Of a stretch of 64,000 bases of DNA, positions 1-64,000 are shown piece after piece. Under the pieces are notes generated by a model that made no database searches, had not been told where the DNA came from, and was given only the letters and a program-made list of their open reading frames with translations. The stretch covers positions 19,403,307-19,467,306 of the forward strand of contig NC_134031.1 of NCBI RefSeq assembly GCF_964204645.1, read 5' to 3'. The translations under genes and the position numbers were made by a program. The stretch comes from Tubulanus polymorphus (Eukaryota; Nemertea; Palaeonemertea; Tubulaniformes; Tubulanidae). Positions within the stretch are counted from its first letter, which is position 1; each line of letters begins with the position of its first letter.

Positions 1-49
1 TGTAAATAATAATTATGTTGAATGTCATCGTCAATTAATTCTGTTCTAG

Positions 50-3000
50 ATGGTTTAATTGATGACACTGAAGTCCAGGCTGGTGACGACATCGTGGACA
101 ACAACGCTGGTGTGTACATAGAATATCGTTGGTATAATAGACAAAATTCTAAACATTTTTCCCATCTTTTAATAAATTCCCTGTCTATTTACAGAAATAA
201 TAAATATAAGTGATACGGAAGAGATAGAAATGTCTGTACCGATCGCAAAAGAAGCAGCAGTACCTTCAGATGATACTCGTAAGAAAACAGTTTCTCACAT
301 TGTGCCCACAGTCAATGGCGATGATAATTATCATGAATGTATGATTTCTGTCTTTCAGTGGTTTATACGACCTGGGAATATGGTCCGAAGGACTACTACT
401 TTGGAAAATTGTTTACCGTAAGAGGAGTACCGTTGTCGGATGCGACAATATTTTCATTAAAAAAAAATGAACAGCTCAATGATGAAGTAAGTATAAAGCT
501 CTTACAATTTTTTGATTTTTTCTGGGTTGATTAAACGTATTCCTTTTTCAGGCTGTTTTTCAAGGGCTCAATCATTTAACGTTAAAGTATTCGACGGAAT
601 CGAAAGTAAGTATGGAAAGTTTGAAGTGTACATTCGTATGTACCAATTAAACAAATTACCGCGGTACTGCTTATTGAAAATTTCTTGAATTCATTGAAAT
701 AAACATTATGGTTTTAGACGATTGGAGTACAGAGTAGCCATATTTTGTCGCCAATGATATTTGGTGATAGACGCCGATTGCCGGGTGCATTGGTAAGTTT
801 GTGTAACCATGAAATAGAATAAGCTGGAATTCTTAGGAAGTAACGTTAGAAGTATTATCCAAGGATTTATCTAATGTCATTTCATGTGACAGTTTTTAAA
901 AAGATATTCTTATATTTCAGAGATCATTGGCAGAAAAAGAAGTATGGCTATGCCCATTGTTACATGGTGGTCACTGGACACTCATGGTACTTAATCAAAT
1001 CACATAGAACTGAACATAGAACTTATAATTGCTTTAAAATTCATTATATCTGCAGATCATACAGACAAATACGAAAGAGATCTTGTATCTCAATTCATTG
1101 GGCGAACTAAAAGAGGAATTGATAACCGTTTTTAAAAACACAATCGCCATCAAGAGTGTCAAGTCAATGGGAAACTGGAGGTTGAGGACCGTCAAACACT
1201 CAAAGCAGCTAGATTCATCATCATGTGGAGTCTTTGTTCTCAAGGTATATGAAAGGACTTTATATACAGGGATATTATTGATATTAACAAGTTTAATTAT
1301 GGTATACCCTGTATCTAAATAACTTGCAGGAGACCGTGTTTGTTAATCAAATAGGCCTCACACTATAATTGATTATATTCTGCGATATTCTGTAGTTTGC
1401 AGAGAGTATTTTGGCAAATGAAACCCTTGAGTTTGACAATACTAGTTCTGCGATCGATCAGTACCGATTTGAGATAGCCATGTGGCTCATGGGATCGATA
1501 GGTAAGAAAGGTGAACAGTACGCAATAAAGATATACACATTCCTTTACCTGAAATTGAAATTACAGTGTATTTTCATTCAATAGCTACAGATCCTTCAAA
1601 GATGTGCTGTCTATGTTGTCATGCAAGCTCAATTCATGTTACCGATTGGGTAAGTTTCCGTTGACACTAATTGATATTATACAATTTTTCTTCTATTCGT
1701 GGTGAATGTTTAGAAATGTTCCCAGTTTATTTGATTTATCATTTTCAATCAGATTGGCTGTGATAGATGCTTTAGGTGGTTTCACCTAGCTTGCTACAAC
1801 AGACAAATACCCCTGATAGGCAGCAACATTGCAAGCAGTGTGATGTTTTTTTGCAAGTACTGCAAAGCTATTGACAGTAAGCAAAGATCAGTCTCGCGAA
1901 TATCTTTTCTATCTATTATATTAATTCTTTAATGAATATATTTGCATTCATTTTTATTCAGGCGAACAAGAAAATCAAGGAAATCCTATAGGAAATGGTG
2001 AGTTATAATGAATTGCTGTTGCATAACAATGTATCAAACTTTGAGGAAGACTGGGAAGACTCCAATCGGTTGGCTGGCATGATTCATTTGGTCGACCTGG
2101 TTTACCCAGAATGATTCCATTTATAACATTATATTATTATAGGAGTTATTAAAGTCTTAGGATAATTTGATGAAAAATCTTACGAAAGAAAATCAATGAT
2201 AATTTTTTCACAGTGTACTTAGTTAAGACTAAGGAGAAATAATTAAGTTGGTTCTAGCTCCGAGGTATCTACTCACTACACATGTCGCGCGCACAATCCT
2301 AATTTTAAAGTAAGAGTAAAAGACCAACGGAGAATGAAGATAAATTGAATAGAAACTTTTCTTCAGGTAACTTTCCTGATGTGTCCCTCGTCCAAAATGA
2401 AAATGAGCTTCATGATGCAGAGTTCGTTACTAGTAAGTTCAATATGTCAGGATACCGGGAATGTCCATAATTTATTGCAAGATGGATTACAGATGGAGAC
2501 AAACATTCGCCAAGGAATCATTATGATAGGCCTACTGTAGTAGAAAGTTAGTACTATGAAATAGAGTCGTCCTAAAGTACCCTGTTTTTCTATATTACAG
2601 ATAATGAATTACCAGACATAGTTCCACCAAAACGAAGAAAAACGAGTGATTTTGAGTTCGAGAATACCACTGCATGTGACAACAAAACTGCAGGTCTGTT
2701 AATTCTGCATTTCTTAATTCTATTCAATCAGATTACTAATTTGATGTAGCGCATTTGTGACCACGAACATAATTATGTTCGTATATAACGAATTAAGTAG
2801 GAGAGGTATGGTCTTGTATATACATATATGTGTACAATTTGTAGGTACGAAAATGCGAAAAGCTGTAAAAAAGAAGAAAAAAGAAACAGGTATACTTTTC
2901 ACAGATTTGAATTTAGTTATTACATCTGTATCGGTTATTTTTGACAATTACATTGACTTTTCTAGGCGGAAAGATGGAGTTACCGAAAAAGGAAAGAACT

Positions 3001-3171
3001 AGTAAACAAGAAAAAGATATAGGTAATTTGAAAATAACGACATGAAAGCTGTAACACGTCTCATTTTAGCGCTTTAACATATCAATAATGTATTATTTTT
3101 CAGCGCCATTTTACATGAAGAGAAAGATCGACGAGAATAAAGCGATGCCAAGGCTGCCCTACGGATCTTAA
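50..3171 (+). CDS. Ulp1/SENP-like cysteine protease with PHD finger (5' partial)
   Basis: Seventeen exons splice in one frame: 50-109, 195-278, 359-486, 552-605, 718-792, 921-986, 1056-1244, 1405-1501, 1585-1649, 1753-1876, 1962-1997, 2367-2432, 2493-2546, 2601-2693, 2845-2889, 2966-3022, 3104-3171. The start lies upstream of the window. Exons 359-1244 carry a C48 (Ulp1) peptidase: an entry motif KKNEQLNDE, the His motif GGHWTLM (His codon 972-974), then ILYLNSLG and QLDSSSCGVFVL with the catalytic Cys at 1224-1226. The usual Asp after the His strand reads Asn here (1092-1094). Exons 1585-1876 encode a C4HC3 PHD finger (MCCLCC, GCDRC, FHLAC, CKYC). The C-terminus is Lys-rich (KKKKKETG), probably a nuclear localisation signal. 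Family knowledge: Ulp1 enzymes process or remove SUMO, and Ulp1-PHD proteins in invertebrates are often linked to DNA transposons. Whether this copy is a host gene or element-derived is not resolved. SUMO peptidase activity is an inference. Confidence 0.8.
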
Positions 3172-3394
3172 ATCGAGACTGGTTGTGGCTTCATATGGAA
3201 ATTATCAATTCTTTGATAAAAAATCTGCCAGCAAGAGGGATTCCTGGAGAGTTGGTTATTTCCACCCTAACGCCACTTGTATTTTGAGAAAATACCCTGA
3301 ATTTGATGGAAATATCTTTATGCCATCAGATGTTGTTATATCTGATGAAGAATGTATTGAAATTTTGCAAAAGGGCTTAAAACCAACGTACTAA
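3140..3394 (+). pseudogene. Out-of-frame continuation of the Ulp1-PHD protein tail
   Basis: Immediately after the stop at 3169-3171 another frame is open from 3140 to the stop ending at 3394. From about 3164 it reads as protein-like sequence (LKSRLVVASYGNYQFFD, then GNIFMPSDVVISDEECIEILQ, ending KGLKPTY). No acceptor joins it in frame to the upstream exons, because the frame is closed at 3137-3139. The simplest reading is a one-base frameshift near 3165-3172 that cut off about 75 C-terminal residues. A sequencing error is equally possible from one read of the locus. Confidence 0.45.
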
Positions 3395-3546
3395 TGCTTC
3401 GTCATTTTACAAAATGTATCTTCGTAAGAATCCAAAGATTATCATAGTTGATTTTTTTATTTTGCAGTTATGAATTCTAATAATTAGTTGTGATATCATT
3501 TTGAGCTATACTATCGTCAGGTCAGGTAGTTTGACAGTAAAAAATG

Positions 3547-6500
3547 TCCTTTATGTTTTGATATCATTTTATCTGTCATTCTATAATGCGATACCTCTAA
3601 AACTGTCAGCTGGTACAGTATAACATCCCTTTAAAGTCATGAGTAATGGTTAATCAGAATGTATTTTATTCAAAATATCATGTTTTATTTTGGATTTTGA
3701 AGTTATTAATTGCCCTGGTTGTTTTAATATCAATCTATTAGGGGGTAGCTCTAATACTGTCAGATGGTACGGTATTACATGCATCCCCTCCTTTTAAGTC
3801 ATAAGTAATGGTTAATCAGAATGTATCTTATTCAAAATATCAGTAATATCATGTTTTATTATAGATTTTGAAGTTATTAATTGCAATAGTTGTTTTAATA
3901 TCAATCTGTTAGGGGGTAGCTCTAATACTGTCAGATGGTACGGTATTACATGCATCCCCTCCTTTAAAGAAATGGTTAATCAGAATGTATCTTATTCAAA
4001 ATATCATTAATATCATGTTTTATTATAGATTTTGAAGTTATTAATTGCAATAGTTGTTTTAATATCAATCTGTTAGGGGGTAGCTCTAATACTGTCAGAT
4101 GGTACGGTATTACATGCATCCCCTCCTTTTAAGTAATGGTTAATCAGAATGTATCTTATTCAAAATATCATTAATATCATGTTTTATTATAGATTTTGAA
4201 GTAATTAATTGCAATAGTTGTTTTAATATCAATCTGTTAGGGGGTAGCTCTAATACTGTCAGATGGTACGGTATTACATGCATCCCCTCCTTTTAAGTCA
4301 TAAGTAATGGTTAATCAGAATGTATCTTATTCAAAATATCATTAATATCATGTTTTATTATAGATTTTGAAGTTATTAATTGCAATAGTTGTTTTAATAT
4401 CAATCTGTTAGGGGGTAGCTCTAATACTGTCAGATGGTACGGTATTACATGCATCCCCTCCTTTTAAGTCATAAGTAATGGTTAATCACAATGTATCTTA
4501 TTCAAAATATCATTAATATCATGTTTTATTTTGGATTATGAAGTTATTAATTGCCCTGGTTGTTTCAATATCAATCTATTAGGGGGTAGCTATAATACTG
4601 TCAGATGGTACGGTATTACATGCATCCCCTCCTTTTAAGTCATAAGTAATGGTTAATCAGAATGTATCTTATTCAAAATATCATTAATATCATGTTTTAT
4701 TATAGATTTTGAAGTTATTAATTGCAATAGTTGTTTTAATATCAATCTGTTAGGGGGTAGCTCTAATACGGTCAGCTGATACGGTATTACATGCATCCCC
4801 TCCTTTAAAGTAATGGTTAATCAGAATGTATCTTATTCAAAATATCATTAATATCATGTTTTATTATAGATTTTGAAGTTATTAATTGCAATAGTTGTTT
4901 TAATATCAATCTGTTAGGGGGTAGCTCTAATACTGTCAGATGGTACGGTATTACATGCATCCCCTCCTTTTAAGTCATAAGTAATGGTTAATCAGAATGT
5001 ATCTTATTCAAAATATCATTAATATCATGTTTTATTATAGATTTTGAAGTTATTAATTGCAATAGTTGTTTTAATATCAATCTGTTAGGGGGTAGCTCTA
5101 ATACTGTCAGATGGTACGGTATTACATGCATCCCCTCCTTTTAAGTCATAAGTAATGGTTAATCAGAATGTATCTTATTCAAAATATCATTAATATCATG
5201 TTTTATTATAGATTTTGAAGTTATTAATTGCAATAGTTGTTTTAATATCAATCTGTTAGGGGGTAGCTCTAATACTGTCAGATGGTACGGTATTACATGC
5301 ATCCCCTCCTTTTAAGTCATAAGTAATGGTTAATCAGAATGTATCTTATTCAAAATATCATTAATATCATGTTTTATTATAGATTTTGAAGTTATTAATT
5401 GCCCTGGTTGTTTTAATATCAATCTATTAGGGGGTAGCTATAATACTGTCAGATGGTACGGTATTACATGCATCCCCTCCTTTTAAGTCATAAGTAATGG
5501 TTAATCAGAATGTATCTTATTCAAAATATCATTAATATCATGTTTTATTATAGATTTTGAAGTTATTAATTGCAATAGTTGTTTTAATATCAATCTGTTA
5601 GGGGGTAGCTCTAATACGGTCAGCTGATACGGTATTACATGCATCCCCTCCTTTAAAGTAATGGTTAATCAGAATGTATCTTATTCAAAATATCATTAAT
5701 ATCATGTTTTATTATAGATTTTGAAGTTATTAATTGCAATAGTTGTTTTGATATCAATCTGTTAGGGGGTAGCTCTAATACTGTCAGATGGTACGGTATT
5801 ACATGCATCCCCTCCTTTTAAGTCATAAGTAATGGTTAATCAGAATGTATCTTATTCAAAATATCATTAATATCATGTTTTATTATAGATTTTGAAGTTA
5901 TTAATTGCAATAGTTGTTTTAATATCAATCTGTTAGGGGGTAGCTCTAATACTGTCAGATGGTACGGTATTACATGCATCCCCTCCTTTTAAGTCATAAG
6001 TAATGGTTAATCAGAATGTATCTTATTCAAAATATCATTAATATCATGTTTTATTATAGATTTTGAAGTTATTAATTGCAATAGTTGTTTTAATATCAAT
6101 CTGTTAGGGGGTAGCTATAATACTGTCAGCTGGTACGGTATTACATGCATCCCCTCCTTTTAAGTCATAAGTAATGGTTAATCAGAATGTATCTTATTCA
6201 AAATATCATTAATATCATGTTTTATTATAGATTTTGAAGTTATTAATTGCAATAGTTGTTTTAATATCAATCTGTTAGGGGGTAGCTCTAATACTGTCAG
6301 ATGGTACGGTATTACATGCATCCCCTCCTTTTAAGTCATAAGTAATGGTTAATCAGAATGTATCTTATTCAAAATATCATTAATATCATGTTTTATTATA
6401 GATTTTGAAGTTAATAATTGCAATAGTTGTTTTAATATCAATCTGTTAGGGGGTAGCTCTAATACTGTCAGATGGTACGGTATTACATGCATCCCCTCCT

Positions 6501-9278
6501 TTTAAGTCATAAGTAATGGTTAATCAGAATGTATCTTATTCAAAATATCAGTAATATCATGTTTTATTATAGATTTTGAAGTTATTAATTGCAATAGTTG
6601 TTTTAATATCAATCTGTTAGGGGGTAGCTCTAATACTGTCAGATGGTACGGTATTACATGCATCCCCTCCTTTTAAGTAATGGTTAATCAGAATGTATCT
6701 TATTCAAAATATCATTAATATCATGTTTTATTATAGATTTTGAAGTAATTAATTGCAATAGTTGTTTTAATATCAATCTGTTAGGGGGTAGCTCTAATAC
6801 TGTCAGATGGTACGGTATTACATGCATCCCCTCCTTTTAAGTCATAAGTAATGGTTAATCAGAATGTATCTTATTCAAAATATCATTAATATCATGTTTT
6901 ATTATAGATTTTGAAGTTATTAATTGCAATAGTTGTTTTAATATCAATCTGTTAGGGGGTAGCTCTAATACTGTCAGATGGTACGGTATTACATGCATCC
7001 CCTCCTTTTAAGTCATAAGTAATGGTTAATCAGAATGTATCTTATTCAAAATATCATTAATATCATGTTTTATTATAGATTTTGAAGTTATTAATTGCAA
7101 TAGTTGTTTTAATATCAATCTGTTAGGGGGTAGCTCTAATACTGTCAGATGGTACGGTATTACATGCATCCCCTCCTTTTAAGTCATAAGTAATGGTTAA
7201 TCACAATGTATCTTATTCAAAATATCATTAATATCATGTTTTATTTTGGATTATGAAGTTATTAATTGCCCTGGTTGTTTTAATATCAATCTATTAGGGG
7301 GTAGCTATAATACTGTCAGATGGTACGGTATTACATGCATCCCCTCCTTTTAAGTCATAAGTAATGGTTAATCAGAATGTATCTTATTCAAAATATCATT
7401 AATATCACGTTTTATTATAGATTTTGAAGTTATTAATTGCAATAGTTGTTTTAATATCAATCTGTTAGGGGGTAGCTCTAATACTGTCAGCTGGTACGGT
7501 ATTACATGCATCCCCTCCTTTAAAGTAATGGTTAATCAGAATGTATCTTATTCAAAATATCATTAATATCATGTTTTATTATAGATTTTGAAGTTATTAA
7601 TTGCAATAGTTGTTTTAATATCAATCTGTTAGGGGGTAGCTCTAATACTGTCAGATGGTACGGTATTACATGCATCCCCTCCTTTTAAGTCATAAGTAAT
7701 GGTTAATCAGAATGTATCTTATTCAAAATATCAGTAATATCATGTTTTATTATAGATTTTGAAGTTATTAATTGCAATAGTTGTTTTAATATCAATCTGT
7801 TAGGGGGTAGCTCTAATACTGTCAGATGGTACGGTATTACATGCATCCCCTCCTTTTAAGTAATGGTTAATCAGAATGTATCTTATTCAAAATATCATTA
7901 ATATCATGTTTTATTATAGATTTTGAAGTTATTAATTGCAATAGTTGTTTTAATATCAATCTGTTAGGGGGTAGCTCTAATACTGTCAGATGGTACGGTA
8001 TTACATGCATCCCCTCCTTTTAAGTCATAAGTAATGGTTAATCAGAATGTATCTTATTCAAAATATCATTAATATCATGTTTTATTATAGATTTTGAAGT
8101 TATTAATTGCAATAGTTGTTTTAATATCAATCTGTTAGGGGGTAGCTCTAATACTGTCAGATGGTACGGTATTACATGCATCCCCTCCTTTTAAGTCATA
8201 AGTAATGGTTAATCAGAATGTATCTTATTCAAAATATCATTAATATCATGTTTTATTATAGATTTTGAAGTTATTAATTGCAATAGTTGTTTTAATATCA
8301 ATCTGTTAGGGGGTAGCTCTAATACTGTCAGATGGTACGGTATTACATGCATCCCCTCCTTTTAAGTAATGGTTAATCAGAATGTATCTTATTCAAAATA
8401 TCATTAATATCATGTTTTATTATAGATTTTGAAGTTATTAATTGCAATAGTTGTTTTAATATCAATCTGTTAGGGGGTAGCTCTAATACTGTCAGATGGT
8501 ACGGTATTACATGCATCCCCTCCTTTTAAGTCATAAGTAATGGTTAATCAGAATGTATCTTATTCAAAATATCATTAATATCATGTTTTATTATAGATTT
8601 TGAAGTTATTAATTGCAATAGTTGTTTTAATATCAATCTGTTAGGGGGTAGCTCTAATACTGTCAGATGGTACGGTATTACATGCATCCCCTCCTTTTAA
8701 GTCATAAGTAATGGTTAATCAGAATGTATCTTATTCAAAATATCATTAATATCATGTTTTATTATAGATTTTGAAGTTATTAATTGCAATAGTTGTTTTA
8801 ATATCAATCTGTTAGGGGGTAGCTCTAATACTGTCAGATGGTACGGTATTACATGCATCCCCTCCTTTTAAGTCATAAGTAATGGTTAATCAGAATGTAT
8901 CTTATTCAAAATATCATTAATATCATGTTTTATTATAGATTTTGAAGTTATTAATTGCAATATAGTTGTTTTAATATCAATCTATTAGGGGGTAGCTCAA
9001 ATACTGTCAGCTGGTACGGTATTACATGCATCCCCTCCTTTTAAGTCATAAGTAATGGTTAATCAGAATGTATCTTATTCAAAATATCATTAATATCATG
9101 TTTTATTATAGATTTTGAAGTTATTAATTGCAATAGTTGTTTTAATATCAATCTGTTAGGGGGTAGCTCTAATACTGTCAGATGGTACGGTATTACATGC
9201 ATCCCCTCCTTTTAAGTCATAAGTAATGGTTAATCAGAATGTATCTTATTCAAAATATCATTAATATCATGTTTTATA
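3547..9278. repeat. Satellite array, 33 tandem copies of a 171/164-bp unit
   Basis: The core GGGGGTAGCT recurs at 3741, 3912, 4076, 4240, 4411, 4582, 4753, 4917 and so on to 8988 and 9159: 33 copies, all in one orientation. Spacing is 171 bp, or 164 bp when a 7-base block (tcataag) is missing, with one 173-bp unit. A degenerate unit at about 3547-3740 forms the left edge. The right edge is sharp, at about 9278. Units are nearly identical, but marked variants (CCCTGG with CTATTAGGGGG; CGGTCAGCTGATACGG) recur in the same order, which shows a higher-order structure. Each unit contains TAATAC and GTATTA arms 14 bp apart and could form a hairpin. No open reading frame runs through it. Confidence 0.97.
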
Positions 9279-10778
9279 GATACTAGTAGATACTATCATT
9301 TATGTTATCATGTTTATATGCGTTATTCTTATGTTTTACTGGAAATGTAAATATCGTTAAATATTGAAAATAAAATATATTTTAGTATTTGAAAAAACGG
9401 AATTGTCTGATTACTTTTTAAATTTACGGTTTTGATGCTTATAAAATGCAACTGCCGAAGCATTCATTACTGAATGCATTGTTACGTAGTATTTTTTTCA
9501 TTGCGAGTGATTTTATTCAAAAACAAACAATAAATAATTGGTAATTGTTTGATGAATCAAAGCATCAATAAATTGAATTGAATTGGTACAAAAGAAGGGG
9601 ATGCCTCTAGTACGGGGATGGCTTTTACTCGTTTGCGGTAAACAAGCAGTGGAATCCCACGCGCATGCGCAATCAGGGGGTGCCTGTAATGAGTGGGATA
9701 CCACTTGTACTGTGACACCGGAAACAACCGATTTTTTTTCATCAAGACAAAGTCTGAATCTAGGTACGTGGATCTTTTAATAATTACTGACTGATTTATC
9801 AATGACATGCATGAATTATGATATGTTTGTGTTCAACTAAATGATTGCTTCTTGTAAACCGATAATTTGTAAATATTCATTGATGACAACCCTACTTTTT
9901 TAGGAGGCAAAAAATTTAGGGCCAAACCAACAAAGCCAAAAAAGCCAAAGGCAAAAATCATGAACAATTTGTCAGCACTTTGTGCATAAAGCATTCCACT
10001 CTCCATGGCGTATGGTCAGAGTCGATTTAGAGGGCTACTTAATTAGCAGCAGCGGGTCCAGAAATAACAATAAAATTATTTATAAGGTTGCTAGGGTTAG
10101 AGGGTTTTGATATGGAAAGGGTCCAGAGACAGTGGGTTAGGATTAGACCCAGGTCCGAATACTGCGCTATTTTCTCTTACTTTCCTTGAATTTTTTGCAT
10201 ACCTACCTCATTGTGCATTAGCCAATCAGAACGAGATATTGCCAAAATAGAAGAATAATGCTTTGGCAAAATATCACCTGTCTACTTATTTACCGTTGGT
10301 TGGTGGTGCTTTTATAATGGTCTTATAGGCCTATGCCAATAGTGGTTTATGAAAATATCTAAATGGGACCTTGAACCCCAGATAGGTTACTGATTACTCT
10401 TAGATTTCATGATGTCAGATTTTATGATGTCAATGATCAGGATCTGTTCCAAGGGTAATCTCAAGTGCGTAGAAATTTGATTTTGTAATATTCTCTCGAG
10501 TTTCCTGGGCTGAAGGTATCTGTTCTAAGTCTGAAGAGTTGTTTCAGTAATAGTTTATGGTACCGACGATACCCGGTGTAGTTGAACACGTGGTTTAGAT
10601 AGCTAGAAGATGGAGTACATACCTGAGCATAGACATTCACAGGTGCGCTGTATAGAGTATGTATACTCTCTTAGTGAGGAGAGAGAGAGAGAGGGAGACG
10701 GAGTCAGCATTCCACTCATTCAACCTGTCTACTATACCACTGCAGGGACCCGTTCTACAGACAAGTATTAACTCAAAC

Positions 10779-10809
10779 CTTGGAGTAATCGTCAAATGAT
10801 TACTCCAAG
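10779..10809. repeat. Perfect 12-bp hairpin flanked by direct repeats
   Basis: CTTGGAGTAATC is followed 7 bp later by its exact reverse complement. Eight-base direct repeats CTCAAACC (10772-10779 and 10810-10817) abut the hairpin, the left one sharing one base with it. The second repeat overlaps the start of the adjacent foldback element. Confidence 0.8.
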
Positions 10810-10816
10810 CTCAAAC

Positions 10817-10945
10817 CAGGGTCCATTTTCACAAAAAGGATTAAGGCCTAAATCGATTTATTAAATGAATTTGATGAATTAAGATGAAATTGCATTAAGA
10901 CATTATTTAAATCGATTTCAAACCGTTTTGTGAAACCGGGCACTG
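10817..10945. mobile_element. Short foldback MITE
   Basis: The ends CAGGGTCCATTTTCACAAAA and, read inverted, CAGTGCCCGGTTTCACAAAA form about 20-bp imperfect terminal inverted repeats. The 129-bp interior is AT-rich and contains AAATCGATTT on both sides, so most of the element can fold back. It has no coding capacity. Its superfamily is not assigned. Confidence 0.65.
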
Positions 10946-11298
10946 TGAGTGATTCATGCGAGTCATGTGCTACTGAGTCTAGTTTCAGGGGAAAGGATTT
11001 GTTCATTCATTCATTGATTCGATTTGGGAGTTAATACTTTTGTGCATCTGGACCCGGTTCCACGGTTGTTGGGTGAGTTTGATATCATCGGAAGTAAACT
11101 AATCTTAGCTCTTCCTCTCAAACTTTACCACGAACTGTGGAATAGGGCGGTTCCGGGCCGTTACTGTTTATCTGTTCGACTTAAGTTTGAACCGTTTTTT
11201 TTTCGATTTATTTTTCAGTTAAATCTTCATGAACGAATGAGTGGATAGATAAATTTATACGACGGAATTCGTGCGTATTTCTGCGGAGTTGAAACGAC

Positions 11299-14200
11299 AT
11301 GGCATCCGAAAACAACGTCGTTGATACAAATACCGTCGACTTTCGTTTGATGCGAAAGTTTCTAATCGTCGGCGTCGAAGGCGGCACTTATTTCCCGGGT
11401 GAAAAAGCGTTCGTTCGCGAGCACGCGGCTTGTTTCGATCGGTTGATCGCTGACCGACGCGGCGAGGAGGTCGTCGCAGAAATCGTACGTTGCGCTCGCG
11501 AGGACTCGGTCGTCGATCGTAAATCGTTGATATTCGCGTTGGCGTCGTGCGCTCGCAACGGCGTCGACCCGAAGACGAAATCTGCCGCGTATAAAGCGCT
11601 GCCGTTAATTTGTACGGACGCGAAGCAACTGTTCAGTTTTATCGATTATTGCGAAACGTTGAGCGGACCGACGAGCGGCTGGGGACGCGGACATCGTAAC
11701 GCTATCGGTAACTGGTATCATTCGTTCGCCGCTGAGGATTTAGCTCGAATCGTCACGAGGAATATCCAGTCAGGAGGATGGTCGCACGTCGACGTGCTGC
11801 GTTTGGCTCATGTTCATCCAAAAAATGATGGTAAGAGCAATGTATATATAGTGGAACCTCGTTACAACGATATTTAGGGGACCAGAAAATCCATATACCG
11901 GTATATATCCAGTGTGAAATTATTGAAATTGCTCCATTTTGGAGAAAATTTGAGGTTTTAAGTAACCAGTAAATGGTTATTGGCCTACACTAAGTTGTTA
12001 TAATGAGGTACCATTGGAGTTTGTAGCGAGTCTGACAAAATATGAAAAGTGCTTACCTTTAGAAAACTAGGATTGGCTCTGATTAGTACTTGATTGTCAG
12101 GTAAAATCCTGTAAGGGCTGAAAAGTACTTACTTTTTGAACTCAATGTTATCACAGGAAATTTCTATCGACAAATTCTAATGCAGTCTGTCGTCTTTATG
12201 TACAAATTCAACTGGGCTAATTATTGTTTTAGAAAAAATTTCGGTTACTTGTCTTTGGCTTCAGGAAATGTGCAGACTTCTGACTTTAAAACCCATGGAT
12301 ACGTAACGTTGAACACCAAGACATAAATAATATGTTATGATGGGTACTATGGGAGCTTAGAGAAATTTGCAGTCAGCGTCTTTAAGATAGAAGTCACTTG
12401 TTTATGTGAAAGGGTCAGTAGCCGAGTGGTTCAAGCCGTCAGTTTTTACTTGTTCGAAGGATCTTCTTTGGTCTCTCTTCCACAAAGGAGAAAAACCTTG
12501 AACCTGCTTACCCCGAGTGGCTCAGTTGAGGGATGTACCATTGGCTGGTCATTAAATTTGTCGAAGATGTCTCGCCATTGAATTGAACGTTGATTTATGA
12601 AGCGAAACTTAACTCATTCCGCAGTCATGTGTTACTTTTTGGGAAGTGAATTCACTTGAAGATGTGTAATGAATCTCGGCTAGTTTGCATAGTTACACAA
12701 AATGTATTACACAGGCTTCCAATACAGACATCTAAGAATACTTTCTCCCACTTCAGTAGACTGTTACTCGCGCTATACCAGTAGGCCTACCGTTCTGTGT
12801 AAACGCAGACACAATTCTGAATCATATTGTGGGAATTCCAACAATTCTTAGACTTTCTTACGCTGACACATTAGAACTTTCATGCCTTTACTTACAAGTA
12901 AAAACAGTTGCATTCATAATAAGATAAAAACCCAAAGAATTTGAAAACAAGAATTTATTTATTCAATCTAAAATATATATAAGACACGACGTTTCGATCT
13001 CACCCTAGAGATCATCGTCAGGTGTGATGACGATGATCTCTAGGGTGAGATCGAAACGTCGTGTCTTATATGTATTTTAGATTGAATAAATAAATTCTTG
13101 TTTTTAAATTCTTTTAATCTGTAGATAGTGGGTTTTTATCTCATTATCCGTTCACCACGTTTGAGTGTAGTTATCGTTCCAGTTGCATTCATAATCTATT
13201 TAAATCGTTAAGCTCTTGATGATCCAGGTCAAAGGAACCCTATGCTGCAATTCTAGCAGACCTCAGAATCTTTTGATAAAATGCTTAGCCATTCGAAGTG
13301 GATGGGCGAGGAGAAATTCAACATAGATTTTTTCAGATCAAACTGAATCTTGCAATGTGAAATGGTTATGGGCTTAAATGTTTTAGGCCGATGTTTAAAA
13401 GAAAGGAAAGAGCTTCCGAGAAATGCATTTTTATGAGCGGCTACTGATTCTTTTCTACGAAAAAATCAACGATGTAATGAATTATGAATAGAAGATAATA
13501 TTGGATTCTAATGTTGATGATGTCTGCTCGGTGTATTTTTGATAGCTCATCTGTCTGGAGTTCACTAACGTAATTCACTTCACTTCATTCTCGTAGCTGC
13601 TGCTACTGCTGCTGATGCTTGTTGAAATAACTTGTTGAACGACGCTTTAATTTCAATCAGGTGCAGCTTCATCCTTCTCTTCTGATCATAGTTCATCTTA
13701 AACCTAGCACTTTTATTGATGTTTGTCTCACATCACCTGGAGTCAGTTGCACAGTCAAGACTAAGATTTAAGACCAGTCTAAGACCATATTAGTTCTATT
13801 GCCAATCCCCCATGATATGAGACTATTTTTTGATTAAGTCACCTCGTACTTACTTTTTCCCTTCACTCTTCGTAGAGGCTAGGAACGGCCGCTCGCCATT
13901 TTCTCATGTCATTCTCTTTAGCTGATTCCATGAGTAGCCCATATCCTTCTGGTCACTAACAACCTCTGTGTAACCAGGTATAATAGTACTTAGCCCTGGA
14001 TTTCACAGTGTAGAAGGCATAGTTCATTCTGATCTTGATCATTGATGATGTACCGGGGACGATGGCTAGATTCTAGATTAATTCTGATCCTATGAAAAAG
14101 ATAGTGTCCAACAACTCTTGGAACTCGTAATGTTTAAACAACAGTTCTTTTATTCTATCAACTGCTTATTGTTGTTTTTTAGCTATTGGACTTGTTCTGA

Positions 14201-17200
14201 TGTATATCGTACGCGGCTACAATGTTGTGAAGAAGCTCATTGAATCCGATGGTCTGTCCAGCGATTTAGACGCCCTTACTAAGTTTCTTACTGACGTCCA
14301 CACTTTAAAACACTCCCACGATGAACACCAGGTGGCATGTTTAATCACCGAACATAAATTTTCTCTGGAATTTATTCCAACGTGGATGAGCAGATCAAAA
14401 GAGGTATGTTGTGACAGCGTTCTCCAGTAGGGGGTTTGAAGGGGTGGCCTTTCTGATGAAAATCAGCCACCCCGTTTGAATATCTGAATATTCAGTTGAT
14501 TTCAGTATTCCATGCCGATGGTCTTACTGTGCTTACTACGATTATTGTAAAATGGCGGGTTATAGTGTGAAAAATAGCAGATTAAGCGTTACTTTCAGTC
14601 TGATGCGTTGTTCTATGACCCAATGTCTCCGTCATTGGGAAATCCATTACTATTCATGAATTCATCGTAAAGAGCTTGTATAATTCTGTGAATATCTGAT
14701 AACTTAAGATAAACATAAACTAAGATGTTAGTACATGCGAGCTACAGGACTGAATGGTGTGAAGAAATAGTATTCAATGATACGTTACTTATTTTGCTTT
14801 AAAGGTTTGGTTATCATTGATACGTATAATGCCTATTTCGGATATGGTTCGTCTGCTTGGAAGAATGTCTTCTATCGGTTTACTGGAACCATTGAGTGAT
14901 GCGTCGAAAGCAGTTATTGAACGACTTAAAGATGAAAATGCGATACAACGAGAAAAGTAAGTCGATGACTGATGACACGGAGGTTCTGACCGATCAAGGA
15001 AAATCAGGGAATTCTGACCTCTTTTTCTTGATTTTGCTGTTGACAAGTGGCACTAGGAACCTTTTGATCAGAAACAGCCCCCACTGAGGATACTTTAATC
15101 AGGAAATTGTCTGAGTTTTTAGAAGTTGCTTTTTTACCGATAAACCCGACAAGAATCTATTTCATTTGAATAATTACTCATTTCAGACTTCAGCCTTTCG
15201 ATTTGCTGATTGCAATGAAAACTTATGAAAGCGGAAAAGGTGATAAAGGAAGAATGAAATGGGCGCCGAACTGCAACGTCCTAGATGCGGTTACTAAAGC
15301 ATTCTATAATTCAATCAAGGTCAGTCATACTGCGGCTCATTTATGATTTATACAATTTCATTTGTGGAAAGGAAATTAATAATTTATTGTTGTTGTTGGT
15401 GCGACGACATCTAAGGTGTGATTATGGTGGAAGGATGTGTATAGACTCATCGTTTTTCTCATACATTCAGTCATTATTCTCCGGGCCTGGTGCGACGTAA
15501 GAACCCTCCCTTGCACCTCCCTTTCCCTAACATTGCTACCTGATACTGGGCCTGACAGTTAGACTGCTGATTGGCTTGGATTATCGCGTAACCTGCACAA
15601 AATATGAAGAATTTCCTCACGTGCATTAGAGTAGCCTACTCGAATTCATGCAGTGATGACCCATCATTGCTCCAACTGCCCCAGAATTTGCTTGTAGCCT
15701 TGGAGAAAATGATTGGTTCCACTAGATCCGAGGCAAGCCTGAAAAACGAAACCACGTATAAAAAGTCTAAAATTGAAAAGTTTATGGAAATTATGATATT
15801 TTGCTTTTTGTAGTATTGAAATCAAAAATAAGTTTGAGTTGTTTGTTTTTGTTGTGCAGGTTTTAAAGCCAACGAACCAGCGATATTTACTAGCAGTTGA
15901 TGTGAGCGGTTCGATGGCGTACGGAAGTGTAAACGGATGTCACGCTCTGTCTCCAGCGGTTACCGCCGCAGCATTATCTATGACCATCGCTCGCACGGAG
16001 AAAGACTATCAGATGGTTGCATTTTCCACCGGTAAACTAAAGGTTTTATGTATTCTATGGCAACAGAGTCTTCTTAGTTAAACAAATTGACACATTGAAG
16101 AGAATTGTAAGAAGTTAAGCTCATTGTTGATACGGCAGTAAACCTTGCCTAATTCAGCTCCTGTTTTGTTTGTCTGCATTAGGTGAGGCTTTACTGCCAA
16201 AACCTTTTAACAAAAATACAATTTTTTTAAACGCGTTGTTTTAGGAATCACTCCTGTGAAATTGACTCCTGAAATGGATCTTCTTGACGTTTGTAAAGAA
16301 ATAGCTGAGGTATGACATCGTTATAGTAGTTATCAGCGTTCTGCCCGACCCCGCCTCCCCCTATGCACCAGCGAGTTTCTCTAACTTAATCAGGGCTGGT
16401 TTTCATAGATGTGGAAGAAAAATAGTCTCTGGGAACATTTTTAAATTTGTCGGTTATTACCATGGTTTCTCATTGTAACTACGGTGGTTGTTACCCAGAT
16501 TGAGGATTTATCCCTAGGGATAACTTTGATACTCAGTCTATGAAACCAGGCCCTGGTGTATAGTTAGTTTAATCAATCTATTAAATGATTAGGAGCCTCT
16601 GATTCTCTGATACACAACTCTTACACTAGATATATTAGATGTTAATCTCTCTGCAGATACCGACTGGTGGTACGGATTGTGCTTTGCCGATATTGTGGGC
16701 GATGGAGCAGAAGAAATCGGTCGATGTGTTTATAGTGCTCACTGATTGTGAAACGTTAGCTGGACAAATTCATCCCGTTCAAGCTTTACAACAATACAGA
16801 CACATTCTCAATATCCAGAATTCCAAGTAAGCATTCAATCGCAGAACATGTTATGAGCGACAATCGGTAGAATTAATTCCTGTTGAACAACAGCTCATTG
16901 ATTACTGTATTTGTCCACTAGGGGGTGTTGAATATTGAAATTGTCAGTTTGTCAAGCATTTTTCATCCAAGTTGGCATGGTAGACTCTTAGTTCTACTAA
17001 TTTACTGACTGGAAAACTGGGAATCAGAAAAATCTAGAAGAAATCAAGGAAAACTGGTGGAATTTTATGAATTTTGCATGGACACCTTGAAAACTGAGAA
17101 AATTTGGATATGCTGGATTCATAAGCAATGATTGAATAAATCGTAACATTTTAAACCAAGAAATTCCTCGCATTCGCGTAGGGAATTTTGTGTAATCACA

Positions 17201-17417
17201 TAGAAAAATCTGGGAGAAGTCGAGGGAATTGTTAATAGGTGAAAATCGACCGCCCCTTTATTACTAGTGACATTTATTTTGCAGGCTGATTATCTGCGCT
17301 TTGACGAGTGGTGGATTTACTATAGCGGACCCTATGGACCATGGCATGTTAGACGTAGCTGGCTTCGACATTGGGGCCGCGAAAGTTATACGCAGTTTCA
17401 TCGAAAGAAATCACTAG
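11299..17417 (+). CDS. RO60: Ro60 (TROVE domain RNA-binding protein)
   Basis: Eight exons splice cleanly: 11299-11830, 14183-14403, 14805-14956, 15187-15319, 15860-16031, 16245-16309, 16657-16826, 17285-17417. They give 525 aa, close to vertebrate Ro60 (538 aa). The ATG is the first in the exon and precedes VGVEGGTYF, the conserved start of the TROVE ring. Exons 1-4 form the HEAT-repeat ring that binds misfolded small RNAs and Y RNAs (recognisable blocks [26 protein letters not shown]). Exons 5-8 form the C-terminal vWFA-like domain with the metal-site motif DVSGSMA (Asp codon 15899-15901), then [10 protein letters not shown] and [11 protein letters not shown]. The end, [19 protein letters not shown], matches the family. 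The role is cytoplasmic and nuclear small-RNA quality control (family knowledge). The first intron is 2.35 kb and carries several repeats. ATTAAA (17506) and AATAAA (18196) are possible polyadenylation signals. No Y RNA gene was recognised nearby. Confidence 0.95.
11851..12017. mobile_element. MITE with mariner/pogo-like ends in Ro60 intron 1
   Basis: The left end, GTGGAACCTCGTTACAACGA, is mirrored at the right end (inverted reading CCAATGGTACCTCATTATAACAA). The ends flank about 130 bp of non-coding AT-rich sequence, and TA dinucleotides surround the left end. This end sequence style is typical of Tc1/mariner/pogo-related MITEs. The element starts 20 bp after the exon 1 donor. Confidence 0.55.
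12412..12545 (+). mobile_element. tRNA-derived SINE fragment
   Basis: The sequence TAGCCGAGTGGTT at about 12419 fits an RNA polymerase III A box, and TTGTTCGAAGGATC about 30 bp later resembles a B box, as in tRNA-Ser/Leu-type SINE heads. The acceptor stem and anticodon arm do not fold as a functional tRNA, so this is called a SINE remnant in Ro60 intron 1. Confidence 0.4.
12918..13146. mobile_element. Near-perfect 229-bp foldback element
   Basis: The left arm (12918-13020) and right arm (13028-13146) are reverse complements around a 7-bp centre (GGTGTGA). The innermost 75 bp or so has a single mismatch. The outer parts still pair (GATAAAAACCCA against TGGGTTTTTATC), with one 13-bp asymmetric insertion. 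Each arm contains the block ACGACGTTTCGATCTC. A related single arm occurs at about 24340-24400. The element lies in Ro60 intron 1 and has no coding capacity. Confidence 0.8.
16391..16555. mobile_element. 165-bp MITE in Ro60 intron 6
   Basis: The element begins CAGGGCTGGTTTTCATAGA and ends with the inverted CAGGGCCTGGTTTCATAGA, giving terminal inverted repeats of about 19 bp with one offset base. The interior is short and non-coding. No target-site duplication is obvious. Confidence 0.65.
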
Positions 17418-20400
17418 AATTCAATCATCCGCGGTCGGCCACTGTGATCAATAACATTCCTGACGACAGTGTGTTTTCAGTGTTTCTATTGTCGAACACA
17501 ACGACATTAAACTAGACCTGTTCTAATCTGGGCCGGTTCTACAGTTCGGTGTCAAATATGACTCTGCTCAGGGTCCCTACGACTCCTTGATTCCTTAAAC
17601 ACTCCTTCCTTAACAGAAAATGCTTTTGAAGGTGCTTGAGGTCCTTTGATTCGAGCAAAATGCCCGAAACTCCTTAAATTTTGTGAAATACGTAATTAGA
17701 AATGTTTTTAGTTGTACAGATCATTACACCGGCCTCAATCAGTACATTTGGGACCAGGATTTGTTTTTACCCAATTAGGCAGTTACCAAATTAGAAACCA
17801 AGTTTAGTTAGTTTAAAGGATTTAAATGTGCTTGCAAAACCACTGAATTAGTGGTTTAACTTCCTCTAAATTGGAAATTTTCTCCTTTAAAACTCCTTGT
17901 ATTCATGGAATTACCGATCTGTAGGGACCCTGAATTTGTATAGTTTGATAATTTCACTGATTCTGTACTCGGTATCTATAAAACTGTCAAAAAGGTGAAA
18001 TATTTACAGTTTCATTGCTACCGAGTTCGGCATATCTAGTTTACTATAGAACTTGTTAGTCAAATTCTAAACACACAACACTATGGAACCGTGTACTGGT
18101 GTGTTCTATGTTCTCTGATTTGACGAAGAACAGCTATTATACTGGCCTTTTTAACCAGCATGTATAGCAGGACCTGGTAAATTACGACTTTTTCGAATAA
18201 ACTTTAAAAGAAAAATTGAAATGGAATTCTTGTAGCACCTAGCCCGTGATACATGGTTGTATAAAAGTTTATAAATCTCAATTATGGAGATAAGTTTTGA
18301 GATGAGTTTTTGATTTTCATTGAAGACTAAATGTTCCTTTTGTTGCTAATAACAGTAGGGGATCATATTACATGGATGTGTAGTTATGAATCTCGGCTTG
18401 TATGGGGAAGGAGGTGGGAGGTATTGAGCCGGGGGGGGGGGGGGGTATTATACCTCGAGGAACAGATGTAGATCGTGATTACAGAGCGTTGTCAATCTCG
18501 AGTCTCACAGCTGTTAGTTCTATAGTCTCTACCAAAATAGAGAAATCCCGTTACCGTAAACCTCACTTAACTCGGGACAAAAACTGGCATCGGCAAAATT
18601 AGCGAGTTTAAACATCGGCGATATAAGATATGAAATTAGAAAATGATTTTTGTCCGTGTTACGTGGGCGAGAGGTTTACAGTATATATGTATATTCCTCG
18701 GGGAAAATTACGTCTTTGTCCTTGGCAACTTTTCGTGTTTTGAGTTGAGTCTTTCGAGGTTGTCTGTTGATTTATCCGATAACGACTGTTCAGCCTTTTA
18801 TGGGCTGTAATATCGGTACGGAACATCTGATGATAAGGCGATCAGGTTGCTCGGGGCGTGAATGCTAAGTTTTAAAGATAGTGTGTTGATACTAGTCGGC
18901 GTTTAGTAAAACGTTTCAATTTTATCCGAAAAAAATGCATTAATTTATTGAGTCTTTGTTCTTTTTCTATTTTTTATACACCGTCAACATTTATTGCCGT
19001 ATTAAAACTCGATATATTCGATGAAAAATCGTTCATTATTTACAGAGTACATGTATGTATACGGACTACCAGGATTGCTTTTAGTGAGCTTTACGCTGTA
19101 CCTTAGGTTTGCAGCGGCGCATTTTCCACGAATTTTCGAAAAATGTAAATCTAGATTTGTCCAAATTCGTCGCTTCGACCAATATTTGTGCCATCATCAG
19201 TTAACAAAATTATGTCATCAATCGTGAAAATAGGGATGATTGGCCCTTTAATTTATTACATTGATTTTAATTTGATTGGATGCTTATTTGGCGCGCCTTA
19301 CGAACCCGCTAGACCTACCGGGAACTAAACGTTGGGTTTGATATTAGAAATCGGAAATCGAGGTACAGTTGGTCGATAGGTCAAATTAACCGAATCTGTC
19401 CGTGATAATCTTGGTGGAATGGAGTGAATAGATTTGTTATTTTCGCTGTATTCGTGGCGTGATATTTTCGCTGTATTCGTGGCGTGTTTGAAATAATCAG
19501 TAGTTTGTCTCGGATTGTCATAGCGTGTAGTGTATATAGAATACATATGACCGCTTCCTCTCGTCGGCTGTTATAAACCGTCGTCTAACAAATATTCATA
19601 GAATGAATTCAAACGATACAGAATATTATATTCTATGAATCTTTGCCAGTACGATATATATTCATTCATGCTTTGTACAAATCTATATACATATAATATA
19701 TCAAACTAAATTTAAGAAAAATAAATATTTACAAGCACATTTGACAGTGAAAGTCTTTTCTTCGAGTGGTTTTTTGTTTTTAGAATGGAGGACCGAGGTT
19801 TACATCGTGGGCGACGAGTCTGAACGAAAGGTAGCCACGCTGAAGGAAGTGGGTTCACCATCTCGGTTGGATTCGCCAAGAAAACACCCGAAGCCTTCAG
19901 TTCCAACCAAGTTCAACCCATCCGCATATTTCTCCGACTCACGGGTTTGTTCTGAGAGGATGATAATTATTGTCAAATTTGCCGGTTGACAAAACGGGCA
20001 CCCGCCAATGAGACCCACAATTAGATTTAGAAGTGAAGCCCGCAAGATCTATCCATTTCTCTAATACTCCTAACAAGGGAACCCATTCATCGTCGGTGAC
20101 TATCCCTCCATCAGGCCCGTGCGGTTTCAAAATTCCGGGTTAAGATTGGTTATCGAAAAAAATCATATTCAATATCTGTATTTTCAATAGGAAAGTGCCC
20201 TTTTTCTTGAAATTGAACTGCCACTCAACAAAGTTCAGCGCGGGCCTATGCATCCCGTTTTGATCCATATATCCCGTTTTTCTATGTGGCCTTTTCCTGC
20301 GACGGAAATTCACGTGACGTGTCATATTTAATGCGGAGTCGTCAATTAGCGCGCAGTGCGCGTGGTCGCACGTATTTACACAATCCATGGACTCTGTGAA

Positions 20401-20932
20401 AGAGACAGAGAGAGAGTTACAGTGACGAGTAAACCACATAAATTTACCGCCAACAGTTTCACGTTTTATTACAGATGACGCGTTGTAGCCGGCAATGGAA
20501 ACAGATCAGACGTTTGAATGATAATAATAACCAATCCGGCCATACTAACCATCCGGTACGTGTCATAGCAACTGGCAGCAATATATTCACCGAACCGGTA
20601 ACACGTTTATGTTTCATTGAAATCAGTCCCTGGTGTCAGCCGTGGCACGCGAGTACACTCGGCACAGATTTTCCGCAATATTAATCAAGTCCATCATCGC
20701 GGTTGATTAGATTAACAATTCTGAACTTTTGACTCAGTTTGATGCCGAGTATTATGAATACATTTCTCAAGTTGGACTGTATCTACGTTTTGGTCCCTCG
20801 TATTTTGTAACTTCGCCCCCAACGATTTCGGATATTTCGATCGTTTGTTGAATTCAGACCCAGTTCAAGGAGGATATTTCTTATTCTATATGGTTGAGTG
20901 GACAGGCCGGTGGATCGGGAAGCGCGGACATC
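17418..20932. other. Intergenic region between Ro60 and the iGluR gene
   Basis: No gene is supported. The region contains a 364-bp inverted-repeat element (listed), a run of about 15 G at 18431-18445, and a direct duplication of about 24 bp (TTTTCGCTGTATTCGTGGCGTG) at about 19439-19484. CpG-rich sequence with a GCGCGCAGTGCGCG-like palindrome lies at about 20350. Open frames at 19712-20130 and 20140-20439 overlap each other on several strands and show no domain. Confidence 0.5.
17569..17932. mobile_element. 364-bp hAT-like MITE
   Basis: Perfect 12-bp terminal inverted repeats CAGGGTCCCTAC / GTAGGGACCCTG bound the element. A CAGGG start is typical of hAT-superfamily ends. CTCCTT motifs recur at both subterminal regions (ACTCCTTGATTCC left, AACTCCTTGTATTC right). 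No 8-bp target-site duplication is recognisable, so the insertion is probably old. It would lie in the Ro60 3' UTR if the AATAAA at 18196 is used. Confidence 0.7.
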
Positions 20933-21582
20933 ATGTGGAATCCGTATTTGGTAACTTTGTTTCTGATAGTCAGCGCCAGTCGCAGTCAACAAGGTGTTTG
21001 TGCAGTTCGTAATAATTCGGCATTTAACGTTTTCCTTGGTAAGTGTGAATTCAGGCAAGAATCGATATAACCGGCATCTCGCGTTTCAAACTCGCTGTTA
21101 ATTTTGCGGTTAATTAAATTCTTTTCAGCAATTGACTCGAAAATAAATAAAGAGTTCTTATACAGTCACAGTTCATTAATACTACTGCTCTCTTGATAAC
21201 GCCAGAGAACAAACTCGATCAATTTAACTCAAACTCATAAAAATAAACTCGAAAATACCATTATTCAAAACGCCATATTTTTGTCGGTCGCAACAGCGGC
21301 TTTATAAAAGGACTCTTACTGTATTAGCGTATATATCAGAGATTAAAACACAAGGCTATCGTACCCAGTTCAACTAGAAAACGATATTACAGTTACACGT
21401 CCAGTCTGATCAATTGTTTTTATCCAAGGCATTTCCTCTTCCTTAAATCGCATTGTGGTGACTTCTAAAATCATGAAATCGACATAACATATCCATACAT
21501 CAAAATCAGCAGATGTCGAACAATTGCGAACATAATCTATTGTATATCTAGCAATTCTAAATTAACTGGAATTTAAATTTGT

Positions 21583-21634
<52 letters not shown>

Positions 21635-24600
21635 CATCAAAGAGCTCTGAATATGTATTACTGAGTCGAATACCAGCCGCTGTTGCGTCAGGTGTCGACT
21701 TTACAAAACCGGAGTTTTCGTATAAACGCCAAAATATTCTGGTCATACTTTTGAATTAAGGTTCTATTTACCTAAACACGGCAACCGTACTTGAATTTTG
21801 TTCGACTCATCAGTAAAAAGAGTCTTTTCGCCGGACCGAATTAGAATGTTATCATACTGGTTAGAAAATCGTGCCGTGTGATCTGCGACCGGACGCCGTT
21901 GATTAATTCATTTCCACAATTAGCATCAAAAATTCATAAATACATGATTAATAGTGGGTATTGATGGCGCGGGATGAGATCAGATAAAACGGGTCCTGTC
22001 GCGTTCATCCAATGTATTCACATCACTAATGAACGCTTGCTATAGTTGGAAATCATTCATTACAGGACCGATTTCATACTCAGGGGACCTATTTGATAAT
22101 AAATCACTGATTTGTTGCTATAGGTTGTATCGTTAACTACGGGTCGCGGGATAACGGGACCAGCGTAGAATGCATTTTACGGAACGACTTAATATTCGAT
22201 TAATGTACCATTAATGTTGTAACCATGACTAATTATAAATAATCTTCGAAACGGCCCCTTGTTCCGTAGATGCGGGTTTGATTTGACTATCGTGTGTAAT
22301 CTTTTAAATCTCTACTGCGGAAGTGGTCACCTTGACCTTTTTCAACTGAAACGTTCGGTTTGACCGAATTATGCCGAGGTACGACCATCGACTTCGGAAA
22401 TGTTCGGAAAACGCCTGTTCATCTAATAAAGACAAATTTAACGGGCATTTTTCTTGCAACGAGATAGATTCCTTTTTCGATTACGGCGTTGACCACCTTT
22501 GGATAAACATCTCTAAACAGATATTTTCCGACATATTCAGTTGCAGATGACGCAGATGATGATGTCGCTTCTCTGGTTACTCCTATTCGCCCGTTGCTGA
22601 AATGCGTCGACGATCTACCACGTGACATGCAGACAGTTTTCAGCGAAATGATGAATAAATTAAACATCACGATCAACGTTGAACGATTGCGACTTGAAGA
22701 CGGGCATTTTGATTTATTTTCGAAGCGTACGTTCTTAAAGCCCAACAACACACATTTCGTAGGGAAACACGAACACACAGAAACACACGTAAACATGTTT
22801 CTGTCTCCTGTTTTCCTTGTTTCTCTGCGTCGTGTGCGTTGGTCTTTTAACCCATCAACCATTATATAATTGAGTAGGCCATAATAGATAACATATACCC
22901 ACGTATAAATCATTTAAAACCTAACGAACGACTAACCACTAATTAGGCCGGGAAAACAGCAAAGCAGTGATAGCGTGTTTTCTGTATGGGTTACAGCCGA
23001 GAAAAATAAATTTCTATGATATATGAGTCTAGGTTGCATCCAAACTTTTAGCTTAGATCCAAAGTTTTGAAAGTGCAAATTCGGGATTCGATCCAGCGCC
23101 CATTCGTGTATCAAGCCGGCGCCCTTACCACTGGACAAAGTAATCTTGTTGTCTACGCTGCAATTGTATTTACTAAATTATTATGTTATATCGTACCCGG
23201 TATATAGGGTTTTTAGGTCCAATATATTTCTACGAAGATCTATCTAATCATCTCTGAAAAAGTAAGAATAATACGATGCGAAACAAATTCTGAAAATATG
23301 ATTTCAATTTTAGTTTGTAAAGCGTCGAAAAATGGAAGTCTAGTGGTGATGTCACACTTAAGTTGTGAGAAGTTACATACACTGATGCCGATTACCAATG
23401 ATTTGCCTTTGTTTCACATTTCGGCCGTGTCCAGTCCGTGTTTAGAAGCAATTCCACCGTCTAATGGTGTCGCCATACTTCCGTTCCCGATCGTGCATCC
23501 ATACGAGATCCTGATGCAGATTATTGTGCGGAACAGTTGGAAAAAGCTGATCATATTTCACGACGATTACAACAGTAAATATTGTTCATGAATGCATCGA
23601 TTGATTATCAAATAATCGACCCTTCAATCAGTCAATCAATCAATCAAATGTATCAAATTTTGATACATTTATTCGATTGATTGACCGATTGAAGGGTCGA
23701 TTGGCTGGCCGATTGGCTGACTGGTTGATTGAATGATTGATTGATTTGATGAGAGGTGGATTCGATTTATCAATTGATCGATTGATTGAACAGTTGTCCG
23801 ATTAAAGGGTGCATTGATTGTTTAATCGTTTAATTAATTGACTGGCTGACTGGTTATAGATTTATAGATCGAATGAAGTGTGGATTCGATAGATCAAATT
23901 GATTCATTTTAGAATTTGGTCTTATTGTTTGGTCGTATTTTCTTTTCTCTTAGGATTGGTCGCCAAGATAATCACGAATTTGATGAAACGATCGATAAAG
24001 ATATCGGTTCTGAAAGTAAAAGGCGATTTGCGCGATATAGAGCCGTACTTGGAACGAATAACGGCGGACGAAAAAACGTATGACGTCATCATTCCGTTCC
24101 TGGTTCTATGCAACACGACGAACGCGATGCAGTTGATAAATCAGGTTGGATTTACTGAAAGAAACTACCGCATTATTTTCTTAGATGAATGTGCAGGTTT
24201 TCTATTGATATCTCGGACGATTGTCTAAGGCGGTAGTAATAGCCCGTACACTCAGATAGTGGGAATAGATGATCAAATTAAATATGTACTTCATTAAGAT
24301 TTGAAGGGCTTAAAACGGAATTTATTGATCAAAAAGAATTAAAATCATCAGTTAAAGGCACGACGTTTCGTCATCGTCAAATAGATTTAGATGATGAAAG
24401 CTCCCACAATTGGTGACATTTTGTGTCTATCAGTGTTTCGACATCAGAATCTTTGAGCTTTCTATTTCTCCTTCTATCTATTTCTCTTTCTATCTATTTG
24501 CAGCCGATACTACGTCGCGCCCGCGAGGAACACATGTGGATCGTTTACCATCCTCAGCTAGACTTAGAACGCCTTTCGACGGTTCTGATTCCCGAGGATA

Positions 24601-27600
24601 ATGTGGCGACCATATCAACGAATCCGCTATTAACTAATCGAAAAAATATACAGGTAAAAAACATTCAAAATAAAGCCGCAAAGCAGCGATAACGGGTTTT
24701 CTGCCTAGAAGTATCATTAATACGATAACCTTTAGTAATTATGAACAGAAATGTTTACCGTCGGGTATTCGAACCTGACATGGCTGGTCACTACGTCAAT
24801 GTGTTTTTTTTTGTTACATCACAGTATGACGAATTCGAACAAGCACTGTGAGGCTATTCAATAAAAATAACTTTAATTGACGTGCATCGGATTCAAACCC
24901 ACGACGGCGGGCGGAACTTTCGAATTTGTTTGAGTGGAAACCAAGTTATATTTCAATGGAATTCGAACCCAATAGTGACTGTCACTGTCGGACATAAAAA
25001 AACTTTTTGAAATATTTTCATATTCTGAAATCGGAAACGAATCCATTGAAATCTGTGTTGAAAATGTAAATCTTTTATTCAAACGAGTTCCTAGTTCTCT
25101 ACGAAACGTAATATACTCAGAACACGGTATTATACAACATTTGACATTTGACATTTGTTTGACGATTCGATAGATTAAACTTAGAAGTTGCTGAAGCCAT
25201 TAGCGCTATTGCCATCTGTATACAATCAACTAGCCTTGCATTATCACCGAGTAGCATTATAACTGTTATATAGTAATACGAATTATTTATTAACCATTCA
25301 ATTCGCTATTTAATTTTAGAAATAAATAATTGAATATGTAAATAGTTTTAACGCTCTGTGTCGACGTACAGTATACGTTGTGGAACTGACTAATACAACG
25401 AAAACAGTATTCGGTATCTCGTTCCAGAGTCTGACACCCGAAGACTTTACGACGAAGCCATGTCACGTTGGTGACTATCGGCTTTACTTTGATAAGAATG
25501 TCGACTGTCGACGAACAGTAACCTACACGTTGGTGACTATCGGCTTTACTTTGATAAGAATGTCGACTGTCGACGAACAGTAACCTACACGTTGGTGACT
25601 ATCGGCTTTACTTTGATAAGAATGTCGACTGTCGACGAACAGTAACCTACACGTTGGTGACTATCGGCTTTACTTTGATAAGAATGTCGACTGTCGACGA
25701 ACAGTAACCTACCGGCTACACCCAGGCGTTCATTCTGCCTTAATAATACAACGACAGTCACACTATAGTCCAAACTTCTATCTATTCAAGCTCCTTTTAG
25801 ACCAATACAAACAATTCCTTAGTTTCTACAGGCCCCTCCAGGTCTAATTTACTGTATTTTGTATTATGCTTTGTACACTATGCTGTAAATTATATTTGAA
25901 AAATAAAGTGTTCAAATCAAATCAAATCAAATATTATTCTTACAAGCAATACCTAAGACCCTGGGCAGGTATCAGAACAATATTTATAAAGCCTTTAATA
26001 CACGCGTATTACTTAAGACCCTGGGGACGAACTGAGGGGTCAATCAAAACCAAGACACTTTAAATCTGCGAGTATTGGGGGTTACGCAAAATCCTAGAAC
26101 ATTTGGTAGAAATCTATGGAAAAGCAGAAAACCCTAGATATTGTCACTGTCGATGTCAAAGGTACCGCCGAATATACTTTACAGTAGACTCCGTTTAAAT
26201 GAAGTCGCGTGTCCCCGAATAGAACGCGACAAATCTTCTTCCTACAATTCATCAATCCGCGTCGTACCTCGGATTGAGAATTCGACGAGAAAAGCGGACT
26301 CTACTTATACTGCAGTTTCAAACGTGCAGCGACTTGTGCAAATCTATTGTGTAAATTTGGTGTTAAATCGACGAATTAATGTCATAGATCAGGGATTAAT
26401 AAACTGATTTTATATTCAAGGTGGCCGTCAATGTGGTACTGAAAGCGCTTCTGAAAGTGCAGTCCAATCTGACGACCACTGACGCGCACGTCAGCGAAAT
26501 CTGTGGATCGAGTCTTACAGCACAGTCCAGAGACGAGTTTAAAAAATCAGTGGAGGTGAGCGATGACTTATTGCATCATTATTTTTCTAAGTTGTTCATT
26601 TTTAATCTTTTTGTCTATGAAAATAATAATTAAATAACGTTTCTGTTTGTTCTAATAATAATTATAATGATAGTTAAGTAACGTTTCTGTTTGTTATACG
26701 GTAGACTACGTTAATCCCGAAAAATCTATTTCTGAAATCTATCAGGGATTTCTAGGAGATACATCCAAGTTGCTCGCGAAGAGTAACGAGACGCAGTATT
26801 CGGTGATTTCGTTCGATGGATACAGTAGAACCTGGCAGAGAGTAGCTGAATGGAACTCCGGTGATACGGTAGTCCTTCTGGCCGATAGTATATTCCCGAA
26901 TATCAACCGAGGATACCATGGCCGTAAATTTAGAGTGACGACTTTGGCGGTAATTATTGACACAGACAGGAACCACTCGGTTCATGTTGTACATCGACAG
27001 TTTAAAATCCATTCTTGCAGTAAAAATGAAAAAAATGGAGTCGGAAACCTTCTTTTTGAGTTAGAAGTTAGTTCAACGTTTCGACCATATGCTAATAGTT
27101 ATCTTCCCTTGCAACTGCTATTGATGTAAATTATAAGATATAGTAATCCGGAACAAAAATACTAATTACACATTCTAATGTTTGATCAACTTCTTTGCTG
27201 TGGATTGTTTGTTTATCAAGGACTCGTTTTTTTATTCTAAGTGTGCGATTTTATATAAATTGACGATGAATTTCATTAGTAAATTTGAAATTAGTAAAAA
27301 AAAAAACAATTACTCGAACGTTTAAATACTTGTGAACTTCTTTTGTAGTACACGTTCTTTCAAAAGAAGATGGACATTAACGGAACCGTTGTTTGGGACG
27401 GTTTAACATTCGAGATTCTGAACGAATTGGCCAGGGCGTTGAATTTCACGTGAGCAAATCTTCCATTTCGAAATCTGTGGCATTTTATTTCGAAATCTGT
27501 GACTTCACACGGAGTGCTGTGATTTTGTTCGAATATTTCAAAATGAATCGTAATGATGAACAATGGAATGTCACACGAGTAGACCCCCCTCCCTTACTCT

Positions 27601-30039
27601 GTAGCGTCGGGACCGTAAATATCTCATCGGAATTATAGTTAAGAAGCTTTTGAAGGTTTTTACATATAAATGGTCGTAAAAAGACTTGAGCGATTTCCCG
27701 AGTTTACCAGTATCGAGTAAGAGGAGCCGACTGAAAGGCGTGGGGTGCTGAGAACCAGCCACTTTTATAACTACTGGGTGAAGGGTGAGCTATTGCTACA
27801 TTCAGTATATGCTATATCACAAATATAAACATGTTATGTAGGTATGAAGTGAATGAACCGAAGGATGGTAAATGGGGTATGGAGTTAAGCGATGGTACGT
27901 GGGATGGCATGATAGCGGAATTGATAAACGGGGTATGTGTGTCTAACAGTCGTTTTTCGTCTTCGTAAAAATCTCGATGTCAACCTAAATTAAAAAGAAA
28001 ACACCCTTCCGAATAAACAGAAGATCGTCCCTATAACTCTTTTGCTTATGAATTTTGTTGTTTTAGACGCATGATCTTGCGGCTTCTGTTTTCGCCGTTA
28101 ACGTCGAGCGTCGTAAAGTGTTAGACTTTACGAGCGGGGTTTTCCAAGACCAGTCGGTAATCGTGGTCAAGGATCCGGGCGAAGAGAGCAAAGCGTTGCT
28201 GTATCTGAAGCCGTACAGGTGGCCGGTGTGGATCGGTATCGTGGCCGCAGGATTCATTGTCGGTCCGATACAGTGGGCGTTCGCGAGAATTACTCCGTTC
28301 TACGATAAAGCGTTCAGAGATAAACACAGAAACAAGGAGTTGTTTGACGTCCGGTGCTGTTGGTGGCAGCTTTACGGTGTATTTCTAAGTCAAGGTTTGT
28401 CCGGTCTACTCGGTTCCTTCCTAAGACCAGTCTGACGCCATCTTTGTCCTATATCCAATCTAGCGTGTAACTATGATCTCTAAAGAGTCCTTGGTATAAA
28501 AAGTCTTATGACTGCTTTTGGATGATGTCACGACCGTGCAACATGAAATAGAATCCAGTCCGCCCAAGTAGTTCACATATTTATCATTTTTACGACATTT
28601 CATATGGTTTATTTTTCCTCTCTCTTCAGGAACCTATTTGTTACCCACATCTCAGTCGGGTCGATGCGTTCTGGCGTTTTGGTTCTTGTTTTGTATAGTA
28701 GTCGTCGCTACATACACGGGGAATCTAATTTCATTCCTGGCCGTGCGAACTGTTGATCTGAAATTCCGAAATATGGCTGAAATGGTAGAGCAAACTGACA
28801 TGCAGTGGGGCACGATCACCAGTACAGCTCTCGTTATGTTGTTCAAGGTAAAAATCAAGTCTACGAGCACGTGTCTATTCAGAAACAAATACTCCAAGGG
28901 ACAGAATTTAATCTAAAGACTTGTAGAGCAAAATTAGGGCTTATTTTCTGCTTTTATCAATAGGAATTATGTTTTATACATATACAATAATAATGGGCCA
29001 TGGGGACCCGCAAATTAGCTATCCCACCATTTTATTTCCGATTAGTTAGTTTTCAATGAACTTTTCAACTGGACTCCCGAATTCATACATATACACAGCA
29101 CCCGCCACATACATTCATTCATCTACCCAGGTATAGTTTTCATTAACATTCATTCATTCAAGAAAAGTTCACTCAGTTTCAATTGAAATGTCGAAACAAT
29201 GGAACGCAGAAGACCAACTATCTACTAGCAAACCTGGCGGGTCCTCGCCTGCCATACGTGGAATCCTCGATTGCCACAGTAGCACTGCGGCTATTTCATT
29301 ACGTAACGCATTTTCATTTTTTCTTTTAGAACTCTAAACTTGATTTATACAAAAAAGTTTGGGCTGGTATGGAAAACAGCGACTCATTATTTCAGGATTA
29401 CGACGATGCCGTCAACAAAGTGAAAACAGGTTTGGATTGAGGAGCATTTTTATATTTTTGTATCAAGTAAAACAGAAGCGAATTTTTCACGTAAATATTT
29501 ACCATTTTTTCAGGTGATTACGCCTTTATAACTGAGAAATCGTGGTTTCATAAGCATTCGTCACATGATTGTAGTTTCGTGATGTTAACCGAGGAATTCT
29601 ACCCAACCAGTTACGCCTGGGCTTTCCCAAAAGGGTCAAAACTCGCTAAACAATTTTCCAAAAGGTAAACCCGACGAACATGAACCACGTGTGGATGTAT
29701 GAACTCGAGTAGCCATTACCTGTATAATCATTTTGTAGGATTGATAAAATGATGGAGTCAGGACTACTTAATTACTGGATGAAGAAATGGGTACCCAAGA
29801 ATTTGCAGTGCAAGGGACTAAAATCGGTAACAAGCGCGAAAAAGGCGTCGATTGCGCATTTCCAAGGTGGATTTTTCCTGTTAGCTTTCGGGATAACATT
29901 CGCCACGATCGCGTTGTGTTTCGAATGCCTTATGACGAGGATTAAATCGAAAATAAAACACTTTAAAGAAATAAAACCGGCAGAGAATGGAACGATACAC
30001 CCTGTCAGAGGTTTCGAAGAAGAAAAAACTGCATTTTAG
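20933..30039 (+). CDS. Ionotropic glutamate receptor subunit with full N-terminal domain
   Basis: Fourteen exons: 20933-21038, 22547-22726, 23314-23574, 23954-24144, 24504-24653, 26421-26555, 26746-26949, 27349-27449, 27842-27932, 28067-28394, 28630-28847, 29330-29429, 29514-29664, 29739-30039; 838 aa. A signal peptide (MWNPYLVTLFLIVSASRS) is followed by an ATD in exons 2-6. S1 runs through exons 7-10 (IFPNINRGYHGRKFRVTTLA, then WDGLTFEILNELARALNF). M1 is at PYRWPVWIGIVAAGFIVG, the M2 loop at LYGVFLSQGTYLLP, and M3 at VVATYTGNLISFLAV in place of SYTANLAAF. S2 follows in exons 11-14, and M4 is GGFFLLAFGITFATIALCF. Of the glutamate contacts, the S1 Arg (VERR), S2 Ser-Thr (ITSTAL) and S2 acidic residue (FITEKSW) are present. 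The S1 Pro and Thr (PLT in AMPA/kainate receptors) read VFA. The splice 24144/24504 was chosen by phase; a longer open frame to 24226 is probably intronic. It acts as a plasma-membrane cation channel subunit; its ligand is uncertain. Confidence 0.9.
21585..21633. repeat. (TA)n microsatellite
   Basis: About 24 uninterrupted TA dinucleotides in intron 1 of the iGluR gene. Confidence 0.95.
23085..23150 (-). mobile_element. tRNA-like SINE head, minus strand
   Basis: Read on the minus strand, an A-box-like segment (CCAGTGGTAAGGGCG) is followed by a B-box-like GGATCGAATCCC at tRNA-like spacing. It lies in intron 2 of the iGluR gene and is not a functional tRNA as far as the arms can be folded. Confidence 0.4.
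23581..23900. repeat. GATT-rich tract with a long hairpin
   Basis: Degenerate TTGATTGATTGA-type repeats fill the iGluR intron after exon 3. Within it, 23614-23657 (starting AATCGACCCTTCAATC) pairs almost perfectly with 23658-23702 (ending GATTGAAGGGTCGATT), making a hairpin with arms of about 44 bp and essentially no loop. Confidence 0.75.
24330..24420. mobile_element. Single arm related to the 12918 foldback element
   Basis: The segment runs from GAATTTATTGATC through CACGACGTTTCG to CATCGTCAAA. It has the same order of landmarks (GAATTTATT, ACGACGTTTCG, CATCGTCA) as one arm of the foldback element in Ro60 intron 1. It lies in the iGluR intron before exon 5. Confidence 0.4.
25380..25935 (+). 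mobile_element. Probable 3' end of a non-LTR retroposon with an internal 62-bp tandem repeat
   Basis: An open stretch (25380-25583) leads into four copies of a 62-bp unit (25466, 25528, 25590, 25652; unit contains GTCGACTGTCGAC). A 3'-UTR-like region follows, then AATAAA (25902) and a TCAAA microsatellite tail (about 25911-25931), as in CR1/L2-like LINE or SINE ends. It lies in the large iGluR intron between exons 5 and 6. The protein part is too short to identify. Confidence 0.5.
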
Positions 30040-32304
30040 TTCGTTGCGGTGCAGCATCGGGTCCACGGAATCTAACGATCACTGACGGGATTTAACGAAA
30101 ACTGTGCGCTCATTATCAAAATCTAATATACCTTGGTTGATTTTATAGTCAAGCAAAGTTTAATGCGTTGCAGTCAAGCTAAGAATCAGGGGAAAGTTAC
30201 GATTTGCGATATATTGACAATTTTTATTGAAGATACTGTGATAAATAGTGATAAAACCTGTTAAACGAGATGCTAAAATGATGTCCGCGTCTCTCACCAG
30301 ATGGCATATATAGGCAATGAACTTGAATAGACGGCCAATTGAATTATGCACCTGGTGCTATATAAAATTCGATCTTAAAGAAGGATAATCTGGATAATGT
30401 ATTACTTGAGTTTTTCTTTCGAAGATTTCGAAGTTTTCAATATAGCAGCACCCACGACCGCGATCGTCGATAGCCATTATCACGGCGACGCCTCCCCGCT
30501 TGCGATTCCTTTCTTTTAGATGAATATACGTCACTGGATACCCACTCCAACATGTTTCTGACGGGCGCATCCATGCTCACCTGATCGATGTGATTGAATG
30601 CGGGAAGAAGCGCTCACTTTGTGCCGGACGAACTCAAGTTTTCTTAGCCACACTGCTCATTATTAATTTTTTCCATAATCTCACAAAAATTGAATATTTG
30701 CAATAAAAAGTCGAAGAATTGTACAAGCACTTGAGAAATTGAGCTCGATAAAATGTTCGATGCTCAATGACGATTTATAGTGATATGGCGGTGCGATGTG
30801 CGGTAGTGGTACATCATCGGCAGTGTACACGTACGTATTTTAGAACACGTTAGACACTGCGATTTTTAGCGTTAAGCCCGAATAGCTCTTTTTTTACACA
30901 GTATTGTAAAAAAGTTTTCTTTGTTAGAAATGAGATAAATAGATACGTTAATAGAACGAATAAAACATATCACTAACGGAGAGCATTGCCTAATGCTAAA
31001 ATTAAGATTATTCAGAAAAGTGCAATTTTCGCATACATTTCCTCCGAGTAAACAAAATAACAAAATAAAAAGGCAATGAACGAACCTTTTAGATTACGGA
31101 AAATAATTCAGTATATAAAATGATTCACTAGAGAATAAAACAAACCCTTGTCACTGGGAGTTCCAGGGATATAAACAATCAAACCATGGACGCCTTTTTA
31201 TTTCTTCGATTTCTATTTCATCATCAATAGAATACATGGAACATGATAGAATCAGTTGAAATTGATGATGATAGCGGTCTAAACAGGGCCATAAAGGCTG
31301 TTCAATCACTAGGACGTTCAAACCCTATAAAAATGTTTAATGATAAGTATCAACAATAATATACTAATGATTATTTTGCGTTTTGAAACTTTATAGCGCG
31401 TAACTTACCACATGACATTTAATGAAGGGTGGAGTAAATATTAGAAATGTTGCTTTGATCGTGTTTTGCCGACACGTCCAGGGACATGATTGGTAGTTGT
31501 TGTGGTGAAATATACGTGAACTAATTTGCTTGAACGTTAGGCCTCATGTCAAAAACCTCAGTCAAAACTTTTCCTTTATGACACGTCCTTAAAACACGCT
31601 CACTACGATCGCAATAACACAGAAGATGATAGTAGCAGTAGTATATTATAGAATCCCATAATTCCAAAGAAAAACTAGGAAAAAACTTTTGTTCAGCTAA
31701 TATATTATTTTGCATTAATAGTCGACATCAACGTGCTGATGATGTATGCTAGATTATAGTATCAGCAATCAATGAGCTGGGTTCGATCGGTTGTGAGCCA
31801 AAAATCTTACTTACCCTCATTTTTCTTTTTGTATCGAGGGATTTCATCTCACATTATTGTTACAACTCGGACAGAGTGTTTCAACAAGGTTGGAGATAAT
31901 GAAAAGTGTTGATTCGTGGTCAGTTCTTTCGATCACTTTCCCCATTTGTTATAGATACGGTGTTGGTGAAAGGGAATTTCATTTTCTAAAATGATAATCC
32001 TCTTTTTCCAGTTATTACCTCTACGTCCCAATAGAATAAATGCTTTTAGGCTGGCAAAAAAGTAATCATCTAACTCATTCTCATTTGCAATAATTGATGG
32101 GAGTAAAAGCACTTAAATTATTCTGATAATTACGGGCGATACAAAAACCGACTGCGTACCCGGACATCACGTGATCACTCGCGCGCAGCGTCGCACCTAT
32201 GAAGACGTCGTCTTATAAAGAAGGATACACATTGGTCGCAAGGCCGAAATAAGACATATATTTAGGAATAAATATTCAATCGACGTATGAAAAAGAGTTG
32301 AATT
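30040..32304. other. Intergenic region between the iGluR gene and receptor A
   Basis: No gene is supported. An AATAAA at 30702 could serve the iGluR transcript. The rest is AT-rich with only short, overlapping open frames (30160-30351, 30358-30570, 30872-31063, 31521-31715) that show no domain. The promoter region of receptor A forms the right end. Confidence 0.5.
32213..32220 (+). promoter_or_regulatory. Putative TATA box of receptor A
   Basis: TATAAAG lies about 90 bp upstream of the receptor A start codon (32305), directly after GAAGACGTCGTC, a CRE-like core. The position would put the cap site near 32240 and leave a short 5' UTR. No equivalent TATA was seen upstream of receptor B. Confidence 0.4.
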
Positions 32305-35300
32305 ATGAATCGTTTTATTGTGGTACTGGTAATTGCTACAATAGTCGCCAAGTTTGAATCAAATGCCGAACAAAGTAAGTAATCTTTATCATAGTTTTTA
32401 TACACCAATATTCCTTGTTCATTTCGTAATTCGAAATATCACAGTTCAAACACATATCATACAAATTTCAGTTAACAAACGTTATAGTTCAATGGCGGCT
32501 GATACGAACCGTTAGGTAAAATTCCTAATATGCAAATGAGGGTACCAGAAAAAAAAAATCCGATTGAATGTTTGTTCTGGTGGTGGGGGGGGGGGGGCTA
32601 AAACTGAAATAACCACGCCAAAACGGATCTTTTGAAGGAAATTCCGCCCCAATCCGCCGCCATAAGTTTTTGTGTACTGTTTGTTGATTTCTACGCCTGG
32701 TGGCTAACATTCGATAAATCAAAATCATCAATCCTCACTTATCATTTATTGATTAATCATTCCTCTAATTCATTGCTTTATTTCTACCACAAGGTTTTCC
32801 ATTGTTTTGCAATTTCGAGAATGGACTTTGTAATTTTACTCGGATTGGAATCGGTTCTATGAAAATGAGGGATAATTCATCGACCGCCAAATGGCCGATA
32901 CACGACCACACGTTTCTTCAGAAAGGTGCGTGATCACTTTTGAATATCTACACTTACTTTTACAAACATAAACAAAATTAATCTGAAACCATTTGTGGCC
33001 TTTATCGTTAATGTCATATCTTTTTGCAACAGAAAATAAAGCAAAACTTTACGCCTGAGCTCCGGAACTGAAAAGTATACATGGCTCTGATCGGCTAGTC
33101 GAAATGGCACGACCAAAGAGGAATTAGTTTAATTTTCTGTAGCAAAAATGCTGATAAGCAACTCTCATTCGTGCTTTTTTATTTCCTGTGTATTCTAGAA
33201 TGTAGGTGGAAGGGTAGTGACATAGATTCATACGTCGGCTCAACTAACAGAGCAAGAGAAGTACCAAACGATAGGAACGCCGTATATCCATGTCAAAACT
33301 GGGAAAGCATTGACCCCCATGAACCGGACGATACAATAGAAAGAATGACGAAAGTCATACCCGATAGATATCTTGTAGATGCTCATAACTATTGTCGAGA
33401 AATGGAAAAGGGTATCCCGTGGTGCTACGCTATAACTGGTTATCATACTGATCGCCGCGATTGTGAGGATATTCCGTTTTGTACAAACCCGACAGGTAAA
33501 TTGCAGCGGGATTGTTCCGCGAGTAGATGTGTCTTGATTTCTCGAATTGCTGCTTCGTTCAAAATCATTATTTATAACCATCAAAATTTAGTCTTTCCGG
33601 AATGGGCTATGGGTGTTTACACTAGATCTACGTTCGTTTCTCCGTGCGTGAATGTAAACTTCTGAACCAGTGATTACAGCTGATTTTAAAAAATCTGTAA
33701 ACGCACAGCATTGATTTGGTCCGTTTTAAATTGGTCCGTTCAGGGTACGGGCTGATTTAGCATGGGCTGATCAGCGATAGTGTGACGTATGTCATTTATT
33801 AAACTGCATTTCGATCGTTTCATCCGTCTAGGTCATTACCTGCTGTCGGATAAACCTGGATACAGCACCTTGAATTTAGGAAACCGGTTTGACACGAATA
33901 TCTGCCTCGGACTTTGGTATATCAAGAGCCCCGTAGGGGAGGCGTTTGATGTCATTCTCAAGTATGGTCCCGATGCGAAACCCATCACGATTTATTCAGA
34001 GTATAGTTACACAAGAATGTGGACATACACCGAAATAGATGTGACCAATACGGAATCCTTGAATTTCTCGGTAATATACACCATGATCCTGATATGAATT
34101 CGACGTTGAGATTTATATATCACTGCATTCAAACAAACAACCCGAAATGGTAATCTCAGAATATTGGAATTTTGCTTTGTTTCTAACAGATGAGTTGTCA
34201 CTTCTAATGCGGGCACAGATTTAGATTTCAAAATAGGGAGGCATATGATTTTGGACTGTAAAAACTGAAATAAAATTAATGTTTGGTTTATCATCAACGT
34301 TTAATGATTGCGTTCAGTGGTGATACGTTTTTACAGGTATCAATAGTGATTAATCAGGGGACAGACGATGTTATAGCTATAGACGATATACAGATTGCAA
34401 ACGAAAGTTGTTTTTCACGACCATTCGGTAAGTATCGCAAGTCTGATTGTTTGTCCCCTTCCTACGTTCACTCTTATCAGTCTGAAAAAGAGTAATGAAT
34501 AACGTGTTCATTTGATTTTGTTGATTTTAGGTGAACGTGAATTGATCGTAAACGAACGTCCAACACCAAGACGGTGGATCGATGTGGAAAATTATCGCGT
34601 ATTCATCCACCTGTCGGAGATAATGCCGTTCTGGTATTGTGAAGATTTCTGCAAGGCAAAATTCAACGGGGCTGAAATAGGTCCATTTTTCCTTAGTCAG
34701 CTCGATGAGATTCAGCGGAGGGTCAAAAACGAATTTCCAGGTTAAGAACATTGGGAATTCTATCTTAATAGAACTTTTAATTCAAAATGATTTCTTTCGT
34801 CCATGAGTGATACAATAATAGCTTTATAAGTAGTATACGCTATGATTGTTTACGAGATATCAATGAATTATTCTTTTATTTCGCAGCGCTCAACGAACCA
34901 CTGTGGATAAACACGAGGTACATCGATGCTCCCAGTACCAATGGAACCAACAGACAATGTGTAGGGTCTTTCGACTCAAGAATTCAAACTTATGATTGCA
35001 ATAAAAAGTTTTCGTGCCTCTGCCAAAGTTATACAGGTAGAATATCTGGCATGGAATTCTATGCAAAATATAGCTTTTCCAACTTCACAAACGTGTATAG
35101 ACAAACTAGTTTACACAAACCTGAATAATTTAAACGTCTCTTGTGTCATGATGATAATCTTCTATTCAGGAACCGCGGATCAAGTAGATATTTTGTCGAC
35201 CTCTGAAATAATGCACACAACACAAGATGGTAGAAAAATGGAAGGTGAACCAGTGGAGATGAGCGCATGCGAAGAGACAAGTCACGGAACTGTGATTGAA

Positions 35301-38300
35301 TATCAACTTCCAAGAACACACACCATTCAAAATATACGCATTAAATACGCCGAACGTAAGTCTGTATCATGAATATATGATCAGATCATCTATAGTTCAA
35401 CATCGCCTTTAAACAAGAGTAAGGAAGGTTCCCCCGTTCTTTTAAGTAACGTTGAGGTTTATATTGGAAGTTGATGGTCCTGACTAATGATCTTAGTTAT
35501 ACGTGAAAAATTGACGGTTGAACAAAAACGGCTTTTGATATTTACAGATCCCTGATGTTTTTACCCTTGAAATCTATAATTTTTCTAATCGCGTAACGTT
35601 TGAACAGATGTAACGACTGTAGATGAGCAAGAGATATTGAAGAGACGCGATAGAGATGACTGTAAGGTATCGGAGTTTGGTGCTGAATACAGAGGAAATG
35701 TTTCCCGCACTCATACTGGTGTGGAATGCTTGGCTTGGATTGAAATAACACACTTCAAGGGTATCCAGACGAATTTTCCCGAAAAAGACTTGAATAAAGC
35801 ACGGAATTACTGCCGCAATCCAAGTATGGAGGATGGTCCATTTTGCTACGAGACTTTCTTCGAAACACAACCTTGTAAAATCTACCCTTGCAGTTGTAAG
35901 TTGACCCATCCGCACGAGCACTGTGACTTATTGAGCTCGTAATAGTTCTGAGTGACTAATTCCATATATCTAGTTTTTTGAAAACAAAATCATTATGGCC
36001 GCAACTCTACCGTTGTAGACCTACCATTGAATATTTGACCCAAGTGTTTGTAATTTCTTTTAAGTTCGTCTAGGTAATGGTATTCACCAGACGTCTGTTA
36101 AAGGTACGAACGAGTGCATATCATGTATTATCCATCATTTATTTGCGATTTAACAAGGAGATAAAAACATTTCAAAAATGTTCCAAAAGTCTGTAACGAT
36201 AAACACAAAGAAGTTTTTTATTGATTACATACAGCTTGTCCTGATGGATGGGAGTTTGTCTCACATTCGGGCCAATGTTATCTTATGTCGACAGAACAAT
36301 TCACTAAAAAGGACGCAGAACGATATTGTCAGGATAAGGACCCACGTAACGGTCACGTGAGTATTACAATCGAACGTACACTATGACGTAGTCAAGATTG
36401 TTACAAAAAATATTATGATGATGTCAAACATCTAGACGCAGGAAACCTATATGAGGATACCACGTTTCACGGGCTGATCAATAGCCTCGTGGCGTCTACT
36501 AACTCTTCTCACATTCTTACATTAGATCAGTCTGATTCATGAACATTTTCTTTTTTTTGTGCGCGTTAAGTTACTACATTTGAACAGCCTAGATGAAATT
36601 AATAAAAGGTCAGGGTGGATACGTGGGAATTATGCGGATTATGTATGGATTCAAGGATCATCAGAAGATGATTTCGTATATCAGGGTTCTTTAGGAGGTA
36701 GATAGAAAATGATATGATTTTCATAAAACCATTACAAGAATTAATCAATTGCAGTATAATAGACATGATTTATAACGTATTTGCTTCAGAATCAATGGCA
36801 CAATTTGATTCTGTAATGTTTCGAATAGAAGGAAATAGAATAGATTCGTTCACATGGATTGCAAGAAATGCCTCGGAAAAAGTGATGGCTATAACTGTCT
36901 GTGAAACGATAAAAGGCGAGTAAACAAACATATTCTAGCAGATCACATTTGTATTATTCGTTATAAAATTTTGATTATCTTGATAAAGCAAGCTTTGAAA
37001 CGAAAATACGGTAAAATCCCACAGAATAAGAAGAAAAACGGGCCCGAAATGTCTCCTTGAAACGTTGAATAAACTATAGCTCGAGGAAACCTTTCGGACT
37101 AATTTTATTTTCATGTATGGTGGGATTTACGTAAATATCGAAAAACCTTGTTCCTTGAATTTACAGCAAATCGCGTGTTTATCGTGGGAGATGACATGTT
37201 AACTGAGGACCCAGGAAACGTAACGAACAAGAAAACCGCAGCTAACAACACTTCTGCTGACTCAGTAATGTTTGTTACTGTTATACCATCTGGTTTATCC
37301 GGGCAGATATATTCTTTACTCGGCTACGATTACGTGGCAACTCTCCTCAGTAATAATAGTGTGCGACTAGCTAAATTATCCGAAGTGAAATCCAATCTTA
37401 AACTCAATAGCAGTTGTTCGTTTAATAAGAACCAAACAGATTTCCAGCAATATGTAATAGAACGGGAGATTCGGTCACAATTTTATTGGCGGTATAATTT
37501 ATCAGTTGAACCCGGTGATCTAATTGCGATTATTCCCGAAAAGAACGCAGTTTTAAAAACGAATAACGCCGATGAATCGGGAATGATTGCATACAGAATG
37601 GAATTTGAGGAGCTAGATAATAATAACATCTTGTGCACAACGAACAAGACGCGAACGTTTCTGAATATACGCTTTCTCATCAGAGAACATAACATTGGTA
37701 AGTTACGATTTTATAATGCAGGGATGTATGGTTCTGTGGGATGTGTTTGAGAATCTGAACCCCTGCTCTTCTATGAGTGCCTTTTTGTCAAGGTAGAGAT
37801 TGAAAAAACCGGCTTGGCACACTTCGTCTCGAAATTGCATCTTTCAGGTGCATTTCTTCATTGTCGAACAACGGCGGTAGCATTTTCTTATGAACCGATG
37901 CTTTCAAACTCGTACTAATGTTATTGCGTCCCTGAAAAGCCCACTTCATTTTGAAAAGAGGAATAGGATGAAAGATTTCAAAATTTTGAACGATTTTAAT
38001 TCGCAGCGCCTTCTTCCCGTCCCCGAGAAGCGATCACGGATATCGTACGAATTACGATGAACGACTCGACACAAAATGCAAACTGCCGAATAGTACCACA
38101 AAGATATCCAGCATCGGACAATGAACTGATTTATATGTGTTACAAAACTAATACAGTTTCAAAACTCACCATCAAACTGACGAAGAATGCTAAAATCTGT
38201 AGCATATCCGCATTTGGATATCCAGGTATGATTATTATCAATGCATTCAAATGCAATTGATAACAGACGTGTTTTTTCGAATATATATTGTGTTGCCGCA

Positions 38301-41300
38301 TTTGGAAACTGATTTTCAGTTCTCTGTCGTTTTTAGACGGTGAAATATATAGAAATGTTATTACGCACGAAAGATATCGCGCCAAAAGAATGAAATTCGG
38401 GACAAAAACAAGAAGTATCGAATGTTTATCACTGATGTTCACCAGGAGTTCCTGGGTACAGTTTGATTTGCTGTCATTACACTATATACAATCAGGTAAA
38501 TATCACAGATAGTTTATACATTCCTGGAGAAAGATTTAATACGCGAGGTTCGAAATCATTATGTATCGGAGCTTGTTTGAAGAAGGTGATGGGGCAAGTA
38601 GATTGATAAATAATTTGGGAGTTGATACGAAACGAAACATTTGTCAAATTTCAGTATCGGTCGATGAGAAAATGTCTGGTCTCGTTCTGTACGTGTCGAC
38701 GTCCACGTTCTGGAGGGAAAATCTCCATTTCTGCGAAGTTCTCGTAGAAAACGATCGCAATCAAACTGAAATCCGTTGCGGAGTTCCGAAAATGGGAAGA
38801 TTTGTAACAATTGTTCAAAAGACTGGAAATACCGTTACCAGAGTGTGTAGAATTCAGATTTTTGGAACTGGTGAGTTTTTTCTAGGTTTTTGAGTTCCGT
38901 CGTTTGAAATAAAAAGTGTACATCTCTTGTATTGTTCATGTTTAAAAGCATTCGAGCGAAGAGAAGATTCATTAGGAATTACATCACAACTTATAAGAGA
39001 CAAGCAAATTACAGCCACTTCCGGAACTCCTAGTGACGTCAGAATGATTCCAGAATCGACCGCTTGGTGCGCGGGAGAGGAACTACCGAAGTACATGCAA
39101 GTACGCGTGGAATAGTTCTTAAAGCGTCACTGTATGAACGAAGTAGTCCAATTTTTACGACACTGTTCGTTCTGATGATATTTTTAAGGTTGATTTTCAA
39201 CGGATGGTTTTCGTGACGATGTTCTCAATTAAGGTTTCCGCAAATAAAGAATTCGTGCGTTATGTCGATAGCGTAAAATTATCATGGAAACATCCGGGAA
39301 CTGGACAAATGATCAAATACAGTGACGCCGTTAGTCAGGTATATTACGCAATCAGAATTAGACTTGGGTTAATAATAAAACGCAAACGAGATGAACAAAT
39401 TCAAATGGAAATACGATTTGCTGTTTCAGAAAATATTTTCGCCGGCAGGCACCGTAGAAAATGATCTCGAGATGTTTTTTAGTATGCGACATCCGTTCAA
39501 GACTACATCCGTTCAGATCACCGTCAATACGTATGTGGCATCGCCTTGTTTACAGTTAGAGCTGTACGGGTGGTACACGGGTAAAACCGGTGAGTGTATG
39601 GTGGCTCATTAGGGACATCGTGAACTATTTTTTGTAGCCGATTCATGACAAAATGAATTTTCATACCCTCACGACGATTGTAAAACAAATAAAACTATGA
39701 ACAACATCTGTTGGTTTTACGCGTTATTTATTGAATTAACGTAGTTTTTACGCCACATGAAAACTATTGTTAACATTGATTTTACGTGACGTAATAGCCA
39801 TCGTATTTTGAGAATGCAAAATCAATTTTTCATGAATCGGCTTAACATCATAATGGACGATTTCGCTAATCAGCCACATAGACAAGTTTTTTAAGAAATG
39901 CTGATACGAAACATATAAATACCAGTTGCTTTGACCGATTAGAATGTTTTCTGAGGCCGATTTGGAATGTAATTCATGATTTGAAAATCATTGAGGCGAT
40001 CATTCTGAACCATTAAACCTGAATGCTCGCTTTTCAGAAAGCAAAATCGATAAAACTGGAACGTATGATTACAAATTGTGGAAAAAGGGTTTTGAATGGA
40101 CGATCACCGCTCCGGAAGATTCTCATTTCCTCGTTGAATATCCAATTCAGCAAGTGCCCGCTGCCAATTACCAGGTGATGATTAGTAGTTTTCATTAATT
40201 GATCTAGTAATAATTTGAAACAAAAAAATGAACTCAAATGATTAAAACAATTCATGATTTATAGGCAAAGCCAGAAACTCAGTGGGTTTATTCCAAAGAT
40301 TGTATAGAGAATATCTTTGAAGTTCAACTTTTTGATGCGAACCACACGATGCAAGTTTCCAAAACATACGCCAAATTACCGACTTTAGTGGTGAATAAAA
40401 ACCACGTTCTCATCGTGAAACTGGATGTCTGTTTCGCAAATAGAATCGTTTTCACCGACGAATATTGGCTGAGAATGAACATCTCAAAAATAGGTAAGGA
40501 GTATCATTTCCAATCGCTGATCATTGGTAAAATCTTTTCTGAAATGGAAATATCCGCGTGACTGCTATGTTATCCAGATTGTCCTGGTGTCGGGTTTCTG
40601 GACTCGATCAATTCTACAATTCGCCACTTGAACAGCAAAACGTGTAGTCTGTTCGCATCACCGATGTTTCCAGTTCTGCCCGGACGAACTTCATTAACAA
40701 CCTGGAAAATTACTACCAAATTCACAAACTACATCGAACTGAAGTTTATCAAATTCGATTCTTCGAATGATGAATGTCGTTTGAACTATTTGGAGCTGAT
40801 ACACGCGAGTCAATTCGTCGGTCGTCGTATCTGTAACAACAGTATGCTGCCCGATGCAATCTACAGCGATTGGAATGAATTATCTATTCGTTTGACAATC
40901 AGCGTATCGGCTACGAATGTAATGGGATTTCTAGCACGTTATCGGTCACAGGAAATTAGATTTGATCAACATATTAACAATCATTCGGGTGAGTAGTTTT
41001 GGCTTAATATCCAATAGAGATTTATGTAATATAATTTTTTTTGTTTACTTTTGCAAATAAAGTCTCTGTGTAATTGTTAATGGTTATTCTTTCATGGCTA
41101 TTTCAGGCAATGAATGTGATCCAAACTGGCTGCACTACGACGGAAATTGTTTTCTATTCCGAACTGCTAACAGTTCTTTACCTCTGAAGATTAATTCAGC
41201 GAATAAACTCTGTCGATCTGAAGGTGCGTTTCTGGCCAGTGTGAAGAGCGAGAAAGAAGCCAAATTCATTCATGCAAAGTTAGTGACTTATTGGCTGAAA

Positions 41301-44300
41301 GATCACAGCGAAGAACGAAAGGTTTATATCGGTGAGAACTATTTTCAGTTGATCGGTTTAGGGTGATATCAGCTAAATTCTCTAAATTCCTGGAATTCTA
41401 TATATATTTAGGTTTATACGACGAAACGAATACGAGATATTTCGAATGGTTTGACCACACTGCTGTCGGCTTCACGGCATGGTGAGTTAGCAGGAATAAA
41501 GTCGATGAGTGTGGATGCATTTTATACGCATATAACCTTCCATTAGATCCCAAACAAAGTTCGATGTCGATGTTCTCGATACCTTTTAGGAAAATATTCA
41601 TTATCTAAAAATTGTGGCGCCATTTGATTTTGAGTTTATAGTCAATATCTTTTTTACTTGCGGCCGATTTTCTCACATTTAATGCTTCTAATTTTGACCA
41701 GGGCCAACGAACAACCTAACGGAGGTAATTTAGAGAGGTGCGTTTTTCTGGATCAGAAATCGCTTCTTCCTAATACGGCTCTGTCAAATTGGTACGATTT
41801 TCCATGCGGTGAACCGGCTACAAATCATTTCATTTGTAAAAAGCCAAGTCGTCAGATTACATCGATCAAGCCTGGTAATTCTAACGTGTTGTACGTGGTT
41901 GTATTTGCTTTCTCGCTATTTTAATTACTTTAACGATTTATCTTTTGAGTGTTTTGAAGTTCGTTGGACGCAGCTTCCCGATTTAGGACCGAATAATCGC
42001 TCAGTTTGTACCGATCACGAATTGTTCACGTGTTTCAATGGCGAATGTATTCACAAAACTGATGTTTGTGACGGTATTGAAAATTGTAGAGACTCATCGG
42101 ATGAAATCAATTGCGGTAAATAAAAACTTATAGAAGATTCTATAGTATTTCTGTGACCGATGCAATCATCGATGGAATAAAATACCGAAATGTTACCGGC
42201 GTGTCTCTTTTTATTCGTTTATTATCAGGAGTAACGTGTTCAGATCAACAGTTCCGCTGCATGAACGGACGGTGTATATCGTTATCGTATTTATGCGATT
42301 TTCGAAACGATTGCGGCGATAATTCTGACGAATCGTTTTGTTGTAAGTGTTTAAACAACGCGATCAACTACAGACGGGTAGAACTGTTGTTAGTGTATAT
42401 CTATTTTCTTCAGCTTATCCGTCTTGTGATGCTACGGAATTTCATTGTAAGAATGATCAATGTATTCCTGAAATCAAACGAGATGATCGTATCGAAGATT
42501 GTATTGATGGATCAGACGAGCGGCCCAGTGCAGGTAATACTTGTTAATACCTATATTATTTCGAATGACCTTCCGAATACACGTTTTTACTTTTCACACA
42601 GTTGAATGTAACGGATTTCAATGTTACGATGGCTCGTGTTACCCAGCAAGTTGGAGATGTGACGTCACCTTCGACTGTTCCGGTAGTTCGCGAGAAGATG
42701 AAGCGGGTTGTCTTTCTAAACGTAAGTAAAAGTATTTCATGATATTGAAAAAAATCTGTTAATAGACGCAATATTTGACGGAAAATTCGATTTTATTTTT
42801 CGTTCATTGAAGTGAAATTGGGAGATGGATTTAAAGAATGCGCCAATGGTTTCGTTTATAACTCATCGCACAGATGTTTATACAACACTGATCAGTATGG
42901 ATTTCAAACTCCGTGTCGAGACAATTCACATCTCTTAAACTGCGGTAATCAACATATGAAAATACTCATTGCAAAGTTGAAGACAGTGACGATTATAATA
43001 GATCTTGCATTATGTTTTCAGGAGATTACATTTGTCCAAGTGGATACTTCAAATGTCCAGGAAGTTACTGCATTGCGGCCCAATTCGTCTGCAATGGGCG
43101 ACCAGATTGTCCTAGTAATACTGATGAACACAAATGTGGTACGAACCTAAATCGAGATTATCAAAATGCAACGTAACGTTTTTTATTTTCTAAGGTGGAA
43201 ATCTGTATCATTTACAGATGCATATGTATGTCCAGGGATGTATAGATGTTCTTCGACGAAGCAATGCGTGCATATGGATGAAATCTGTGATGGAAAAACG
43301 CAATGTCAAAATAACGACGACGAACGATTCTGTAACTTCATTATTCCTCATCCTTGTACTGGTTCTGGGTATTCTGTATTTTGTGAATCGACCGATCTTA
43401 CACGACTCCCGTCCAATGGCCAATATACAGCATCTAGATCTATCAGTTTATTCAATAACACTAGAATCATATTGGACAACTCTACATTCCAACCATTCGT
43501 TTATTTGACTCATTTAGATCTGAGGTTGTGCGGAATCACTCAGTTGTCCGTCGGAATCATCTCGTATCTGGTGAATCTTAACTTTCTCGATTTACGTGAG
43601 AACCCGCTGGTGACTCTTAAAGCCGGCAGTTTGAGTAATCTCGGTAATCTCCGTACTATCTACTTGAACACTAACGGAGAACTGTCTCTGATAGAATCTG
43701 GGGCCTTTATGAACACATCGGCTTTGACATCACTTGATCTACACGGAGTTAATCTAAACACGCTTTCACTCGGCATGTTTCACGGACTTTCTTCACTGAA
43801 GCGATTAAATCTTTCTGCGAGTAATATCGTTGACATACAAGACGGCGCTTTTATGGGCCTCGGAGAAGTATCAAATTTAGACTTATCGAAGAATAAGCTA
43901 CAATCATTTACAACAGAAGTTTTTAGTGATCTGAAAAACCTGGCCCATTTACGTAGTGACTATTACAAATTCTGTTGTATGGCTCCAGGAGTTTCAGAAA
44001 GAAATTGTTTCCCCCCGAAAAACCAGTTTTCATCCTGCACTGACTTGATGCGTAGTAATGTTTTACGCATTAGTTTGTGGATCGTAGGAACTGTTGCTTT
44101 ATTCGGTAATTTATTGGCACTGATCATTCGCTATCGTTTCGACACACCATCAGCTAACGGTCGTTTGACTGTAAGTCTAGCGGTTTCAGACTTTTTCATG
44201 GGTGTTTACATGTACATAATCGCCAGTGCTGACTCGTATTATCGGGGTACGTACATTCTTCACGACGAGAACTGGAGGAACGGATCGTTGTGTAAACTAG

Positions 44301-45721
44301 CTGGATTTCTTGCTAGTCTATCTACTGAGGTGTCCATGTTCATGTTACTGGTTATGTCTCTGGACAGGTTCGTCGCAGTTGTTTTCCCCTTTTCACGAAT
44401 GAAGCTGACGCCTTCGCGAGCTTCGTACTGTATCGTAATATTCTGGTTAGTAGGTATTGTCCTGGCCGGCGTACCTCTTTTACCTATTGATTATTTTGGA
44501 GGAGAGTTTTACTCACGTTCCGGAGTTTGTTTGTCTTTACATCTGACATCAGAGCAACGACCTGGTTGGGAGTACTCGGTAGCCGTATTCATCGGATTGA
44601 ACTTTGTAGGTTTTATGATTATAGCTGGTTGTTACGTGTGGATGTATAGGGTGATTTCTTTATCTAGTCAAACAAGGCATCAAACGAAATCTCAAAATAA
44701 GGAAATAGCCGTTGCAAGAAAGATGATGTTGATAGTATTTACAGATTTCTGTGCTTGGATGCCAATAATCATTCTCGGTACGTTAATTTTTCTTTACCTT
44801 TGTAACGAATGAATTTTTGCATTTCCTTATCCATGCAATTCACACTATCATCCGGTGTAGGTATCCTCGCGGTTAGCGGACAAGTCGTCATAGCGAGTGA
44901 CGTTTACGCCTGGATGGCCGTGTTTGTTCTACCCATTAACAGTGCCATCAATCCTGTACTTTATACGATAGCTGGTTTCAAATCCATGAGGTATTAAACA
45001 ATTTCCCAAATGCTTTGCATGACATTTGTTTGCCCTGTTAAACAACCATATGCCATATTGATGGTTTATGTATAAATGATTACAACAAATTCAACTTCCA
45101 GAGAAAGACATGCCGTTTACAGAAAACATGGAGTCGACTCAATGGGTAAATTATTCAATGATCAATTAGTCCTAGATATATCCTTATTTTCACTAGTTGC
45201 TCTGCCGACTTGCGCTAAACCCTTTGTCTTGTTTATTTTCATTGTGATTGGCAGAAGAAATAACCGAACTCGTATCGAATATCCTACCAATGATACCCAA
45301 AATACGACAGGGCAATTACAAACTGCAACCGTTATCGGAAGTGTTGCATTCCAATGCAAACCCTCGTGCAACTCTAGCCGTAGTTAAACGACTGGCCGAA
45401 GTGTTACGAGAGGTTCACTCCAGAGACTTGTCTATCAAAGTACTGGATTTGGAGATAGTTTTCGTTGGATATCCGAAGGTAAAATAAAGGTTGGATTGTA
45501 ACCTATCAGTATATCCCTTATATATTGTCCAGATTGTGATGGTCTGATTATGTTTTCTGCAGAACTTGTACAGCAATGAAGCGGACGTTCTAGTCGCCAC
45601 CCGTAAATTCTACGGTGATGCCGATATGGCAGTCGATATTTTTCAATTCGGAAAAATTGTCAAGCACCTTCTGCGATGCATCAACTATTCGGAAACAACC
45701 GCGTCCATTCGTGGTTCATAA
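32305..45721 (+). CDS. Receptor A: giant lectin/kringle/CUB/LDLa/LRR adhesion-type rhodopsin GPCR (GRL101-like)
   Basis: Thirty-five exons join in frame to 2560 aa: 32305-32374, 33199-33495, 33832-34070, 34337-34427, 34531-34740, 34887-35036, 35170-35355, 35608-35895, 36235-36356, 36571-36697, 36790-36915, 37167-37697, 38007-38225, 38337-38495, 38586-38870, 38949-39100, 39189-39338, 39430-39589, 40038-40174, 40265-40493, 40578-40988, 41107-41331, 41412-41481, 41702-41874, 41960-42115, 42229-42342, 42414-42533, 42602-42721, 42813-42944, 43022-43138, 43218-44777, 44861-44990, 45102-45145, 45255-45478, 45563-45721. Order by residue: signal 1-23, kringle 24-122, MAM C-half 123-232, C-lectin-like 233-352, beta-rich 353-414, canonical kringle 415-510, C-lectin 511-635, unknown 636-812, galactose-binding-like 813-1033, F5/8C 1034-1187, CUB-like and CUB 1188-1446, C-lectin 1447-1602, seven LDLa to about 1900, LRRs, TM1-7 (DRF in TM3, CAWMP in TM6, NPVLY in TM7), kinase-like tail 2420-2560. 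Surface receptor; ligand unknown. Intron after 36915 uses GC (or is mis-spliced). Confidence 0.9.
33199..33495 (+). other. Kringle 1 exon of receptor A
   Basis: This single phase 1-1 exon encodes six cysteines in kringle order: CRW, YPCQNW, NYCRE, PWCY, DCED, PFC. YVGST near the start and PWCYAI are typical kringle strings. It is followed directly by the C-terminal half of a MAM domain (starting [10 protein letters not shown]). The exon for the MAM N-half, present in receptor B, is missing between 32375 and 33198. Confidence 0.8.
35608..35895 (+). other. Kringle 2 exon of receptor A (absent from B)
   Basis: This is a textbook kringle in one phase 1-1 exon: [20 protein letters not shown], then [33 protein letters not shown]. 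The matching interval in receptor B (56413-57076) holds no kringle sequence but a MITE. Skipping the exon leaves B in frame because both flanking introns are phase 1. Confidence 0.85.
39606..39842. mobile_element. MITE copy 1 in receptor A intron
   Basis: AGCCGATTCATGA (39636-39648) is mirrored by TCATGAATCGGCT (39830-39842). The similarity to the copy at 56616-56814 begins upstream, at TATGGTGGCT...GGGACATCG (about 39598). The interior is AT-rich and non-coding. Confidence 0.6.
45255..45721 (+). other. Kinase-like cytoplasmic tail of receptor A
   Basis: The last two exons read [23 protein letters not shown], which resembles the helix E / catalytic-loop part of protein kinases. They then read [16 protein letters not shown], which resembles the kinase subdomain IX helix (aDvfsFG.il..LL). 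The N-lobe, the Lys of subdomain II and a DFG are missing. Receptor B keeps the same tail in diverged form ([21 protein letters not shown]). Reading this as a degenerate pseudokinase-like module is an inference. Confidence 0.5.
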
Positions 45722-45861
45722 ATCGATGATTCGGCTTTCTGCGAAGATAACTAGATACATTGGTTTTCTTTGAACACGCATTCACTATCTTATTTAAGGG
45801 TTTAATTAAAATTGAATATTTCTTTTTTTTTCATCGCTTAATTTTCCATTTACTGCACGTC

Positions 45862-45867
45862 AATAAA
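45862..45867 (+). terminator. Polyadenylation signal of receptor A
   Basis: AATAAA lies 141 bp after the stop codon, and no earlier canonical signal was found. Confidence 0.5.
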
Positions 45868-46576
45868 TGATGCACAATTTACTTCAAGTCCGGTCTTCAT
45901 TTTACTTTTTCTCTTTTTCCAAGCATTTTTAGTAGCATAACCTCATCATTTTAATCATGTCAAAGTGGCACAATAAATACAAGTGATAAGGCGAATACTT
46001 CCTTGATCAAATAAGTCAACGCAGGAAAAGGATAGATAGCCTATTGTCATGGGTGTTACGTCTCATCTTTCGTGGTCGGGGCACATCGGCATCATTCGTC
46101 TTTGGGTCAAGTCCGACATGTGATTTCCCATTTGAATACTGTAGATCCAGGCCCGGCCCCGAAGCGTGGTAAGGAGGTTGAGAGGTTACGACGAACTGCC
46201 CAGAATTTAAAAAAAAACAAGTCAATTTTGAGAAATCAATTTCCTGAATTTGAATAAAATTCCAGGCGTGTCCGATGTATTACGGGTATGGTATAGACAG
46301 GTAAGCAGGACTGGTATCTACTGACATCCGCAAAAGGTCCTTAGGGTCTGAGATCTGTGTATATCTGTGTACGCTTCCTTCAATTCCACTTTATTTGCAA
46401 AAACCATCTAAACAACTTTCTGGCAGGACAAATTTATCATTTTCATTGTGAACATTTTTTGTTTGTTTACTAGTACACATGATGAGATATTTTTGCTTAT
46501 TCATTCCTCTATCGCCAACCTCTTCGAAAGTCATTGAGCGAATCAAAGAAGAGTTCAGTGATAGACAAAAAATGAC

Positions 46577-46582
46577 TTTATT
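46577..46582 (-). terminator. Polyadenylation signal of receptor B
   Basis: AATAAA on the minus strand lies 140 bp after the receptor B stop codon. Confidence 0.5.
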
Positions 46583-46721
46583 CGATACATTTAAAAAAAA
46601 CTACAATTCTACAACGTCTAGAAATTGGAAACAAAAATGCAAGATTGAATCGAAATCAGTGACAACTAACATTCGTGCTACGTGTCCAGATTCGGCTGTT
46701 TCAAAGGCGAGTGAATGGTTT

Positions 46722-49700
46722 TTAAGCGGCCTTTTTCGAGTTGTTGATCTTTCGCAGAAGATACTTCACGACTTTTCCAAACTGCGAAATGTCTACAGCT
46801 ATATCAGTCTGACCAAAAAATCTGTCGGTTGTAAGAAAAACTTCTACTACCTCACATGCATTGCGCGAGTTCTGAAAACAAAATTCGTTCGTTTATGCAA
46901 CAAGTTTTTACGATTATTTCAATGAATGACGAACTATGCAGAAAAAGTCGCACCTTCTTATATCCAAGAATTACAGTCTCAACCTCCAGTACTCTGATCG
47001 ACAAGTCTTTGGAATGAACTTCTTGTAACACTTCGGCCAGTCGTTTAACTACAGCAAGCGCTGTACGCGGGTTTGCGTTGGAATGAAATACCATCGACAA
47101 TGGCTCCAGGTCATCGATGTCTTGTTTCTGTTCGGGTAAAATAGGTATAACGTTCGGCACTAGCACGTCGGTGACGTTTTCGCTTGAGACTAAAAGATAA
47201 ATTGTATCAAATGCATTGAATAATTGTTCTGAACTGTATCACTGCGAATTGCGTGTATAATATAAAAGTGTAATGGAAAATGTCATGATGATACGGGTGG
47301 TGATCTTACGTGTTGAACTCTGAGTTCTATTCAGCATACTTCTTTCTCTGAAAGAGCAATTTATTTGTACGGACGTGATTAAAATGAAGATACAGAATAT
47401 TAGATGACTGTGCACGATACGCTCTGGAGCCAGTTGCTCAAAAGTTGGTTAAGGATAAAGGTCAGATAAACCGTTGTAACAATGGACTTTTAATGCTTTG
47501 GTCAAAACCAACTTAGGAGCAACTGGTCCCTGGTAGATAGCACTTTGAATTCACCTGATGGACCTGAATCCGAATATCGTGTAAAGTACAGGATTTATGG
47601 CACTGTTAATTGGTAGAACGAACGAAGCTATCCACGCGTACACGTCACTGGGTATGACAATTTGGCCACTTACAGCAAGTATACCTGGATAAGTTAATAG
47701 TAGAGACTATGACATTGGTGAAATATATTTCTAGTCATAATCATACAATTGAATGACAGTGAGAGTTCTTAGGTCTGTAAAGCAATTTCGTACCGAGGAT
47801 GATTATTGGCATCCAAGCACAAAAATCAGTAAGTACTATCAACATCATCTTTCTTGCAACGGCTATTTCCTTATTTTGTGATTTCGTTTGATGCCTTGTT
47901 TGACTAGATAAAGAAATCACCCTATACATCCACACGTAACAACCAGCTATAATCATAAAACCTACAAAGTTCAATCCGATGAATACTGCTACCGAGTAGT
48001 CCCAACCAGGTCGTTGCTCTGATGTCAGATGTAGAGACAAACAAACTCCGGAACGTGAGTAAAACTCTCCTCCAAAATAATCAATAGGTAAAAGAGGTAC
48101 GCCGGCCAGGACAATACCTACAAACCAGAATAACACGATGCAGTACGAAGCTCGCGAAGGCGTCAGCTTCATTCGTGAAAAAGGGAAAACAACTGCGACG
48201 AACCTGTCCAGAGACATAACCAGTAACATGAACATGGACACCTCAGTAGATAGACTAGCAAGAAATCCAGCTAGTTTACACAACGATCCGTTCCTCCAGT
48301 TCTCGTCGTGAAGAATGTACGTACCCCGATAATACGAGTCGGCACTGGCGATTATGTACATGTAAACACCCATGAAAAAGTCTGAAACCGCTAGACTTAC
48401 AGTCAAACGACCGTTAGCTGATGGTGTGTCGAAACGATAGCGAATGATCAGTGCCAATAAATTACCGAATAGAACCACAGTTCCTACGATCCACAAACTA
48501 ATGCGTAGAAAAAGACTACGCATCAAGTCAGTGCAGGAGGAAAACTGGTTTTTCGGAGGGAAACAATTTCTTTCTGAAACTCCTGGAGCCATACAACAGA
48601 ATTTGTAATAGTCACTACGTAAATGGGCCAGGTTTTTCAGATCACTAAAAACTTCTGTTGTAAATGATTGTAGCTTATTCTTCGATAAGTCTAAATTTGA
48701 TACTTCTCCGAGGCCCATAAAAGCGCCGTCTTGTATGTCAACGATATTACTCGCAGAAAGATTTAATCGCTTCAGTGAAGAAAGTCCGTGAAACATGCCG
48801 AGTGAAAGCGTGTTTAGATTAACTCCGTGTAGATCAAGTGATGTCAAAGCCGATGTGTTCATAAAGGCCCCAGATTCTATCAGAGACAGTTCTCCGTTAG
48901 CGTTCAAGTAGATAGTACGGAGATTACCGAGATTACTCAAACTGCCGGCTTTAAGAGTCACCAGCGGGTTCTCACGTAAATCGAGAAAGTTAAGATTCAC
49001 CAGATACGAGATGATTCCGACGGACAACTGAGTGATTCCGCACAACCTCAGATCTAAATGAGTCAAATAAACGAATGGTTGGAATGTAGAGTTGTCCAAT
49101 ATGATTCTAGTGTTATTGAATAAACTGATCGATCTAGATGCTGTATATTGGCCATTGGACGGGAGTCGTGTAAGATCGGTCGATTCACAAAATACAGAAT
49201 ACCCAGAACCAGTACAAGGATGAGGAATAATGAAGTTACAGAATCGTTCGTCGTCGTTATTTTGACATTGCGTTTTTCCATCACAGATTTCATCCATATG
49301 CACGCATTGTTTCGTCGAAGAACATCTATACATCCCTGGACATACATATGTATCTGTAAATAATACAGATTGCCACCTTAGAAAATAAAAAACGTTATGT
49401 TGCATTTTGATAATCTCGATTTAGGTTCGTACCACATTTGTGTTCATCATTATTACTAGGGCAATCTGGTCGCCCATTGCAGACGAATTGGGCCGCAATG
49501 CAGTAACTTCCTGGACATTTGAAGTATCCACTTGGACAAATGTAATCTCCTGAAAACATAATGCAAGATATAATCGTCACTGTCTTCAACTTTGGCAAAT
49601 ACCACTTGGCAATGAGTATTTTCATATGTTAATTACCGCAGTTTAAGAGATGTGAATTGTCTCGACACGGAGTTTGAAATCCATACTGATCAGTGTTGTA

Positions 49701-52700
49701 TAAACATCTCTGCGATGAGTTATAAACGAAACCATTGGCGCATTCTTTAAATCCATCTCGCAATTTTACTTCAATGAACGAAAAATAAAATCGAATTTTC
49801 CGTCAACTATTGCGTCTATTAACAGATTTTTTTCAATATCATGAAATACTTTTACTTACGTTTAGAAAGACAACCCGCTTCATCTTCTCGAGAACCACCG
49901 GAACAGTCGAAGGTGACGTCACATCTCCAACTGGCTGGGTAACACGAACCATCGTAACATTGAAATCCGTTACATTCAACTGTGTGAAAAGTAAAAAAGT
50001 GTAATCTGAAGGTCATTCGAAATAATATAGGTATTAACAAGTATTACCTGCACTGAGCCGCTCGTCTGATCCATCAATACAATCTGCGATACGATCATCT
50101 CGTTTGATTTCAGGAATACATTGATCATTCTTACAATGAAATTCCGTAGCATCACAAGACGGGTAAGCTGAAGAAAATAGATATACATTAACAACAGTTC
50201 TACCCGTCTGTAGTTGATCGCGTTGTTTAAACACTTACAACAAAACGATTCGTCAGAATTATCGCCGCAATCGTTTCGAAAATCGCATAAATACGATAAC
50301 GATATACACCGTCCGTTCATGCAGCGGAACTGTTGATCTGAACACGTCACTCCTGATAATAAACGAATGAAAAGAGACACGCCGGTAACATTTCGGTATT
50401 TTATTCCATCGATGATTGCATTGGTCACAGAAATACTATAGAATCTTCTATAAGTTTTTATTTACCGCAATTGATTTCATCCGATGAGTCTCTACAATTT
50501 TCAATACCGTCACAAACATCAGTTTTGTGAATACATTCGCCATTGAAACACGTGAACAATTCGTGATCGGTACAAACTGAGCGATTATTCGGTCCTAAAT
50601 CGGGAAGCTGCGTCCAACGAACTTCAAAACATTCAAAAGATAAATCGTTAAAGTAATTTAGATAGCGAGAAAGCAAATACAACCACGTACAATACGTTAG
50701 AATTACCAGGCTTGATCGATGTAATCTGACGACTTGGCTTTTTACAAATGAAATGATTTGTAGCCGGTTCACCGCATGGAAAATCGTACCAATTTGACAG
50801 AGCCGTATTAGGAAGAAGCGATTTCTGATCCAGCAAAACGCACCTCTCTAAATTCCCTCCGTTAGGTTGTTCGTTGGCCCTGATCAAAATTAGAAGCATT
50901 AAATGCGAGAAAATCGGCCGCAAGTAAAAAAGATATTGACTATAAACTCAAAATCAAATGGCGCCACAATTTTTTTTTATAATGAATATTTTGAGAGGTA
51001 TCGAGAACATCGACATCGAACTTTGTCTGGGATCTTATTGTAGTTCATATCCATATAAAAATGTATCCACACTCATCGACTTTATTCCTGCTAACTCACC
51101 ATGCCGTGAAGCCGACAGCAGTGTGGTCAAACCATTCGAAATATCTCGTATTCGTTTCGTCGTATAAACCTAAATATATATAGAATTTCAGGAATTTAGA
51201 GAATTTAGCTGATATCATCCTAAACCGATCAACTGAAAATAGTTCTCACCGATATAAACCTTTCGTTCTTCGCTGTGATCTTTCAGCCAATAAGTCACTA
51301 ACTTTGCATGAATGAATTTGGCTTCTTTCTCGCTCTTCACACTGGCCAGAAACGCACCTTCAGATCGACAGAATTTATTCGCTGAATTAATCTTCAGAGG
51401 TAAAGAACTGTTAGCAGTTCGGAATAGAAAACAATTTCCGTCGTAGTGCAGCCAGTTTGGATCGCATTCATTGCCTGAAATAGCCATGAAAGAATAACCA
51501 TTTACAACATACTGAATATTACACAGGGATTTTATTTGCAAAAGTAAACAAAAAAAAAATTATGTTACGTAAATCTCTATTGGATATTTAGCCAAAACTA
51601 CTCACCCGAATGATTGTTAATATTTTGATCAAATCTAATTTCCTGTGACCGATAACGTGCTAGAAATCCCATTACATTCGTAGCCGATACGCTGATTGTC
51701 AAACGAATAGATAATTCATTCCAATCGCTGTAGATTGCATCGGGCAGCATACTATTGTTACAGATACGATGACCGACGAATTGACTCGCGTGTATCAGCT
51801 CCAAATAGTTCAAACGACATTCACCATTCGAAGAATCGAATTTGATAAACTTCAGTTCGATGTAGTTTGTGAATTTGGTAGTAATTTTCCAGGTTGTTAA
51901 TGAAGTTCGTCCGGGCAGAACTGGAAACATCGGTGATGCGAACAGACTACACGTTTTGCTGTTCAAGTGGCGAATTGTAGAATTGATCGAGTCCAGAAAC
52001 CCGACACCAGGACAATCTGGATAACACAGCAGTCATGCAGATATTCCCTTTTCAGAAAAGATTTTACCAATAATCAGCGATTGGAAATGATACTCCTTAC
52101 CTATTTTTGAGATGTTCATTCTCAGCCAATATTCGTCGGTGAAAACGATTCTATTTGCGAAACAGACATCCAGTTTCACGATGAGAACGTGGTTTTTATT
52201 CACCACTAAAGTCGGTAATTTGGCGTATGTTTTGGAAACTTGCATCGTGTGGTTCGCATCAAAAAGTTGAACTTCAAAGATATTCTCTATACAATCTTTG
52301 GAATAAACCCACTGAGTTTCTGGCTTTGCCTATAAATCATGAATTATTTTAATCATTTGAGTTCATTTTTTTGTTTCAAATTATTACTAGATCAATTAAT
52401 GAAAACTACTAATCATCACCTGGTAATTGGCAGCGGGCACTTGCTGAATTGGATATTCAACGAGGAAATGAGAATCTTCCGGAGCGGTGATCGTCCATTC
52501 AAAACCCTTTTTCCACAATTTGTAATCATACGTTCCAGTTTTATTGATTTTGCTTTCTGAAAACATTGAATGCGAATTAGATTCTAATGAAATCTATGTT
52601 ACTCCGACGATGCCAACATACTGCGAATGTGTTAAGTACATGAATGCGGTATGTGATATGCGAAGCAAGGGACATAAAGCTATTTGATCGAGTTGGAGTA

Positions 52701-55700
52701 AAATCAATCACCGGTTTTACCCATGTACCATCCATACACTTCTAGTTGTAAACATGGGAAAGTGACGTAATACGTGACTGTGAAGCGCGCTAATGATGTA
52801 ATAACAGGATGACGAAGGTAGAAATATGTCTCCAGATCCTTTTCCACGACGCCTTTCGAAAGAAATGATTTCTGAAACGATGAAACATAACACTCTTTTA
52901 AATAGTTAGATATCTCTTACACCCCTACAAATACTATTTACAGAAAATATCTAAAGAGCATCTTTTAGCAGTCAACTCATGAAAAAAAGGAAATGTTAAT
53001 TTTATGTCATCGCCTAGTCTTAGCCTACCTTACGTTTGAATGGCGCCTCAGTATAAAACATCATTTTTCCTGTTTTGTGATGCCTCCAAGAGAATTCGAA
53101 GCCATCGACGAAACGTATGATTTTCTGATCTGGGATCTTAGTTGAAAACGCTGTCAAAAGAACATCCCGCAGGAAATCAACCTAAAGAAATAAGTCGTAA
53201 AAGGTATTGTTGAAAGCTGTCGTTTTAGAATACTTTAGCTTTTCTGAACCTACCTGTAACACGTGTTTCTGTTCCTTATCTAAAGCGCACCAAGCGGTCG
53301 ATTCTGGAATCATTCTGACGTCACTAGGAGTTCCGGAAGAGGCTGTAATTTGCTTGTCTCTTATAAGTTGTGATGTGATTCCTAATGAATCTTCTCTTCG
53401 CTCGAATGCTTTTATACATGATCAATACAAGAGATGTACACATTTTATTTCAAACGACGGAACTCAAAAACCTAGAAAAAACTCACCAGTTCCAAAAATC
53501 TGAATTCTACACACTCTGGTAACGGTATTTCCCGTCTTTTGAACAATTGTTACAAATCTTCCCATTTTCGGAACTCCGCAACGGATTTCAGTTTGATTGC
53601 GATCGTTTTCTACGAGAACTTCGCAGAAATGGAGATTTTCCCTCCAGAACGTGGACGTCGACACGTACAGAACGAGACCAGACATTTTATCATCGACCGA
53701 TACTGAAATTTGACAAATGTTTCGTTTCGTATCAACTCCCAAATCATTAATCAATCTACTTGCCCCATCACCTTCTTCAAACAAGCTCCGATACATAATG
53801 ATTTCGAACCTCGCGTATTAAATCTTTCTCCAGGAATGTATAAACTATCTGTGATATTTACCTGATTGTATATAGTGTAATGACAGCAAATCAAACTGTA
53901 CCCAGGAACTCCTGGTGAACATCAGTGATAAACATTCCATACTTCTTGTTTTTGTCCCGAATTTCATTCTTTTGGCGCGATATCTTTCGTGCGTAATAAC
54001 ATTTCTATATATTTCACCGTCTAAAAACGACAGAGAATTGAAAATCAGTTTCCAAATGCGGCAACACAATATATATTCGAAAAAACACGTCTGTTATCAA
54101 TTGCATTTGAATGCATTGATAATAATCATACCTGGATATCCAAATGCGGATATGCTACAGATTTTAGCATTCTTCGTCAGTTTGATGGTGAGTTTTGAAA
54201 CTGTATTAGTTTTGTCACACATATAAATCAGTTCATTGTCCGATGCTGGATATCTTTGTGGTACTATTCGGCAGTTTGCATTTTGTGTCGAGTCGTTCAT
54301 CGTAATTCGTACGATATCCGTGATCGCTTCTCGGGGACGAATAACTAAATCTGCGTGAGAAATACGAATAATTAATCATATGCTTTATAAGAAGAGTCTA
54401 TCATTTTCATCACTTTCTAAGATCGTTTTCAGTCAAAATATGCATCGTTACCTGCGTAAGATTCTGTGATGAAAAAGGCCAATTTCATAAGAACAGTTTG
54501 TGTCGTATTCTTTATGCAGAATGTGTCTTCACGAATGGCATTGAATTCCGTCCTATATGCGATCATCATTCCCGTATTACGGGTCATATTAACATCATTC
54601 GTTCCTAGAACAACGCCACCTTCAGGGATAATTGCGATTATATCGCCCGGAAATACAGGGATAAATATGGTATGCCGATCGTCGAATCGTGTGAAACCTT
54701 TCTTGCGGTCTTCCAATGGAACGAACTCTTCGTGATCTACTTCAATTTGCGCCTGCTTTTCATCAGACGGGCAGTCGTCAACTGAATGTTTCGGGCTTGA
54801 TTCGTGGTGCTTTATTTTGGCAATGCGCACACCAGCTCTAGCGTTGTTGTTGTTGTTGTTGTCGGTTTTAAAATGATAATCGATCTGGCGCAGTACCCCG
54901 GTTAGCTCTGCCGAATAATTAATGAGAACAAGCTTTAATCAATCTTTACTAGTTCTTGCCTCTGACTCGGAGAGCAGAGGGCGTATTTCTCCGTGCCCCC
55001 TTTTTATTCAACTCGTAGCAACTTAATCATTATCGCGATCGAGGGTTAAATGGCAGGCTGGGGCATGTACAAGTGACAAGAAATGATTCATTTCAAATTA
55101 CTTCTGATTTATCTTTATACCGTAAGCAATGTCATTTTGGACCGGCAATAAGTAGATCGTTAGGTTGTGAGATCTACGTACTTCACAATCTGCAAACATC
55201 GTTTGCAGTCGGGGTATAGAAAGCCTTTTACATTTACTATAATAGTTCGCGTTGACTAAAAGCTTCTCGTTACAACTGACCGGGTGGTATGATTACTAGA
55301 AACATCGGATTGGTAGCATTATCACCCATTTCCATTGTAGGACTCTTTTCATCATTTTCATTCGTAGCATTTCCGAACATATACACGTTATTTCCTATAG
55401 TTACAAACAAACTTGGATTACATTGCATGGAATGTTCTTCGAATTCTAAACGGGATGATATGATGTTTACTTAACTTTTGATTCACAGATAATGCGGGTC
55501 TTAGTGTCGGTGGCATTGGTCGGATACCATTTATTTGCATTAGGACTAAACAGTATAGCGTCATACTGTTCGGTTGTACCTGAAACGTGTAAAAGCGTAG
55601 AATTAATGACAAACGCATACAGAAATTCTATGTGTACGATGTAGATATTCACCTCCAAGTGAATTTTCAAATGCAAAATTATCGTCTGATGATCCTTGGA

Positions 55701-58700
55701 TCCAATACAAATAACCATTCCCAGAACCATATATCCTCATGTAACGTTCTTCTTCTTGTCCATCAAGTTGAAACAACTATGCGCATGATGTTGAAAAGAA
55801 AGGGACTCAGTTATCTATACGACTTAACTAAAGACGGACGTAGATCGCTTACAGAATTCATAATTCATACCGAACCGTTTCATTCATTATTTATGATTAA
55901 TATTCTTTATTAACGAATTAAATTACATCAGAAATTACATAGGAATTTATTTAACGAAGTGAGATACGGATTTTACTTTTGAAAAACCATTTTAATGCAC
56001 ACGCATAAACTTCCTGATCGCTGATTGGACCCCAATTTTGTAATTCAGCAGGAACATTTTTTAATATGCATGCATTATTTAATCATTCCGCATAAAGTGT
56101 GCCGGTACTTCGGTTTCAGATTTCAAAATCAAACCCTTGTTTCGCTGAGGGCAGGTTCGAATCAACACCAAATCAAAACAAAAATAACAGGAAATCTTTA
56201 CCAAGTAAATACACAACCGGGCCAATCTCTATTTTAAGATTAAAAACTATAGCAAATAGATAAGTAAATAAATGAATGATAACATACATGTCCGTAACGC
56301 GGATCTTTATCTCGACAAAATCGTAGAGCGTCCTGTTTGTTATATTTTGTTAGCTCGTCCGTAGAGCAATAGCAGCGTCCAAAAAATACGTCGCTCCAAT
56401 CTAAAGAGCAACCTTGAAAAAAATGCATTCGCTTTGACTTGAATTTTCATTATTATACATGTAGGATGTACTGAATTTACACGAAACTAACGCAAGGTTT
56501 ACCTTTAAAAGGCATCTGGTGTATTGACGAACCTAGATGAGCTGAATTGATAAACACATTGCTAAAATATTCAATGATTACCGTAACATAAGTCTTAAAC
56601 ATCATTCAAATCTATGGTGGCTGGTAAGGGACATCGTTATTTTTGTAGCCGATTCATGACATAAAATAACTATTTTATGGACAATAAAACGATAGTCACT
56701 TTTTGATTTTACGCCATGTTTAATTAAACTATTCCATTGTGTTTTATGTTGAATTTAGATACGATGAAAAATCTTATTTCAAGGAAGCAAATTAATGTTT
56801 GTCTTGAATCGGCTCGAAAAAAGTAACGCATTATGATCCCATAATCGGCCATCATAAATAGCTGTTAACCTCCAGTTTGATAGGGATCTGTACATATCAA
56901 AAGCCGTTTTTGTTCAACCGTCAATTTTTCACGTATAACTAAGATCATTAGTCAGGACCAACAACTTCCAATATAAACCTCAACGTTACTTAAAAGAACG
57001 GTACCTTCCTTACTCTTGTTTAAAGGCGATGTTGAACTATAGATGATCTGATCATATATTCATGATACAGACTTACGTTCGGCGTATTTAATGCGTATAT
57101 TTTGAATGGTGTGTGTTCTTGGAAGTTGATATTCAATCACGGTTCCGTGACTTGTCTCTTCGCATGCGCTCATCTCCACTGGTTCACCTTCCATTTTTCT
57201 ACCATCTTGTGCTGTGTGCATTATTTCGGAGGTCGACAAAATATCAACTTGATACGCGGTTCCTGGATAGAAGATTATCATCATCATCACACAATGGATG
57301 CTCAAATTCTTTTCAGATTTTCAGGTTTCTGTCGATTACTTTATCTATATGAACTTGTTTGTTGAATTGGAAAAATGCCGGATATGTATAACTTTGGCAG
57401 AGACCTGTATAACTTTGGCAGAGACAATGTAACGGTTTGTTGCAATCAAAAACTTGAATTGTTAAGTTGGAGCTGCTTCCCACACATTGTCGGCTTGCGT
57501 TGATAATATGTGGAATATCCCTATATCTGTCGTTTATCCAAAGTGTTGTTACGCCTACACAAATTGAAAAACGAATTCAGGGTTGGATTAAAGGGATTTC
57601 ATCCTTCGTACACAAACGCCATCGTATAATCATCCGCGATCACATACCTGGAAATACGTCTTTAATTTTATGCCAGATTTCAGCGAGCTGGCTGAGAAAA
57701 AATGGACCCACTTCTGAACTAGGTAATTTTTCCTGGCAGAAACTTTCACAGCGCCAGAATTGCATTACTTCGCTGAATATGGCTACACGAAAATGCTGAA
57801 AATCGATCCACTTGTCTGGTAGAACACTCTCGTACTTACTCTTTCGCATATCTGAAATGTTTTGAGTTGCGGGAATGGAATGAATTGTTGCTGAAAAAAA
57901 AACCTTTCTGATTCATACATTTCTGTCAGACACTTTCTACCTCTGAAAGGCATCAGAAAGCAGCTTTTGTTTCCAATTCTTATATCATCTATAGCTGAAG
58001 CATTGCCTTTGCTCTGTTGGATAGCTATCGTAATCTGCAAAGATTTTGGTCTGATTGTAAACCTAAGTGTCTTGCCTAAGATTGATGAAATGTACAAGCA
58101 AATGTTTCAATTTCACATTCACTTTAGTCGAAAGAAATGAATAGATTACCGATAGTTTCAGAGACTCTGTATTGGCCACATCTATTTCAGTGTATTTCCA
58201 TAGTTTCGAGGTGCTGTATTCAGAGTAGAACGCGATATGTTCATCATCGGCGTCAAACTTCAAAACTACGTCAAACGCTCTCCCAATAGATGTCGTTGTA
58301 TACCACAGTCCAATACAGATATCCGTGTCAAACCCGTGTCCCAGAACCAGAGTGCTATACCCAGGCTCATTCGACAGCAGATAATGTCCTAATAAATTAA
58401 GACGAGGTAAATTTCAAATGATTGCAAAAATGCGATTCGAAAATCAGAGAATAAACAAAATTTACAGAATAGGGAAATCAGGTAAATGAATGTATATGAA
58501 TCTACCTTGTAGGGGTAGGTCTAATGGAACCTTACACAACAGATATCGACAAATGGAAGGCGGTCCGTTACACCATGCAATCTGTGAAGAAGATTCTTTA
58601 CGACATCTCGTAAGGAATACTCCCTGATACGATCGATGCAGTCGAAATACATTTGTGAAAGCCCACATCATAAGCTTGTCAAATGTTGAATAACAGATGG

Positions 58701-60274
58701 CTTTGTACGATATTATTCCCTTCAACCATATAAGGGAATTAGTGTCTCTGACATCGGGCCATTCGCAATCTTAAAGATAGAAAACGGATATGTGTGCACC
58801 AGTAATTATCACATCCCAGTCCATCCTCCCCGACAGGGATTCGAACCCGATTGTACGAAGCCGCAGTATTCAAACTGTATTCAGTTAAAACGTGTACAAC
58901 GCTTGTGCCCGGTATGGAATTTATACAAATGATTAAAAAGAAAAAAAAAACGGAATGACACAAAGTTACATTCGAGGTTACATAGAGTCTCATGATGCCA
59001 TCAGGTTCGAATCTCTGCCGCGGGAGGATGTTTCCAGCCTAGATTCATGCATCCTCCCACGGCAGGGATTCGAACCTGATGGCATCGCTACACTCAGCCA
59101 CGGCACGTGCGCTATCTCGATGCCATCAGGTTCGAATCCCTGCCGCGGGAGGATGAGCAACAGTTATAAAGATACGAAAGCCAATCCATACCTACGATAG
59201 TCAGCGTTGTTTGGTCATGTATTGGTCTCATCATACTTATTGAGTCGTCATTAATTTTCAATTTACCGGAGCCGATCCGCGTGAAATTGCAGAGACCACC
59301 CTCGAAATCGCATAACAACGGAAAACCTGCAGTTGTGTGAAACATCGATTTGAAGTTACATTCTTCTGCCGTAGATTATTAAATTCCCGAATGATGATTG
59401 AAAGGTACTTTTTGCGTGCAACAGAAAATGTAACTTAGTGGTGAAAACATTAAACAGGTCTTATAGGTTAACGAGATTTTGCTACCCATTCCACAGTTGT
59501 GAGTTTTCATTCAGATTTATCTCTTCATTGATAACTAATTTTTAACATAGAGCTAACTCAAACTCATTGCTGGGACCGGATCCTGGTGAAGCTATTGCGC
59601 AGGCGAAAGCTCGTAATTTCTGATATTTGATACCAGATTTAATGCGGCTCTCCTAAAATATTTCTCATCATTACTATTGTTTGTACTAAGTACTCATTCA
59701 GCGTTGATTTTTGACGCTGTAGAAATCGCGACAAAAAGGTTTATATACATTGATACCTAGTATGCATTATATAAGGGGTTCTGTGTGAGTCGATGTGCAC
59801 TACGTCATCAATATTGGCGTTTCAGAGTATCCATTACAATTGTGAATTTTGACGTTTATTTTGCAATCAAATATTTATATGAATATTTCATAACTCTTTA
59901 TAACTTTCATTATTTTGTATTTGATAATTATTTTTTTGAGGATGTGCACTACGTCATCAACATTTCGGGGCTAGACTGGTTGCCGGTCAATTCAATCATC
60001 GATATTCAAATCCAAGATAACTTCATTAATCCTTCATATTACATAATTTTGATTTTGAAATATAACTTATATGAGAAATTTTTTCTCGTAACCAAAATTC
60101 TTGAAAATACTATAATAATATTTTTCATTTATTTCGTTGTAGACACAGTACTCAGTCGCATTTTCCATAAGTATCAACACAATATACAATTCACAAATAT
60201 TACTTACTTTGTTCGGCGACTATACCAAAGCCGATCATCGAAATAGTCACGATGAATACTAGAAATCGAGTCAT
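46722..60274 (-). CDS. Receptor B: paralogue of receptor A in inverted, tail-to-tail orientation
   Basis: Thirty-five minus-strand exons join in frame to 2464 aa: 60274-60208, 59326-59192, 58769-58506, 58388-58150, 58034-57941, 57851-57648, 57554-57405, 57262-57077, 56412-56288, 55776-55653, 55579-55476, 54905-54452, 54350-54132, 54020-53862, 53771-53487, 53408-53254, 53181-53029, 52871-52712, 52556-52420, 52329-52101, 52016-51606, 51474-51250, 51169-51100, 50879-50707, 50621-50466, 50352-50239, 50167-50048, 49979-49860, 49768-49637, 49549-49433, 49353-47794, 47684-47555, 47347-47310, 47189-46954, 46871-46722. The domain order is as in A, with three differences: a MAM N-half exon ([13 protein letters not shown]) precedes the kringle, kringle 2 is absent, and exon 12 has a short Asn run from a GTT microsatellite. 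The LDLa/LRR/7TM core (49353-47794) differs from A in only about nine residues of 520. The kringle, lectin 1 and 2, F5/8C end, TM7 and tail exons are clearly diverged. Confidence 0.9.
47422..47533. mobile_element. Short MITE in receptor B intron 32
   Basis: CCAGTTGCTCAAAAGTTGGTT on the left is mirrored by AACCAACTTAGGAGCAACTGG on the right, about 98 bp in total between the arms' outer ends. It is non-coding and absent from the matching intron of receptor A, so it was inserted after duplication or lost from A. Confidence 0.6.
56616..56814. mobile_element. MITE copy 2, in the receptor B intron that lacks kringle 2
   Basis: AGCCGATTCATGAC (56647-56660) is mirrored by TCTTGAATCGGCT (56802-56814). 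The 5' flank TATGGTGGCT...GGGACATCG matches copy 1 at 39606. Both copies lie in the same window orientation, therefore in opposite orientation relative to their host genes. That points to independent insertions rather than co-duplication. Confidence 0.6.
58506..58769 (-). other. Divergent kringle exon of receptor B, inside a MAM domain
   Basis: Six cysteines are in kringle order ([30 protein letters not shown]), but most other kringle residues have changed. The exon is phase 1-1. It sits between exon 59192-59326 (MAM start, [13 protein letters not shown]) and exon 58150-58388 (MAM continuation, [10 protein letters not shown]). Joining the flanking exons without it would restore a normal MAM reading: ...TTLTIV then GHYLLS. 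Confidence 0.7.
58820..59160. mobile_element. Cluster of tRNA-derived SINE pieces in head-to-head arrangement
   Basis: B-box-like sequences GGTTCGAATCCCTG or GGTTCGAATCTCTG occur four times. Two are on the plus strand (about 59006 and 59130). Two are on the minus strand (about 58836-58855 and 59060-59080). The minus-strand unit at about 59043-59105 also has an A-box-like TGGCTGAGTG at tRNA spacing. The GATGCCATCAGGTTCGAA blocks face each other, making inverted pairs. They lie in receptor B intron 2. Confidence 0.55.
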
Positions 60275-60920
60275 GATTCTTTATTTACCGAGTATTTCGC
60301 TTTTTTCCTGGTGGATTTCAATTCGCGTCGATGAGGAGACGTCATGAGCGCGAAGCCGCGAATGCAAATATGACCGCAACTGCTCGTTGATGCCCACTAA
60401 CTTTATGACAACGCCCATGATTAATTATCAAAATAACTGTTCATAAGAGATAAAAACGTTTCCATGAGAATGATTATACGAATCAGATGATTCATTTTGT
60501 AAAAAGCAATTACAATGAAAGCATTGTACACTTTCAAAAATGAAATATGGAATCATTTTTGTCTTTATGTCACATAGTGCGCTTTAGATAATTACTATAA
60601 CGCAGAAAAGTGTCCTGGGGATATTATTATTATTGTTTGGATTATTTTCCAAATTTTTTCCGAGTTATGAACACAGAGAAAAGTATATGTTTTCTTTAAG
60701 TTTTTTAGAATCTATTTCGGTTAACTCAGAGTTAGAAACGGCGATATAGCGTTAAGTTAAAGTAAATGGGGCCAATAAATACCGGGCACAGTTACATAAA
60801 GAAACCATTTAAGAAGACCAGCGATCAAGAAATAAATTTAAAAGAATTGAGTAAATGTTTCTTCAATTTCGTATATTTCAGCAAACAAATATTGATCAAA
60901 TAAAACCCGCTTTGCCATTC
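60275..60920. other. Receptor B upstream region
   Basis: The 646 bp between the receptor B start and the MFS stop codon must hold the receptor B promoter. A CRE-like GACGTCAT lies at about 60339, as a CRE-like core also lies near the start of receptor A. No TATA box was recognised and no other gene is visible. Confidence 0.4.
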
Positions 60921-62285
60921 TTAGACATTTCGAAAAAAATAGGATGTAAACATATACGTGAAATCTATTAAACCAAGACCAATGAATATTGCTGGAAATC
61001 CGACCAATGGTTGTATCGTTCCCGTAACTATTGATAGTATTATAGTTACCAGTCGAGACAAGACGACATCTATTGCGAATATCGTCTCGTAATTATTGTC
61101 GAATTTCTCATCAGCGACATCTGACAACCATGAATGATAAAACGCGCCGTGCAAACCGAAACCTATTGTATATATATTATCCGGGCCGAACGCATGCCAA
61201 ATATTACTAATAAACGGATAAGAAAACATAGAAATTGTCATTAGAAGGCAATAGATTATAGCGCAAATCCATCGATAGTTTCTAGTTTTTGATACGACAA
61301 ATCCAAATAAATTTGTACTTAAAACCAAGAGAACTGCTGAGGACAGTCTTACAGTCGCTATTTGCCAAGGTTTGGAATCTAAATGGCTCGTTATCCATAA
61401 CGGTATCAATGTGTAATAAACATTTATATGAAATACATCTATGACGTTGAGTCCGAGTAGAATTAATGTTTGAGTATCAGTCAGCATCGATTTGACCACG
61501 CTGAGTTGAATGGTTTTTTCATTTTTCAAATTTTCATCGCAATTATTTTCTATATCGACAAAAGCTCGAACGACAATCGTAACACTTAACGCTGTAAAAA
61601 GTATCCAAAATGTGTCCGCATGACCGATCGATCGAACCACGTATAGAGACACCGAGTAACCGAGTGCAGTGCCTCCGTATCGAAAGCTGTACATTACTGC
61701 TAAAGCTACAATTCTGTTTGAACTTCTTCCGTAAGCGACGGACACCATCGTTAACCCAGAGTTGACGAGAAACGCCTCGGATATTCCAATCAATGAATGC
61801 GTAATAGCTATTATCCACCACATTGACGCAAATGCAGATATGCAGATGGCGATTAGTGTTGTTACTAAACCAAACCAAAACGGATACAAATGTCCATATT
61901 TGTAAGTGAGTCTACCACATATAACATTTCCAAATAGCGCACCAGCGTCGAATGTAGATTGGGTTACTGTTAGCTCCACTGTTTGATAGTCCTGTGTCGA
62001 ATTATTTTGAGTTCCGTGCAGTAGTTCAGATGCTACAGCGACTACCGCGCCCGATGTCATTTTCGCAACAAGTAACGCTACACTTACAATCAAGACGATA
62101 ACTGCCGGATTACATCGACATCGATGAACATTGCATGAACTAGAAACGCGTGATGACGAATCTTGAACTCGGCTATCAACATCTTTTACTGCTCCATATT
62201 CCCTGCCTTCAAGTTTTGTGACCTTTTCTACAAGAATTTCTTTACCATCACCTTTCAATTTATTCCTCGCTGTGTACAACGACAT
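60921..62285 (-). CDS. Intronless MFS transporter, SLC18-like
   Basis: A single open frame of 454 aa starts MSLYTARNKLKGDG. The N-terminus of about 58 residues is cytoplasmic and ends in a Cys-rich patch (CNVHRCRCNP). Twelve membrane segments follow: TM1 from PAVIVLIVSVALLVAK, a loop with an N-glycosylation site (NNST), TM2 with GALFGNVICGRLTYKYGHL (the MFS A-motif region), and TM3-6 up to about residue 240. A cytoplasmic loop (ENNCDENLKNEKT) and TM7-12 ending SYFFRNV come next. The length fits the major facilitator superfamily. The TM2-3 and TM10 text (GFGLHGAFYHSWLSDVAD) recalls SLC18/vesicular amine-type or SLC18B1-like carriers, but substrate residues were not identified. All other genes here are densely split, so an intronless copy suggests retroposition. 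No poly(A) tract or flanking repeat was seen. Confidence 0.8.
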   Translation of the reverse strand: MSLYTARNKLKGDGKEILVEKVTKLEGREYGAVKDVDSRVQDSSSRVSSSCNVHRCRCNPAVIVLIVSVALLVAKMTSGAVVAVASELLHGTQNNSTQDYQTVELTVTQSTFDAGALFGNVICGRLTYKYGHLYPFWFGLVTTLIAICISAFASMWWIIAITHSLIGISEAFLVNSGLTMVSVAYGRSSNRIVALAVMYSFRYGGTALGYSVSLYVVRSIGHADTFWILFTALSVTIVVRAFVDIENNCDENLKNEKTIQLSVVKSMLTDTQTLILLGLNVIDVFHINVYYTLIPLWITSHLDSKPWQIATVRLSSAVLLVLSTNLFGFVVSKTRNYRWICAIIYCLLMTISMFSYPFISNIWHAFGPDNIYTIGFGLHGAFYHSWLSDVADEKFDNNYETIFAIDVVLSRLVTIILSIVTGTIQPLVGFPAIFIGLGLIDFTYMFTSYFFRNV

Positions 62286-64000
62286 TTCTTGGTGTGTATT
62301 ATATAGATATATGTGGTTTTAAAGATATATCCGGTAATGATATATCTGAATAATGAACTACGAGCATTTATTCTCCACAAACGACTTGATTTATTTATCA
62401 AAAAATTCCTTTCAAAAGTATACATATAAATGTTCGCATAATTTCTTTCTTATTCTATAGGTGTTCAATTTCTTGATATCTATGCATACCTCCACAAAAG
62501 ACAACATGAATCTTCTACATTTGAATGGGGCAGAGGTCATGCCATAAATAGGCTAAGCGTGTCCTCTGCGGCGCATTGGTTTATGTGCGGTCATGTTGAG
62601 GGTAAATTCCGTTTCACATGCTTCACCAAAGCCGTATCCTCACCTTTCACGACGAGTGATCATTGTAATGTGAAATTCAGTCAAGTAATTGGTTTGTCCA
62701 TATACTTACTCTATTAATACATCCATGCTTGGTCACATCACCGAATTGGTCTTTTGTCAAATAATTCCTACTCTTGACCTGCCTGACCAGGTGACCTCCT
62801 GAAAAATACTTTAAAGACTTAAAAGTGGGCTAATATCAAAGATAGAATGAATTATATATTGTGAAAATAATTCCACGAATAACGACAATGATTGTGAAAT
62901 GTTCGGTTTGCATGTAGCTGGCTATTATCGATGTTAACGATATGATGGACCAGTAGCATGCTATCATCGGATCAAATAGTGAGATGATTTAAAAAAGATA
63001 ATGTTCGGTTGATTGTTTTATCTTCAACTATCCGGGGTACTGATCGTATATAATCAACAAAATTAAACCATAAGTTTAGTAACGGAAAATGATACGGAAA
63101 CATTGCAACCAGTAAAATACTCAATTATTTTGATATCCTCGCTGTCCCAAATGACAGAAGGGTTTCTATCCCGAATATCAGATTGAAGTTGTCCCTTGCT
63201 GCATCTAATTATCTTTAATTAATTGCGTTGTGTTTCACTACGCATACAACATGAACGTGTATATATTGTTGAATTTCCTGAGTTGCCATCATGAATCAAC
63301 TGCGATTTGAAAATGTTTCGTTCTTTTAAGGTACAGTAAATTTTGCCAACTCGAAGACAAAAACGAAATCATCGTCTCACTCCCTAACGTATTTACCCAT
63401 CCTAAATATTAGCTAAATATCAGATATTAGCTTCACTCAAGACCAATTAAGCCAATCTTAGTTTGTTCAAGTTAGGCGGAGTTTTTACATGTTTCGATGG
63501 GTAGCCGTGGTGTGAATATCTGGTTTTCAATCAATTTTGGCCCCTGCTTGAAACTAAGAAAGCTACTTTGCGTAAGAACATGTCCGATCGAATATTACAT
63601 AATGTACACAGGTCTTTCTCGGCAATTCCTCCTCGATCCTTCATGAAATATTTTATCAATCCTTCTCATTCGTCAAGTATCGAATTTTACGGCCGATTAA
63701 TTTTTCAAATCGTTTTTCTTAGAATACTATCTTTCTTTTATTGGAAAATAAAATGACTGGATAATATACGAGTATACGCATTGGAATATCATTTGCGACT
63801 GAACGCGTTGTGCCGTCGTAGTTGTCGTTTTGTAATATACATCAAATCGTTCTTCATTTCCGTTGTGACACAGCTGCATTTGTGAATACATTAAACACTG
63901 AAATAATCGGTCAATGTTCAGTTGAAATAGGAATAACGAACACCTGTCGCTATACGACCGTCAAATACACGCACACATATAAACATCATTTACGTATCGA
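62286..64000. other. Gene-free flank
   Basis: The sequence is AT-rich, with only one short open frame (63568-63756) that has no recognisable domain. The MFS promoter must lie at its left end. No repeat or RNA gene was recognised. Confidence 0.5.

Follow-up and report, generated by a model that had tools for sequence, protein, structure and literature searches.

Two convergent genes for predicted giant type C LGRs with modular ectodomains and a gene-converted core in Tubulanus polymorphus

Two genes, each with one open frame

We analysed a 64,000-nt window of the Tubulanus polymorphus genome (contig NC_134031.1, positions 19,403,307 to 19,467,306), in which two genes, here called A and B, are arranged convergently. 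A first-pass annotation made from the letters of the sequence had placed two genes at these positions, and our comparative splice models recover both.

32305..45721, + strand: gene A, complete coding model (comparative splice model, 36 exons, 2604 aa)
46722..60274, - strand: gene B, complete coding model (34 exons, 2376 aa, without kringles; 55476-54905 uncertain)
32305..32374, + strand: A exon 1, signal peptide of 23 aa (hydrophobic start, judged by eye)

Exact exon and base counts vary with the splice model. Ours give 7815 nt for A and 7131 nt for B, both including the stop codon, which is close to the 35 exons and 7683 nt and the 35 exons and 7395 nt counted earlier. The proposed in-frame splicing was confirmed, as each gene stays open in a single frame between its signal peptide and its stop codon, and splice-aware modelling found no internal stop in A. 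The splice sites of A are GT-AG throughout apart from one GC-AG intron, after 36915, the GC donor of which is common to the paralogous loci C60 and C10. In the B intron after 55476 this donor is lost, which could mean partial decay, and an in-frame alternative is present. Ab initio models from codon usage alone split into spurious micro-exons and were dropped in favor of the comparative models. An early gene B model starting within the upstream MFS gene (62285-61943) was rejected, and a 51-nt exon in A (36074-36124) was left out, having no counterpart in C60 or C10.

The same module order recurs in three paralogous loci, C60, C10 and C6, and in the first two the exon phases agree as well. We modelled C60 and C10 through and C6 largely; a bonus-heavy model, which ran through introns, was used only for locating C6 exons. 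C60 has a single reading frame, C10 is open through its modelled exons, and the five genes form a 100/100 clade in an in-genome tree. The exon order shared with three paralogous loci argues for one gene rather than two at each arm. From these models, A and B each probably encode a single giant GPCR that would be transcribed as one mRNA. C60 is a 60-kb unplaced contig and a possible allele of C10, with flanks that match at 97.7% over 3.1 kb and then stop.

Ectodomain modules, core and tail

The modules of A are listed here with the B segments that bear on them.

32794..34427, + strand: A MAM domain (exons 32794-32925, 33832-34070 and 34337-34427), split by the kringle 1 exon
33199..33495, + strand: A kringle 1, single 297-nt exon, phase 1-1, within MAM between ..HDHT and GHYLL
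58150..59326, - strand: B MAM, exons one and two (59326-59192 and 58388-58150), which no kringle separates
34531..35036, + strand: A CTLD1, a degenerate C-type lectin-like domain (the Pfam Lectin_C match, E=0.052, is confined to the C-terminal half)
35170..35355, + strand: A 62-aa module of phase 1-1, judged F5/8C-like by eye alone, within conversion tract 1
35608..35895, + strand: A kringle 2, single 288-nt exon, phase 1-1 (Pfam)
36235..36915, + strand: A CTLD2, three exons (Lectin_C 3.6e-5 in the C60 counterpart)
37167..37697, + strand: A module X, beta-rich, V.PGD.IAIIPE motif, no Pfam match
38007..38870, + strand: A F-lectin-like (fucolectin/F5-8C-type) module (profile match to FBP32, E=0.0067)
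38949..39589, + strand: A F5/8C (discoidin) domain (profile match to neuropilin-2 b1, E=1.9e-9)
40038..40493, + strand: A CUB-like module, so called from position and length alone, no Pfam match
40578..40988, + strand: A CUB domain, one exon, phase 1-1 (Pfam CUB 1.6e-6)
41107..41874, + strand: A CTLD3, QPN..WYD motif (Pfam Lectin_C 1.8e-15)
41960..43138, + strand: A LDLa array over six exons, one repeat being a variant, most repeats on a phase 1-1 exon each (Pfam Ldl_recept_a 3.8e-38)
43218..44990, + strand: A last LDLa, LRRs, LGR hinge (FCCMA...FSSCTDLM) and 7TM (7tm_1 1.1e-27; RXFP1 E=9.4e-74)
47794..49353, - strand: B last LDLa, LRRs and most of the 7TM, 98% identical to A
45102..45721, + strand: A cytoplasmic tail, possible dead kinase C-lobe fragment (profile matches ULK/MNK/KSR, E about 0.1)

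The first kringle of A sits on a symmetric exon (phase 1-1) inserted into MAM. In A the Pfam match to MAM does not begin until profile position 40 (E=1.6e-6); in B it runs without interruption over positions 1-157. Kringle 1 is also found in C60 and C10 and matched in C6, and kringle 2 is present in all three; neither is in B. The annotation had given both genes a kringle, which is borne out twice over in A (Pfam E=6.7e-17) and fails for B, where Pfam found none in the protein and inspection by eye found no kringle-like frame in the corresponding introns. Kringle 2 is highly diverged between C60 and C10, with a dS of about 1.0 and a dN/dS of 0.22, so its divergence is old rather than fast.

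A Pfam domain scan of A, the check that the annotation had recommended, matched LDLa, 7tm_1, LRR_8, two kringles, Lectin_C, MAM and CUB. The three lectin domains claimed earlier shrink to one strong match, CTLD3, since CTLD1 reaches only E=0.052 and CTLD2 has no Lectin_C match in A. Among the CTLDs, a candidate Ca2+/sugar-type motif is confined to CTLD3 (A has QPN, C60 and C10 have EPN, C6 and the paralog C3 have QPD), and its second motif reads W[YFH]D where a canonical C-type lectin has WND; no EPN/QPD plus WND-type motif occurs in CTLD1 or CTLD2. The F5/8C domain falls under Pfam's cut-off in single sequences, but a profile of four paralogs matches neuropilin b1 and factor VIII C domains over almost the full length (1.9e-9), in agreement with the earlier call. 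CTLD1, CTLD2 in A, the F-lectin-like module and module X are individually weak; AlphaFold2 on five single-exon sequences of module X gave a mean pLDDT of 38, which is not usable. The 62-aa module has no Pfam assignment and is 97% identical to B. No hydrophobic segment in the ectodomain of A is over threshold, and one in B is marginal.

The core is, by profile and motif, that of a type C LGR of the GRL101/RXFP-like kind, as had been proposed, and in both genes it shares its frame with the large modular ectodomain. The 7TM scores 97.7 bits with 7tm_1 against a 30.5-bit gathering cut-off and carries the usual class A motifs DRF, CAWMP and NPVLY; the Pfam scan returned 7tm_1 and related class A models only, with no 7tm_2 or GPS of the Adhesion family. 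LRR_8 matches at 3e-21. Six Pfam stretches and one variant make about seven LDLa in A, the last beginning in exon 43218; they lie N-terminal to the LRRs, as in type C LGRs, and their multiplicity is that of GRL101 and type C2. Among solved relatives of the LRR-hinge-7TM unit, RXFP1 is closest (252 bits), followed by LGR4 (158 bits) and glycoprotein-hormone receptors (TSHR, 141 bits).

The kinase-like tail of the first-pass annotation did not hold up. Pfam has no match in the tails of A, B, C60 and C6, and a tail profile aligns to kinases only from alpha-D to the catalytic-loop region. The kinase HRD falls on non-catalytic tail residues, there is no room for an N-lobe, and a full catalytic domain with HRD and DFG is not found. 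At most, the tail may be a dead kinase C-lobe fragment.

Patchy gene conversion between inverted arms

A and B are the arms of an inverted repeat, about 3 kb apart, that shows patchy gene conversion in three tracts.

35148..35553, + strand: conversion tract 1, partner 56882-57284 (- strand), 98% identical including the intron
38018..39097, + strand: conversion tract 2, partner 53260-54339 (- strand), 98-99% identical including introns
40031..44782, + strand: conversion tract 3, CUB to 7TM, partner 47789-52563 (- strand), about 96-99% identical including introns

Protein identity between A and B is 0.94-1.00 within the tracts and mostly 0.32-0.62 outside them, where MAM, CTLD1, CTLD2, part of F5/8C and the tail have diverged. 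Introns within the tracts are 93-100% identical, and core exons likewise. Outside the tracts A and B are no closer to each other than to a paralog elsewhere (A and C60 share about 0.36-0.74 in these modules), and their long diverged blocks have saturated dS. The dN/dS of the diverged exons, about 0.1-0.6, indicates that the N-termini of both genes are maintained coding sequence. Being below 1, it also speaks against positive selection as the driver of divergence, and the lack of exon-level positive selection leaves no direct sign of an arms race. Treating both genes as a simple pair, as the annotation did, overlooks that A and B are old paralogs whose core was homogenised recently. We hypothesize that recurrent conversion between the arms holds the CUB-to-7TM core and two internal tracts near-identical while the rest drifts under purifying selection, which would yield a pair of receptors that share a signalling core and differ at the sensor end.

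A near-identical core with diverged patches would also be seen if a recent inverted duplication had been followed by replacement of N-terminal modules through recombination with another paralog, and the genome does hold a partial B-like copy without detected kringles, at C10:13.75 Mb. We consider this history unlikely, as three separate tracts are interleaved with diverged blocks and the 3' tail past the core has diverged as well, so several exchanges would be needed; moreover, the C60/C10 pair shows a similar patchwork with other boundaries. An assembly error behind the inverted repeat, either a fold-back or a mis-join of haplotypes, could be suspected from arms 96-99% identical so near each other and from the unplaced C60 contig. 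It is highly improbable, because a fold-back should be near-identical throughout, and here long blocks are at 32-62% protein identity with saturated dS.

Known relatives and a putative role in surface recognition

Neuropilins (CUB-F5/8C-MAM) also combine CUB, F5/8C and MAM in one receptor, and neuropilin-2 is the best F5/8C profile match; they are single-pass co-receptors without LDLa, LRR or 7TM. RXFP1 has one LDLa and no lectin, CUB, MAM or kringle. Its LRR, hinge and 7TM (PDB 7tmw) align with A over 444 residues (E=9.4e-74), with EKY in place of the DRF of A and B. Lymnaea stagnalis GRL101 shares the many LDLa, LRRs and LGR 7TM; the account of Tensen et al. 1994 within PMC8286064 gives it twelve LDLa, six LRRs and nothing more, whereas the seven LDLa of A are preceded by CUB, CTLD, F5/8C, MAM and other modules. 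The GRL101-like receptors of the Biomphalaria sudanica SudRes2 locus, 12 clustered genes, unite a C-type lectin-like domain with LDLa, LRR and a class A 7TM in a single protein (PMC12297450), as A and B do with CTLD3 N-terminal to LDLa, LRR and 7TM. No MAM, kringle, F5/8C or CUB is reported for them, while A and B carry these (kringles in A only), and a motif count in this genome gives 267 LDLa-LRR-GPCRs, which indicates about 260 further ones, in tandem arrays. Amphioxus receptors bear kringle, somatomedin B, C-type lectin, CUB, discoidin and LDLa domains (PMC2246102), the same kinds of module on GPCRs, but these are Adhesion-family rather than Rhodopsin/LGR, and the combination with an LRR-LGR core is not reported. 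The annotation knew of no description of the A/B combination; relative to this literature it is new, although the amphioxus and Biomphalaria precedents mean that its kind is not. The lophotrochozoan source that it had assumed is supported by the genome's Hox cluster, which has Lox5-, Lox4-, Lox2- and Post2-like homeodomains. Overall, its observation was partly confirmed and largely holds, and its interpretation is partly supported.

We favor, as the probable account, giant type C LGRs whose distal modules bind a surface ligand and whose core is homogenised by conversion. About 2,000-2,100 extracellular residues, mostly phase 1-1 exon modules, would precede the LDLa, LRRs, LGR cysteine hinge and 7TM. 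Displayed at the cell surface, the distal modules (MAM/kringle, CTLD1, CTLD2, X, F-lectin-like, F5/8C, CUB and CTLD3) would most likely capture a multivalent surface-borne ligand, with glycans or lipid on another cell or microbe as candidates, and the LDLa-LRR-hinge unit may turn binding into G-protein signalling, like the LDLa linker and hinge of RXFP1. Recognition of glycans or microbes, which the annotation also suggested, is what we infer from the modules.

Each locus might instead be two genes wrongly joined, an upstream secreted or GPI-type MAM-kringle-CTLD-F5/8C protein and a downstream CUB-CTLD-LDLa-LRR GPCR. In the paralogs C3 and C1 the CUB-CTLD-LDLa-LRR-7TM part has N-termini that differ or are unknown, tract 3 begins at exon 40038, where the annotation had suspected a boundary, the intron before LDLa6 holds a short hydrophobic ATG frame able to splice in phase, and one partial copy (C10:13752076-13754760) has N-half modules with no 7TM found nearby. 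However, apart from that copy, N-half modules occur in this genome only with the A/B subfamily. The join 39589|40038 is in phase and made by an identical exon of 137 nt and phase 1-0 in A, B, C60 and C10, and C6 has a 137-nt exon too; the N-half has no stop codon ahead of it, and intron 39590-40037 offers as a downstream start only one weak 15-aa ATG frame, so that a false join seems quite improbable. Were the receptors endocrine LGRs, the LRRs would bind an insulin-related peptide as in RXFP1, and the extra modules would be accessory, for anchoring, clearance or dimerisation. The RXFP1-like LRR-7TM fits this, as does the proposal of GRL101 as a receptor for IGF-like peptides, a relaxin/insulin-peptide role that needs no distal modules (PMC8286064). 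We find it doubtful, given several lectin-type modules and a many-fold tandem LDLa-LRR-7TM expansion that suits a recognition or chemosensory repertoire better than one hormone axis.

Beyond the surface-ligand account, we speculate, tentatively, that a family of giant LGRs pairs a constant core with variable sensors. Conversion would homogenise the core while lectin, kringle and discoidin modules are diversified, lost or swapped as phase 1-1 exons, giving a repertoire for surface recognition with direct G-protein coupling, in which kringle 1 would be a skippable cassette that interrupts or restores MAM. The inverted pair is a natural experiment on gene conversion stopping at exon/intron edges, and with about 260 further LDLa-LRR-GPCRs apparently in the genome it can be studied within a large receptor repertoire. 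Should the models hold, lectin, discoidin, CUB, MAM and kringle modules amounting to about 2,100 extracellular residues can be carried by a rhodopsin-type GPCR, and invertebrate recognition modules would be tied directly to G-protein signalling, so far suggested only by the SudRes2 snail resistance locus.

Gene models and continuity of the two receptors

In the window, at C7:19403307-19467306 of the assembly, plus-strand frames of the left half are colinear with minus-strand frames in the right half, making genes A and B an inverted pair. Both were built with a small splice-aware model that was trained on the codon usage of this genome's long open frames (268 Mb, 77 contigs) and guided by protein conservation to three paralogous loci, named by contig as C60, C10 and C6. 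Splice junctions received a final adjustment by hand.

Receptor gene models in the window
32305-45721, plus strand: gene A, 36 exons, 7815 nt, its sole stop terminal
36915-37167, plus strand: GC-AG intron of A, with a GC donor common to A, C60 and C10
60274-46722, minus strand: gene B, 34 exons, 7131 nt

The first-pass annotation (35 exons each, 7683 and 7395 nt) had come near these models without matching them. All other introns of A are GT-AG. At the counterpart of the GC-AG intron, the donor in B has changed from GC to TT, and B offers an alternative donor and acceptor that stay in frame. The frame of B is open, but its model at this site is uncertain.

Good, if indirect, evidence argues that A and B are each one gene, with the N-terminal half joined to the LDLa-7TM half. 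C60 carries the modules of A in a single frame with identical phases at homologous junctions, and C10 has a single frame and the same phases across its modelled exons; in this comparison a few acceptors were set by the exon lengths of A and are not real splice sites, which leaves the frame unaffected. In C6 we found the F5/8C-like module, kringle 2, CTLD2 (the second C-type lectin-like domain), X and the C-terminal half. The critical join, 39589|40038 in A, falls in phase 1, and the exon after it measures 137 nt at all five loci (A, B, C60, C10, C6). Within intron 39590-40037, a single ATG frame, weak, hydrophobic and 15 aa long, could serve as the start of a downstream gene. The single frame proposed earlier, from signal peptide to tail, is borne out in A, and in B with the reservation at the lost GC donor.

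When the genome was queried with the N-terminal half, its distinctive modules appeared only at the A, B, C60, C10 and C6 loci and in one partial MAM/CTLD1/F5-8C-like copy (C10:13752076-13754760, minus strand). Kringle, CUB and 7TM matches are all absent near this copy, which could be a truncated gene or a soluble form.

Other features were observed near the pair and in the C6 paralog.

Neighbouring features
3628-9277: satellite array, 171-bp unit x33, 96% alike
25464-25712: 62-bp unit, four perfect copies
28067-28916, plus strand: ligand-gated ion channel exons (Pfam Lig_chan 5e-17); the gene resembles ionotropic glutamate receptors and lies upstream of A
60921-62318, minus strand: major facilitator transporter, single long open frame (MFS_1 1.9e-16), on B's strand about 650 bp upstream of its exon 1
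L030 (C6 paralog) ~1623-2129: open frame in an intron with a CCCH-like zinc motif, mobile-element type by eye

Modules, receptor core and tail

Modules were assigned by Pfam scans of the proteins and by profile searches.

Module order in A
N-terminal part: signal peptide; MAM interrupted by kringle 1; CTLD1 (weak); 62-aa module; kringle 2; CTLD2
Middle: unassigned module X; F-lectin-like; F5/8C; CUB-like; CUB; CTLD3
C-terminal part: seven LDLa (one variant); LRRs; hinge; 7TM; short tail

Profile matches were to neuropilin-2 for F5/8C (1.9e-9) and FBP32 for the F-lectin-like module (0.0067). Of the three lectin domains described earlier, only CTLD3 is a strong match in A; CTLD1 and CTLD2 are weak there. 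The sugar-type motif of CTLD3 is QPN in A and B, EPN in C60 and C10, and QPD in C6 and the C3 locus.

A kringle in both genes, as first annotated, is not what we find: B has none, and its Pfam MAM match runs unbroken over positions 1-157/158. In A, the 297-nt, phase 1-1 kringle 1 exon sits in MAM between HDHT and GHYLL, and the MAM match picks up again at position 40. Since this exon is symmetric, skipping it would give back an uninterrupted MAM domain, and we hypothesize that it is skipped in A. Kringle 1 is present in C60 and C10 and matched in C6, which makes a loss of both kringles from B probable.

The nearest solved structure to the LDLa-LRR-7TM part is RXFP1 (E=9e-74), followed by LGR4 and glycoprotein-hormone receptors. 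The core retains an LGR-type hinge (FCCMA..., 15 residues not shown), DRF, CAWMP and NPVLY. Its several LDLa repeats make it GRL101-like and, as PMC4079206 defines the types, a type C2 receptor. We would not call the tail a kinase, contrary to the kinase-like reading given before: its profile matches to ULK, MNK and KSR are weak (E about 0.1; Pkinase 0.078 for the C3 tail), the N-lobe is missing, and the alignment puts different residues at the positions of the catalytic HRD.

Near-identical tracts and diverged sensors

Arm-to-arm DNA identity reaches 93-100% in three tracts, introns included.

Tracts in A, plus strand, by arm-to-arm DNA identity
35148-35553
38018-39097
40031-44782

Compared with the A model, tract edges fall near exon/intron edges. 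Exons outside the tracts are about 67-79% identical in DNA, with dS mostly saturated and dN/dS about 0.1-0.6. There the identity of A to B does not exceed its identity to C60, which lies on a different contig (for example, CTLD1a 0.49 vs 0.59; CTLD2a 0.49 vs 0.74), whereas core identity is 0.98 for A-B and 0.81 for A-C60. Near-identical tracts within an otherwise diverged pair are expected if gene conversion acts between the arms of an inverted repeat, and conversion would produce the pattern of conserved core and divergent sensor. The low A-B identity outside the tracts would also arise had the diverged parts been replaced through recombination with another paralog, a rival that keeps some residual likelihood. 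C60 and C10 form a similar patchwork, nearly identical except in kringle 2 (0.64), CTLD2b/c (0.81) and X (0.71); CTLD2b/c and X are diverged in both pairs. C60 is a 60-kb unplaced contig and may be either an allele or a paralog of C10.

The receptor family and its possible role

In a tree of sequences from this genome, A and B group with C60, C10 and C6 in one clade (100/100). The C3 locus (C3:25810000-25828000) carries another mosaic ectodomain on the same LGR core, in the order CTLD, F5/8C-like, PAN-like, possible kringle, CUB, CTLD, LDLa, LRR and 7TM, its LRR-7TM being 42% identical. A DNA motif for YG..xGVCLP, in an extracellular loop, gave 267 genome matches vs 0 for the reversed control, a count that leaves out A-type genes, from which the motif is absent. 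The best protein matches are mostly single open frames of ~1,080 aa with LDLa-LRR-7TM; their starts resemble C-type lectin ends by eye, which Pfam did not confirm. Many LDLa-LRR-7TM copies lie about 10 kb apart at C6:18.66-22.14 Mb. Judged by these matches, the GRL101-like expansion is very large. The same contig holds a Hox cluster (C6:5318228-5634583, plus strand throughout), whose homeodomains we read as Lox5- (KLNGP parapeptide), Lox4-, Lox2- and Post2-like, a set that marks the animal as a lophotrochozoan. The assembly gave no match to mitochondrial COX1.

Amphioxus Adhesion GPCRs bear kringle, C-type lectin, CUB, discoidin and LDLa domains (PMC2246102). A literature search, outside which most subscription papers and preprints lay, found no description of kringle, MAM, F5/8C or CUB on an LGR. 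As read from sequence, the architecture of A and B is real and unusual, on a known receptor core. What adds most to the first-pass annotation is the conserved-core, divergent-sensor pattern attributed to gene conversion, together with a kringle exon lying inside MAM. For GRL101, a role as receptor of IGF-like peptides has been put forward (PMC8286064), and SudRes2 of Biomphalaria sudanica, a region linked to schistosome resistance, holds 12 GRL101-like CTL-LDL-LRR GPCR genes (PMC12297450). A function of A and B as recognition receptors is plausible.
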